Origin: Xestospongia bergquistia
Taxonomy: Eukaryota > Porifera > Demospongiae > Haplosclerida > Petrosiidae
Direction: 5' to 3'
Assembly (NCBI GenBank): GCA_963965975.1
Contig: OZ014411.1
Coordinates: forward strand, 26,646,249 to 26,710,248
DNA length: 64,000 nucleotides
In this document: positions 1-64,000 of the stretch, one piece after another
Layout of the letters: each line of letters starts with the position of its first letter
Position numbering within the stretch: position 1 is the first letter of the stretch
Notes under the pieces: model-generated
What the model was told of the DNA's origin: nothing
The model's input: only the letters and a program-made list of their open reading frames with translations
Database searches by the model: none
Made by a program: the position numbers and the translations under genes

Positions 1-313
1 AACATAAATAAACCAGTTAATTGTTAGTTATAATTGAAGTGAATACTGTGTTGAATCTAAGATCATCTCTATAAACTCTTATATAGTCACATTGTCTCAG
101 ATATAGTTCAGTTAATATTATATATTAAGTAATGTACTATCATAATATATCTTATATTAAGTATTAATGTATTGTTCTTATGTTATCAACATAACTTTAT
201 AGTCTCAGTTATGATATCACATTAGCTATATGATTAATGGATTATTGTCATGTGTGTAATATAGTAGTAATTGAGTATTAAGTAAATAACATTATCTTCT
301 ATTATTAATTTAG

Positions 314-412
314 AACCAATGGACTCCTCTCCATGAAGCAGCTTTTAATGGTCAATCAACAGTTATACCAGCCTTGATAGAGGCTGGTGCTGATCCAAAC
401 TCAATTAATATG
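314..412 (+). CDS. Gene A ankyrin-repeat exon (copy 1 of a triplicated exon)
   Basis: A 99-bp phase 0-0 exon encoding exactly one 33-residue ankyrin repeat with TPLH, AA and GADPN hallmarks. It is bounded by TTTAG and GTAAGT. The flanking introns are nearly identical to those around 41018-41116 and 49412-49510, yet the exon differs from these by 14 and 9 bases respectively, with most changes altering the protein. Confidence 0.85.
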
Positions 413-3400
413 GTAAGTGTTAGATAGTAATGAATACTGTTTTACTGGATTATATAATATTATATAAAACAGTTAATTAAGTAATAGATCAATATATTTA
501 GTTATTATAATCATGATGATTACTTTTGGTTTTACTCTAAATGCTTTGTATAAATTTGATAACTCCACCCTCTTCATGATTAAGTAATAACATGTACACT
601 TGACTATAGTACCTTCTCTTATATTGTGGAAAGTGTCTATTTATCTCTTTATGTATGAGAAATGTTTTAAAACATCATTCATTGAACATGGCCATGTACA
701 GGAAACATTTAGAAATGTTCTTAAAAAGCAGCTGTCAACAGCATCTGCATTTTAGTTATGCTTTTTAGAGGTACCTTATCAAGTTAAGAGTTAGAGAAAA
801 GGTTTTTTTGTGTGCATTAATTAGAAAGTACACTTGTTTTTGTTTGCCCCAAAAATTTGGAGTGTGTACTCCAACTCTTTGAACAACCTTAAAGTGACAT
901 GTCTTGATCTATCAGGTATTACTTTAACTATGAGCTCACCCATATAATCAGGTATTATTTAACCACAAAGTAAAATTTGCTACTTTGATACCTGTGTCAT
1001 TGGAAGAGTTGAAACTCTATTTGGGCTTAATAATCTTGATGAGTATTATACACCTACCATTGATTATTGGAAAATGTCCTTTTCTAAATTATTCTCCTGT
1101 TTGAGATCAAATCACTCGTGACTGTTTCTCTGTAATTAGTGATATCTATATATTTTTAATAAACTTCTCACTCTTCAATCCTTGTTAAAAGATGGTATTT
1201 ATGTGCCTGTTAGATCCCACAGGAAATTGGATTTCCTGAGACTTTAAATATAATGATGCTAGAGGCTTAGATATGAGAGAAGACAATGAGATGCTACAAT
1301 ATAAAATATCACTCAATTTAACTGTAGCATGGTAGCAGGACACAAAAGTTGTCACTGCTTGTGTTACCAATACCCAAACTTAAAAGTGCAAAGAATACTA
1401 AAAACAGGGAAAAGGTTACTGTGATGTGTCCAGAGACAATTGCCTTATACAACTGACGTGGTGTGTTTGGTATGAATTGGATAATTAACACCCTCTTTGC
1501 ATTGATCACTAATTAAATTCTGACAGAATGAGTTTAGTATATACATTCCCCAGGTGCTTCCTCTCTATAAGCGAAGGTGACATCAGACTAATCACTTATA
1601 TCACTCTAGACACAATATAAGCTGTGGTTTATCACTTAGTAATAGTGGTATTAATAAATATACTTATACTTCTGTAAAAAATACATGTTATGATTACAAT
1701 TACAGATTACAGTCTAGCAATGATATAGGTATTTACATTCAGCTGCAAATATACAAGATGTAATCAGTATAATCACATGTCCTTTCATGCATCATTTCAT
1801 AAATAAACATCAACAGATGCTAAAACAAGCAACATGTACTTGTTTCATGTACTACTTACAAAGGCTACACTGTAATTGCTGTAATCACTTGTGATTACAG
1901 CAATTACTTTGTATGATTATAATTATGATTACTGATTACATTATTTCTGGAAAGTCGATTACGATTGAGATTACAGCAAAAAATGTAATTGATTGTAATT
2001 GATTATGATTGTATTCGGTCCCAACCCTGCTCAATAGAAAAGCCAGTAGTGAGTCTGTCTACAATGTTAGTTCTTAAAATGGCTACTTAAAGATGACCTA
2101 CTCACTTTCAAGTGACACAGAAACAATTATAGTATTCAGTTACTAAACAGTCAGAACTATTTTAATCATTCAATGTCGTATGCTTGAGCACACCATACTT
2201 TAATGTTGTTGAAATTTGGCCACAGGAAACATTTTTAAATGCTCTTAAAAGGCAGCATCTGCCTTTTAGTTTGCTGTTTAGAAAAATGCACTAAAACAAC
2301 AACAATAATTATGAGTTTCTATGTTTATCACTACATCTACTGATACACTTCAAACAATATGATAAATAAAATGTAGTACATAACAGACTTTTTCTTACAT
2401 CTTCAGTCAGTTTCTTTGAAATCATATGATATCTTTACATAGTAGATAACTTTCTCCACCAGGTATTGAGTCATATGATAAACTGTAAATGTGATCTACC
2501 TGTTATCACTCATTTACAATCCTCACTGTTGATGCAGTGTTGACAAAGCTATGGTACTATATAAGAGAAGATCATCTCTAAAGTAGTACATGCCCTTAAA
2601 ACTTGTTAAATAAAGGATAAAGATATAGGTACATGGGGATACCATAAATGGGTATGTGTCTGAATGTCATTTTTACACAGCTAAAGAGATAGTGACTAAG
2701 GAGGGACTAGGTGAGAGAGTAGTAAACGATCTGACCAGAAAGCTAGCAGGCAATAATTACAAGAACTATCACATTTACTGTGATATTTTTTACAAGCTTC
2801 TCACTCTTTCAATCCCTGTTAAAAGATGGTATTTATGCGCCTGTTAGATCCCACAGGAAAGGATTTCCTGAGAGTTTAAATATAATGTTGCTAGAGGCTT
2901 AGATGTTGTAACTTAGCTGAGGTATCACAACTATATATAAAAAGATAACCAACAATGAACTACAGACTATGAACAAAATACAACAATGACAATTGAGCAA
3001 ACAGACACACTATGTTGTATGGGTTCACACCACAAAATACATATTAATAAGGTCCAAAGTTCATCACATTCCTCCCCAACACTAAGGGGGCATAAAATCA
3101 ACAGGTCTGGAGTTCTGACAAGAATGATGTAACAGTTGAGCTTTCTGCTGTGATGCTGAGGTTGATGGTGCTGATAACACTTCAGGTTGATTAACAATAG
3201 GATCTGTAAGAAAACTAGAAAATAGTCAATCATCATAGTTATCAGGTTACTAACTATCTTGTTGACTGTCAGAGTCATGATGATACCTCAAATGATTGAT
3301 TTGATGGCAGAAGATATTACCCGATGGGTCTTGAACTTGATACAGCAATGGTCCTGCCACCTGAGTAACACCATACATGAATTAATACAGAATATAGATC

Positions 3401-6400
3401 TATAGATCCAATGATATGTTTCAACATTTCAATTGTAATATTGTTATCTCAACTGTTCATAACAAATAATTGCAGATATCTACATACCCTTTGTATACAG
3501 ACCATTCAGCATACTAACATATGTTGTTTCAGTATAACACTCTGTATAATACAAAAAAAATTCTGCATTTCACAGAATAAAGCTTAACACTAACCTGCAT
3601 ATTTCTAATTGACAATAATCATAATATTAATTAATGTCAGAAACATTTCAATATTAGAAGAGTAAAGAGTCATCAACATCAGAAGAGATATTTGAGTCCT
3701 CATAATGTTAGCTCCTACATCAGGAATAATATTTCCATTATTAGGGATATCACTTATATCATGGATATCCACATCGTCATTTAAAGATATAGGTGTCTGA
3801 ATGTCTTTCAAAAATGGCTTGGGACAATTGCTTGGAGGTGGGTGTTTAGAGGGTGAGGCTACAAGCCTTTCCTTTGATTTTATCCAAGGTGATTGCTTCT
3901 TTTGTTGGTGCCTTTCATCAAGCTTTCTCATAAATTTTGTTAAAGCTATAATATAGAATGTATCAATAATCAGTAAGTATGTTATTTACCTTCACTTCTC
4001 CAGGGTATAATGGATGAAGTGCTATAGCTCCATCTCTGTCATTTTCATCTGTCATGAAGTCAGCTGTAATAATCTCCCAAACTGACTTCTCCTTTTCAAA
4101 ATTAAAAATATTGACTACCAACACCAGTTACATTGCTTACTTGATGACGTCTACTACACTTTAATCTTTTTTTTCTTATTCTCATTTTACCACCTCCAAA
4201 GTTCTTCCAATGGAAGTACTCTCACGATCACTACGTTTACTTGACTCAAAATGATGATGAATAGCACCTATAATGTGAACTATTGGTAACTCTTGTATTG
4301 CTGGTGAATTTACTTACGATGGATCAGATGATCTTTATATTGAAATGATGAAAGTTCTGCTTTAATAGCATCAAAAATTGCTCTGTTTGTTTTGCTGTCA
4401 GCCCTATGGAAAGAAGCATAAACCATGCACACATACATGAGGACAAATGCTTACCATTCTGAAAAATTAAATGATTCATCAAGAGACGCATATCATGATT
4501 TCACCCTTTGCTGTATAACAAAGTATATTAAATATAACACTTGTGCTTTAAACTTTAAATATTTATAACAGCAGGTTAGATGTAAGTGCTTTTATACATA
4601 CAATTACTTTATGTTCATACCAATAATTCTATGAGGATTTTTTTGGATACCTTTTCTGCTCCACTTGAGCTACTCATGTTACTTCCAATGTCATCAATAA
4701 TATTTTCAATTGAAGAAAGTTTATCTCCTAACAACTTTATTGGAATGTTTTGGTCTTCTTGATATTTAGTGATCTTGGTGAGCTGCATTTCCCAACCAAA
4801 AATCTTCATTAATATGTTTTCTAAAAGTTGATCCTGTTGAGTAGTGTTTTCAGCTGTTTTGGTAGATCTAGAGCTAGATAGAAGACAGAATAATTGCTTG
4901 TGGATCTGATAGAACTCTAAATACTTTTGTCCAGATCTTTTTCTTGATGGTGTACTGCCAGTAACTGCTTCTACAATTATAGAAAAAGAGAAATCGTCCT
5001 GACACGCTGTCAATTATTTTCACGCCTACTAATCATTTTGCCACTATCTTCTAACCAACTAATCAGAGACATTGGACTCAACAAATAATAAATCTTTTTT
5101 TCACATTTAACAATAAAATCATCTTTGCTACTACATTCATCTAATGACAAATGTTCTGTTGAAGATGTTCCTTTTGTCATTCTTCTTCAGTTGTTTTTTC
5201 TGTAAATGCCTTTTTTATGTTCCTTTTACTTTCTTCTTTTATATTCAGGTGGTGAGATCCAATCTTTATAAAGATAAAATAATATGTAATATATCTAAAT
5301 TGGAACAAAGTTATGATTACAGCTAAATTACATGTCAAGAAATGTAATTAATTCCTCAGCTTTACACTGACTAATCTCATACACTTCTATTTGAAATAGG
5401 TATATGTTATCACTCATGTACAGAAAGTATATGGATGATATGTCAGTGATAAAGTCATGAGTCATAACCTATATAATTACATGAATATACACTAACTAAC
5501 ATAGTCATACATTATCACTCAGAAGGTACATGAGTATACATCAATTATAATTATACATCAGTCATGAGTCATCACCCATATAATTACATGAATATACAAT
5601 AACTAATATAGTCTAATGTCATCACCCACATAATTACATGGATGTACACAGGGTGTCATGCCATTTTGTCTAACAAAATGGACTTTTGTCCCATATTGTC
5701 TAATAGTGTCTAATAGTGTAAAAGGTCTAAGATAAGTGGATTAAGGCCAGTAAAGGTGATGGAATTCTAAAAAGGCTTTGATGTCTTTAAAGATAGAGTA
5801 CTTAAGAGGAGCCATTTCATACATATAACAAATTGAATCAATGGAGTTCAAGTTGTATATCCATCAAGCAAGTGATAGCAATTGCCTTTGTTCCCACAGC
5901 TTTTGTCAGGTTAGTTTGGAGTGGATTACAAAAGAATTCTCTAGACTTTAACAACAAGGAGAGTTTTGTTCATTACTTTGAAAGTACATGGATAGACGAC
6001 AACTTTCTTATTCGTTCATGGAATGTTTATACACAAGAGGGTCCTCGCACTAATAACAATGCTGAAGGATGGCATAGTAAAATGAAGAAACTTGCTGGGA
6101 ATTCACACACAAACATTTACGAGGCAGTCTGAACAAGCTGCAACAGAACTCAGTTTAATGCAGCTGGCTGCAGGAGGGCTTCCAAGAATACATAAACCAC
6201 GAGAACAGACTGAAAACTATTAAGGAAAAGCACGAAGCAGGAGATTATATGTTACAAGAACTTCTTAGGGCGTATAGCCATTGGGTATCTTTGTAATTAC
6301 AGTTATTTAAATCAATTTAGTTTTTAGACACAATGGGACAGCTGTACATTTTGTTAGATGAAATGGATATAAACTGTACACAAACTAACATAGTCTAATG

Positions 6401-9400
6401 TCATCATCATCCACATAATTACATGGATGTACACAAACTAACGTAGTCTAATGTCATCACCCACATAATTACATGGATATACACAAACTAACATAGTCTA
6501 ATGTCATCATCCACATAATTACATGGATGTACACAAACTAACATAGTCTAATGTCATCATCCACATCAGGCATGGGGTCAAATACATTGGAAAATACAAA
6601 TACTCTCAAAATATGAAATACAAATACAAATACAAATACTTCTAGCAGGAATGTATTTCAAATGCAAATACAAATACTTTGAAAAGTATTTAAATACTTT
6701 TCAAATACTTCTTTGTACTATCCAGAACATCTCCATTATTTGGTTTTACATGTAATCAACTATATAATCATTACATATTTTTGATTGCATCTAATAAACA
6801 GAAGTTCTTCAAATGTTTTGTCGGTTAGGCGACATTAATCCTATATCACAGACAGTGTACTTGTTGGTACTTATAGGTGTCCATAGATCTTACACATAAT
6901 TATGCAGAAGAAACAAACAATTTAAAAGGGACTATTTGAAGATTTCACGAAGTATTTGAAATACAAATACAAATACTTCCTGTTTCGAAAGTTCAAAATA
7001 CAAATACAAATACTCAAAAAAAGTATTTAAATACAGCTAAATACAAATACTCATGTATTTGACCCCATATAAGACATAGTCTTGTGATCACCCATATAAT
7101 TACATGGATATACACAAACTAACATAGTCTAATGTCATCATCCACATAATTACATGGATATACACAAACTAACATAGTCTAATGTCATCATCCACATAAT
7201 TACATGGATATACACAAACTAACATAGTCTAATGTCATCATCCACATAATTACATGGATATACACAAAGTAATATAGTCGTACATCATCACTCAGATGAG
7301 TATACTTCAGCATGAGCTAACAAAATAAGTCTACTACATAATTGGACATCTTTAATGGATACCAGTTAAACCAAAACAGACAATATTGATACAATAAACA
7401 AACAAACATGTACATTTCCTTTTAGGGCTATCATTTACAGATCAAAATGATAACTATATTTACCTTGTGGTTTGTGACCTGCAATCTGTGCACTTCTAAT
7501 CACATGAATCTTCAATTTCACTTTCAATAACGCCAAAAGAATCCACGTACAGTGTGTTGTAGAATATTGTACAACAATTCTGTATTCAAATCTGCATAAG
7601 ATTAGCTTACAAAGATATCGTTTATTATGCGGAGTCTGTATTTTGCTGAGTCTGTATATCGGACTGCATATGACTCATATCATGACTTTGGATAACATAG
7701 AATACAGCAATAGTTTGTGTAGTGACAGTCATGGAGATCCATTTAAGATTTCCCCTAAATCCACAAGCATACAGTCTATCTCCAACTTTAAATGTGCAAG
7801 CTCTGTCAAACAGTTTAATCATCTTGTCTTGGTTCTGAGACATCTTTTTAATAATATCAGGATGAATTAGATCAAATCAAGTACGAACTTTCCTTCCCAT
7901 CATCAGTTCAGAAGGTGATATCCCTGTACTTGTCTGAGGCATAATTTGATAGTTGGAGAGAAAGGTAGCAATTCTATCTTGTATACTACCCTCTAACTTA
8001 CTAATTCCCTGTTTAAAAGTTTGAACTGGACGCTCAGCCAACCCCATTGGAAGATGGGTGGGTACAGTGAAGTGAGGGTATGTCTGATTCCATTCTGCTC
8101 CATAAAACATTTGAATTCCTGGCTAGTAAAACCAGGGCCATCAGAGACAATTTGATCTGGGATTCCGTGTACAGCAAAGATTTCTTTTAGTTTCTTAATA
8201 GTTGTTCCAGATGATGTAGAATTAACAATATGAGCCTCTATCCATTTTGAACGAGCACTAATTAGAATAAATTTAGAAGTGGATGACGTCCAGCCTTGTT
8301 CATCAAGTTTACAGACCCCAGACAATAGTGGATCCCTATCTGTCCAAACTTTGCTGCATAAAAAAGTCCAAAGAAAACCAAAAACAGGGAAATGGTTACT
8401 GTGATATGTTCAGGGACAATAACCTTATACAATAAGTACATGGGTGGTGTTGATTGTAATGATCAACTCCATCAGTGCTATCACATTCATCTAAAATCAC
8501 ACAAACAATATTTTTACTTGATGTGGTTTTCTTCAATTTTGCTGTTACTGTACCAGGAAGCAAAGAAGTAGAAAGTCAACATCTCTTTCAACTAAAAAGT
8601 TCAGGCCAGCACATTTTCCTATGATGGGATATGGTAAAGGGTTCTTCCGTGTTCGCCTACTCTAGTTTTAACACAAAAGTACGGTTTTGCCTACGGATAC
8701 CGTAATTCTAATTAAACAAATATTGCGATTTTACAAATTACAATTCAAGAGCTACTGGATCAAAAACAATCTATAAGTTCCACTCTGATGCATGGAATGT
8801 TCCAGCTATCCATGTGGTTTCGAAATACATAACAAATTCATCGATTCTTGGTAACTCTGGAGTATCTGCTTTTATTCCTTGCCATGCAAGACGAACAAAA
8901 TGAATGGGAACAAAGGCAAGAGCTGCTGTTCTGCGTACAAATGACTTTAGTTGCTCCTTATTTTCTTTGTATTGGACTTGTAGACCAATCTCTTGAATTT
9001 TTCTCATAATTGCCTGGCAGAAATGATAATAACATCCTTGATATGTAGATGTTGGAAAAGTCAATTGTATTGCTTGTTTGATGGCAACGAGATTTAATTA
9101 AATTTTATGAATGTTAATTCAATGAAAAATTCAAAAACGTCTATTAATTAGAATTACGGTATCCGTAGGCAAAACCGTACTTTTGTGTTAAAATTAGAGT
9201 AGGCGAACCCGTACTAACTCATGGTAAACAATATCGTTATTATTATTATTTTATTGTTCACAATACAAACACATTTGTAAAGACACAAAATGGTATTGTG
9301 AAGGTTGTAATGTATATCTATGTGATAATGGCAAGACTGAAGACTGTTTTTATCCACCATAATCTCTGTGCCATCTTGTAGTGCTAACAAAACTTATGAC

Positions 9401-12400
9401 TTTCATTAAAAGACAACCTACACCAATCATTTAATATGAACTATAATAATGACAATGACAACTTATAGTACAATCAATGTTCAGTATTACAATATCAGTA
9501 CATACATGCACATAAAATGTATTATAACAAGCTTTTAATGTAACCGCTTATTTCTTATAGTAGGACATTATTATGAATGAAAAGGCACTCTAAACAAAGG
9601 TTAAACAGGTCTCACATACAAACATATGAATTAAATATTTTATATCTTGCTCACCAGTTACAAAGGGTTGATATACAGTCCAAATCTTCCCAGAAACATT
9701 CTTCTTTCCTTTGGACACCAATTTACAGTAATTTTAGAGTCAAAAACAGTCAAACAGCTCACAAAACACTCAAGAGAACGGCACGTTATTTAGCTTTAGT
9801 CCAATTTAATTTCGTCCTCGCATAATCACGCCCACGTATTAATATCCCATATAAAGAACTACTTTATTTATAGTATATACGTATTAATGTCTTTTTGTTA
9901 GTTATTTCTAATGGGCATTATCAATAAAGTCCGTATTTAATAATATTTCACTGATCATAGAACATTAGGTTTAGTGTTATTGGTTTAATTTAACCAGGTT
10001 TATGCTTTTATATAGTATACAGGAGTAATTGATCCTTGAAGTTAGGGTCCAATATAATGATAAATTGAAGTATTACAAAAACCCACTTAATTCAAATACA
10101 TTGATTGATATGGTCAATTATCAATTAAAACATGAAAAGGCTTTTATTAGGATTTTGATCATTTTATACTTTTTTTTATAAATATTGATTAATATTACAT
10201 TGAGTATAATTATCACTGGATACCTGTGTACCCTTGACACACCCTGGATCAGTCCTTAGTGATCGTAATCTCTCAGTATAGGTTTTGTAACAAGATGGAG
10301 ATCTCCATGGTATTTATAAACTGAGGGCTGATATCATGAGGTTTATAAATGCTATAGAAACCTTAAATTTGTTATAATTATAACTAACTGACTTCTGTTA
10401 AGTATCAACAGTATCATAGTAACTTGTTTATATAGCAATGCTAATACTATAAAAGATCTTACTGTATGAGACATAATAGAGCAATCTAATAAGACAACTG
10501 GTAATTGAAACTTTTAATGATTTGTGAATCTCAAGTAAATTTCTGTGACCCACTTATTACTGTCACCACCATAAGATAGAATTTGAAAGTAGAGTTATGT
10601 GGTTTGGTGAACTTAGTAACCACTTGGGCCCATTTTCTATATGACCTTTGGAATAACCAAACATGTTTTATGTATTTTTAGTATTGGTTTGGTGTTAAAG
10701 TTTTCTAAAAGGTTTAATACCACTAACAAGGCTTTCCAAGTTATGAAGTTTGTATTTATCATGTAAAAATCTTTTCATAGAGAGACCCCCAGACATTTTT
10801 GATTGTGTCAAGATCTGAGCTATAGCTAACAGGGGGAGTTTCCACAATACAACACCTTGTACTTGTAAATAATTCTTTCATTTGTACCAGCAAGATTTGT
10901 TTGTCTTGCTTGGCAGTATATAACAGAATATTCCATGATTGACAAGTTTGTCTCATATTTTGAGAGATCATAGTTAGTAGGGAATTTCCCTATAGATGGA
11001 TGTTTACAACACAGATGGTCCAAGAACAAGCAATCATGTTGAAGGATGGCATAGTTGTCTTAAGTGTGTTGTTAAGAAAGTACATTCTAACATTTACAAT
11101 GTGTTGAGGTATTCCAAAAGGAACACGCTGCAACTGAATTCTCATTACTTCAAAGTCAGTAGGAGTGCCTCCACCTTGTTGTATGAAAAGGTCAATTCTT
11201 TGAGACTGTAAAGTTAATAAACTGAAAGAAAGGTTTACCAATAACATTATATGTTTGGCTGAATATGTTACAGACATGTCCATTTGTACAGATCTTTGAA
11301 TTAAACTTTACATATTATTATTATAATACTTACTAATGTACTATATATAATTATCAACTATTACTGTAAATAGCTAATTTCATTGTTAATTTTAGTTTGG
11401 AGAGCATCAAATAGAATAAGCTAATAGTAGATGAAACATACAAATTATGCTTTTAGTAGGTATAAATGGAGTAAGCAATCCTTCTAAGCAAGCTTTTACT
11501 GTTTAATTTTTGATTTATTAATTAATAAATTCAAAAATTACATGTATATCACAGATAAAGTGTTGTCATCAGTTCAATCTATCTGATATTTTATCTGTTT
11601 TCATCAATTAAAGTTACTGAAATATTGAGTCAGTTAGTAGTATTGGCAATCAAAGCCTGTAAGATTGACCATACCCTTATGAATAATTAATTTATTAATA
11701 AGAATATTTTGAGCCACAATGTCTTATAATCGTATCATTACTTCTTTGTTCCACTATCTCTACTTTAATTCTGATTGTTTAATACTTGTATATGAAGTTA
11801 GTAAATATCCTTTATAATGACAACATTATAAATACAAGTATTAGGTCATATTTTTACCATAACATGTACTTTACAAAATTACATATTTGTCTCATTTAAT
11901 ACTACATCAGTGCTTTAGTATTTGTTAGAGAATCACTTTATACACTCAAGACAATTGAACCAGATTATAGATGTAACTATTGTTAATAATGACTGTTCTT
12001 TTATTTCAATCTTGTTATATACTAGTATTATTTACTAACATATACAGTAATTGAGACTGTATTGTTAATTTTACTTCTCTTACATCCAGTACAATCAAAC
12101 TCCATTGCATCGGGCAGCATTTTATGGTCATCATGATATTGCTGATACTTTAATCAAAGCTGGAGCACATGTTGATGCTATTAATGAGGTCAGTATATAC
12201 TATAATGTAAACTTATTATAGTTATAAACTGGTTATTACACATACCTTCATATTTTAAAAAGTATATAATAGTTCATACTTTCTTGTTTGTTTTAAATGA
12301 CAAAAACATATACATATAAGTTATAATTTGATGATAATGATTATGATCAGAAAACATTCATATCCTGAAAAGTCAACCTTCATATCAATTTCCTTTCTAC

Positions 12401-15400
12401 TTAAATATATCCATCAGTATCTTTTATGACACTAGTAATATTATATTAACAAAATTAAACATGATAATAATGACAAATTACACTGGATAATGTCCCATTA
12501 CAAAAATCGCTATCTTTTATAAAATTCAATTCTCCACATTAATGCTAGATACATATACAATAGTTGTAGAATTAATCATTTTATATCACATGATATCTAT
12601 ATTTGTATGTCCATTGCCTTTGTTTATTCTTTTGTCTATATATGACAATTAAATATTATAATTAATGTAATAACTGCATACTTTAAATGGTGACATACAA
12701 TAGGAATCAATGACTTTAATTAATTGTGACCACAACTATAATGGATGTTACCTTCAAGTTTTGAAACTAGCTTTTTCCTGATCTATTAATTAAGTTTTAT
12801 TTCTAGCATTCTACTTTATAGTTACTCCAATTGTTTCATTTAATTATTTTTACAGTAGTCAGTATCTTCCAAACAATTATAGGACAATATTTCTTAATTA
12901 TAATCTTATTAGGTATGTGTTAATTAAATAACTGTGTTTGTTTGTTTTACATAACAACTAACAGCATTTAGTAAATTAAACTAAATACTTTAACTTCAGA
13001 TAGATTATGTCAGCCAATAAATTAAACTTGTCTCTACGTCAAGTGCTACAACAATAGATATGACTGACAATGATTTAAAACTTCTAGTACATAATATAAT
13101 TGATATAGTGGAATTTCCCTAAAATCTGAATTCAAAGGTTTTTAATTATTAATAAGTGCAACTTTATTTTAGCTTAACTTTTAAATAAAAGATACATCTG
13201 TAATCAGGACACTTTAAACTGGTCCCAATTTATTTGTCTAGATAAGAAAAGTTTCATTTTAAATATTTTATTATAGCAAGACCTCTCCAAGGGGACACTC
13301 CAGTCTGAAATTTGGATACTCATACTATTTTGTACATTTGTTTAGACCCTAGACTCATAATAACTACTACAATAGTAACTGATCCTATGAAATACACCCC
13401 CACTGTTACATAATTCATAGGCGGAGAAAGCAAAAAATACATGGGGGGGTCAAATCATTTTGCTTTTCAACTACCCACCCAACTATGAAATTTTGTTGTT
13501 ACCATCAAAATGTTTATGCATATGTATACCCTTATTCGAAGTAAATTAATTGTAAACACAGGTATAGTTATGTTGATTAAAATATGCCAAAATGTATCAA
13601 AAAAATCTGGGGCATGGCCCCCTGGCCCCCATGCTTCCTCTGCCTATGCATAATTAGGACAGTTTGATAACATAATCATTATGTACCTCGTTTAATCCAT
13701 ACTGTTTGTGTGGCCATTTCAGTATGATTATTATGATTAGTTTTATACAACATGTACTTTCCTTTTTTATGAACACCTCTGAAATTGATACCCATGCTAT
13801 TCAGAATTGTTTTGACCCCAGATAGATAATAACTATGGCCATAGTAATGAATACCTTGAAATACAACAAGTAATGTCCCCCCTCCCATTTAATCCAATGT
13901 AAAAATTTCCATATGAACAATTGCATTTCACATAATTAGTTGACCTTCCAGTGAATGCTCTCTTCTTTTTGTATAGTTCAATTTCATGTATAATAAATAT
14001 ACAAGCTATGAATATCAGTAATGATAAACATTTCTTGTCCCACAAAAGCATTTTGCTAAATTGTTTTGCAACTGATTCTATTTAAGTGTATTACTAGAAA
14101 TATTGCATTAGATGTGAGGTTAAGAGGTAAATACAGCATGAGACAAAGACTGTTGCTGTGTTAGTCTTGAGATGCCATCCATATTGGTTTGCCTTTTTAG
14201 CTAGAAGATTTTGGCACACTTTTTTTGCAAAAAGTTCATATTGCCATCCAGTGCTATTAGAATCTACACACAATATTGTTTAAACATATACTTACAGCCT
14301 GTCCCTATACTCTGAATTTGCATGCATAAGTTTAATCCTAATTTGGAGAGGCTTTGGAATTAAATATATTTGATTCACCCTGAATATAATATTTGCACTA
14401 GTTTTAACTGGTTTAGTGTATAGAATACCAAAAGTCAGTTAAGCACTAATAAAATGTTATATAAGCAGGTGGACTCAAATTAGGTTTAATGTAAACTGTA
14501 AAGAGGATGTAGTAGAAATTATTCCAAAGCAAAGATGATTTGCGTGTGGTTTGTGAAAAATTTAAAATCACACTATAAAACAAGTAATCATCAATTCCTC
14601 TGATCTTCTAACTAAAGAATTTACTAAAATACAGTTGTTGTATATTGATTCAGAGCACTTTGAGTTAAATCAACATTATAGAACAGTTAGCTAATAACAC
14701 AATATCTATAGACATTGAATTCATCTTGCTTATATTTGACTCATCAAAATACAACACAGACTCATCCAATATCAATAGATATTAGATATTTATCCATCTA
14801 ATAGTTTATATTAATGTTGTTAATTATTTAGGGAAATAATACTCCTTTACATCTAGCTGCTCATGAAGGTCATACAGACACAGCTATCATTTTAATACGA
14901 TATGGTGCTTCCCTTAATGCTATTAATAAGGTATATTATTAGTGTTCTTTTTAAAGATGTTGAGTTAACAATTAGTGTGTGTAGTTTCAATGATTACTTT
15001 GTTAATTTCACATCATCTATTCCATGTCACCTTTAACTGTAATATCATCATATCAAATAATAATGTATATAAAAATAACTAGAAAAATATTGAAAATAAT
15101 TAATCATACTATATTCTCCTCAATACAACTGGATATTGGTTTTATCCTTCTTGTATTAGGCTTATTCTTCAGACTTATCGAAATATAGTATACATATCCA
15201 ATATTCAGCCATACATATATTAGATAATTATCAATCTAATTATGTATATAATTATTATATTGATTTTCCTTGTGAATCATATTTTGTTAGTCTAGAAGGT
15301 TCGTGGATTCCTTAGATTGTGCCCTCACATATATCTGTGTTTTAGGTCCATCTTCTCAGTAGTCTACTTTGGTAGTTTTTGTTTAGTGTATTGATACTGA

Positions 15401-18400
15401 GTATATTATATGTATTACATTATTTTAAGTGTCTGTGTAATTGTTAAGAGTAAAGTATTAAACATCAGACTTTATAATATGTGTACACATTTTATTGTCT
15501 TTGCTAGGACAATAAAACTCCACTTGATCTGGCAAGAAAAAATAATCATCATCGTTTAGTTGAGAAGATTAAAACTGATGAAAGTATGTGTACAATGTAC
15601 AAATTTTTTTTAATAAAATATGTAATTATTGGTATTGTCCAATGTAGAACAATTAAATCTTTAGTAATAGTATACAAACAGTTTTATTATGCCATACTAG
15701 CTAGTATAATATATAAATGTCAATATTACTGATATTATTAGGTCAGAATGAATGAAGGAAGCTGATAATTAAATTATGTTCACAAGATTAGTAGTCTAAG
15801 ACTGCAGTAGCTCAAATAGCATTATTTTTATGGTGTATCACACATCCTAGTTTCTAGTGTGGTTTGTTTCATTTCCATATTATCAAGTCAATTCTATTGC
15901 TGTAGTGGCTTTAGAAATAGCTAAGCTATCTCTGTTACACATGTAGTTAATGAATTTACATGTAGCTATATGATAGTTGATATGAATATATAGTACTATT
16001 GGATACCAGCAGTTATTGACAGCTATAGTATCAAAATGACTGAGAAAATGTTGTAAACACTTCTTATTTCTCTAGTCTTACTTTATTAACATCTTAATAT
16101 TTACTTTATAAAAACACTTTCTTCCTTTCTCTATAGAATTACTTCAAGTTTTCAAACATGGCATCCACAATGGCATTGTTAGACTCACAAACATGAGACT
16201 GGTTTTATTAGGACCACCTTGTGTTGGTAAAACATCATTCAAATCATTATTATTCAGCTGGCCTGCACCTCAATTTCACCATAGTACTGCATTAGCAACA
16301 AGACCAATTCGTGCTATTGAGAGAGTAGCTGGGCATAATGAAGGCAAAATCTGGGAGAAGATTAGTGGTCTTGATCTGTTAAAGATGCTTTCAGATGCTG
16401 TTCATGCACTTGAAGAAGAGCCAATCACAGAAGAGTCAAGACCTCATATACCAGTAAGTGCCAGTAATACTTTCTTATTAATTGATCACTTCTTTTAGCC
16501 TACTAGTGATGATTCCATGAACAGTCAGAAATCTAGTGAAGAAAACCAACCTCTTGAACAAATTCATTTTTCTATGGATGAGATGACTAGTCCTTCAAGT
16601 GATATTTCTTTTTCCTCTAAGAGTACTGGAAGTCCTGTTGTTCCTATTACTATCACAGGTAAAGATACATCACCTTCTAAGCCAAAGGCTAGTACTCGCC
16701 ACTATTCTAAAGAGATGATAGATATACTCGAAGAGAGAAGCACTTCAGAAGGTCTTCATCAAGCCACGTGGATAAATATTTTAGATAGTGGTGGTCAACC
16801 TCAATTTGCTGATGTGTCGCGTGCATTCATTCGTGGTAATACCATGAATATAATATGCACAAAGTTAACCGAAAGTCTTTCTGATAAGCCTGAGTTTAGT
16901 TATTCATTAAATGGTAAATTGCTTAATCTACCAAGTGAGCTACAGATGACCAACCTACAACTTATAGAGCATTTTGTGCGCTCAATAGTTGCTTCTAAGA
17001 ATGCTGTTGTTGTACAAGGAAACAAGCGTTTACCATTGATCATGATTGTTGGCACTTACCATGACAAGATAAAGGGTTTTACATTTAAATCCTTTGAATC
17101 ATTACGTCTAAAGAACGAACAGCTTCTATCTACTCTTCATGAGTTTCGGGATCACTTCATTTTCTACAACAATGATCCACAACAGCTTATATTTCCTGTT
17201 GATAATCTTTGTTGGTGGAGTCGTAAGAAGATGTCGTCCTTTTTTCGTGAATGTATCATGTCCTGTCAAAAGGACATAGGTATCACTGTCCCTATACCTG
17301 TACGTTGGTATATGTTTGAAATGAGTTTGAAAGAAGAAGCATCACAACAGGATCATGGCATGGTCTCATTGGATTCCTGTTGTAGTATTGGAGTTAACTT
17401 TAACATGAATCAAGATGATGTCCTTAAGTCTATTACTTACCTACATTCCATGGCCTTATTTCTATATTTTCCAGTAGTTCTTCCTAATATAATTTTCACT
17501 AATCCTCAGTATCTTCTTGATATGCTTTCAGTTTTGATAAGTGTTTCATTTGTCGAGTCATTAGGAGATATTTTACAAGAGGGTCAGTCTTTATTACCAG
17601 ACACTCTGAAAACGTTTCGTAATAAAGGAGTGTTTGATGATTCATTTCTTGATAAGCTTTGCCTTCCTTTTGTTTCTGAATTATTTACAAAAACTGAACT
17701 TCTAAAGTTACTACAACATCTTTGTATTATTGCTCCTCTTTCCACCAGTGATTCTTTAAATCATTTTTTCATGCCAGTTGTACTACCACCTAATCAAGTG
17801 ACGGAGAACATTGTAGCTGGGTTTACATCAGCATGTGATCCTATGATTATTGCCTTTGAGAGCAAAGTAGTACCTCAGGTAAGACATTAATGACAGTAGG
17901 TATTAATTTATATAGTAATGATCTTTGGAGATAATGTAATTATTTTCCTATTACACTATATAGGGTATATTTCCTGCTACTGTTGTAGCCCTTGTTAATC
18001 GTAAGGAGAAACCATGTTTTTTTATTGATAGTCATTCACCTACCTTCCCTGGCCAGTTGCGATTTGCTGTTTTACTTTATTCTGAAGATCTATTTGGCTC
18101 AGTACTACTTGTTGATCGATTTTATTGGATGGAGGTGTACTATAATGGTCTGACAGAGAATTGTTTTCAGCTTCGCAAAGTCATCTGTAAAGCAATTACA
18201 ACATCTGCAGAGATTCTGGCTTATGATGAAGGGGCAATAAATGCTGAAGTCACAGTGCCATGTTTACGAGAGCATCAACTAAGTGGTCACAAGTTACACC
18301 CGGTCATTCTATCAATGGACAAGAATCCTCCTGCTATCAGATGCAGCATTGAAAAGCAGCTACCAACAATTCTTTTAACAAATGAAAGACAAACCTGTTG

Positions 18401-19972
18401 GATTATTGGTATGTAAAATGTTTAAAGTTTAGTTTTAATGTCTTGTTTGTCTATGTACAGAAACTCAACCTATCAGTCTTCCTTCCAAAACAGCTACACA
18501 ATTTGGTAAGTCAAATCATATTAATGACATAGTACAATCATCAGCTTTAAAATTCATTAGCAAGTTATGCTATCCTTAATTTATTATGTTATTATATTAT
18601 AGATCATTTATATTGAGTCATATGATATTTACTGCTAATTTTATTTCTATACTAGAGAGAGATTCAATAACTGTTTCCATTAGTACTACAATACCATATG
18701 GACCATTAAGTGAGTTATAGATTGTACCAAAAAATTGTGAAACCTCTACTAGCTGACTGGCTAACTATCATGATTTCACTAATTTAATTTGCCTTCATTA
18801 AAACAGTTATTTTGAATGTTATGTTGAATATGAGAGATTTAATCTATTACTGCATACATTTAGAACTAACTAGACTACAATTACTTGTACACAATGTGTC
18901 ATTTCAATTTATTAATGACATGTATTAAATATTTATTATACACTTTGTCTTTCAGATGAGTGTCATCTAGTTCCTTTAATAAAAGTGGCAAGAGAGATTG
19001 AAGACTGGGAAATGTTAGGTATTTTTCTAGGTATTAAGAATGTAGTACTAAAGGATATCAAACATGATAATCAGTGTCAATCAGGACCAGCTCGTAAAGA
19101 TATGTTAATGAAATGGTTAGAAGGAGGGAAAGCAACCAAAGAAGGTTTTATTGAAGCTCTGAAAAATATGGGCCAACTTCGTCTAGTTCATGAAATGGAG
19201 AGTCTAAAAGGTAAACTTCATTCATATCATATTGATTGAGGCTTAAGTTAAATAGTGAGTAATCAATTAATTATTATACATATATACATGTTTTGATGGA
19301 CAACAAGCTTCCTCCATGCACCTTGACATAATTTAGTTATTCAACATAAGAGTGATAACTTGAGAAAAAATGTATTATAGTATTTATCCAAAAAACAAAA
19401 GAAGCAAGCCACAGACCCAAGACAAACATGTTAAAAATGATCATAGGTAATCCTTGAAAAAAGAGAATAAAGTTATAGCAGTAACGTGGAGACAAGTGAT
19501 CCAATGAAAGTCTTGAAATGATTTTTTTGCTGCATACATCAACCACCAGAGGATATTACTTAATGTTATTAGCATTATTCTGGAAAATGTCCTCTTTTAG
19601 TTATTACATACAAAAACAGTCCAATCTTAAATATACAATATATGTCTTTGTTGAGTTACTATTACATAATCTACTTAATTTATAGAGAACAAACCAGATA
19701 AATTGGATCTAATTCGTTTATTAACTCCCATTGCATATAAATGGCAAGAACTTGGAGAGGCACTTCAATTAGAATACAGCACCCTAATGTCATTAAAACA
19801 AAACCTTTACACTGATGAAAAAAGGCTTTCTGAAGTTCTTCAGTTATGGATTGACCAACAACCTACCAATGTCAATTGGAGCACAATAATAATGGCTGTA
19901 CAAGCTCCTCCTGTTGATAACTTGTCAGTTGGTGAAAGTATACGTTCCTTTCTTTCAAAAACTGATGATTAA
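314..19972 (+). CDS. Gene A: ankyrin - ROC/COR-like GTPase - double Death-domain protein (5' partial)
   Basis: Exons read as 314-412, 12090-12188, 14832-14930, 15508-15583, 16137-16453, 16499-17878, 17964-18408, 18461-18505, 18656-18709, 18956-19210 and 19686-19972. Joined, they give 3156 nt, an open frame of 1051 residues plus stop, with all phases consistent; upstream exons lie outside the window. Domain order: three full ankyrin repeats plus a partial fourth (residues 1-125), a P-loop GTPase with GPPCVGKT (about 148-155), a serine-rich insert, LDSGGQPQF (G3, about 326-334), VGTYHDK (G4-like, about 415-421), a COR-like region, and two C-terminal Death domains. Known of the family: ANK-ROC-COR-Death is the C-terminal layout of DAPK1, a death-signalling protein. 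Inference: a cytosolic sensor in which ankyrin repeats bind a ligand, the GTPase switches and the Death domains recruit partners. No kinase is visible. Its paralogue starts at 36509. Confidence 0.85.
888..1690. repeat. Copy-1-specific replaced block with piggyBac and retroelement scraps
   Basis: Homology with the other two copies stops after CTCTTTGAACA near 887 and resumes near 1690 inside the hAT-like MITE. The replacing sequence is itself made of local repeats. 1155-1275 resembles the piggyBac relic at 2790-2903, and 1375-1460 resembles 8350-8440. This looks like a patchwork formed by recombination between elements within the same intron. Confidence 0.6.
1690..2029. mobile_element. Truncated hAT-like MITE (copy 1)
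   Basis: The right half of a MITE rich in GATTACA-like words, ending in GGTCCCAACCCTG at 2029 and followed by the 8-bp target duplication CTCAATAG at 2030-2037. Intact versions lie at 42096-42564 and 50883-51358. Its left end is lost in the replaced block. Confidence 0.7.
2656..2903 (+). pseudogene. piggyBac transposase fragment (copy 1)
   Basis: The translation shows EGLGERVVNDLTRKLAGNNY, then in other frames DGIYAPVRSHRKGFPESL. These match the conserved stretch of PiggyBac/DDE_Tnp_1_7 transposases (GLGERVV, then GTxRxNRKGFP). At least two frameshifts break it. A gypsy LTR abuts its 3' end at 2904. The same relic is duplicated at 51979-52229. Confidence 0.75.
2904..3068 (-). mobile_element. 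LTR of a Ty3/gypsy relic (copy 1)
   Basis: A 165-bp stretch with TG...CA ends on the minus strand (TGTGATGAAC to GTTACAACA). It is preceded on that strand by a purine-rich tract (GGGGAGGAA, 3069-3080 on the plus strand as its complement) that fits a polypurine tract. Integrase C-terminal coding on the same strand lies just upstream (3270-3370). It inserted into the piggyBac fragment. The second LTR was not found. Confidence 0.65.
3270..3370 (-). pseudogene. Ty3/gypsy integrase C-terminal tail (copy 1)
   Basis: The minus-strand frame reads GPLLYQVQDPSG followed by a histidine-rich HQINHLRYH tail. This is the chromodomain-like end that closes gypsy integrases, just before the polypurine tract and LTR. 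The part that should precede it (KWI-MTV) is about 4.4 kb away at about 7725, so the gene has been split by later insertion. Confidence 0.65.
3605..4970 (-). CDS. Unknown multi-exon gene, repeated family (copy 1)
   Basis: Minus-strand exons by splice sites and frame: 4621-4970, 4318-4403, 4141-4267, 3990-4091, 3605-3945. The first encodes a TPSRKRSG stretch and a helical, probably coiled-coil segment (KLLGDKLSSIENIIDDIG). Later exons encode a basic KKRLKCSRRHQ-like segment, an acidic FMTDENDRDG motif, and KFMRKLDERHQQKK followed by a proline-rich tail. The same order (coiled coil, basic patch, acidic M-S/T-x-E motif, then a helix ending LDE/IDK) occurs in the minus-strand gene at 44458-45807, so they are probably family members. 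Homopolymer shifts (4170-4185) and a deletion near 4092 relative to 53320-53460 suggest decay. It sits inside the gypsy integrase. Function unknown; I could not assign a Pfam family. Confidence 0.5.
5651..6374 (+). mobile_element. MULE-type element with transposase fragment
   Basis: A 724-bp element with imperfect terminal inverted repeats of about 50 bp (left GGGTGTCATGCCATTTTGTC, right end complementary GTTTATATCCATTTCATCTA, then the shared word CTAACAAAATG). It is flanked by the 8-bp direct repeat TGTACACA (5643-5650 and 6375-6382). The 54.9-55.0 kb copy lacks it. It inserted inside the 50-bp minisatellite and carries the MULE fragment at 5833-6132. With only a C-terminal fragment it cannot be autonomous. 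Confidence 0.8.
5833..6132 (+). pseudogene. MULE transposase C-terminal fragment
   Basis: About 99 residues with AIAFVPTAFVRLVW, FVHYFESTWID, SWNVY and RTNNNAEGWHSKMKK. This is the region after the catalytic core of metazoan MULE transposases, where the second half ends in RTNN-x-x-EGWH. The DDE core is missing and the frame closes at 6132. It lies inside the TIR element 5651-6374. Confidence 0.75.
6572..7068. mobile_element. MITE with perfect 16-bp inverted ends
   Basis: The ends are the exact inverted pair ATGGGGTCAAATACAT (6572-6587) and its complement (7053-7068). The interior is mostly AAATAC/GTATTT words and can fold on itself. It interrupts the 50-bp minisatellite and is absent from the duplicate at 54.9-55.0 kb. 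I see no clean target-site duplication. No coding. Confidence 0.75.
7625..8340 (-). pseudogene. Ty3/gypsy integrase core relic (copy 1)
   Basis: Minus-strand frames carry RSKWIEAHIV, FAVHGIPDQIVSDGPGFTSQ (the core D-G region), GLAERPVQTFK (the catalytic E is in LAER) and the C-terminal KVGDRLYACGFRGNLKW. Frameshifts separate the pieces near 8060. Compared with 55386-56345 it has lost the first catalytic D region and the zinc-binding domain (deletion near 8275). Both copies descend from one insertion that predates the duplication. Confidence 0.8.
8639..9220 (-). mobile_element. MULE-type element with long TIRs and proven empty site
   Basis: A 582-bp element. Its ends form near-perfect inverted repeats of about 65 bp (8652-8716 against 9146-9209, containing TTTTAACACAAAAGTACGGT). 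It is flanked by the 8-bp duplication ATGGTAAA (8631-8638 and 9221-9228). The duplicate at 56721-56745 reads straight through GGATATGGTAAACAATATCG with no insert, an intact pre-insertion site. It encloses the MULE fragment 8771-9064 on the minus strand. Confidence 0.9.
8771..9064 (-). pseudogene. MULE transposase fragment inside the TIR element
   Basis: 97 residues: QGCYYHFCQAIMRKIQEIGL, a Y-x-x-x-x-x-x-L linker, LAFVPIHFVRLAW, FVMYFETTWIAG and a terminal EWN. This corresponds to the middle-to-C-terminal part of metazoan MULE transposases and overlaps the region seen at 5833-6132. Neither end is complete and no DDE triad is visible, so mobilisation would need a helper. Confidence 0.75.
10930..11215 (+). 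pseudogene. MULE transposase C-terminal relic (copy 1)
   Basis: Frames on the plus strand show KFVSYFE, a stop, LVGNFPIDGWM, then a shifted frame with DGPRTSNHVEGWHSCLKCVV and HSNIYNVLRYS. This is the same C-terminal MULE block as at 5833, with an in-frame stop and frameshift. It is shared with 58440-58724, so it predates the duplication. No inverted ends were found around it. Confidence 0.7.
12090..12188 (+). CDS. Gene A ankyrin-repeat exon
   Basis: A 99-bp phase 0-0 exon encoding one ankyrin repeat with QTPLHRAA and IKAGAHVDA motifs, between CATCCAG and GTCAGT. Its duplicate in gene B is 59618-59716. The two differ at 16 of 99 bases and 10 of 33 residues, and no changed codon is purely synonymous, while the neighbouring introns differ by only a few percent. 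Confidence 0.85.
13416..13648. mobile_element. Small MITE in gene A intron
   Basis: A 233-bp insert with ends CATAGGCGGAGAAAGC and GCTTCCTCTGCCTATG (inverted match), flanked by the 7-bp repeat CATAATT (13409-13415 and 13649-13655). The duplicate near 60,940-60,950 reads CTGTTACATAATTAGGAC without it, an empty site. Confidence 0.8.
14832..14930 (+). CDS. Gene A ankyrin-repeat exon
   Basis: A 99-bp phase 0-0 exon encoding one ankyrin repeat (NNTPLHLAAHEGHTDTA, then IRYGASLNAINK). It is close to consensus. It lies beyond the region duplicated in this window, so its gene B counterpart, if any, is outside. Confidence 0.85.
15508..15583 (+). CDS. Gene A last, partial ankyrin exon
   Basis: A 76-bp exon encoding DNKTPLDLARKNNHHRLVEK, the capping half of a final ankyrin repeat, ending in phase 1. 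The phase change marks the end of the modular ankyrin array, and the frame continues directly into the GTPase exon at 16137. Confidence 0.8.
15584..16136 (+). other. Gene A intron without recognisable insert
   Basis: AT-rich intron of 553 bp between the last ankyrin exon and the GTPase exon. I see no repeat, element or ORF in it. Confidence 0.6.
16137..18408 (+). CDS. Gene A GTPase (ROC-like) and COR-like exons
   Basis: Three exons (16137-16453, 16499-17878, 17964-18408) carry the nucleotide-binding core. Walker A/G1 is GPPCVGKT, G3 is DSGGQP and a G4-like motif is VGTYHDK. Between G1 and G3 there is an unusual insert of about 170 residues rich in Ser and Thr, probably a flexible or phosphorylated loop. 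After the G domain the sequence resembles COR domains: PVRWYMFE, a hydrophobic SITYLHSMALFLYFP stretch and NPQYLLDML. The first intron (16454-16498) is only 45 bp and its in-frame stop shows that it must be spliced. Family placement is by motif pattern; the weak G4 leaves ROC versus another STAND/GTPase type open. Confidence 0.75.
18461..18709 (+). CDS. Gene A two linker micro-exons
   Basis: Exons 18461-18505 (45 bp) and 18656-18709 (54 bp) keep phase 1 throughout and encode a Ser/Thr/Pro-containing linker between the COR-like region and the first Death domain. Both are multiples of three, so skipping either would keep the frame. They are called from GTAAGT/GTGAGT donors and consistent phase only; there is no recognisable domain. 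Confidence 0.6.
18956..19972 (+). CDS. Gene A two Death-domain exons and stop
   Basis: Exon 18956-19210 encodes a Death domain (residues about 872-956) with EDWEMLGIFLG, a spaced MLMKWLEGG and a C-terminal ALKNMGQLRLV helix, the classic six-helix spacing. Exon 19686-19972 encodes a second, more divergent one (KWQELGEALQLEYSTL, VLQLWIDQQ, VNWSTIIMAVQ) and ends at TAA 19970-19972. Each Death domain has its own exon, which suggests duplication of one module. Death domains act as homotypic adaptors in apoptosis and innate immune signalling. A possible poly(A) signal of ATTAAA type lies near 20184. Confidence 0.8.
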
Positions 19973-21379
19973 TTTTTTTTTATTTTGTTAATTTTTAGGT
20001 TTTTATTATTAATGAGTGAATGAATATATTGTCTACTTATAAAAGTAAGGGGTAATTTAATTTTATACATTTTTAAATATTAAAAGTATTTTCTGTTATT
20101 TCTGAACATTATGTTAATTTCTTTACAATTTATTGTTTTGCTCTCTTTTGATTTTGATATTGTACTAACAAAGATATCATTATATTAAAGACTATTAATA
20201 ATACCTTAAAATATTTTGTGAAACTATTTTGTTGTTAACTGAATTGTGTTGTTGTTGTTTTTGTTATACCAAATTACAATAGTTTTAATTTTTAGTTTAT
20301 AATTAATTGAAGTACTTTCTCATTGTATTTTGTCCTTGCTATTTTATTTTAGTGATGATGTATGTATGCTGCAATGTTTTTGTTATTATAAATATTTTTA
20401 AATCCATTTTAAAGTTTACATACCACTTATATATCTTTTAGAGAATGTACTGAAAACATGTAGTCATCAAATATAATATATATACTCAAAGTCTTGTCCA
20501 GTATATTTTTACACTAGTAGTGATATATATAAATACATATATAGGAACAACATCATAGAATATCAAAGTACCAATATTTCAAATTCATAAACAATCCTTT
20601 CTCTACAAAGATGTGTTATAAGACCACAGACAAATGACTCATGTCATAAGATCATATGAAGCAATTGTATCATTATTCTAACATGTAGAATTGTATCATT
20701 TGATAGTAATTGTGATAGTATGATACTTCATACATATTAAACTATTACATGTCCTGATCTAATACATTTATTCAAATTACTTCTTTGGCTCTCTTGTAAT
20801 GGCAATCAATAAATAAAATAATTAATGATTTACCTGCATCATGAGCCTAGTACTGTGAGGATGGTCATGTATGTACATACACATACATACATGTTTTGTC
20901 TTCAAATATTGAAAGTATAGCTGACATATGGATACTCATGATGTTTCAGACTAGCAAATTTTTGCAATTGTCTTGTCACTTTTATCATTGTGACTGTCTC
21001 AAATTAGTGTTCACAAAAGCCAAGTTATCAGTGGCAGAGGGGTGATTAACTACTGTACTGTCTGTAATGACTTAAAACTGTTGAATTTTCTTAATAAGAC
21101 AACCTTCAAAGTTATTACAGATGTATTCTTACATTAAGGGAGTAGATATTTGGACATGAGATCATCTATAACTCAACCCCACCCCTTTTCCTTTTCTGCA
21201 AGGGTATCCAAGTAACTTAACATATGATGCTGCCTTGTAAATTAAAGTGTATGTATTAAAACTTTCAAATAAGATGAATTAATATTTATAGATATAATTT
21301 ATAATTAATATTTCCTCATGTATATTTATCAAGATATGTTGTCAGTACTTCCAAGCATTGAGTACTTGATCAATATTAT
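19973..21379. other. Convergent intergenic region, gene A and VPS18
   Basis: About 1.4 kb between the stop codons of two convergent genes. It is AT-rich, with ATTAAA near 20184 as a possible gene A poly(A) signal. No ORF, RNA gene or transposon is recognisable. Confidence 0.6.
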
Positions 21380-24300
21380 CTAAGGAAGTAGAGCAATGGA
21401 TTGTATTATAGTCAAACCACATAATAGACAGTCTGTAGCAATCAGATCATCTAAAGTTGCTGAGAAAGATAGTGAGGGAAATAGACAGATAGAGTAATAA
21501 ATGTCAGTAATAAATACAGAATGATACAGTATAGTACTTACATTATTATAATCTTCTATTTATTATCTTGTGCAGCAAGTTGTGCTACTTCTAGTGATTT
21601 TATAACAAGGAATGAACTTCAGAGCAAACAAGATTCATAGTGAAGGAAACAGCCACATCTATAATGTGGTTCAACTCATATACTGTATGGTAAGAGTTCA
21701 TGTAATATAATACAATGATTATGTTATGATGACCTTTGTTTAGTTATAAGAATAACAGACACTTCACTAGCTAGACAGTCTCGATGGAAAGCATGATGAC
21801 AGGGGAACATATAAAAAGCTTGAGATAGTAATCTTCCATTACAAACATTACATTTATGATCTGATTTGATTAAAACAGATCTAATGAGGAGGGAGGGAGG
21901 AGACAATAACATAACATTTTAATATATCATTACTTGTTCCTTATCTCCTGTATATCAGAACGTATATTCTTAGCACTCTCAGTAGCTCCTTGCATTTCTT
22001 TCTTGAGTTGTTCAATATGAGTATTATAAGATTGTAGTGAGTCACAGATAGCATCCTAAATAATGATAATTAATTATGACATAGTTATTATAATATTAAT
22101 AGTTAAAGAAACTCTAATTACTCAATAGACATGTAGTACTACTAAAATGAGGTCATAAAATAAGTAATAAATGATGAAGTATTTAACTTTATAAGACCAC
22201 ACCTCTTATAATATAATGTTTATAAGTCCATGTATATAATGTGTTATATGTACCTTGAACTGATCAATAGTTACTACATCAGAGAAGAATGATAAGATAT
22301 CTTCAATCTTAAGAACACGACAATCTTTTAAAAACTGCATAGCTCTATAATAAGATACATATTATATTAATACAATAACATTGTTAATGTCTATATTTAT
22401 AATATATAGTATATACATTAATTACATGTACATGTATACAATGATATTTACTTTGTAATATCTTTCTCTTTTTTAATAACATGCTCTGCAATTTGAAGCC
22501 ACAATTTCTTCTGTAACTGACTGTCTTTTCTTACCACACGATTCATTCTAATCATACGACGTGCTAATTCTACATCATTACACTAAAATAAATAAAACAA
22601 TTATAACAACTATAGTATATTATAACAACTATAGTATATTACAAAAAACACTGCAATTGTAAAATAAAATTTGCAGGAAAACAAACTTTTTATAAACAAT
22701 GTACAATATTTAAAAAGAGAATTAGACTTCTTTATATACATCATCTATATAATCCCATATTATCCTATATACTGTATTACAGGTGTACCTTTAGTGCTAG
22801 TTATATAGACTCCTCATATAATCCCATATTATCCTATATACTGTATTACAGGTGTACCTTTAGTGCTAGTGATATAGACTCCTCATATAATCCCATATTA
22901 TCCTATATACTGTATTACAGGTGTACCTTTAGTTTTAGTGATATAGACTCCTCATATAATCCCATATTATCCTATATACTGTATTACAAGTGTACCTTTA
23001 GTGCTAGTGATATAGACTCCTCATATAGTCCCATATTATCCTATATACTGTATTACAGGTGTACCTTTAGTACTAGTAATATAGACTCCTCATATAATCC
23101 CATATTATCCTGTATACTGTATTACAAGTGTACCTTTAGTACTAGTGATATAGACTCCTCATATAATCCCATATTATCCTATATACTGTATTACAAGTGT
23201 ACCTGTAGTACTAGTGATATAGACTCCTCATATAGTCCCATATTATCCTATATACTGTATTACAGGTGTACCTTTAGTACTAGTGATATAGACTCCTCAT
23301 ATAATCCCATATTATCCTATATACTGTATTACAAGTGTACCTTTAGTACTAGTGATATAGACTCCTCATATAATCCCATATTATCCTATATACTGTATTA
23401 CAGGTGTACCTTTAGTGCTAGTGATATAGACTCTTCATATAGTCCCATAGCAGAGTAAATATAAACACAAGCTCCATCAAGACTACATTCTAGACATAGT
23501 CTTAAAGCATATTGTGGATCATAGTCAGGACTAAGACCATCCTATAATATAATGTATAGTATTAATATAGTACATGTAATACATCATATCTTATATATAA
23601 ATCAAAACACATCCACTTCAGTCTCTTCCTACAGTTTTACTTACCATAGCTTGTTTGACAAGATAGTCCTGTAGTTTCTGATGATCACTGGGATCATTAC
23701 TGTTAGCATATGAAGATACTAAAAAGTTATGAACTGATGTTTCTGATGACCTCAGACGTGATACACAAAATTCAAGATATTTAATAGCAGCTGCATTCTA
23801 ATACAGAGAGACAAAATAGAACAGGTAATATATAAATGTAAATAGTTAATATAAACTTAATAACGTACATGTACATGTATATATGAAAAAGACCTGGATG
23901 TTTGGGTAAAACAATATTTTAATGATTTATGATACTTTTAACCAAAACATTTTAATAGTTATTATCAATTATCATCATCAGTGACTAAATAATAATGTAA
24001 TAATAATAAAACAGACTCTTCTTATATACTAATCCTAAGGGTTCAAAGTTCAGTATTAGGTATACCAAAAATGTAAGATGGATTCTTACGTTGATGTCCA
24101 ATAGATGGTCAAAGTACATGATAAATGTGTTGTGTGGGTGGACTGTTTCACATCCAAACTTCACTGAAACATGAAGTAAGTCTGAGGGAGAGGACATTGC
24201 TCATGTTGTAAAAATTTATCATAGCATGTGAAAGAATGCAAAAGGGCTGTTATAAATTTACATATGTCTGTTAGATAAGTCATAAGATTTAATAGGAAAT

Positions 24301-24726
24301 CCCATCATCGCCCACTAACCCTTACCTCTGGTATCCTAGATTCATGGGATATTTATGGCCAATGTCATTTCATCATTTATTTTACTAACATTACATTATC
24401 ATTAGGGGAATGTACTAACACTATGTACATTAACTTATGTTACATGTACTCAGTTAACTTAAGTTCAACCTAATGATATATTTTAATAGACACATATATT
24501 GTAATATAATTGTACCTGTTCTTTTAACACAGTTTGGTTAGTATCTCCTGGTTGATTACATTGGATAAGAGCTGGTATGAGACGTTTAGGATCAAGAAGT
24601 CTATCTGCTTCTATCCATGCATCAACAGTAGAATTAGGTATGTACTTAACAAATACTGGAGAGAATTTATAATATAAACCAGCAAACTTTTGAAAACGAA
24701 GTTTACGTTCATTCTGAAAGAAGAGA

Positions 24727-24821
<95 letters not shown>

Positions 24822-27800
24822 CATTCTTTTCCTACATTATGATATATGTGTTACTTTATCAGGAATTTTAAGAGCTTCTTCCATAGCACATTCACTGAGC
24901 ATAGCAAGAGCTTCTTCATATCTGTATTGTTGAATATAGTGAGTAATAACACGATCATAATCTATATGTGAATATAAGAGAGAGATAATATAATGAGAGT
25001 ATTACTTAAATAAAAGATATTAACAGACACACTATTAATATGAGGTACCTTTCATAAGTTTAGCAAATACAATGATATCATTAGTAGCTCCATGACTAGA
25101 CATCAGATCATATATTGTCTTACTACTCTCAACAAGACTCTCCTAGAGATATATTAATATGACATTATAATTATATTATATATTATATATATATAGTATA
25201 CATGTGTAATATAATAATGTACTATATATTGACATATATAATGATTATTTTAATGGAACTATTACTTTGAGATATGGAGATCCTAAGAACTCATGAAATT
25301 CCTTTTGTAGTTTCAAATAGCTCTCATCTTTTCCCTCATCATGAAGATTTCCTAGTTCATTAAGATAGAGTTCAGTTAACCAGGTAGATAACATTGTTCG
25401 TTGAGTTTTGTCTTGATCTGATAGAGACTCAAGTTTGCGATGAAGAAAGAGTTTCAAAGCATCTTTTTTGTTGACCTGATTCACATCATTTTAAGTTAGT
25501 AAGTTAATGTTATTATAATACCTGCATAAATTTAAGAGTCACTTGTTCAAATGACAAACGACTTTTAGAAAATACTATAGCAGCATCTTCATATCTGAAA
25601 TAAAGAGATATATTTGTAAGGACAATAATTTTATTAGTACATCAATTTAAGGGAAGTACTATTTATCATCTACATCTCTACATTGTATTTGTTATTGTAT
25701 ATAGAAGTCATAAAAGTAAGATCATTAATGTATATATTGTGATAATAATTACTTACTGTCCTCTCTTGAAGTAGTGCTCAGCTTGACGTATCAGTATAGT
25801 ATCTAGATTTTGTTGGTTACCCTAGTAACAGTAAATGTAATCAGTTATAATTATAATAATTATTAAATGTATAATAATGTGTACATGTATATCTTAGCAA
25901 AGATAACTTCAATGAACTAACCTCTGCATATTTCTGTGCTTGCTCAAATCTTTCTTGATCTAAATAAATCCTCCATACATTTCTAAACCAATATAAAATT
26001 ATACATATATACATGTACATGTATTACAATATGACATGTTATCACACCTTGATTCTTTATGTGGTTGATACATCATTAAATTGAGTTTAGCATGTGTCCA
26101 GATATTACCAGATATAGGATCAGTACACATAGCAAATAAAGGACCATGACGCTATAATAACAGAGATATAGGTACATTTATTATTGAATGTTATTACTAA
26201 CTCTAGCATTGAAAGGTTCTTCAAATACTTTCTTGTTATTCAAATGACACACAGCAACAATCCTATCAAGAGATAATATTATATTAATAATGATAATTAT
26301 ATTTACTTGTCTCTATAGAGAAGTACACAATGAAATTTAGTCAATGATAGACCAATTGGTAAAACAATATCTTTTTGATCCCAATCCATTATTACCTCAT
26401 CTCCTGTGTCATTAACAGCTGAATATCTTAATATAAAGTTAAGTTATTATATAAATGTATTATGTTAAGATCTATATGTACACAATATGATAAAATAGTA
26501 AATACAGATTATTGTTAACTTGTTATGATGTTTCAAATCAGATCACATTCTCTTTAATTAAATATTACTTTCACTTTCAATATTAGTTGTTTATTTTATC
26601 TGTCAATTCACTTAACATTATCAATTATCAATATATCTATCTAACACTGTTAATCTATCTATCCACTCATTATTATTTCAATAAGGATACGGTATTAGGT
26701 TTTTCTCAACAAAGACACTCTCTCCAGGTTCCTGATCACCAAACACCAGTGTACTATAATATACACCAGCTCCAGTTAACCAAGCAAAGGCTGTAGGAGG
26801 ATCTTTAGAATATGGTGGCCACACACATAACTTGCTGTCTTTTAAAGTACCAGGAATCTCTTGGAATTGAACTAAAGAGAGAAGAGAGACAAAAGTGTTC
26901 TTAACATCTTAATCTCCATTACATCACATACATAATATTGTACTTATAAAAGTACATTAACACATTCAGTATCTTACTTTTAACAGAGTCACTATAGAAA
27001 CTAAATAATTCCATAAACTGAGGTTCTAAACGAGGTTGTACCTGACCAATAAACTGATATACTCTACAAGGTGTAGTGGCCATGATATACCATTTTCCTT
27101 CATTACCTCCACTGAATTGAGGAAATGGTTCCATAATTAGACCTATATGATAATAGAGATAGTTCTTATTAACCTACTACATGTACATAGAAATACTAGT
27201 GTATTTACTAACCAGTAACAGGTTCTGGCAGTCCTGCCATATCAAACATAAGTTGATAGAGTTCTGTAAAATATGGTGTCTTTTTCTTAATGAGTCCTTC
27301 TTGAGAATCAACTACTGTCTCACATATCATACCTACATTATTAATAATATTATAACATATACTGTGTATACTAATAACATATACAACATGTACATTTAAT
27401 AACTACTACATGTATTGTACATGTATATACCAGCATTAGTTCCCAATAGAATAGCTCCTGTTGTCTGGTCGCGGTCACTTTGTTCTACTTTATTCCATGC
27501 TACACTTTCTATTAGGTGACCTTTGAACTTTGGGAGTGGGCGTGGTTGTGGCTTTTTGGTACCGCCCCTTGGAACATAATAAGATTCTTGAGATTCCATA
27601 CATATTAGAAGATGTTGAGCTTTAGGATCTTGAAATATTTTGTGAATACGAACATCATCTTCTCTTTTAATTTCACAAACTAGAAAGAGAGAGAGAGAAA
27701 GAGAAAGTATATGTACATTACACACAACTACAATAATAATTATATAAATTAATAAATTACTGATAACTGTACATGTACATTGTTCTTACTGTCCACTGGA

Positions 27801-28620
27801 TTTGATGTCTTCAGATCATATCGATAAATAGTGTTACCCAACACAGCTACAGTTAGTAAATTATTACTAACAGCAATGTGAGTGATATGAGAAGAAATAC
27901 TATAGGAGAGTATAACTGATATTACAGGATAACTTTAATACATATTAATATTAATATACATGTACATTAATATATACTAGTTATGTACAAGTAGCTTAAG
28001 GTTGTACCTATATTAATAATATAAGAAGTACATGATATAAAGGGACTATATTATTTATACTTTACACAACAGTACATGTACTACAAGTTTACATGTACAT
28101 GTACTACAAGTTTACATGTATATATAGTACAGTATACATACCGAAACTTGGTAATATCTTGACGTCTTAAAATTGGATATTCCTGTGGCTTTCTTTCAAC
28201 TGAACTCTATAAAGAAATAAAAATTGCAATCAATAATCAATTACTTAACAATTAACTTCAATGTTAACTAAAATAAACAAACTTCCACTGAAGTCTTCTA
28301 ATTTGAATAAAACCAATTTCATATTTTACAAACTAAAGCCACACCCACTAGTAATTTAATCAATTACAAGACAAGTAACGCTAGATCAGTTAATTCTTAA
28401 TAATACAATTATTAATTGTGTTAACAGTAAGCTAACAAACTAATAATCTTACCTCTCTTTGTGATGCGTTCATACGAGCTACTACATCACTGCCATCTTC
28501 ATTACCAAATGGATTGAGATCTCGTGAAGAGCTAAAGGCACCACTTCCGCCACGAGCGGGTGCAGATGGCACGGAGCGTTCACTACCATAAGTCTCAAAC
28601 TGTGAAAACAGATCAGCCAT
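21380..28620 (-). CDS. VPS18: VPS18, HOPS/CORVET core subunit
   Basis: Twenty-five minus-strand exons (first 28453-28620, last 21380-21459) join to about 1009 residues with consistent phases; the family is usually about 970. Diagnostic stretches: RIHKIFQDP and LIESVAWNK (N-terminal beta-propeller), TPCRVYQFIGQ, STWLTELYLNELG and DAWIEADRLLDP (alpha-solenoid/clathrin repeat), LKIEDILSFFSD, then a coiled coil and a RING-like end (CNVC, then CHHAFHRDCL). VPS18 is a scaffold of HOPS and CORVET tethering complexes, which drive endosome-lysosome fusion. The start at 28620 (MADLFSQFETYG) follows an in-frame upstream stretch that looks untranslated. The last coding link (exon 21567-21616) needs a non-GT donor. 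The final exon has CLLC in place of the usual C-x-Y-C-G-E pair and ends early. It shares a promoter with ABCB8. Confidence 0.93.
21567..21616 (-). CDS. VPS18: VPS18 penultimate exon with unusual donor
   Basis: A 50-bp exon predicted only from frame. It continues CLASEV into SFLVIKSLEVAQLAAQ and hands phase 1 to the last exon (TLDDLIATDCLLCG), as expected for the helix between the two zinc motifs of VPS18. Its acceptor is normal (GAAG before TTCATT on the minus strand), but the bases after the exon are AT, not GT. Either a non-canonical donor, a sequence variant, or my exon model is wrong here. Confidence 0.45.
21761..21880 (-). CDS. VPS18: VPS18 RING-like exon
   Basis: Encodes KCNVCNGRLLSQAFYMFPCH followed by HAFHRDCLASEV. 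The C-x2-C, C-x-H and H-x2-C spacing is that of the C-terminal RING-H2-like domain of VPS18, which is needed for HOPS assembly. The acceptor is preceded by a long pyrimidine tract on the minus strand. Confidence 0.85.
22735..23448. repeat. 69-bp minisatellite built from a VPS18 exon end
   Basis: About ten tandem units of 69 bp in the intron that follows VPS18 exon 23410-23541. Each unit, read on the minus strand, contains a copy of the last about 37 coding bases of that exon (encoding GLYEESISLALK), its donor GTACACCTG, and about 30 bp of intron. The outermost copy is the real exon end. Units differ by a few bases (AGTGCTAG, AGTACTAG, AGTTTTAG variants). Reading through the donor meets a stop at once, so extra units do not add coding. 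Confidence 0.9.
23410..23541 (-). CDS. VPS18: VPS18 exon whose end seeded the minisatellite
   Basis: A 132-bp phase 0-0 exon encoding 44 residues of the alpha-solenoid (YALRLCLECS, YIYSAMGLYEESISLALK), matching the heptad-like helices of VPS18 near the coiled coil. Its donor is AAG/GTACAC. The next coding exon is 22452-22582, so the minisatellite sits between the true donor and its acceptor. Confidence 0.85.
24730..24818. repeat. (GA)n microsatellite at a VPS18 splice acceptor
   Basis: About 44 GA units on the plus strand, i.e. (CT)n on the VPS18 strand, ending 16 bases before the acceptor of exon 24516-24713. It forms a polypyrimidine tract of more than 100 nt. Confidence 0.95.
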
Positions 28621-28874
28621 GTTCCTAAGTTCTACAATAGATGGTTCCACCCCCAACGGCCGCAAGTAGCTACGCCCACAAATTATGCACGTGGGTTTTA
28701 TGGGTGTGGTGGTAAACCCACGAGAATCCTGAAGTCCTGTAAACTTCACTTCGTTAGTAATATTTGTTTGTGGTTACTGTGGTATCTCAGAAGAACTAAA
28801 CTAAGAGTACTTCTTCCAAACGCTACTAGTTGTGATACAATTTTATACTACAATATACTGATGACAATACCATC
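28621..28874. promoter_or_regulatory. Head-to-head VPS18 / ABCB8 promoter
   Basis: Only 254 bp separate the two start codons (28620 minus, 28875 plus), so both genes must share this region for transcription start. It is clearly richer in G and C than the neighbouring introns (for example CCCCCAACGGCCGCAAG near 28652). This fits a TATA-less bidirectional promoter; no TATA box is evident. Confidence 0.7.
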
Positions 28875-31800
28875 GTGTGTGCAATGACCTCATTAATTCT
28901 TAAAGAGATAGTAAAAATGAGAACTTACTTTAAACTGGGAGGAGTTTATTCTTTGAAGTATTCATCTACAGTTATGTCATGGAGAAGTGTATCAAAGTCA
29001 TATATAGCTAGAATTGTATCTAACAACACAGCTTGTTTCACTATAATCAAATATAGCCACTCTTTCATTTTTAAATCTGGGGCTTTTAGACAAATACTTC
29101 GACCGTCTTTATTTGCTGTACCCTTTGGTATTGCAGTTGGTCGTCATGGTAACTATATTGCAAAATGTCGTATAAAGAGTACTCAATCATCTCGACTTAG
29201 TCCAATGAGATCATCACAGGAGTCATATGCTACAGTTAATTTTAACTGGAGTCTATTATGGGAGATTATAGCACCTGATATTATTATATTAATACTGGCA
29301 GCTGCTGTAAGTTATAACTATATGTTATATTCTGTTATAATATATTAATATTCTGTTTTATTTTATTATATAAAGTATTATATTATTATATGTACATATT
29401 AATATTATCAAAGTATTTTAATTGATTTATTATAATTACATGTACATGTAATTAATGTTATATTGTATATAGTTGAAGTAATTAATATTTAACTATAATC
29501 TCTAAACTTAATATTCATAATTAATATTAACTAATCAAAATTAATTATACATTTTCTCTTATAATTATAGAGTGCTGTTGTGGTAGCATTCCTTAATGTA
29601 CAACTACCTCTTACATTAGGACAATTAATAAATGTTGTCTCATCTTTACAACCTGGTAAAGAGGTTCAACAGTATCTAGAAGAACTAGTTCAACCAGGAC
29701 TAAAATTAGCAGGTTACTAATTATAAATATAATGTATTATTTAAAATGTTAATAAACAATTTATCACCTTCTAAAACTACTCACAGTATAACATTTTATA
29801 TACATCTCATAGTGAGTACATGTACATGTATGTGTGTGTACATGTACTATGATCACATAGTGAGTACATGTACATATACATGTACATATACATGTACATG
29901 TATATGTACATGTACTGGTAGTTATTACTATTAAGTTAGAAGGTCATAGTTAACAATCACTTGTACTATATTTCAAATCAAATGGTCCAATCAAATTTAA
30001 GTATTCAAATATTTCTCTACATATGATGTAACTAACATGTACATGTATAAGTATGACATTAGACTTCTTTCCACTTAATGATGTAGTCTGTGGTCAATAC
30101 TATATACAATGTACATTATCTATAATATTAATGATTATATCACTATTATTAGTTTATATTATTAATTCCTCCTTATAATAAACTACAGTATATTATTATT
30201 ATTAATAGTTTATTGGTATATTATATTGTATTTTACTTTTTAGGTATTTATTGTCTTCAAAGTATTTTTATATTTAGTTATATTACCTTATTGTCTGTTG
30301 TGGGTGAAAACTGTGCTATTAGAATGAGGACACGCCTCTTTCAATGTCTTCTTGAACAAGACATTAGTTTCTTTGATAAACACAAAACTGGAGAGTTAGT
30401 TAACAGGTAAGTAGGTAATTATTAAGATATACATTATAATAGATATAATAAACATTGTACTATATAGCAGAAATTTTCTGGTTAGAAGTATTTTGATAAG
30501 GACTAATTTATGAGTTTGACATGTTTGCAAATTTTACTGTGACTATCATTAATTATCTAAATATAATTTTCCATTTTATTGTACATGTAATACAATAGTT
30601 AGTAAATAATGAAGTAATATCTCTATATGTCTCCTCTTTAGATTATCAGGTGATGTTCAAGACTTTAAAAGTTCATTTAAATTAGTTATTAGTCAAGGAC
30701 TTAAGAGTATTACACAAACTATAGGATGTACTATATCTCTATTTATTATATCTCCTCAAGTAAGTCTATTAATATATTAGATACTATCATCATATCTTAT
30801 GTAATAATAGTTTAATAATATGTATAAATAGATGTTTATGTAAAGATTATTAATATGTTATGTAGCTTGTCTCTATAACCTTATATTCCATAATGATCAT
30901 GATATATTTACATAATATAATCTACTACCTGTACAGTATAAATATGTATTGTGACTTCACTTTTCTATAGATGACTACTCTAGTGGGTGTGGTAGTACCA
31001 GTAATGATAATTATAGGTACTATTATTGGAAGTGGATTAAGACAATGGTCAAGAGAGGCTCAATCTCAAGTTAGTATACAAGTATAATCAGTGTCATTTT
31101 TATACTATCATTAAAATTAATCTCATGTATTATATAAATATTCCATGTACATGTACTTGTCATATCTCTCTCTCTCTCACTAGGTAGCATTATCTACAGC
31201 TGTAGCAGATGAAGCATTAGGTAATATTAGAACTGTTAGAGCATTTGCAATGGAAGACAAAGAACTGAGGTATAATTGTTATAACCTTATGTAATATATT
31301 GAATTGCAATAACTAATACAATACATAGTACATGTATAACACATGTCAATCACATGTAGTACATTCATACATGTATTATACATGTACATGTGGTTAAAGT
31401 ACATGTAGTGATATACCACATGTCAATCACATGTACACATATATAATACATACATAAAATGTACATACATGTCATGTACAAGTCTATTTTGTCAATACAA
31501 ACATAATATCTAATATAATATATAATCTTATACACATAGTTTGTATATCTCCTTAATTCTTTCTTTCATTAGTCTTTATCAACAAGAATTAGAACAAGCT
31601 AGATGGTTTAATCAAAGATTGGGATATGGTATTGCTGGATTTCAAGGACTTACTAACTTAGCTATTAATGGTATACTAACATGTAATGTACATGTACTAT
31701 ATAGTATCATATTACATATAACAATGAACATTAAAGTATTGTAATATTCTATTTATATCTACAAGTACATGTACATATACTGTACTATACTATGTTAATG

Positions 31801-34401
31801 ATATATGGTATATTATAATATGGTAGTATAGAACAGGTACTATATATAAAGTAGGTAATTATATGTACATCTTATGACATTACAGATATATATTATATTA
31901 TTATAATGATTTAATAAATATAATAATTTATATTATAGGTATGGTATTACTAGTTATTACACATGGTGGTCTATTATTAGCAACCAATCAAATCACTCCT
32001 GGTGCTCTAATGTCTTTTCTTGTTACAACTCAGACTATTCAAAGAAGTTTAGCTAACTTGTCAGTTTTATTTGGACAAATAGTTCGTGGAATGACAGCTG
32101 GTAGTCGTGTCTTTGAGGTAAGTACAGTACATGTACATGTTTAATACTTCATACATAATAAACAAAAGTCTATTTACAATGTATTTTATCATGAACATAA
32201 ATATTATATATTACTATGTTCATTATTGTCTTACTTTCTTTCTCCTCTATATTAACTAAAGTATATTCAGTTAGTACATAATATACCAGTATCTGGTGGA
32301 CATGTTATACCATCTAATGAACTTATTGGTAAAGTTGAGTTTAGAAATATCATCTTTTCATATCCATCTAGACCAGATCAGGTAATACTACATATCATAA
32401 TGATACATGTACATGTAATGGTCACATGTAGTAATGTAATTACATGTACATGTAAAGAAATAATTTATAATTGTTTTTATATTCTTATTTAATATTAATA
32501 TAGGTAGTACTTAATGATTTTAGTCTTAATTTACCACCTGGTCAGGTCACAGCTCTTTGTGGTCTCTCAGGAGCTGGTCAGTTATTAATAAACTCATTTA
32601 ATTCATATTACTATATATCAATTTATTTTGAAGTAGTACTTTACACTTTTCTACATTGTTATAATGTACATATAATACATTATATTATATTATTATACTT
32701 AATAATTATATATAGTAAAGATATGTTATAATAATAAGTTATAATACATTATGTTATATTATTATAGGGAAATCAACAGTTGCTGCTCTTTTAGAAAGAT
32801 TCTATGATCCTGATATTGGTAGTATCTATATTGATGGATGGTAAACTAATTAATATAATAGTTATTACATTATTAATATAACTAGTGTTATTAAAATAAT
32901 CATTATACATTAACTATATAATATACAATTATACTATATATTAAATATAATTATATATGTATTTTGACTTTATATAGTGACCTTTGTACTCTTGATCCTT
33001 GTTGGATTAGAGGATCTGTTATTGGATATATAAATCAAGAACCAGTTCTGTTTGCTACTAGTATTATGGAAAATATACGTTATGGTCGACCATCTGCCTC
33101 AGATGAAGAGGTAAGTCAGTACATGTATATAATAACTTATAGTATTAATAAATTAGTTATATTATGAGTCTATAATGACAAAAGAAGGGTAAGAGAGGAG
33201 TATGACACTCCAATGAAAATAACATGATTGGTCTCCTTTTCTTACAGTAGTCACTTTATTATTTTTACATAATACTTTACTTTGTCATTAATAAGATACA
33301 TAAAGTATGAACTAGATACTTCAGGTTTATAAACATCTTTACTTTATTATTAGATGGAGACCTCATGTTTCTTATTAATATCAAAGAAAATTATTTATAA
33401 ATTGTCTAAATGATATTTAATTTAGGTTTATGAAGCTGCTAAGTTAGCCAATGCTGATAACTTTATATGTGAATTTCCTGCTGGATATAAGACTATAGTT
33501 GGTGAGAGAGGAGTCACATTATCTGGTGGACAAAAACAAAGGTATCTATTTATATATCATAAATTATTACATCTGTTATTACAATAAAATAAAATATATT
33601 AATTTAATTTAATATTAGACATTTATTGTTATTTATTAAATCTTTCATTTTTTTCTCTTTTTTTAGAGTTGCTATTGCTAGAGCTTTATTAAAAGATCCT
33701 TCAATATTAATATTAGATGAAGCTACTAGTGCACTTGATACACAGTCTGAGAAAATGGTACAAGAAGCATTAGATCAAGTATCACATGGTCAGTAACTAT
33801 ATGTACATAATATAAGAATATATACTATAACAACTAATGGAAGTACATATGTAATAGAGATATTATGACCATACTTGTGTTGATAGTTTATAATATATAC
33901 TAAATATTAAGTTATAATATAATAGAAACAACCAAAGATAGAACTCTGTTTACTATACATATTGTGGTATTATATAATAATCAAGTCCTTAAGATTTGAT
34001 CATTTGAGTATATTAGGATGATTTTTACAATAACAGTCTTATTGAACTATTCTTTATAAAGTAATATTTTAATTGTCATTGTTGTTGTCTATATTGTAGG
34101 TCGTACTGTTCTTATTATTGCTCATAGACTTAGTACAATTCAAGATGCTGATAACATAGCTGTTATACATGAAGGGAAACTAAAAGAGGTCAATTTATAA
34201 CACTATACTATTGATATAAACTTATCAATTAAGACATTACCTTATACAATAATTAACACTAACAACCATTCCTGTTTTATATTGTTTCTCTATTCATGAT
34301 ATCTTTTCTCTTACCTTTAGAGTGGTACTCATTCTACATTATTAAATAAAAGAGGTCTTTATTATGAACTAGTTAGAAGACAAACTCTTATAGATAATTA
34401 G
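28875..34401 (+). CDS. ABCB8: ABCB8, mitochondrial half-type ABC transporter
   Basis: Sixteen exons: 28875-29306, 29571-29712, 30244-30406, 30642-30759, 30971-31069, 31184-31269, 31573-31670, 31939-32117, 32262-32381, 32504-32576, 32768-32840, 32978-33110, 33426-33541, 33667-33788, 34100-34188, 34321-34401. They join to 707 residues, close to the family length. A basic, Ser-rich N-terminus ([15 protein letters not shown]) fits a mitochondrial targeting peptide. Then comes one transmembrane domain ([36 protein letters not shown]) and one ATPase domain: Walker A GLSGAGKST, Q-loop INQEP, signature LSGGQ, Walker [14 protein letters not shown]-loop IAHRLST. ABCB8 works as a dimer in the inner mitochondrial membrane and is linked to iron/Fe-S export and the mitoK-ATP channel. 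ABCB8 is favoured over ABCB10 by the transmembrane-domain wording. The start could also be the later ATGs at 28884 or 28917. Confidence 0.95.
29811..29916. repeat. Dense TACATGTA palindrome cluster
   Basis: ABCB8 intron 2 holds about ten overlapping TACATGTA/GTACATGTAC palindromes within about 105 bp, interspersed with TATACA. The same motif recurs in most introns of VPS18 and ABCB8 (for example 28092-28122, 31378-31392, 32405-32452). Confidence 0.8.
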
Positions 34402-34955
34402 TAACATAATATATTATGGAGTATAGTTTTATTATTATTTAGAAGTTTTGATCAGTAACAAATAATCATAATTTTTTTGTATTAGTACAAGTTATGTCAA
34501 CTATAATAGTACATTGAGTGCTATTTGATTTCCCAGTCAGACATACCCTTTTCTATAGAAAAGTCTCTGCAAGCAATTGTACTTTATATTATAATTTGTC
34601 AGTTACACTCAATACATACTTATATCAACACTATAGTGGTTTACTATAATGTATCACCTTGTTATAAAACTTGCCCACTTAAACTAAGTACCTGCCCCTT
34701 CAAATGTTGTGATAGTTAAGAGCATCAATTAATATTGTATACAAACATTTCTTTGAATAAGAAGTATCACTCCATCTCTTTCTTGTTTTAGCATCTTTAA
34801 TTATTAGTTATATTCATGTAATAATTTTTAATATTCTTTTAATTAACATAGATAACAATCAATAACTCCAAACAGATAATATACATTAATATATTATAGT
34901 GTTGTAAATAAAGTAACAAAAATCATAGTTTGTATGTAAATTTAGCAGATCATAG
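34402..34955. other. ABCB8 downstream region
   Basis: About 550 bp between the ABCB8 stop and the convergent small Death-domain gene. AT-rich, with no recognisable gene or repeat. Confidence 0.55.
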
Positions 34956-35282
34956 TTATAATAATAAGTTATAATATATTATAACATATACTAAAGCTGA
35001 CCATGAAGGAGGAGGGTCTCTTGTCTCTAACCAAAGACGCATGGCTTCCACAACACCTATTTTAGGATCCTTACTGTATTTCTCACGTACTTTAACTAGT
35101 GCATTACGATCTACATTGAGGGCTTCAAAACACTCAAACCAGACACCTTGAAGTGGTTCTCTTAATTCTAAAAATAAAAGCTCAAATGTGATAGGTCTGG
35201 GAATAAATACAGCACCTGTTATGATTGAACAAAGAGTGAAATCATTGAAATAAAGAGGAATCTTCTTATCTTGAGGATCCAT
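34956..35282 (-). CDS. Small Death-domain-like protein
   Basis: 108 residues starting MDPQDKKIPLYFNDF. Residues about 35-98 resemble a Death domain: WFECFEALNVDRNALVKVRE, then VVEAMRLWLETRD and PSWSALV, which parallels the W-LG-L ... ML-W ... W--L pattern of the second Death domain of gene A. The frame stops at 34956. A possible donor (GTATATG on the minus strand, at 34990-34991) directly follows SAL, so the protein may continue in an exon I could not find. It lies head-to-head with gene B. Death domains pair with each other, so an adaptor or decoy for the neighbouring ANK-ROCO-Death proteins is possible, but that is inference from location. Confidence 0.6.
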   Translation of the reverse strand: MDPQDKKIPLYFNDFTLCSIITGAVFIPRPITFELLFLELREPLQGVWFECFEALNVDRNALVKVREKYSKDPKIGVVEAMRLWLETRDPPPSWSALVYVIIYYNLLL

Positions 35283-36508
35283 TGATTCTAGGTCATGTAG
35301 GTGTGTTCTTTAATAGACTGTATTACTACACTGATATTATACTTAATTAATGAATGTCACCACACTTTGTTAGTTGTGAGGGTGGGGCTAAAATTCAGTG
35401 GGTGTGAACAGTAACAGTTCTCTGTGAGAGTACAGACAATCTAAAGACGCAAGCTGCCTTTCATAGCTTTAGTTGATCGCTTGACGTGAACAGTACAGTT
35501 GTGAAACAAGAGGAATATACAGTCTAATATCTATGGTTTACTAGCACAGTTTGTACAGATGCGAGCAGCCATTGTAGTCAATTGAAAGAGAGTTCGTGGT
35601 GAGTTCATTATTCTCATTAATATAATTATCATTCTATTTTATTAATAAACTGAAATATTATATTTTGTAATCAGGTAAGTTCTATACATCAGCTAAACTC
35701 AGTTTAATAATAGGGACTTCCTATATATCACAGTATAAGGTAGTCTTACTGGTTATATCCTTGATTTACTGTGTTAATATGTTAATATAACTAGTGTTAT
35801 CATATATAGTAGTAGAACAATCATTTGTTAGTTATTGAAGATAGATAAATCATAGAGGTCTTGTATCAAAGCAAGAAATATTTATTATGACACACCCACA
35901 TTTACCATGTTAGAAGTATTCTTGTCCTCATCACCTCATTTACTTACATTAATATCAGCTATTAATGTTAATACAATATATGTCATTGATATAATAATAA
36001 TATTAGATATATCTATTATTGTTAATATAAATAACATTATACTAATCTAACATTGATATCCCTTCACTTAGAGAGGAAGGGTCTGTGACAAGTATGTACA
36101 AGACTTATGAATACAGATAGAGATAAAGCACATATTAAGGGTTAAAAATACAAAATAGCAGTTACTTGTTGTAGTGATGATCTTTAAAATAGAATTACAG
36201 ACCAACTAGTGCTACCTTATGTCATATATTGCTTTAGGACAGATTCAAATTTAATTCAAATTTTATAATCTAATTATACACTACTATTAATATTATTACA
36301 TCATTCAACTGATTATATCCCATAGTGACATAAACAATGTTATGTTATTACTATTTGTAATATATCATTGTACTAATATAGTTATTATATTAATAGTTAT
36401 TATAATTACTACTAATATACTTACATGTAGTAATAGTTGACATAGTTAGTATATTATCACTTTACTATAATATTATTACTTTATCTACAGATAATACATT
36501 ATAGTAAC
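35283..36508 (+). promoter_or_regulatory. Promoter and 5' UTR region of gene B
   Basis: Divergent region between the small Death-domain gene and gene B. A possible 5' UTR exon ends at 35598 (GTGGTGAGTT donor) and an acceptor (TATCTACAG) at 36490 precedes the first coding ATG at 36509. About 900 bp of AT-rich intron lies between. The true transcription starts cannot be read from sequence. Confidence 0.45.
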
Positions 36509-39500
36509 ATGTCCTCAAAAGACAAACTAGTAAGTCAATAATCATTCTATTACTATATATTGTAAGTTCTATAAAAATTGTCCACATTTGTTTTAACTGT
36601 CCAATTTTAAAGATAAAATTGAGGATTGTTGCATATAAAATTTTGGATGAAATTATAGAGCATTGCCGTGAGATAATTTGGTATTGAGTTTGTTAAGATT
36701 GTAATCAATGTTACAAGAGAATAATAAATCTATTAATGTAATTACATTTAGTACTTAACAGAAGTACTTAACATTTACCACAGAATGTTGATAGGTGTGG
36801 CTAATCAGCATTTACCATTCTCTCAACAGTTGTTAGCCTTTTACATATAGTTTTAAAACAATGTAATTACATTTAGAGAGGATAAAGTAACTTTGGAGTG
36901 GTCCTGATATGACAAATAGACTGTGTCCATACATGAAGACTATACTTTCACTAGTTTACTCTCTAGACCTATCCTTTGTACTATCAAAATTAGAGAAAAT
37001 TAGTAAAATTAATGATTTATGTTCTAATAATTTAATGGAAAAATTTAAAATGTTATTTGTCAAAATTTTCTAAAATAACTGTTAATTTTAAAATTAGATT
37101 ACTAAATTTTTAGACAATTTACTCAATAGTTAAAAAAATATAAACCATTTCCATATCTGGCAGATGTCAGTTAAGACTATATGATAAGTATTAGGTTAGA
37201 TATTAGCTATCATCCTATATTAATATGTACTCTATACATGTATATATCAGTGTTATTATTATAATATCTACCTAGTAGTGTTATAACAGTTAATATGTAT
37301 ATTGACTATACACTATAATACATTATATATGTGATCACTATCTTTATAATAGAATGTAGAATTGTGGTGGGCAGCTTATGAAGGAGATGTTAATGGTGTA
37401 AGCAATTTTTTAAGAAGAGGAGCAGATCCTAATTATCATAATCCTCAACATGTAAGTTAATAATCTCATTATATCATAATAGATAATACATAGTAGTGAC
37501 ACACACACACACACACACACATATATCATTTACATAATGTAGATATCAGTATATATTTAATATACTAATATCAATTGAATTATGAACATAATCCTAACAC
37601 AGTTACTATCAAATTGTTAATAGATATATTACACACAAGATAATGTGTTATATTGATGTAGTACATTAAATACATTGACACTTATATTATTATTATATTA
37701 AGATACTGAAGTACTTAACATTTACCACAGAATGTTGATAGGTGTGGCTAATCATCATTTACCATTCTCTCAACAGTTGTTAGTCTTTTACATATAGTTT
37801 TAAAACAAATAAAGACATTATATTGTTATTAATAGTATCACATTTATATTATCAACAAGTATGTCTTTAAGTGTCTAGTTACTGTCAGAATTATATGACA
37901 AAGAACTTATAATGAAATTATTAGTTTTTTACTTCCTGTTATGTGAAGTATGTTAGAGAGTAGTAATATAATATTTGGACCAGCTGTAATATGTACACTA
38001 TTGTTCACTTTAATAGTTTTATTGTTATATATGATAATAAAAAGTAAGAAATAAAATCAAACTACATAAATTAACTGTCAAAGGATGTTAAATAAAGATT
38101 TAGACCAACTGTTAATGATAAACTGACTGATCAACTTATAATAGTGACTAAGTAGTTAGTAATGTCTTACCTTTGAACACTCGTTAATATAGATGAACAT
38201 GAAAGGTTCTTTAGGTCTCCAATCATGTTATGTTAGCAGATAATAACAGACTTAAATAACTTTCAAGACAAGTAAACACTTGTCTGTTTATTTTACAGTC
38301 ACACCCACTATATTTATGTATTTACTAACTCATCAATATATTTGAACAGACTTTGTCAAATTTAATACTCATCAATATTTCCTACTATACAGTAGTAGTC
38401 TGGTAGTTTACATGTAGACAGATAGACTGATTGAATGATAGCATTGACCTACATAATGTGACAAGGATTATTAAGATGGTGATATAGTGGAAGTGAGAAG
38501 ACATAAGATTACCTGCTAATGAATATTCATACATTAATATATGAATGGAGATTAGAGGAGTCTACTGGGTGGTCTTAAGGTACATTTTGTTTAGCTCTAA
38601 CAGTAAGAACAGGTTGAAACTTTTGAATAACTCTCCCCAACAGTTTATGAATAATCATACCAAAATAATTTTTAAAATGGTATTTTATTTTCCATAGAAT
38701 TTTAACAATGACTATGATATTTCAGAAACAATAGCAATTATCCCAACAAAGACTTTGTAGGATTTTACATCTAATGTCAATCTCTGAGTATTGTTAATGT
38801 CACTTTGTCATCACCTTAACTCTTGTTATAAACAGTACATTATAGTGTTGAAAAGAGTTATTAAAAATTGATATTTAATTTACCAATCAAATAAATAATA
38901 ATAAACATTTCAGTGGTTAGTACTGTTATCTTCTTCAATAGTTCTAATAATAAAGAGAAACATTCTAAGACATTCTATTTGAGTAGATACAAAGTTCGGA
39001 TTACTTTAACTGTTATGTGTTAGTATACATTATGTAGGTAGATGTGCTGACTACTCTGATTATCAATGGGATTAAAGGAAGTACCTATAGGTTTAGTACG
39101 TAGTCCATACTTTATAGAAATATGTCCAGTAGTATCAAAACATGTACATAGTTTTCATGTACAATTGATAATATACATAGTAACACTGTGACACATGTAC
39201 ATACATGATATTGTATCCATGTACATTACCATGGTAACCATGGATTACAATACAATGTATCTATTGGACGGTAACTGTGTACTTAGCTACATAGATACAT
39301 TGTATCCATGTACATTACCATGGTAACCATTACTGTAGGATAGTAATTATTACTAGTTATGACCATATAATGATGACTGTAGTGATAATATTATAACAAA
39401 TTGTGTTACATATGTATCTATGTAATTTGTCAATTTGTTTTTGGAAACTTTCTTTATTTAAGTTTACTTATCAAAAGTTTTGATCCTTTTTTCTGTTATG

Positions 39501-42500
39501 GAGATCATAAAGATGAAGGATAAAGAACAATAATGAGTCTTGTTCATTAGATGTTGTTTATATTCATGTACCCAGTCTTGATGAAACTAGGAAAACCTAT
39601 GTACTCCATATAATTTTAAGGTTTTGTCTTTGAAATATATTCAATCATTGTGTAAGAAAATCAAATAGAATATCATTTTAATAAATACACTTCTTGTAAA
39701 GATTTGATATAGTACACTATAGTTTCACATCATGTCATCATGTAGCTAGTGGTATATCTACTTCAAATTCATAGATAGATAATGTCTATGGATCACATAC
39801 ATACATGTACAATCCCTCATGTATTAGTTACAGGATGTCATGTGTATTATGTCTTCCATAGATACAATACATCCATTAAAGTAGTTAAACCACTAGGGAC
39901 ATCTTGTATAAGTAATTATACCACAGGATACATAATGGAATGTATATGTGTATTATGTCATTAATGGACACAATGTATCAATTGAAGTAGTTAAATCACT
40001 GAGGACACTTTGTATAAGTAATTATATCACAAGATACATGATAAAATGTATATGTATATCAAGTTATCTATGAATCCATGGAAATAGCTATACTACTAGG
40101 TATATGTTGAAATAGGTTACATGAAAGATAGAAACCGCGTGTGTACCATGTCATCCATGGACAATTTGGAAGCAGCTATATCATGATGGGATGCCACATG
40201 TTTACAAAACGTGTGTATCCAATGACATGTGTAATTCATATCTAATTCATACAAGACTTGGAGTATGTTAGGTTTATATATGTAGTGTAACCACATATAA
40301 GTCTAACATTTCAAATATACAGTTACCTCCTTAGTCATGTTATGTTTACTATTATTATAGACTATATATGTTTAACAATTTAAAATGTAGATATCATATC
40401 TATAATTATCTTTTAGTGATGATTATTAACCCTCTCCAGTCACTGAGTAGGCAAGAGTTATAGTACTTTCCTTGTGTGTGTGTGTGTGTGTTCCAAAAGC
40501 ACAGACAATATGGCAGAGGTTATCATTTCCCAATGTTACTATGTGTATTAGTATTGTTTTAGTAGACATAAGGTGTTTTAGTTTTAGTATTAGTTATAGT
40601 ATTAAAGTGAAATTTATTTTTAGTTATAGTATTAGTTATAGTCATGTTTAAAACTGAAGCCACATTGAGCACCATCACTTTTGTTAATCAAGCAAACACA
40701 TTTCAGGAAGATGTTTGAAGTATTGCCATACTCCATTTTCTCTTGGCCTACCAGGACCAGCTAAGATCATCTCTATAAACTCTTATATAGTCACATTGTC
40801 TCAGATATAGTTCAGTTAATATTATATATTAAGTAATGTACTATCATAATATATCTTGTATTAAGTATTAATGTATTGTTCTTATGTTATCAACATAACT
40901 TTATAGTCTCAGTTATGATATCACATTAGCTATATGATTAATGGATTATTGTCATGTGTGTAATATAGTAGTAATTGAGTATTAAGTAAATAACATTATC
41001 TTCTATTATTAATTTAGAACCAATTGACTCCTCTCCATATAGCAGCTGGTTTGGGTAAATCAACTGTTATACCAGCCTTGATAGAGGCTGGTGCTGATCC
41101 AAACTCAACTGATGAGGTCAGTGTTAGATAGTAATGAATACTGTTTTACTGGATTATATAATATTATATAAAACAGTTAATTAAGTAATAGATCAATATA
41201 TTTAGTTATTATAATCATGATGATTACTTTTGGTTTTACTCTAAATGCTTTGTATAAATTTGATAACTCCACCCTCTTTATGATTAAGTAATAACATGTA
41301 CACTTGACTATAGTACCTTCTCTTATATTGTGGAAAGTGTCTATTTATCTCTTTATGTTTTAAAACATCATTCATTGAACGTAGCCATGTACAGGAAACA
41401 TTTAGAAATGCTCTTATAAAGGCAGCTGTGTCAACAGCATCTGCATTTAGTTATGCTTTTTAGAGGTATCTTATCCAGTGAGAACTTAGAGAAAAGGTTT
41501 CTCTGTTTGTCCCAAAATTTTGAGGGTGTACTGCAACTCTTTGAACAGATAATGTTTACATATTGATTCCCATAAATAATAATATTCTAGTATAATTTTG
41601 ACCACCACATCTGTTTGTACCAACCATGATGATGTAATAATTGTCTCAAATTATAAAGATTGTTACATTGATAATCATTAATAATTATTATGGATTTATT
41701 AATTTGTGTGCATTAATTAGAATAATGACAATAATGGCTTCAAGGCTTTGATAATGTCGACATACTTTAATATATACATATATATATTTATATGTATATA
41801 TGTGTATCAATGCAATATACACTATCTACATTTCACTTGTCTTTAAAAGACTTAGCTAAGACATCTCTGTCTATGTCCCATTTTAAAAATTTTTCAAAAC
41901 TAAGTTAACTGAAAGAAGTGTAATCAATAAAATCTATTAATATGGACTGTGATAACTTATACAATCATTTGAATAGTCTTATTCAGTTCTAAGGTATGTC
42001 AATCAGCTTTTAAAACAATAAATTTTAAAGATGGTGAATCCATCAAATTAGTAACTGTATCAACGATGATATGAGAACATAACACTACTCAATAGTAGGG
42101 TTGGGGTCAATTACATGAGAAAGATTATGATTACAATAACACAGTGATTACACAAGGTGATTATAATTATGATTATAGGGAAAAAGAATGATTATGATTA
42201 CAGAGCCATGATTATGATTATGATCATGATTACAGATTACAGTCTAGCAATGACAGTATATATAGATATTTACATTCAGCTGCAAATATACAAGATGTAA
42301 TCAGTATAATCACATGTCCTTTCATGCATCATTTCATAAATAAACATCAACAGATGCTAACACAAGCAACATGTACTTGTTCCATGTACTACTTACAAAG
42401 GCTACTGTAATTACTGTAATCACTTGTGATTACAGCAATTACTTTGTCTGATTATAATTATGATTACTGATTACATTATTTCTGGAAAGTTGATTACGAT

Positions 42501-44738
42501 TGTGATTACAGCATAAAATGTAATTGATTGTAATCGATTATGATTGTAATCGGTCCCAACCCTGCTTAATAGAAAAGACAATGAGTCTGTCTACAATGTT
42601 AGTTCTTAAAATGGCTACTTAAAGATGACCTACTCACTTTCAAGTGACACAGAAACAATTATAGTATTCAGTTACTAAACAGTCAGAGCTATTTTAATCA
42701 TTCAATTTCTTTTATCTGTATGCTTAAGCACACCATACTTTAATGTTGTTGAAATTTAATTTTCTTTGAACAAAGAGTAATCTTCTTCACAAAGCAAAAA
42801 GAGCATTTTAGATTCTTCTCCAGTGTATATTGTATCTGACATTTTAATTCCTCATAGTTTATATGTGAGGTAGTACCAATGGTTAATGGTTACATAATTT
42901 TATATCATAGCTGTACAGTTCAAGTTATAGGGATTCCATGCTTATAAGTTACTTAAAACAGTATTGAAGTTTAAGTAACCTTATAACAATGATATATTAA
43001 AAGAATAAGGTGTGTCTTAAGGAAGCTTATTTTAAGCACTTTCACAGTGAACCATTTGTTAACAACCTAACATCTTAATGTACTGACTGCTAGTGTCAAT
43101 ACAGGCTATTATCATTAAATGGCACACAATATGATTTAGCAGCTGCATGTTAGTGATAGCTGGTCTATAGTACTATTACCATGTTCACTATCTAGTGCTG
43201 TTATATTAGGGTCATGTAAATAGTTAATCTGGGACAGGTGTGGTCCTTAAATGTTCAAATTCACTATGTGAAATCATGGACCAATGGGAAAAGTATTTCT
43301 AAAATCATCAGAACTAACTGGTAACCATAGTGGGGATGACATCCACTACTGCTCTTGGCCTGTCATTTGTACCATTAAGAGATTGGGTAGGGGTTTAATC
43401 TAGGGGTAGAGGTTTTGCTCTTAACTGTTATATTGGCACACATTCTTTTAATGGATTTCCTTTCAGCTGCTTTTTCAGTTTTTACAATGTACCTCACATC
43501 CTCAGAATTGAAGCTAAATTATTTACATTATACTCTGTTACCATACTAGCTATGTTCTGATCTATCAGCTAACTATTAATATCTGTCTTTCATATAGTAG
43601 TTACTGACATTTCTTTATAGTGTCTTTTGCCTCTTGAAGAGAATCTGTTTCCCTTACATCACTTGGTGTTATCTTCTCTAACTCATCACTGAGTTCAAGG
43701 AAAGTTTCTTCCACATGTACACCTTTGTTAAAATGATATTGGTTATACTCCTATAGAATTCTATAAGTTTAAATTTCTTGAGAACCTGCTCTGTAGCTTT
43801 GTAGTTTAAGTTTGTAAACTGCTCATTGATTACCTTCTTGAATGAATTTATAACTTGTAGCTGAGTATTAAACTGTGCTTGAGTAACAGGAGTGCCTTGA
43901 ATAACTAGAAGGTCAGGAGTAGTTATGTCTTCAGCCATTTTAAAAACACACACAACAATTAGTAATAGTATTTCCAAAAATCCAGTAAGAATTCTGTTAA
44001 AGTAAGAACTGTATATACACAGTAACACTCTGAAACACTAGTGTAAAACTCTACTGTACTGATTAATTTTTTGTCCATTATTGTTTAAGGATAGGTCAAA
44101 TTCTGTTACCTGTTTGTCAACAAGGATAGTTACCACTATACTGTAGATATAATGTTGCAGTACAGAGCACAATATCCAACACCTATATCCTGACATTGAT
44201 AGGTGACATGTCCTGAACCTATCCTCATCCAATCCTAGCCTTAAATTAAACAACAAATTAATTATATGTCAACAAATTAAAGTTAATTATATGTTATATA
44301 TATATATTACAATACTGTTTTCTAGAACCTATATAGCTTTACATTTAAATAGAAAGTCAAGTTCAATCCCATTTTGGGACACAGTCTGGTTGATTTCATA
44401 CCAAAAAAGGACCATTTACTCTCTTCATTAGTTGCCTTTTTGCTTGAAACGATTTCTTTACTTCTCTTTATCAATAATGTTTAGCAACTTTTCAAATTCA
44501 GAAGATCTCCAAGAGAGAGGCTTCAAGACCAAAATGCCTTCATCGTTTTCTTTATCAATGTCTTCACTTGACATAGTGTCAACTTGAAGCACTTCAAACC
44601 AATGTTCGCAATGTATTTTGTCATTGAAGTCCATTTTATTCAATATAGCCTGTCTCTCCTCAAGTTTCTGTGTAGTAAAAACATGGATGTTTATAAGTAA
44701 TAGGTACATATGTAAAATGATATCATTAGACTAATTAA

Positions 44739-44788
<50 letters not shown>

Positions 44789-47700
44789 CTTCATTTATAA
44801 AGTATATAATACAATTTATATGTAATAGCTAGTTATGTATTATAAAAACCACATACTCTGGTTTTTCTTTCATGTCTCCTTCTTCTTATGACATTATCTG
44901 AGGCTTTACCTCTTCTCAGGGTTGACACTGCTTCACATTTATTGCAATAAAAACGATATGCAGCACCTAGAAATAAATGTATATACTGTAAAACTCCAAT
45001 TATGTAACTGTGATAACTGCTTGTAAGATAGTGTATTGACTGATATACAGCTGGTTGTATTGTCTCTTATCATACTGATAGAATAGTTGTACAACAAATA
45101 CATGTATAACAGCTTGTATAGTATATTACATAGAAAAGTATGCAAACAGCAAAAAGAGCTAATATATATATATATATATAGTACAATCAACTATATGACA
45201 AGTAAAAAATTTTATGTAGAATAAACAGATGATTCAAGTCACAGATAATAACATACCAGAGATATCCTCAGTTGAGAATTCTACATTTAGTGCCTTCACT
45301 TCTTTCAACAAAACATCAAGAACTTTCTTATTTTCAATGTAATTGTAAGTTTTGCTAACAAGACAAAGGGTAAAATATTAAAGAAAGAAGACAAAACTAA
45401 CCCATTGCCAATTAGCTAATCATCAAAGGACTCGTCTTCATTTAAAAGGATGTTGTAAACTCGTTTTGTCTCTCGCTATTTAGGGCTAAGTGATATATAA
45501 ATCAGTAAAAGGAAGGTTTTTACAACTTACACTAACAGCTTTGGGTACTTCTTTAGCCTTCTTCACAGATTTTAGATTCTTCTGTCTAGTAGATTCAAAG
45601 GATTGTATCTTTTCTTTTATAATGGCAATTTCTGTCTTTTGCAAATCTATTTGTGTTATGACAGCAGTTAATAGTTCAGTGTTTTTCTTTAACTGTCAAG
45701 TATCATGTGCATTGGTTCTTGAATGTCTGCTGGTAATAGCTGATGAGGCTGCACTCTTCGTCTGGATATGAGAGGAGTGTTAGCACTGTTGTCATGGTTT
45801 TCTTTATCTAAATAGAGGAAATAATAGCATCACACTAATACAGTAATTATCGCTCAACAACAAAAATCTTGAACCTCAATTATTGAAGCATTTTCTCTAT
45901 CATAACTTTGTAACCTCATTGAATCCACCTGAATTATTCAATTCAGAATTAATGCCACTATTCAGTAAGCTCAATCCCAGAGAAGTTGGCTCTTGTCTTC
46001 AATCACTTCAGTCAGATGGTGATAGTGCAGGCAAGTACTCACTTCCAAGAGCTTATACACTTGAAGTCTTGGACGACAGACATTCACTTTACCTTCAAAC
46101 TATTTATGTAAATATTCATTCTCAGTCTACAAGTACTAGTATTCCCCAGTCAAATTCCATTTATAAAAATACTTATCTGCTGCTCTTAATGGGAAGTGCT
46201 TTCTTGCTACTGGAAAAGGCTCCATCCCACGTGTTGCTTTAGCTCATTGGGATATAGCAGGTTTTGGACCCTTTCCCACTTCTTTGTATAGAACATGGGA
46301 ATATAATAGTACCTTTCGTCCTGTTAAAATTCATCATTTTGCTTTCATTAGTTTCAGCTTTGAAGATGAAGTTGTGTCGCACATATTGATAGCAGTTTGC
46401 TCATGGTATCTTCCCCATTCAAAAGTGGGAAAATGTTGTAAACCAGTACAGCTGTGGTGCACTAAGAAGTTTGAGCATCCTGATTATTATTGCTTCATTC
46501 CTATTAACTTTATAATTATTTCTCACATATCCTTCCAACATAAATGTCAGGTATCCTCAAACGTTTATGTAACTTCTCATTGGTAGTACTTTTGGCACAT
46601 TATAGATGACAAATTGTTGAACTATCAGTTACTAACCAACATCACACATTTTCTTCTATAGGATAGTTGAAGGAAATGTTCATGATGACTGAACTATCCT
46701 GCATGTAACCAATAGAATAAATTCTCAGGATAGTTCACCTTTCTTCTGGTGAAATTATGCTCGAAGGGATACACTTATAAATATACTGACTACAGGAAGT
46801 GATGTCATGCTAAATGCATTCCTTTTGGAGCTTAATTATTGTCTAATTAACAACAGAAATTACATAAGTCAAGTCTACATATTATTACATAACATTACAT
46901 AATAATATATTAGGTACAGTAATATCATTTGGAAAAGTTTTCTTATGTTAGTTGGTATGTTTTATAGATGTTATAGGTTTGTCACTTAATTTTAATTAAT
47001 TTACTAATAAGGTCTTCTTTAGATATAGTAATAGATCCATTCAAATAGACTAGAATAGAACTACCTGTACATGTATATGTACTCTTCACTGTAAACTTTA
47101 AGATAATAGAATTATAAATAACTTTGTATCATCATTGATAACATTAAGATTATTGTAAATTGACCTCACATTGTTTGTATTCAAGATAATATGTAAACAT
47201 TTCCATATTATTTGAGTGTTATAACACTATAATATAGAGATATATAAAATATAGATCAAACTTTTAATAATTATATTACTTTGACTGACTAGCCAATGAC
47301 TTTTAGCAATACAGTATTTGACAATGAGAGATGTGAATCATGTACATATATGACTCTTTGTTCATTATAGTTTATTCATGATATATACTTTGTTAAATAA
47401 AGTTTTAACTCTTAGCATATAAGTATTACCACAATATTGTGATGTGGCTTTATATAATACATGGACTAATTGGGTTTATATTTCAATACTGTTTCTTAAC
47501 ACTGGATAGGTTCCCAGGTTTAATATCATATGTATAACATTGGATCAACTTAGAATTATACTTTGTACATGGACTATATAGAGTTCTGTTAATTGTAGTT
47601 TACAAATTCTACATGTTATCATGTATTAGTCTTGCAAGGCCAGACCCTTTGCTTAGAGAGGAAGAGTCTGGTCTACCATGTGTACAGTTGTTGAAAGGAA

Positions 47701-50227
47701 TTTCATTAACTATGTAATATTATATAACTGTGGTTTGTAATCATTACATATTAATTAAACATCAAATTAGATAATGTCTATGGATCCCATACATACATGT
47801 ACAATCCCTCATGTATCAGTTACAGGATGTCATGTGTATTATGTCTTCCATAGATACAATACATCCATTGAAGTAGTTAAACCACTAGGGACATCTTGTA
47901 TAAGTAATTATACCACAGGATACATAATGGAATGTATATGTGTATTATGTCATTAATGGACACAATGTATCAATTGAAGTAGTTAAATCACTGAGGACAC
48001 TTGGTATAAGTAATTATACCACAAGATACATGATAAAATGTATATGTATATCAAGTTATCTATGAATCTATGGAAATAGCTATACCACTAGGTACATGTT
48101 GAAATAGGTTACATGAAAGATAGAAACCGCGTGTGTACCATGTCATCCATGGACAATTTGGAAGCAGCTATATCATGATGGGATGCCACATGTTTATGAA
48201 ACGTGTGTATACAATGACATGTGTAATTCATATCTAATTCATACAAGACTTGGAGTATGTTAGGTTTATATATGTAGTGTAACCACATATAAGTCTAACA
48301 TTTAAAATATACAGTTACCTCCTTAGTCATGTTATGTTTACTATTATTATAGACTATATATGTTTAACAATTTAAAATTTAGATAACATATCTATAATTA
48401 TCTTTTAGTGATGATTATTAACCCTCTCCAGTCACTGAGTAGGCAAGAGTTATAGTACTTGCCTTGTGTGTATGTGTGTCTGTTCCAAAAGCACAGACAA
48501 TATGGCAGAGGTTATCATTTCTAAATGTTACTATGTGTATATTATGTAATTTTCTACATTTTAAATGTGGGAATTTTCCTTAAAATGATTCATTCTCAAA
48601 TAATGGCAATTTGCTTACCTGGTTCTGATGTGATGTTTGTGTCCACTCCTACTTGAGGAATAATAACATATGTTAAACACTTGTTACAAATACCTTATAT
48701 CTTAGTAAAAAGAGTCTTAAGAACTGTCACAACTTTGTTGATGTCACACTCATCATTATAGGGAAACATTGCCACACCTATAGTTTTTGAAATACATCAT
48801 TATAATTATAATCAAAATGTTCTCAGTACCAATATGACAAATTAATATTTCTATAATTTAGCTACTACTGCAGTGAGGGTTCTGTACTTTAGTTCTTTTT
48901 ATTAGTCTAGAAATGACAAGTTTACAATTCCTTTTTTCCACATAATTATTAGAAAAATAAATTATTAATACAGTCCAGTTCAATCTAGTCCACTGTTAAC
49001 ATACTCTCTACATATTAGTAGTATACTATATTAACAATAAGATATAATCATATACTGAAGTATTAATACATAGTAGCTCTATAGTTATATTTTATGTAAA
49101 CATAAATAAACCAGTTAATTGTTAGTTATAATTGAACTGAATACTGTGTTAAATCTAAGATCATCTCTATAAACTCTTATATAGTCACATTGTCTCAGAT
49201 ATAGTTCAGTTAATATTATATATTAAGTAATGTACTATCATAATATATCTTGTATTAAGTATTAATGTATTGTTCTTATGTTATCAACATAACTTTATAG
49301 TCTCAGTTATGATATCACATTAGCTATATGATTAATGGATTATTGTCATGTGTGTAATATAGTAGTAATTGAGTATTAAGTAAATAACATTATCTTCTAT
49401 TATTAATTTAGAGCCAATGGACTCCTCTACATGTAGCAGCTTTTAATGGTCAATCAACTGTTATACCAGCCTTGATAAAGGCTGGTGCTGATCCAAACTC
49501 AACTGATAATGTAAGTGTTAGATAGTAATGAATACTGTTTTACTGGATTATATAATATTATATAAAACAGTTAATTAAGTAATAGATCAATATATAATTA
49601 GTTATTATAATCATGATGATTACTTTTGGTTTTACTCTAAATGCTTTGTATAAATTTGATAACTCCACCCTCTTCATGATTAAGTAATAACATGCACACT
49701 TGACTATAGTACCTTCTCTTGTATTGTGGAAAGTGTCTATTTATCTCTTTATGTTTTAAAACATCATTCATTGAACATGGCCATGTACAGGAAACAGTTT
49801 GAAATGCTCTTAAAAAGCAGCTGTCAACAGCATCTGCATTTTAGTTATGCTTTTTAAAGGTATCTTATCAAGTCAAGAGTTAGAGAAAAGGTTTCTCTGT
49901 TTGTCCCAAATTTGGAGGGTGTACTGCAACTCTTTGAACAGATAATGTTTACATATTGATTCCCATAAATAAAAATATTGTAGTATAATTTTGACCACCA
50001 CATCTGTTTGTACCAACCATAATGATGTGATAATTGTCTCAAATTATAAAGATTGTGACATTGATAATCATTAATAATCATTAATATATGATTTGTGTGC
50101 ATTAATTAGAATAATGGAAATGATGGCCTCAATAGCTTCGATGTTATCCTGCAAGGAATAAAATAAAATAAAAAATGTTTACTAATGTCGACATACTTTA
50201 ATACATACATACATATATACATATATA

Positions 50228-50275
<48 letters not shown>

Positions 50276-53200
50276 TGTGTGTATCAATGCAATATACACT
50301 ATCTACATTTCGGGTGGTTCTTGGTGTAACTTCACTCTGATGACATCATCATTAAATGACAGGTAGTGATGTCATCGTATATGATGACATCATCTAAATC
50401 CATCACCTACACCCTAAACCAAACCTTATGACACATAGTGATGTCATCATCATAGTACAAATTACATCATCATAGAAGTTACACCAAGAAGGACCCTACA
50501 TTTCACTTGTCTTTAAAAGACTTAGCTAACACATCTCTGTCTATGTCCCATTTTAAAAATTTTTCAAAACTATGTTATTGTATATTACATAATCCTAACA
50601 ACCAAAGCAATAGAAAAGTTATCATAGTTGAATGTGATTAGTTGTCAATCAGGACACAAATTACTTTAATAACAAACTTGTCATTAATACAAAAACTGAA
50701 AGAAGTGTAATCAATAAAATCTATTAATATGGACTGTGATAACTTATACAATCATTTGAATAGTCTTATTCAGTTCTAAGGTATGTCAATCAGCTTTTAA
50801 AGCAATAAATTTTAAAGATGGTGAGTCCATCAAATTAGTAACTGTATCAATGATGATATGAGAACATAACACTACTCAATAGTAGGGTTGGGGTCAATTA
50901 CATGAGAATGATTACGATTACGATAACATAGTGATTACACAAGGTGATTACAATTATGATTATAGGGAAAAAGCATGATTATGATTACAGAGCCATGATT
51001 ATGATTATGATTATGATTATGATTACAGATTATAGTCTAACAGTGACAGTATAATATAGGTATTTACATTCAGCTGCAAATATACAAGATGTAATCAGTA
51101 TAATCACATGTCCTTTCATACATCATTTCATAAATAAACATCAGCAGATGTTAACACAAGCAACATGTACTTGTTCCATGTACTACTTACAAAGGCTACT
51201 GTAATTACTGTAATCACTTGTGATTACAGCAATTACTTTGTCTGATTATAATTATGATTACTGATTACATTATTTCTGGAAAGTTGAATACGATTGAGAT
51301 TACAGCATAAAATGTAATTGATTGTAATCGATTATGATTGTAATCGGTCCCAACCCTGCTTAATAGAAAAGCCAGTGAGTCTGTCTACAATGTTAGTTCT
51401 TAAAATGGCTACTTAAAGATGACCTACTCACTTTCAAGTGTCACAGAAACTATTATAGTATTCAGTTACTAAACAGTCAGAACTATTTTAATCATTCAAT
51501 GTCGTATCCTTGAGCACACCATACTTTAATGTTGTTGAAATTTGGCCACAGGAAACATTTTGAAATGCTCTTAAAAGGCAGCATCTGCCTTTTAGTTTGC
51601 TGTTTAGAAAAATGCACTAAAACAACAACAATAATTATGAGTTTCTATTTTTATCACTACATCTACTGATATACTTCAAACAATATGATAAATAAAATGT
51701 AGTACATAACAGACTTTTTCTTACATCTTCAGTCAGTTTCTTTGAAATCAGATGATATCTTTACATAGTAGATAACTTTCTCCACAAGGTACTGAGTCAT
51801 ATGATAAACTGTAAATGTTATCTACCTGTTATCACTCATTTATAATCCTCACTGTTGATGCAGTGTTGACAAAGCTATGGTACTATATAAGAGAAGATCA
51901 TCTCTAAAGCAGTACATGCCCTTAAAACTTGTTAAATAAAGGATAAAGATATAGGTACATGGGGATATCATAAATGGGTATGCGTCTGAATGTCATTTTT
52001 ACACAGCTAAAGAGATAGTGACTAAGGAGGGACTAGGTGAGAGAGTAGTAAACGATCTGACCAGAAAGCTAGCAGGCAATAATTACAAGAACTATCACAT
52101 TTACTGTGATATTTTTTACAAGCTTCTCACTCTTTCAATCCCTGTTAAAAGATGGTATTTATGCGCCTGTTAGATCCCACAGGAAAGGATTTCCTGAGAG
52201 TTTAAATATAATGTTGCTAGAGGCTTAGATGTTGTAACCTAGCTGAGGTATCACAACTATATATAAAAAGATAACCAACAATGAACTACAGACTATGAAC
52301 AAAATACAACAATGACAATTGAGCAAACAGACACACTATGTTGTATGGGTTCACACCACAAAATACATATTAATAAGGTCCAAAGTTCATCACATTCCTC
52401 CCCAACACTAAGGGGGCATAAAAATCAACGGGTCTGGAGTTCTGACAAGAACGATGTAACAGTTGAGCTTTCTGCTGTGATGCCGAGGTTGATGGTGCTG
52501 ATAACACTTCAGGTTGATTAACAATAGGATCTGTAAGAAAACTAGAAAATAGTCAATCATCATAGTTATCAGGTTACTAACTATCTTGTTGACTGTCAGA
52601 GTCATGATGATACCTCAAATGATTGATTTGATGGCAGAAGATATTACCCGATGGGTCTTGAACTTGATACAACAATGGTCCTGTCACCTTAGTAACACCA
52701 TACATGAATTAATACAGAATACAGATCTGTAGATCCAATGATATGTTTCAACATTTCAATTGTAATATTGTTATCTCAACTGTTCATAACAAATAATTGC
52801 AGATATCTACATACCCTTTGTATACAGACCATTCAGCATACTAACATATGTTGTTTCAGTATAACACTCTGCATAATACAAAAAAATTCTGCATTTCACA
52901 GAATAAAGCTTAACACTAACCTGCATATTACTAATTGACAATAATCATAATATTAATTAATGTCAAAAACACTTCAATATTAGAAGAGTAAAGAGTCATC
53001 AACATCAGAAGAGATATTTGAGTCCTCATAACGTTAGCTCCTACATCAGGAATAATATTTCCATTATTAGGGATATTACTTATATCATGGATATCCACAT
53101 TGTCATTTAAAGATATAGGTGTCTGAATGTCTTTCAAAAATGGCTTGGGACAATAGCTTGGAGGTGGGTGTTTAGAGGGTGAGGCTACAAGCCTTTCCTT

Positions 53201-56200
53201 TGATTTTATCCAAGGTGATTGCTTCTTTTGTTGGTGCCTTTCATCAAGCTTTCTCATAAATTTTGTTAAAGCTATAATATAGAATGTATCAATAATCATT
53301 AAGTATGTTATTTACCTTCACTTCTCCAGGGTAATGGATGAAGTGCTATAGCTCCATCTCTGTCGTTTTCATCTGTCATGAAGTCAGCTGTCATTTTCTC
53401 CCAAACTGACTTTTCCTTTTTCTCTACATATTTTTGCCTTGTATCAAATTTCAAAATTAAAAATATTGACTACCAACACCAGTTACATTGCTTACTTGAT
53501 GACGTCTACTACACTTTAATCTTTTTTTTCTTATTCTCATTTACCACCTCCAAAGTTCTTCCAATGGCAGTACTCTCACGATCACTATGTTTACTTGACT
53601 CAAAATGATGATGAATAGCACCTATAATGTGAACTATTGGTAACTCTTGTATTGCTGGTGAATTTACTTACGATGGATCAGATGATCTTTATATTGAAAT
53701 GATGAAAGTTCTGCTTTAATAGCATCAAAAATTGCTCTGTTTGTTTTGCTGTCAGCCCTATGGAAAGAAGCATAAACCATGCACACATAAATGAGGACAA
53801 ATGCTTACCATTCTGAAAAATTAAATGATTCATCAAGAGACGCATATCATGATTTCACCCTTTGCTGTATAACAAAGTATATTAAATATAACACTTGTGC
53901 TTTAAACTTTAAATATTTATAACAGCAGGTTAGATGTAAGTGCTTTTATACATACAATTACTTTATGTTCATACCAATAATTCTATGAGGATTTTTTTGG
54001 ATACCTTTTCTGCTCCACTTGAGGTACTCATGTTACTTCCAATGTCATCAATAATATTTTCAATTGAAGAAAGTTTATCTCCTAACAACTTTATTGGAAT
54101 GTTTTGGTCTTCTTGATATTTAGTGATCTTGGTGAGCTGCATTTCCCAACCAAAAATCTTCATTAGTATCTTTTCTAAAAGTTGATCCTGTTGAGTAGTG
54201 TTTTCAGCTGTTTTGGTAGATCTAGAGCTAGATAGAAGACAGAATAATTGCTTGTGGATCTGATAGAACTCTAAATACTTTTGTCCAGATCTTTTTCTTG
54301 ATGGTGTACTGCCAGTAACTGCTTCTACAACTATAGAAAAAGAGAAATCGTCCTGACACGCTGTCAATTATTTTCACGCCTACTAATCATTTTGCCACTA
54401 ATCACACCTTCTAACCAACTAATCAGAGACATTGGACTCAACAAATAATAAATCTTTTTTTCACATTTAACAATAAAATCATCTTTGCTACTACATTCAT
54501 CTAATGACAAATGTTCTGTTGAAGATGTTCCTTTTGTCATTCTTCAGGTGTTTTTTCTGTAAATGCCTTTTTTATGCTCCTTTTACTTTCTTCTTTTATG
54601 TTCAGGTGTGAGATCCCATCTTTATAAAGATAAAATAATATACAATATATCTAAATTGGAACAAAGTTATGATTACAGCTAAATTACATGTCAAGAAATG
54701 TAATTAATTCCTCAGCTTTACACTGACTAATCCCATACACTTCTATTTGAAATAGGTATATGCTATCACTCATGTACAGAAAGTATATGGATGATATGTC
54801 AGTGATAAAGTCATGAGTCATAACCTATATAATTACATGAATATACACTAACTAACATAGTTGTACATTATCACTCAGAAGGTACATGAGTATACATCAA
54901 TTATAATTATACATCAGTCATGAGTCATCACCCATATAATTATATGAATATACACTAACTAACATAGTCTAATGTCATCATCCATATAATTACATGGATG
55001 TACACAAACTAATATAGTCGTACATCATCACTCAGATGAGTATACTTCAGCATGAGCTAGCAAAATAAGTCTACTACATAATTGGACATCTTTAATGGAT
55101 ACCAGTTAAACCAAAACAGACAATATTGATACAATAAAGAAACAAACATGTACATTTCCTTTTAGGGCTATCATTTACAGATCAAAATGATAACTATATT
55201 TACCTTGTGGTTTGTGACCTGCAATCTGTGCACTTCTAATCACATAAATCTTCAATTTCACTTTTGATAACGCCAAAAGAATCAGCGCACAGTGTGTTGT
55301 AGAATATTGTACAACAATTCTATATTCAAATCTGCATAATGTTAGCTTACAAAGATATCGTTTATTATGCGGAGTCTGTATTTTGCTAAGTCTGTATATC
55401 GGACTGCATATGACTCATATCATGACTTTGCATAACATAGAATACAGCAATAGTTTGTGTAGTGACAGTCATGGGGATCCATTTAAGTTTTCCCCTAAAT
55501 CCATAAGCATACAGTCTATCTCCAACTTTAAATGTGCAAGCTCTGTCAAACAGTTTAATCATCTTGTCTTGGTTCTGAGACATCTTTTTAACAATATCAG
55601 GGTGAATTAGATCAAATCAAGTACAAACTTTCCTTCCCATCATCAGTTCAGAAGGTGATATCCATGTACTTGTCTGAGGCATGATTTGATAGTTGGAGAG
55701 AAAGGTAGCAATCCTATCTTGTATACTACCCTCTAACTTACTAATTCCCTGTTTAAAAGTTTGAACTGGACGCTCAGCCAACCCCATTGGAAGATGGGGT
55801 GGGTACAGTGAAGTGAGGGTATGTTTGATTCCATTCTGGTCCATAAAACATTTGAATTCCTGGCTAGTAAAACCAGGGCCATCAGAGACAATTTGATCTG
55901 GGATTCCGTGTACAGCAAAGATTTCTTTTAGTTTCTTAATAGTTGTTCCAGATGATGTAGAATTAACAATATGAGCCTCTATCCATTTTGAACGAGCACC
56001 AATTAGAATGAAGTATGTGTTTCCAAGATGAGGTCCAGCATGATCAATATGTAGTCTTGACCAGGGTCTATGTGGCCATTCCCACGGATGAAGTGGAGCC
56101 TTTGAAGGTGATGTATGTATGGTTATTTTGACTTTTACTACAGTTTCAGACTTGACATTCTATGTCTGAATCTAACCCTGGCCACCAGATGTAGCATCTT

Positions 56201-59200
56201 GGTAGGCTCTTCATTTTACTCGTACTTGGGTGAGCTTCATGGAGCTGATTAAGTAAAATACTCCTCCCTGCAGGAGGTATGATTACTTGAGATCCTCAGA
56301 GTACACATTTATCCAGAACAATTAATTCTTGTTGACGATTGAAGTATGGTGCTAATTCTAAATTTAGAAGTGGTTGACGTCCAGCCTTGTTCATCAAGTT
56401 TACAGACCCAAGATAATAGTGGATCCCTATCTGTCCAAACTTTGCTGCATAAAAAAGTGCAAAGAAAACCCAAAACAGGGAAATGGTTACTGTGATATGT
56501 TCAGGGACAATAACCTTATACAATAAGTACATGGGTGGTGTTGATTGTAATGATCAACTCCATCAGTGCTATCACATTGTCTAAAATCACACAAACAATA
56601 TTTTTACTTGATGTGATTTTCTTCAATTTTGCTGTTACTGTACCAGGAAGCAAAGAAGTAGAAAGTCAACATCTCTTTCAACTAAAACGTTCAGGCCAGA
56701 TCATTTTCCTATGATGGGATATGGTAAACAATATCGTTATTATTATTATTATTGTTCACAATACAAACACATTTGTAAAGACACAAAATGGTATTATGAA
56801 GATTGTAATGTATATCTATGTGATAATGGCAAGACTGAAGACTGTTTTTATCCACCGTAATCTCTGTGCCATCTTGTAGTGCTAAAAAAACTTTATAACT
56901 TTCATTAAAAGACAACCTACACCAATCATTTAATATGAACTATAATAATGACAATGACAACTTATAGTACAATCAATGTTCAGTATTACAATATCAGTAC
57001 ATACATGCGCATAAAATGTATTATAACAAGCTTTTAATGTAAACACTTATTTCTTATAGCAGGACATTATTATGAATGAAAAGGCACTCTAAACAAAGGT
57101 TAAACACATCTCACATACAAACATAATTATGAATTAAATATTTTATATCTTGCTCACCAGTTATGAAGGGTTGATATACAGTCCAAATCTTCCCAAAAAA
57201 ATTCTTCTTCCCTTTGGACACCAATTTACAGTAATTTTAGAGTCAAAACTAGTCAAACAGCTCACAAAACACTCAAGAGAACGGCACATTTAGTCCTCAA
57301 AGAAATTCGTCCTCGCGTAATCACGCCCACGTATTAATATCCCATAATTATAAAGAACTCTTTGATCACTTTATTTATAGTATATACGTATTAATGTCTT
57401 TTTGTTAGTTATTTCTAATGGGCATTATCAATAAAGTCTGTATTTAATAATATTTCACTGATCATAGAACATTAGGTTTAGTGTTATTGGTTTAATTTAA
57501 CCAGGTTTATGCTTTTATATAGTATACAGGAGTAATTGATGCTTGAAGTTAGGGTCCAATATAATGATACATTGAAGTATTACAAAAACCCACTTAATTC
57601 AAATACATTGATTGATATGGTCAATTATCAATTAAAACATGAAAAGTCTTTTATTAGGATTTTGATCATTTTATACTTTTTTATAAATATTGATTAATAT
57701 TACATTGAGTATAATTATCACTGGATACCTTGTGTACCCTTGACACACCCTGGATCAGTCCTTAGTGATAGTAATCTCTCAGTATAGGTTTTGTAACAAG
57801 ATGGAGATCTCTATGGTATTTATAAACTGAGGCTGATATCACAAGGTTTATAAATGCTATAGAAACCTCAAATTTGTTATAATTATAACTAACTGACTTC
57901 TGTTAAGTATCAACAGTATCATAGTAACTTGTTTATATAGCAATGCTAATACTATAAAAGATCTTACTGTATGAGACATAATAGAACAATCTAATAAGAC
58001 AACTGGTAATTGAAAGCAAAGTTTAATGATTTGTGAATCTCAAGTAAATTTCTGTGACCCACTTTTTACTGTCACCACCATAAGATAGAATTTGAAAGTA
58101 GAGTTATGTGGTTTGGTGAACTTAGTAACCACTTGGGACCATTTTCTATATGACCTTTGGAATAACCAAACATGTTTTATGTATTTTTAGTATTGGTTTG
58201 GTGTTAAAGTTTTCTAAAAGGTTTAATACCACTAACAAGGCTTTCCAAGTTATGAAGTCTGTATTTATCATGTAAAAATATTTTCATAGAGAGACCCTCA
58301 GACATTTTTGATTGTGTCAAGATCTGAGCTATAGCTAACAGGGAGAGTTTCCACAATACAACACCTTGTACTTGTAAATAATTCTTTCATTTGTACAAGC
58401 AAGATTTGTTTGTCTTACTTGGCAGTATATAACAGAATATTCCATGATTGACGAGTTTGTCTCATATTTTGAGAGATCATAGTTAGTAGGGAATTTCCCT
58501 ATAGATGGATGTTTACAACACAGATAGATGGTCCAAGAACAAACAATCATATTGAAGGATGGCATAGTTGTCTTAAGTGTGTTGTTAAGAAAGTACATCC
58601 TAACATTTACAATGTTTTGAGGTATTCTAAAAGGAACACGCTGCAACTGAATTCTCATTACTTCAATGTTAGTAGGAGTGCCTCCACCTTGTTGTACGAA
58701 AAGGTCAATTCTTTGAGACTGTAAAGTTAATAAACTAAAAGAAAGGTTTACCAATAACAGTATATGTTTGGCTGAATATGTTACAGACATGTCCATTCGT
58801 ACGGATCTTTGACTTAAACTTTACATATTATTATTATAATACTTACTAATGTACTATATATAATTATCGACTATTACTGTAAATAGGTAATTTCATTGTT
58901 AATATTAGTTTGGAGAGCATCAAATAGAATAAGCTAATAGTAGGTGAAAACATACAAATTATGCTTTTAGTAGGTATAAATGGAGTAAGCAACCCTTCTA
59001 AGCAAGCTTTTACAGTTTAATTTTTGATTTATTAATTAATAAATTCAAAAATTACATGTATATCACAGATAAAGTGTTGTCATCACTTCAATCTATCTGA
59101 TATTTTATCTGTTTTCATCAATTAAAGTTACCAAAATATTGAGTCAGTTAGTAGTATTAGCAATCAAAGCCTGTAAGATTGACCATACCCTTATGAATAA

Positions 59201-59716
59201 TTAATTCATTAATAAGATTTTGAGCTGTAATTTTCACAATGTCTTATAATCCTATCATTACTTCTTTGTTCCACTATATCTACTTTAATTCTGATTGTTT
59301 AATACTTGTATATGAAGTTAGTAAATATCCTTTATAATGACAACATTATAAATACAAATATTAGGTCATATTTTTACCATAACATGTACTTTACAAAATT
59401 ACATATTTGTCTCATTTAATACTACATCAGTGCTTTAGTATTTGTTAGGGAATAACTTTATACACTCAAGACATTTGAACCAGATTATAGATGTAACTAT
59501 TGTTAATAATGACTGTTCTTTTATTTCAATTTACTCTTGTTATATACTAGTATTGTTTACTAACATATATATATAGTAATTGAGACTGTATTGTTAATTT
59601 AACTCTCTTACATCCAGGACAATAATACTCCATTGCATAATGCAGCAATTCGGGGTCATCATGAAAGTGCTGATACTTTACTTAAATCTGGAGCACATGT
59701 TGATGCTATTAATAAG
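36509..59716 (+). CDS. Gene B: ankyrin-repeat paralogue of gene A (3' partial)
   Basis: Exons seen: 36509-36529 (MSSKDKL), 37353-37451, 41018-41116, 49412-49510, 59618-59716. All introns are phase 0 and each later exon is 99 bp, one ankyrin repeat. The first repeat (ELWWAAYEGDVNGVSNFLRR, then GADPNYHN) is the N-cap. Order and sequence of the other repeats match gene A, so GTPase and Death-domain exons are expected past the window end; this is inference. The gene is stretched by introns of up to about 10 kb filled with transposon remains. A Ty3/gypsy element starts at 60963 in the next intron. As a start, the ATG at 36509 is the first after the acceptor and gives an N-terminus without other repeats before it. 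Confidence 0.75.
36753..36860. repeat. Dispersed ~100-bp repeat with flanking duplication
   Basis: A block starting GTACTTAACAGAAGTACTTA is flanked by the direct repeat ATGTAATTACATTTAG (near 36737 and 36860). Most of it recurs at 37709-37807 with a few base differences. It looks like a small inserted element, class unknown. Confidence 0.6.
37353..37451 (+). CDS. Gene B first ankyrin exon (N-cap)
   Basis: 99 bp, phase 0-0, encoding NVELWWAAYEGDVNGVSNFL and RRGADPNYHNPQH. The TPLH motif is replaced by ELWWAA, as in N-terminal capping repeats. A matching exon for gene A would be upstream of the window. Confidence 0.8.
37499..37522. repeat. (AC)n microsatellite
   Basis: About eleven AC units in a gene B intron, shortly after the first ankyrin exon. 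Confidence 0.9.
39211..39331. repeat. Direct repeat containing ACCATGGT palindromes
   Basis: The word TGTATCCATGTACATTACCA followed by TGGTAACCAT occurs twice, about 90 bp apart (39211 and 39300), and includes the palindrome ACCATGGT. Confidence 0.7.
39774..40550. repeat. Duplicated intronic block, copy a (with 106-bp internal repeats)
   Basis: Nearly identical to 47768-48542. Inside it, segments starting at 39842, 39948, 40054 and about 40141 are degenerate tandem copies of a roughly 106-bp unit beginning GTGTATTATGTC. Each block lies 0.5-0.9 kb upstream of a duplicated ankyrin exon (41018 and 49412), so they mark a tandem duplication of about 8 kb. Confidence 0.85.
41018..41116 (+). CDS. 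Gene B ankyrin exon (copy 3)
   Basis: 99 bp, phase 0-0. Codons 11, 12 and 14 differ from the sister exons in a cluster (FNGQ replaced by GLGK), with further changes at positions 3, 8 and 31-33, whereas 255 bp of upstream intron differ from copy 1 by one base and from copy 2 by none that I can see. Confidence 0.85.
42096..42564. mobile_element. hAT-like MITE (copy 3, intact)
   Basis: Starts TAGGGTTGGGGTCAATTAC and ends GTAATCGGTCCCAACCCTG (imperfect inverted repeats), flanked by CTCAATAG (42088-42095) and CTTAATAG (42565-42572). An 8-bp target duplication and CAGGG-type ends fit hAT. The interior is full of GATTACA/TGTAATC words. No coding. Confidence 0.75.
43601..43938 (-). CDS. Small unknown protein with one frameshift
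   Basis: The minus strand from ATG 43938 reads MAEDITTPDLLVIQGTPVTQ and a helical stretch to KFKLIEFY. A one-base shift near 43750 then continues as EYNQYHFNKGVHVEETFLEL and ends IKKCQ-stop at 43601, about 112 residues. Without the shift the frame ends in an unrelated tail (43678). It is hydrophilic, with no signal or membrane segment. It lies in the gene B intron next to the transposon-like pair 44458-46590; a link is only positional. Function not recognised. Confidence 0.4.
44458..45807 (-). pseudogene. Unknown multi-exon gene, repeated family (divergent member)
   Basis: Exons 45531-45807, 45257-45354, 44857-44966 and 44458-44667 on the minus strand. Products: a coiled-coil stretch (TELLTAVITQIDLQKTEIAI), LLKEVKALNVEFSTEDISG, a basic VIRRRRHERKTR segment, then TMSSEDIDKENDEG and VLKPLSWRSSEFEKLLNIID with stop. 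The acidic MS-x-E motif, the W-R-S segment and a final LD/ID helix parallel the gene at 3605-4970. A frameshift in the first exon near 45690 suggests decay. It is divergent to the reading frame starting at 45883. Family not identified; possibly the accessory gene of a mobile element. Confidence 0.5.
44742..44784. repeat. (TA)n microsatellite
   Basis: About twenty TA units inside an intron of the minus-strand unknown gene. Confidence 0.9.
45883..46590 (+). pseudogene. Unknown transposon-associated protein relic, frameshifted
   Basis: The first frame (45883-46170) reads LPRAYTLEVLDDRHSLYLQT. A shift near 46170 continues as SAALNGKCFLATG, VALAHWDIAGFGPFPTSLY, ICSWYLPHSKVGKCCKPVQL-type wording (CSWYLPHSKVGKCCKPVQLW) and FEHPDYYCFIPI. 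The W-x-x-H, GKP-V-x-W and FIP-x-x-I pattern resembles a C-terminal domain I associate with repetitive proteins in sponges and cnidarians, but I cannot name it. It is head-to-head with 44458-45807, only about 75 bp apart. Confidence 0.45.
46591..47767. other. Gene B intron, little recognisable
   Basis: Mostly AT-rich sequence. One imperfect hairpin-like word at 47640-47683 (CCAGACCCTTTGC with AGGAAGAGTCTGG) may be a tiny MITE end; related wording is at 36060-36090. No genes. Confidence 0.5.
47768..48542. repeat. Duplicated intronic block, copy b
   Basis: Near-identical partner of 39774-40550, including its degenerate 106-bp internal repeats. It marks the second unit of the ankyrin-exon tandem duplication. 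Confidence 0.85.
49412..49510 (+). CDS. Gene B ankyrin exon (copy 2)
   Basis: 99 bp, phase 0-0, encoding SQWTPLHVAAFNGQ and IKAGADPNSTDN. It differs from the 314-412 exon at nine bases (six residue changes: positions 1, 8, 23, 31, 32, 33) and from the 41018-41116 exon at thirteen bases (eight residue changes). Confidence 0.85.
50227..50280. repeat. (GCGT)n microsatellite
   Basis: About twelve tetranucleotide units. The paralogous position in copy 3 (about 41,770-41,805) is a TATA-type tract, so it expanded locally. It has by far the highest CpG density in this AT-rich window. Confidence 0.95.
50312..50496. mobile_element. MITE with 8-bp target duplication and empty site
   Basis: 185 bp with inverted ends GGGTGGTTCTTGGTGTAACT and AGTTACACCAAGAAGGACCC, flanked by TACATTTC (50304-50311 and 50497-50504). 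Copy 3 near 41,828 has a single TACATTTC and no insert. The interior holds TGATGTCATCA-type palindromes. Class probably hAT-like or MULE-like by duplication length. Confidence 0.85.
50883..51358. mobile_element. hAT-like MITE (copy 2, intact)
   Basis: The same element as 42096-42564, with flanks CTCAATAG (50875-50882) and CTTAATAG (51359-51366). The right flank still reads CTCAATAG in copy 1, which shows the original perfect duplication. Confidence 0.75.
51979..52229 (+). pseudogene. piggyBac transposase fragment (copy 2)
   Basis: Same broken GLGERVV...RKGFP stretch as 2656-2903, with the same frameshifts. It was already dead before the duplication. Confidence 0.75.
52230..52394 (-). mobile_element. 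LTR of the Ty3/gypsy relic (copy 2)
   Basis: Duplicate of 2904-3068, with TG...CA ends on the minus strand and the same purine tract beside it. The integrase tail follows at about 52600-52695. Confidence 0.6.
52600..52695 (-). pseudogene. Ty3/gypsy integrase C-terminal tail (copy 2)
   Basis: Duplicate of 3270-3370 with a few substitutions. It is separated from its integrase core (55386-56345) by the same nested insertion. Confidence 0.6.
52931..54324 (-). CDS. Unknown multi-exon gene, repeated family (copy 2)
   Basis: Duplicate of the 3605-4970 gene with the same exon plan: coiled-coil exon ending about 54324, and a last exon about 52931-53274. Two points are better preserved than in copy 1. 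The exon near 53380-53450 still has a longer KYVEKKEKSVWE segment, and the LEVVNENKKK junction near 53540 lacks one of the breaking bases. A long A-run still makes one reading frame doubtful. Function not recognised. Confidence 0.5.
54880..55030. repeat. 50-bp minisatellite, short version
   Basis: Two to three units of the array seen at 5430-7290, with no transposons inside. It is the reference for the empty sites of the elements at 5651 and 6572. Confidence 0.8.
55386..56345 (-). pseudogene. Ty3/gypsy integrase relic (copy 2, more complete)
   Basis: Minus-strand frames give ELAPYFNRQQELIVLD, then a zinc-binding remnant (LHEAHPSTSKMKSLPRC, WWPGL), PWEWPHRPWSRLHIDHAGPH (first catalytic D), RSKWIEAHIV, and the later GLAERPVQTFK and KVGDRLYA parts. 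An in-frame stop, frameshifts and substitutions inactivate it. About 350 bp here are missing from copy 1, so this copy better shows the ancestral state. Confidence 0.8.
58440..58724 (+). pseudogene. MULE transposase C-terminal relic (copy 2)
   Basis: Duplicate of 10930-11215: DGPRTNNHIEGWHSCLKCVV and HPNIYNVLRYS. A 4-bp tandem addition (GATAGATG) just before the DGPRT motif and a stop in the preceding segment show independent decay. Confidence 0.7.
59618..59716 (+). CDS. Gene B ankyrin exon (duplicate of 12090-12188)
   Basis: 99 bp, phase 0-0, encoding DNNTPLHNAAIRGHHES and ADTLLKSGAHVDAINK. Ten of 33 residues differ from the gene A sister exon, at positions 1, 3, 8, 11, 12, 16, 17, 22, 24 and 33. 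Confidence 0.85.
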
Positions 59717-60962
59717 GTTAGTATATACTATAATGTAAACTTATTATACTTATAAACTGGTTATTACACATACCTTCATATTTTCAAAAGTATATAATAA
59801 ATTCATATTTTTATGTTTGTTTTAAATGACAAAAACATATACATACAAGTTATAATTTGATGATAATGATTATGATCAGAAAACATTCATATCCTGAAAA
59901 GTCAACCTTCATATCAATTTCCTTTCTACTTAAACATATCCATCAGTATCTTTTATGACACTAGTAATATTATATTAACAAAATTAAACATGATAATAAT
60001 GACAAATTACACTGGATAATGTCCCATTACAAAATCACTATCTTTTATAAAATTCAATTCTCCACATTAATGCTAGATACATATACAATAGATGTAGAAT
60101 TAATCATTTTATATCACATGATATCTATATTTGTATGTCCATTAACTTTGTTTATTCTTTTGTCTATATATGACAATTAAATATTATAATTAATGTAATA
60201 ACTGCATACTTTAAATGGTGACACACATAGGAATCAATGACTTTAATTCTGACCACAAGTATGATGGATGTTACCTTCAAGTTTTGAAACTAGTTTTTTC
60301 TTGATCTATTAATTAAGTTTTATTTCTAGCATTCTACTTTATAGTTACTCCAATTGTTTCATTTAATTATTTTTACAGTAGTCAGTATCTTCCAAACAAT
60401 TATAGGACAATATTGCTTAATTAAAATCTTGTTAGGTATGTGTTAATTATATAACAGTGTTTGTTTGTTTGTTTGTTATATATAACAACTAACAGCATTG
60501 AGTAAATTAAACTAAATACTTTAACTTCAGATACATTATGTCAGCCAATAAATTTAACTTGTCTCTACGTCAAGTACTACAACAATAGATATGACTGACA
60601 ATGATTTAAAACTTCTAGTACATAATATAATTGTTATAGTGGAATCTCCCTGATCTGAATTCAAAGGTTTTTAATTGTTAATAAGTGCAACTTTATTTTA
60701 GCTTAACTTCTAAATAAAAGATACCTCGGTAATCAGGACACTTTAAACTGGTCCCAATTTATTTGTCTAGATAAGAAAAGTTTCACTTTAAATATTTTAT
60801 TATAGCAAGACCCCTCCAAGGGGACACTCCAGTCTGAAATTTGGATACTCATACTATTTTGGACATTTGTTTAGACCCTATACTCATAATAACTACTACA
60901 ATAGTAACTGATCCCCTGAAATACATCCCCCACTGTTACATAATTAGGACAGTTTGATAAAC

Positions 60963-61131
60963 TGTTATATTTCTTATTACACACAAATGAAAACAACTCA
61001 ATACTAGCACAGAACTGAATTAAGGACAACTATACAATTGCTTAAATATCCAATGAATACTTACAAGTACAAGTCCAAAGTACACAATTAATACAATAGT
61101 CCAAAGTACATAATCAATACAGTTTATTACA
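60963..61131 (-). mobile_element. 3' LTR of the gypsy element
   Basis: 169 bp with TG...CA ends on the minus strand (TGTAATAAACTG to AATATAACA), preceded on that strand by the purine tract AAGGAGGGGAGAAAC. It contains a short ACTTTGGACT tandem. The matching 5' LTR is outside the window, so the target duplication cannot be checked. Confidence 0.7.
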
Positions 61132-61443
61132 GTTTCTCCCCTCCTTAATCAAAGAACTCGTCAGCAAAACATTGAGGGGATTTCCTCACTCTTGAGGGAT
61201 AACGAGGACCTGTACTGACTCGAGGTTCCAATCCTTGTCTTGAATCAGAAGACTCAACTTGTGGATTGGACTGAAGAGTCATTTCTAATTCTGGAATATA
61301 TCTGACATACGAACTCGAATTTGATTTTGATGTCGTTTAACAATCATGGTTGAGTTTTGCAATCGAACTCCAATAACAACTCTACCAATCTGTTTCACTA
61401 TGACTCCAGGTATCCATTTAGCTTTACTGCCCTGTGAGAAATT

Positions 61444-62343
61444 TCAAATGTACACATCATCTCCTCTTGAGAATTTTCGCTCTTTAACAGATCTATCAAA
61501 ATACTTCTTTTGTTTGTCTTGTTTCTTGAGAACTTTCTCCTGTAGATTAGAATGTAGTAAATCAAATCTACTGCTTAACTGTCGTCCAAACATTAGCTCT
61601 GCCAGAGATTGACCTGTAGTACTATGTGGAGTTATTCTATAAGAAAACAAAAATTGAGCTAATTTTGTATCTACTGTACCACTTGCTATCTTTTTCATTC
61701 CTTTCTTGAATGTTTGTGCCATTCGCTCTGCCAGTCCATTAGACTTCGGATGATAAGGAGCTGTCTTGATGTGTTGAACACTATTAGCTTTCAAAAAATC
61801 TTCAAATTCCTGACTTGTAAAACATGTCCCATTATCTGATACTAGAGTACGAGGCAACCCATAATGAGCAAACATTGTTCGTAACATTTGAACAGTTGCT
61901 GTAGAGGTTCTAGACGACATTTTCATGATCTTTACCCACTTGGAGTGTGCATCTGTCACTATAAAAAACATAGAATTCATGAAGGGACCAGCATAATTCA
62001 CATGCACTCTGGCCCAGGGTCTAGTTGGCCATGTCCATGGTTCTAATGGTGCCATTGCAGGATTTGATTGGTTTTCCTGACACTTTGCACATTCTTTGTC
62101 CAACTTCTCAATATCCTTTGTCAAACCAGGCCACCAAAAATACATTCTTGCCAAACTCTTCATTCGATTTACTCCTGGGTGTGCCTGATGTAACTCTGCT
62201 AACATTTGTTGTCTACCTTGAGATGGGATCAGAACTCTAGAACCATAAATAATGCATCCATTTAATGTCGACAACTCCAATTTATGCTTACTGAATGATT
62301 TCAAGTCTACTGAACAATGTTCTGGCCATCCAAAACTGAACAT
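61444..62343 (-). pseudogene. Gypsy integrase
   Basis: A 299-residue open stretch. The zinc-binding domain is HQAHPG (with the second His relaxed) and CAKC. The catalytic core shows VTDAHSKW (first D-containing strand), LVSDNGTCFTSQEF (second D) and SNGLAERMAQTFKKG (E). A C-terminal KERKFSRGDDVYI segment follows. All three DDE residues appear present. A one-base insertion in a T-run near 62335 separates it from the upstream linker 62288-62497. Confidence 0.85.
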
Positions 62344-62509
62344 ACCTGTATACTCTGGCTAATAAAGGATCTTTCTGTGTCCACTCTTTTACAGTTTCAG
62401 CCATGATTGGCATTGTGTCCATGGCTTCCATTAACTTCACTAATTCGGTTGGTACTGGTTCTTCTACCTCTACATTCTCAGTAGGAAGTTGACTCAATGT
62501 GTCTTATGA

Positions 62510-63560
62510 GTAGGCCGAAAGGCCATCGTATATTCATAGTTAGCCAGGATCAAAGCCCATCGTTGTATTCTACCAGCTGCTTGTACTGGAACTGGCTGCT
62601 TCTCATTAAACAAGGACTTCAGAGACAAATTATCAGTGTACATTAAGGACTTGTGTCCAAATAGGTATGAATGAAACTTTTTTTACTGCAAAAATGCAGG
62701 CCAGACCCTCTTTTTCAAGTTGTGAATAGTGTTTTTCAGATTCTGTTAAGGTCTGTGAAACATAACCTATTGGTTTCTCTGAACCATCTGTCATATGGTG
62801 AGCGAGAACTGCACCAATCCCATACATAGAGGTGTCACATGACAAAATTAATGGAAGAGACGGATCGAAATGAACCAGTAAATTTGATGATGTAAGGAGT
62901 TTCTTTGATTCTTGAAAAGATGACTCTTCTTCTTCTGACCATCTCCATTGAGTGTTCTTCTGGAGCAACCTATAGAGAGAAAAGAGATGTTTTGAGATAT
63001 TAGGTAGGAATCTACCATAATATGTCAAAAGACCCAGATAAGCTTTTAACTGGGTGAGATTTTTGGGAGGAGGAGCTTCCAGAATTGCGTCAACTTTATC
63101 TTGTGTTGGGTGTAATCCCTGAGAGTCGATAATATGTCCAAGATATGACACAGACTTTGCCATGAACACATATTTTTTCTCTTTTCAACAACATCCCCGC
63201 ATCCTCGATTCACTTCAATACTGTCTCTAGTGATTTCAAATGTTCCTCATCATTCTTTCCAGTAATAAGAACATCATCTATATATACAATCACTTCCGGA
63301 ATATTCTGAAGTAGACTTTCCATAACTCTTTGAAAAATGGCCGGGGCTGATGCAATACCAAATGGTAGTCTCCTATATCGGAATAACCCCTTGTGTGTGT
63401 GTTAATCAACATATACTGCTTGGAGACTTCATCAAGTTCCATTTGCTGATATGCTTGGCTCATGTCCAACTTCGAAACAGCTTGCCTCCACCAAGTGTGG
63501 CAAAGAGATCCTCAATTCTTGGAATCGGATGACGGTCTAACTTTGACACTCAATTTAATG
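62510..63560 (-). pseudogene. Gypsy reverse transcriptase and RNase H
   Basis: The RT palm segment includes LDMSQAYQQMELDE and the catalytic YIDDV at about 63270, then SYLGHIIDSQGL and LGLLTYYGRFLPN (thumb/connection). RNase H follows with LSCDTSMYGIGAVL, YVSQTLTESEKHYSQLEKEG and YTDNLSLKSL. The frame is broken by a two-base CA-repeat change near 63400 and a one-base A-run change near 62680, both in simple-sequence runs. Confidence 0.85.
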
Positions 63561-63987
63561 TGACCTTGAAATCACCACAAATTCTGACACTACCATCTGA
63601 CTTCAAAACTGATACAATGGGTGATGCCCATTCTGAAAACTGTATTGATTCTAAAATACGTAATGACATCAATCTGTCCAGTTCTTTTTCAATCTTTTTT
63701 TGGCCAGTCTTACCACAAGTCAGGCACTTCACGTGTCGAAATCTGCAACAATCTGGAGCATGGTCGCTATTTCCGCAACGGTAACAGTTCGTGGTAGTAA
63801 CTTTGTATACCTCTGTCGGTTTTTGTACAGGGGTTTGTAGCTCTGTTACGTTCTTCCTTGCACTTTCCATGCCCACAGCAATATCCAATGCTGAATCCAA
63901 GGTGAGTGTCTTCTCTGCCAACAGTCTTCGTTGAATGTTTTCGTCATTAATGCCACATACTATTCGATCTCTCAATAAGTCATTCAA
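63550..63987 (-). pseudogene. Fused gag zinc knuckle and reverse transcriptase start
   Basis: One open frame joins a nucleocapsid-like [14 protein letters not shown] (CCHC) and a cut second knuckle (CLTCGKTG) directly to [14 protein letters not shown] and [19 protein letters not shown] of the reverse transcriptase. The aspartic protease and the N-terminal transcriptase region that normally lie between are absent, an in-frame internal deletion with its join near 63700. Confidence 0.75.
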
Positions 63988-64000
63988 TGATGCACCAAAT

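Follow-up and report, generated by a model that had tools for sequence, protein, structure and literature searches.

The window, by which we mean the whole analysed stretch of 64,000 nucleotides from the sponge Xestospongia bergquistia, belongs to a cluster of five tandemly arranged, predicted ANK-ROCO(-Death) units (G1-G5, with predicted gene limits) at C1:26.45-26.72 Mb. An animal source agrees with Wnt matches at three places, against none in 14 control genomes; innexin gave no match, which by the control of that search carries no information. From their putative make-up, the genes of the cluster would form an ANK-ROCO family resembling intracellular danger receptors. All the features given below (in window coordinates) are on the forward strand. 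Gene G4 carries ankyrin exon A (copy c1, 314-412, 33 aa, phase 0) behind an intron stretch that is near-identical among the copies (57-313), exon B (12090-12188) and exon C (14832-14930); the latter is common to the C12 paralogue, and no other near copy of it was found in the cluster. A possible degenerate C-terminal ankyrin cap lies at 15508-15567 (weak Pfam Ank match, E=0.064, below the cut-off), followed by an open frame with the probable P-loop part of a Roc GTPase (16112-16495, GPPCVGKTS) which matches ROCO relatives, a Roc-COR part (16655-17887, DSGGQ motif) matching Roc-COR structures by fold, a conserved open-frame stretch that continues the ROCO module towards its C terminus (17964-18413), and two Death domains (18955-19236 and 19679-19969). 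Two more copies of exon A, c2 (41018-41116) and c3 (49412-49510), stand behind their own 5' intron stretches (40761-41017 and 49155-49411, respectively). Copy c3 belongs to gene G5, of which c2 was taken as a 5' part; G5 continues with exon B (59618-59716) and, outside the window, with exon D, a ROCO module and a Death-like exon (L057, L058). Exons A and B lie in a duplicated unit that spans, with gaps, 1-13415 and has its copy at 49099-60945, and the duplicated units carry the ankyrin exons together with their introns.

Exon A occurs three times in the window and eight times in the cluster; five copies of exon B and four of exon D were found (none of the latter for G4). The five named window exons (three of A, two of B) have the coordinates, frame and splice sites proposed by the initial annotation, being 99 bp long, open in frame 0 and bordered by AG and GT. 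Repeats A, B and C each occupy one phase-0 exon of 99 bp; the exceptions are exon A copy L016, with 105 bp, and exon D, whose 184 bp hold one repeat plus a tail. Since the repeat exons are of phase 0 and 99 bp (105 bp once), repeats could be added or swapped with the frame intact. Stop-free frames were found in 17 of 17 cluster exons, a weak piece of evidence for function (P=0.04), and AG/GT borders are present in the cluster exon sequences examined. A search of the genome with a degenerate ankyrin-exon pattern gave just two places and was uninformative.

Regarding domain identity, the joined exons A-B-C match Pfam Ank (PF00023) at E=2e-27 in three stretches, and exon D of G5 matches it at E=1.2e-10. 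Both Death exons of the window gene exceed the PF00531 cut-off of 22.6 bits (29.0 and 24.6 bits, respectively); the Death-like exon of G5 (L058:511-900) gave no Pfam match at E<=0.05 and no meaningful PDB match. A structure model of 16655-17887, whose alignment used 24 of the 120 relatives listed, was of middling confidence (mean pLDDT 64.5, pTM 0.49), and in a PDB fold search all six matches at E<=0.001 were ROCO/LRRK1 (best 9.1e-6), with low TM-scores of 0.29-0.34 on the query. The succession of Roc GTPase and COR by which ROCO proteins are recognized was found as a predicted feature, its identity resting on this low-TM fold match. A Pfam scan of the window Roc-COR sequence matched no family, and a sequence profile against the PDB gave nothing convincing for the ROCO part; among the 120 relatives listed, precomputed annotation places COR (PF16095) in nine and Roc (PF08477) in two, and on rescan COR-A was matched by P0049 (5.9e-6) and P0095 (5.3e-7), and Roc by P0095 (8.7e-6), below the curated cut-offs in each case. 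The P-loop frame (16112-16492) matched no Pfam family at E<=0.01 despite its GPPCVGKTS motif, and the sole match of its G5 counterpart (L057) was a YobI-like P-loop ATPase family (E=0.0034, below the cut-off). The ROCO module of G4 is of the C12 type, and that of G5 has ~75% identity to the G1-G3 modules, though their exon D regions are 94-97% identical; three kinds of ROCO module stand downstream of closely related ankyrin exons. A Dscam-like arrangement, with many variable exons spliced onto one shared ROCO effector, was also considered, and appears less likely since ROCO modules were found downstream of the exons of G1-G3 and G5.

Between the window copies 1-2, 1-3 and 2-3, exon A differs in 14, 9 and 13 of 99 bases, with 8, 6 and 8 residue changes and 1, 2 and 1 silent-only codons, whereas the 255 intron bases 5' of it show 1, 1 and 0 differences, with 1, 0 and 1 in the 84 bases directly 3'. 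The exon and upstream counts reproduce the initial annotation, as do those of the exon B pair (12090 vs. 59618: 16 bases, 10 residues, no silent-only codon). Beyond the first 84 bases 3' of exon A, the next 200 contain a 2-base indel and up to three substitutions per 99 bases. When minimum changes per site were compared between exon and flanking intron, the exon proved faster in A (33/99 vs. 25/521, P=1e-12, in the seven of eight copies other than the 105-bp L016), D (38/184 vs. 19/403, P=5e-8, four of four copies found) and B (29/99 vs. 104/764, P=5e-4, five of five copies found), and likewise in the three copies with the closest introns of a second cluster. One exon B copy has a non-homologous tail, by which the intron count for that exon is inflated. 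The claim that exons evolve faster than introns holds in all three exon classes, the near-zero intron divergence being only local: over the whole duplicated unit, the window copies show about 2 differences per 99 bases by eye (~2%), so the 0-1 intron differences beside exon A are a local low, not typical of the unit. Beside exon A the introns show exceptionally little variation, which makes the effect look larger in the raw exon/intron ratio than it is. The intron/silent ratio is 0.16 for exon A (P=0.003, silent sites more diverged than introns), 0.56 for B+D (P=0.013) and 1.0 for the second cluster; with silent changes of exon A raised over its introns, some of the exon excess has a source other than residue selection.

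The distribution of residue changes along the repeat was assessed with seven positions fixed beforehand, those randomized in designed ankyrin proteins, on the predicted concave ligand face. As the initial annotation had anticipated for ligand-contact positions, these seven take 38 of the 59 residue changes (permutation P=2e-4); seven more fall on position 10, presumably on the same face. A codon model calibrated with ROCO or introns as clock gave for G1-G3 a dN/dS of 0.195 in ROCO, 1.12 in framework plus tail and 9.3 at the seven preset positions (2dlnL 22.4, P=2e-6), values that assume a star tree violated by recombination between copies and come from few codons (seven preset positions per exon). 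This comparison left aside G4 and G5, which have other ROCO types (and, in G4, no exon D found). For exon A, in the copies other than L016 and L015 (the latter with an exon identical to L013), dN/dS at the preset positions was 10.8 (2dlnL 34.5), or 10.4 (2dlnL 34.7) in a simplified refit with fixed kappa and fixed relative branch lengths; simulation under dN/dS=1, for this exon only and the same copies, reached a maximum 2dlnL of 12.7, with 0 of 400 replicates as extreme. In the second, older cluster, three of seven copies, chosen for their closely aligning introns, yielded 5.2 at the seven positions (P=0.007), with the framework also above 1 (1.89) and the two classes differing at P=0.035. 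Within G1-G3, B+D had an N:S of 25:7 and ROCO one of 18:34 (Fisher P=1e-4). The N rate at the seven positions exceeded the silent rate of ROCO 6.5-fold (P=9e-8), and silent sites of the ankyrin exons were not significantly faster than those of ROCO (ratio 1.29, P=0.58). The ROCO part of G1-G3 is under purifying selection, in contrast to the diversifying ankyrin exons.

These results support positive selection, in the three exon classes and the second cluster, at the positions predicted to line the ligand face, in line with the original suggestion, which the codon model bears out and crude N/S counting does not: the latter gave 1.01 for the pooled 33-residue repeats A+B+D and, at the seven positions, 2.93 in A (P=0.10), 1.15 in B, 0.70 in D and 1.33 pooled (P=0.28). 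Crude counting of this kind favours silent paths. We did not rely on plain dN/dS from silent-only codons, too weak an approach with a crude N/S of about 1. A crude ratio near 1 is compatible with relaxation, and together with the low rate of the introns beside exon A, relative both to its silent sites and to the whole unit, would fit a scenario in which intron homogenization is the main event, gene conversion evening the introns while older exons escape it under relaxed constraint. We consider this unlikely, since relaxation alone cannot pass a dN/dS of 1 (the level of the simulation above), the second cluster retains its signal where introns and silent sites diverge equally, and the G1-G3 excess at the seven positions is measured over ROCO silent sites. 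Still more improbable is an artefact of assembly or haplotypes, or decayed pseudogene copies: young segmental duplications are difficult to assemble, and a retroelement lies 3' of exon B in G2, G3 and G5 (the three units besides G4 read beyond exon B), but the exons are open and properly bordered, changes respect codons and fold positions, flanking insertions differ among copies, and the G1-G3 ROCO part is constrained.

Exchange between copies is seen in exon D, a mosaic in which G1+G3 stand against G2+G5 and then G2+G3 against G1+G5, with the switch between exon sites 17 and 33 and one site of a third sharing pattern; the chance of such an order is 0.008, or 0.017 for either end (sites taken as independent, the odd site omitted). 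The 105-bp exon of L016 contains a foreign block, and in pairwise comparison about a third of the differing codons have more than one base changed (59/182 in A, 28/81 in B, 19/51 in D). Searched in the assembly, the L016 exon recovered itself, three copies of exon A and nothing else, and the hypervariable blocks of L010, L012 and L016 had no second exact place, the nearest having 3/20, 2/20 and >3/26 mismatches, respectively; one of the three block searches gave 16 other places, whether or not in an ankyrin frame, vs. 8 in a backwards control. Exchange of exon pieces and of whole ROCO modules between copies is shown in part, by the mosaic exon D and by the three kinds of ROCO module behind closely related ankyrin exons, and the conversion from other ankyrin exons put forward by the initial annotation gains the mosaic tract and the foreign block while lacking exact templates for the three blocks in the assembly. 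Templated exchange might even be the main source of variation, short tracts from other ankyrin exons bringing it in and selection merely sorting the products, with variation confined to the exon because the donors would lack intron homology. The mosaic, the foreign block, the raised silent sites of exon A and the multi-base codons speak for this possibility, which we nonetheless regard as doubtful given the donor searches and the ankyrin silent rate in G1-G3.

The reading that we judge probable is that of a tandem ANK-ROCO(-Death) cluster in which selection has diversified the ankyrin ligand face and held the ROCO module, with exchange and recent duplication contributing and a putative receptor role. 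Duplication would copy the units, ankyrin exons along with introns; recency and homogenizing exchange would keep the introns alike, and selection would keep the exon variants apart, acting strongly at the concave-face positions according to the codon model while ROCO remains constrained. The ankyrin solenoid may have a changing microbial, viral or allogeneic partner, whose binding would switch the Roc GTPase; the Death domains could recruit a cell-death or inflammatory pathway; an immune-receptor role with a foreign or allogeneic ligand is what selection and domain make-up suggest. The strong, position-specific signal marks a defined face for binding tests and a class of receptors open to a direct search for ligands, with a bearing on self/non-self discrimination in animals without antibodies. 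More speculatively, an early-branching animal might encode in its germline a large set of ankyrin-ROCO-Death receptors whose one-repeat exons serve as exchangeable cassettes for binding, varied at the residues randomized by protein engineers and swapped between different ROCO effector modules, possibly in individual-specific or spliced combinations that would sense viruses or mediate allorecognition.

DAPK1 and other animal ROCO proteins likewise join ankyrin repeats, Roc-COR and a Death domain in one protein, although DAPK1 is a kinase-bearing, conserved gene, whereas the ankyrin exons of the cluster diversify. In MHC class I, selection similarly maintains exon diversity while introns are homogenized, in an unrelated protein whose variation is allelic and not paralogous as in the cluster. 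The closest known systems are the LRR-ROCO genes of brown algae, on which Zambounis et al. are said to have reported in 2012, and the cluster would be an animal variant with ankyrin repeats. According to the accessible part of a later account, this expanded family of Ectocarpus and Saccharina comprises proposed immune receptors with exon shuffling and diversifying concave-face residues, one repeat per 72-bp, phase-2 LRR exon, and LRR-ROC-COR as the only domain combination found in brown algae (PMC11378527). Both systems share a ROCO GTPase (a predicted one here), a repeat per exon at constant phase (in A, B and C here, D excepted), exon shuffling, concave-face diversification and a proposed immune role in an expanded family; the sponge genes differ in their 99-bp, phase-0 exons, Death domains and animal origin, and since their repeats are ankyrin and not LRR, they would work like the brown-algal type without membership of it. 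Near-identical introns around divergent exons were not found in that part of the account (PMC11378527). Two distant lineages may thus share a design, with ankyrin in the place of LRR. As far as the accessible parts of their descriptions go, the expanded zebrafish NLR family (PMC4852459) and the TRADD-N family of the sponge Amphimedon, with Death-like domains joined to ankyrin or LRR repeats (PMC8195603), are also large, lineage-specific and putatively immune, with a NACHT or TRADD-N core instead of ROCO. Snake-venom toxin exons, in the accessible part of their account, undergo accelerated segment switch, in which short segments change radically (PMC2711939); fast coding evolution and variable short exon segments are common to both, in secreted toxins there and in a putative intracellular receptor with one repeat per exon here.

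Five inferred tandem ANK-ROCO(-Death) units (G1–G5), with boundaries drawn from genomic sequence alone, occupy C1:26.45–26.72 Mb of the assembly (146 Mb, 21 contigs), G4 and then G5 being those of the window, which spans C1:26,646,249–26,710,248. The genome is that of an animal, probably a sponge: Wnt matches occur at three places in it and in none of 14 control genomes, and Death domains are present in the window gene. The five window exons first named in the initial annotation are all, as stated there, 99-bp, phase-0 ankyrin exons bordered by AG and GT. Exon A and its introns occur in eight near-identical copies at C1:26.45–26.70 Mb, those of the window included (a further partial repeat comes next to one of them), and exon B in five copies in the cluster. 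The reported pairwise difference counts were correct on recount, and the exons do change faster than their introns: minimum changes per site, exon versus flanks, were 33/99 and 25/521 for exon A (seven of the eight copies). For exon D, which comprises a repeat and a tail, they were 38/184 and 19/403 (all four copies found), and for exon B 29/99 and 104/764 (all five found), the last flank count being inflated by a non-homologous tail. Near-identity of the introns holds beside exon A and not for the whole duplicated unit, which shows about 2 differences in 99 between window copies by eye; the near-zero divergence beside exon A is therefore local. In a second, older cluster (C1:27.05–27.15 Mb, opposite strand), the three copies with the closest introns (L020, L022, L023) differ by 6–11% in introns and 12–22% in the exon, and the exon excess is absent from some of the other, more diverged pairs.

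With the T of TPLH set to ankyrin position 6, the most variable residues are positions 2, 3, 5, 10, 13 and 14, a single change being found at each of 26 and 33. Positions 2, 3, 5, 13, 14, 26 and 33, which we take to be the seven randomised in designed ankyrin proteins, were fixed before the codon-model tests. They receive 38 of the 59 residue changes (permutation P=2e-4), in agreement with the earlier claim that the changes fall on ligand-contacting positions, and position 10 takes seven more. The preset positions vary at 6/7, 6/7 and 4/7 sites in exons A, B and D, and the other positions at 6/26, 7/26 and 4/26, respectively. According to two papers, designed ankyrin proteins have six randomised positions and one partly randomised position per repeat, and it is at these positions, on the concave face, that targets bind (PMC6796971, PMC8229355).

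Positive selection, also proposed initially, finds support in the codon model and not in a cruder count. Fitted to G1–G3 on a star tree whose branch lengths were shared, with few codons and with recombination violating the tree, the model put dN/dS at 0.195 in the ROCO module (590 codons), at 1.12 in the 80 codons of ankyrin framework and tail, and at 9.3 in the 14 codons of the preset positions; constraining the last of these to 1 cost 22.4 in 2dlnL. The silent rate did not differ significantly between the ankyrin exons and ROCO of these units (ratio 1.29, P=0.58), and their introns evolved at 0.56 of it (P=0.013). For exon A alone (six of eight copies), the codon model gave 10.8 at the preset positions, 0.81 in the framework and an intron/silent ratio of 0.16; a simplified refit gave a dN/dS of 10.4 and a 2dlnL of 34.7, against a maximum of 12.7 across 400 simulations under the null. 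Three of the seven copies of the second cluster yielded 5.2 at the preset positions (P=0.007) and 1.89 in the framework, with the intron rate equal to the silent rate. On the other hand, N/S by a crude count favouring silent paths was 1.01 when the repeats were pooled; at the preset positions it was 1.33 for the three exon classes together and 2.93, 1.15 and 0.70 for A, B and D separately, without significance in any case. The codon model is trusted more, because multiply hit codons blind the crude count.

Conversion from other ankyrin exons had been raised as well, and part of it stands: exchange between copies occurs. Along exon D, G1 pairs with G3 at the first three informative sites and G2 with G3 at the later ones, bar one site of a third pattern, and from this we read the exon as an apparent mosaic; the exon A copy of G2 (L016) is 105 bp long and has a middle part that is unrelated. 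The assembly yielded no donor for the L016 exon, and in two other exons the hypervariable blocks had no second exact match there, the nearest place to any block having 2 mismatches in 20 (the backwards control of that search gave 8 places), so no living template was found there for the three blocks tested.

Farther downstream, G1, G2, G3 and G5 each carry an exon of class D together with a ROCO module; in G4 the ROCO module is accompanied by exon C instead. The ROCO modules of G1–G3 are mutually close (silent differences 5–6.5%), that of G5 shares about 75% identity with them, against 94–97% for the exon D regions, and that of G4 shares 86% identity with a gene on contig C12. Closely related ankyrin exons precede these three ROCO types, which indicates that ankyrin and effector parts have been recombined. 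The window gene carries two Death domains above the Pfam cut-off. By sequence, window 16655–17887 matched no Pfam family, and nothing convincing emerged when PDB sequences were searched with a profile; its structure model, built from 25 aligned sequences (itself and 24 relatives; mean pLDDT 64.5, pTM 0.49), had six PDB matches at E<=0.001, all of them ROCO or LRRK1 chains, with low TM-scores (0.29–0.34 on the query). Precomputed domains among the 120 relatives listed included COR in nine and Roc in two, and two relatives rescanned gave COR-A matches under the curated cut-off.

By our own count from two DNA searches, putative ROCO-like modules lie in at least 80 distinct places of the genome (the best 40 of 94 and the best 40 of 167 candidates). 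More runs of them were seen at C11:6.37–6.47 Mb, C2:12.9–14.9 Mb and C12:3.2–5.5 Mb. A compact paralogue at C12:3199976–3206865 (L019, L038, L042, L059) holds exons A, B, C and ROCO within about 7 kb, is 86% identical to the window gene across exon C and ROCO, and is a candidate older form of it. At C14:0.6–5.6 Mb and C3:9.3–9.4 Mb, ankyrin matches fall within open frames of great length, the longest having 2968 codons, suggesting a separate, intron-poor ankyrin family.

We propose that these genes would encode repeat-per-exon ankyrin receptors whose ligand face is diversified by selection, with introns duplicated and partly homogenised around the diversified exons, and with ROCO-Death modules that can be swapped behind the ankyrin part; a receptor role, a ligand and an immune function are what the domain make-up and the selection signal suggest. 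Among known designs the nearest is the brown-algal LRR-ROCO family, which has another repeat type and belongs to a distant lineage (PMC11378527). No report of sponge ankyrin-ROCO was found among the matches listed in the open-licence literature, nor any of ankyrin exon diversification in that literature.

Mobile elements also lie in and near the units. Ty3-like retroelement pieces (reverse transcriptase, RNase H and integrase parts) were found on the minus strand at window 61444–63999 and in two comparison loci (L055, L056). Among the four units read past exon B, the element comes after that exon in G2, G3 and G5, in colinear positions; G4, whose homology stops at window 13415, has none at that place. 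Between exons B and D of G5, on the minus strand (L057:2327–3379, beyond the window), sits the frame of a MULE-type transposase (ZSWIM1-3 RNase H-like, PF21056, E=1.1e-36), and L055 contains a similar one. Furthermore, the window contains a 69-bp tandem repeat of about 10 copies, 96% alike (22747–23449), inside a 280-codon open frame, and a pure (GA)45 microsatellite (24729–24818).
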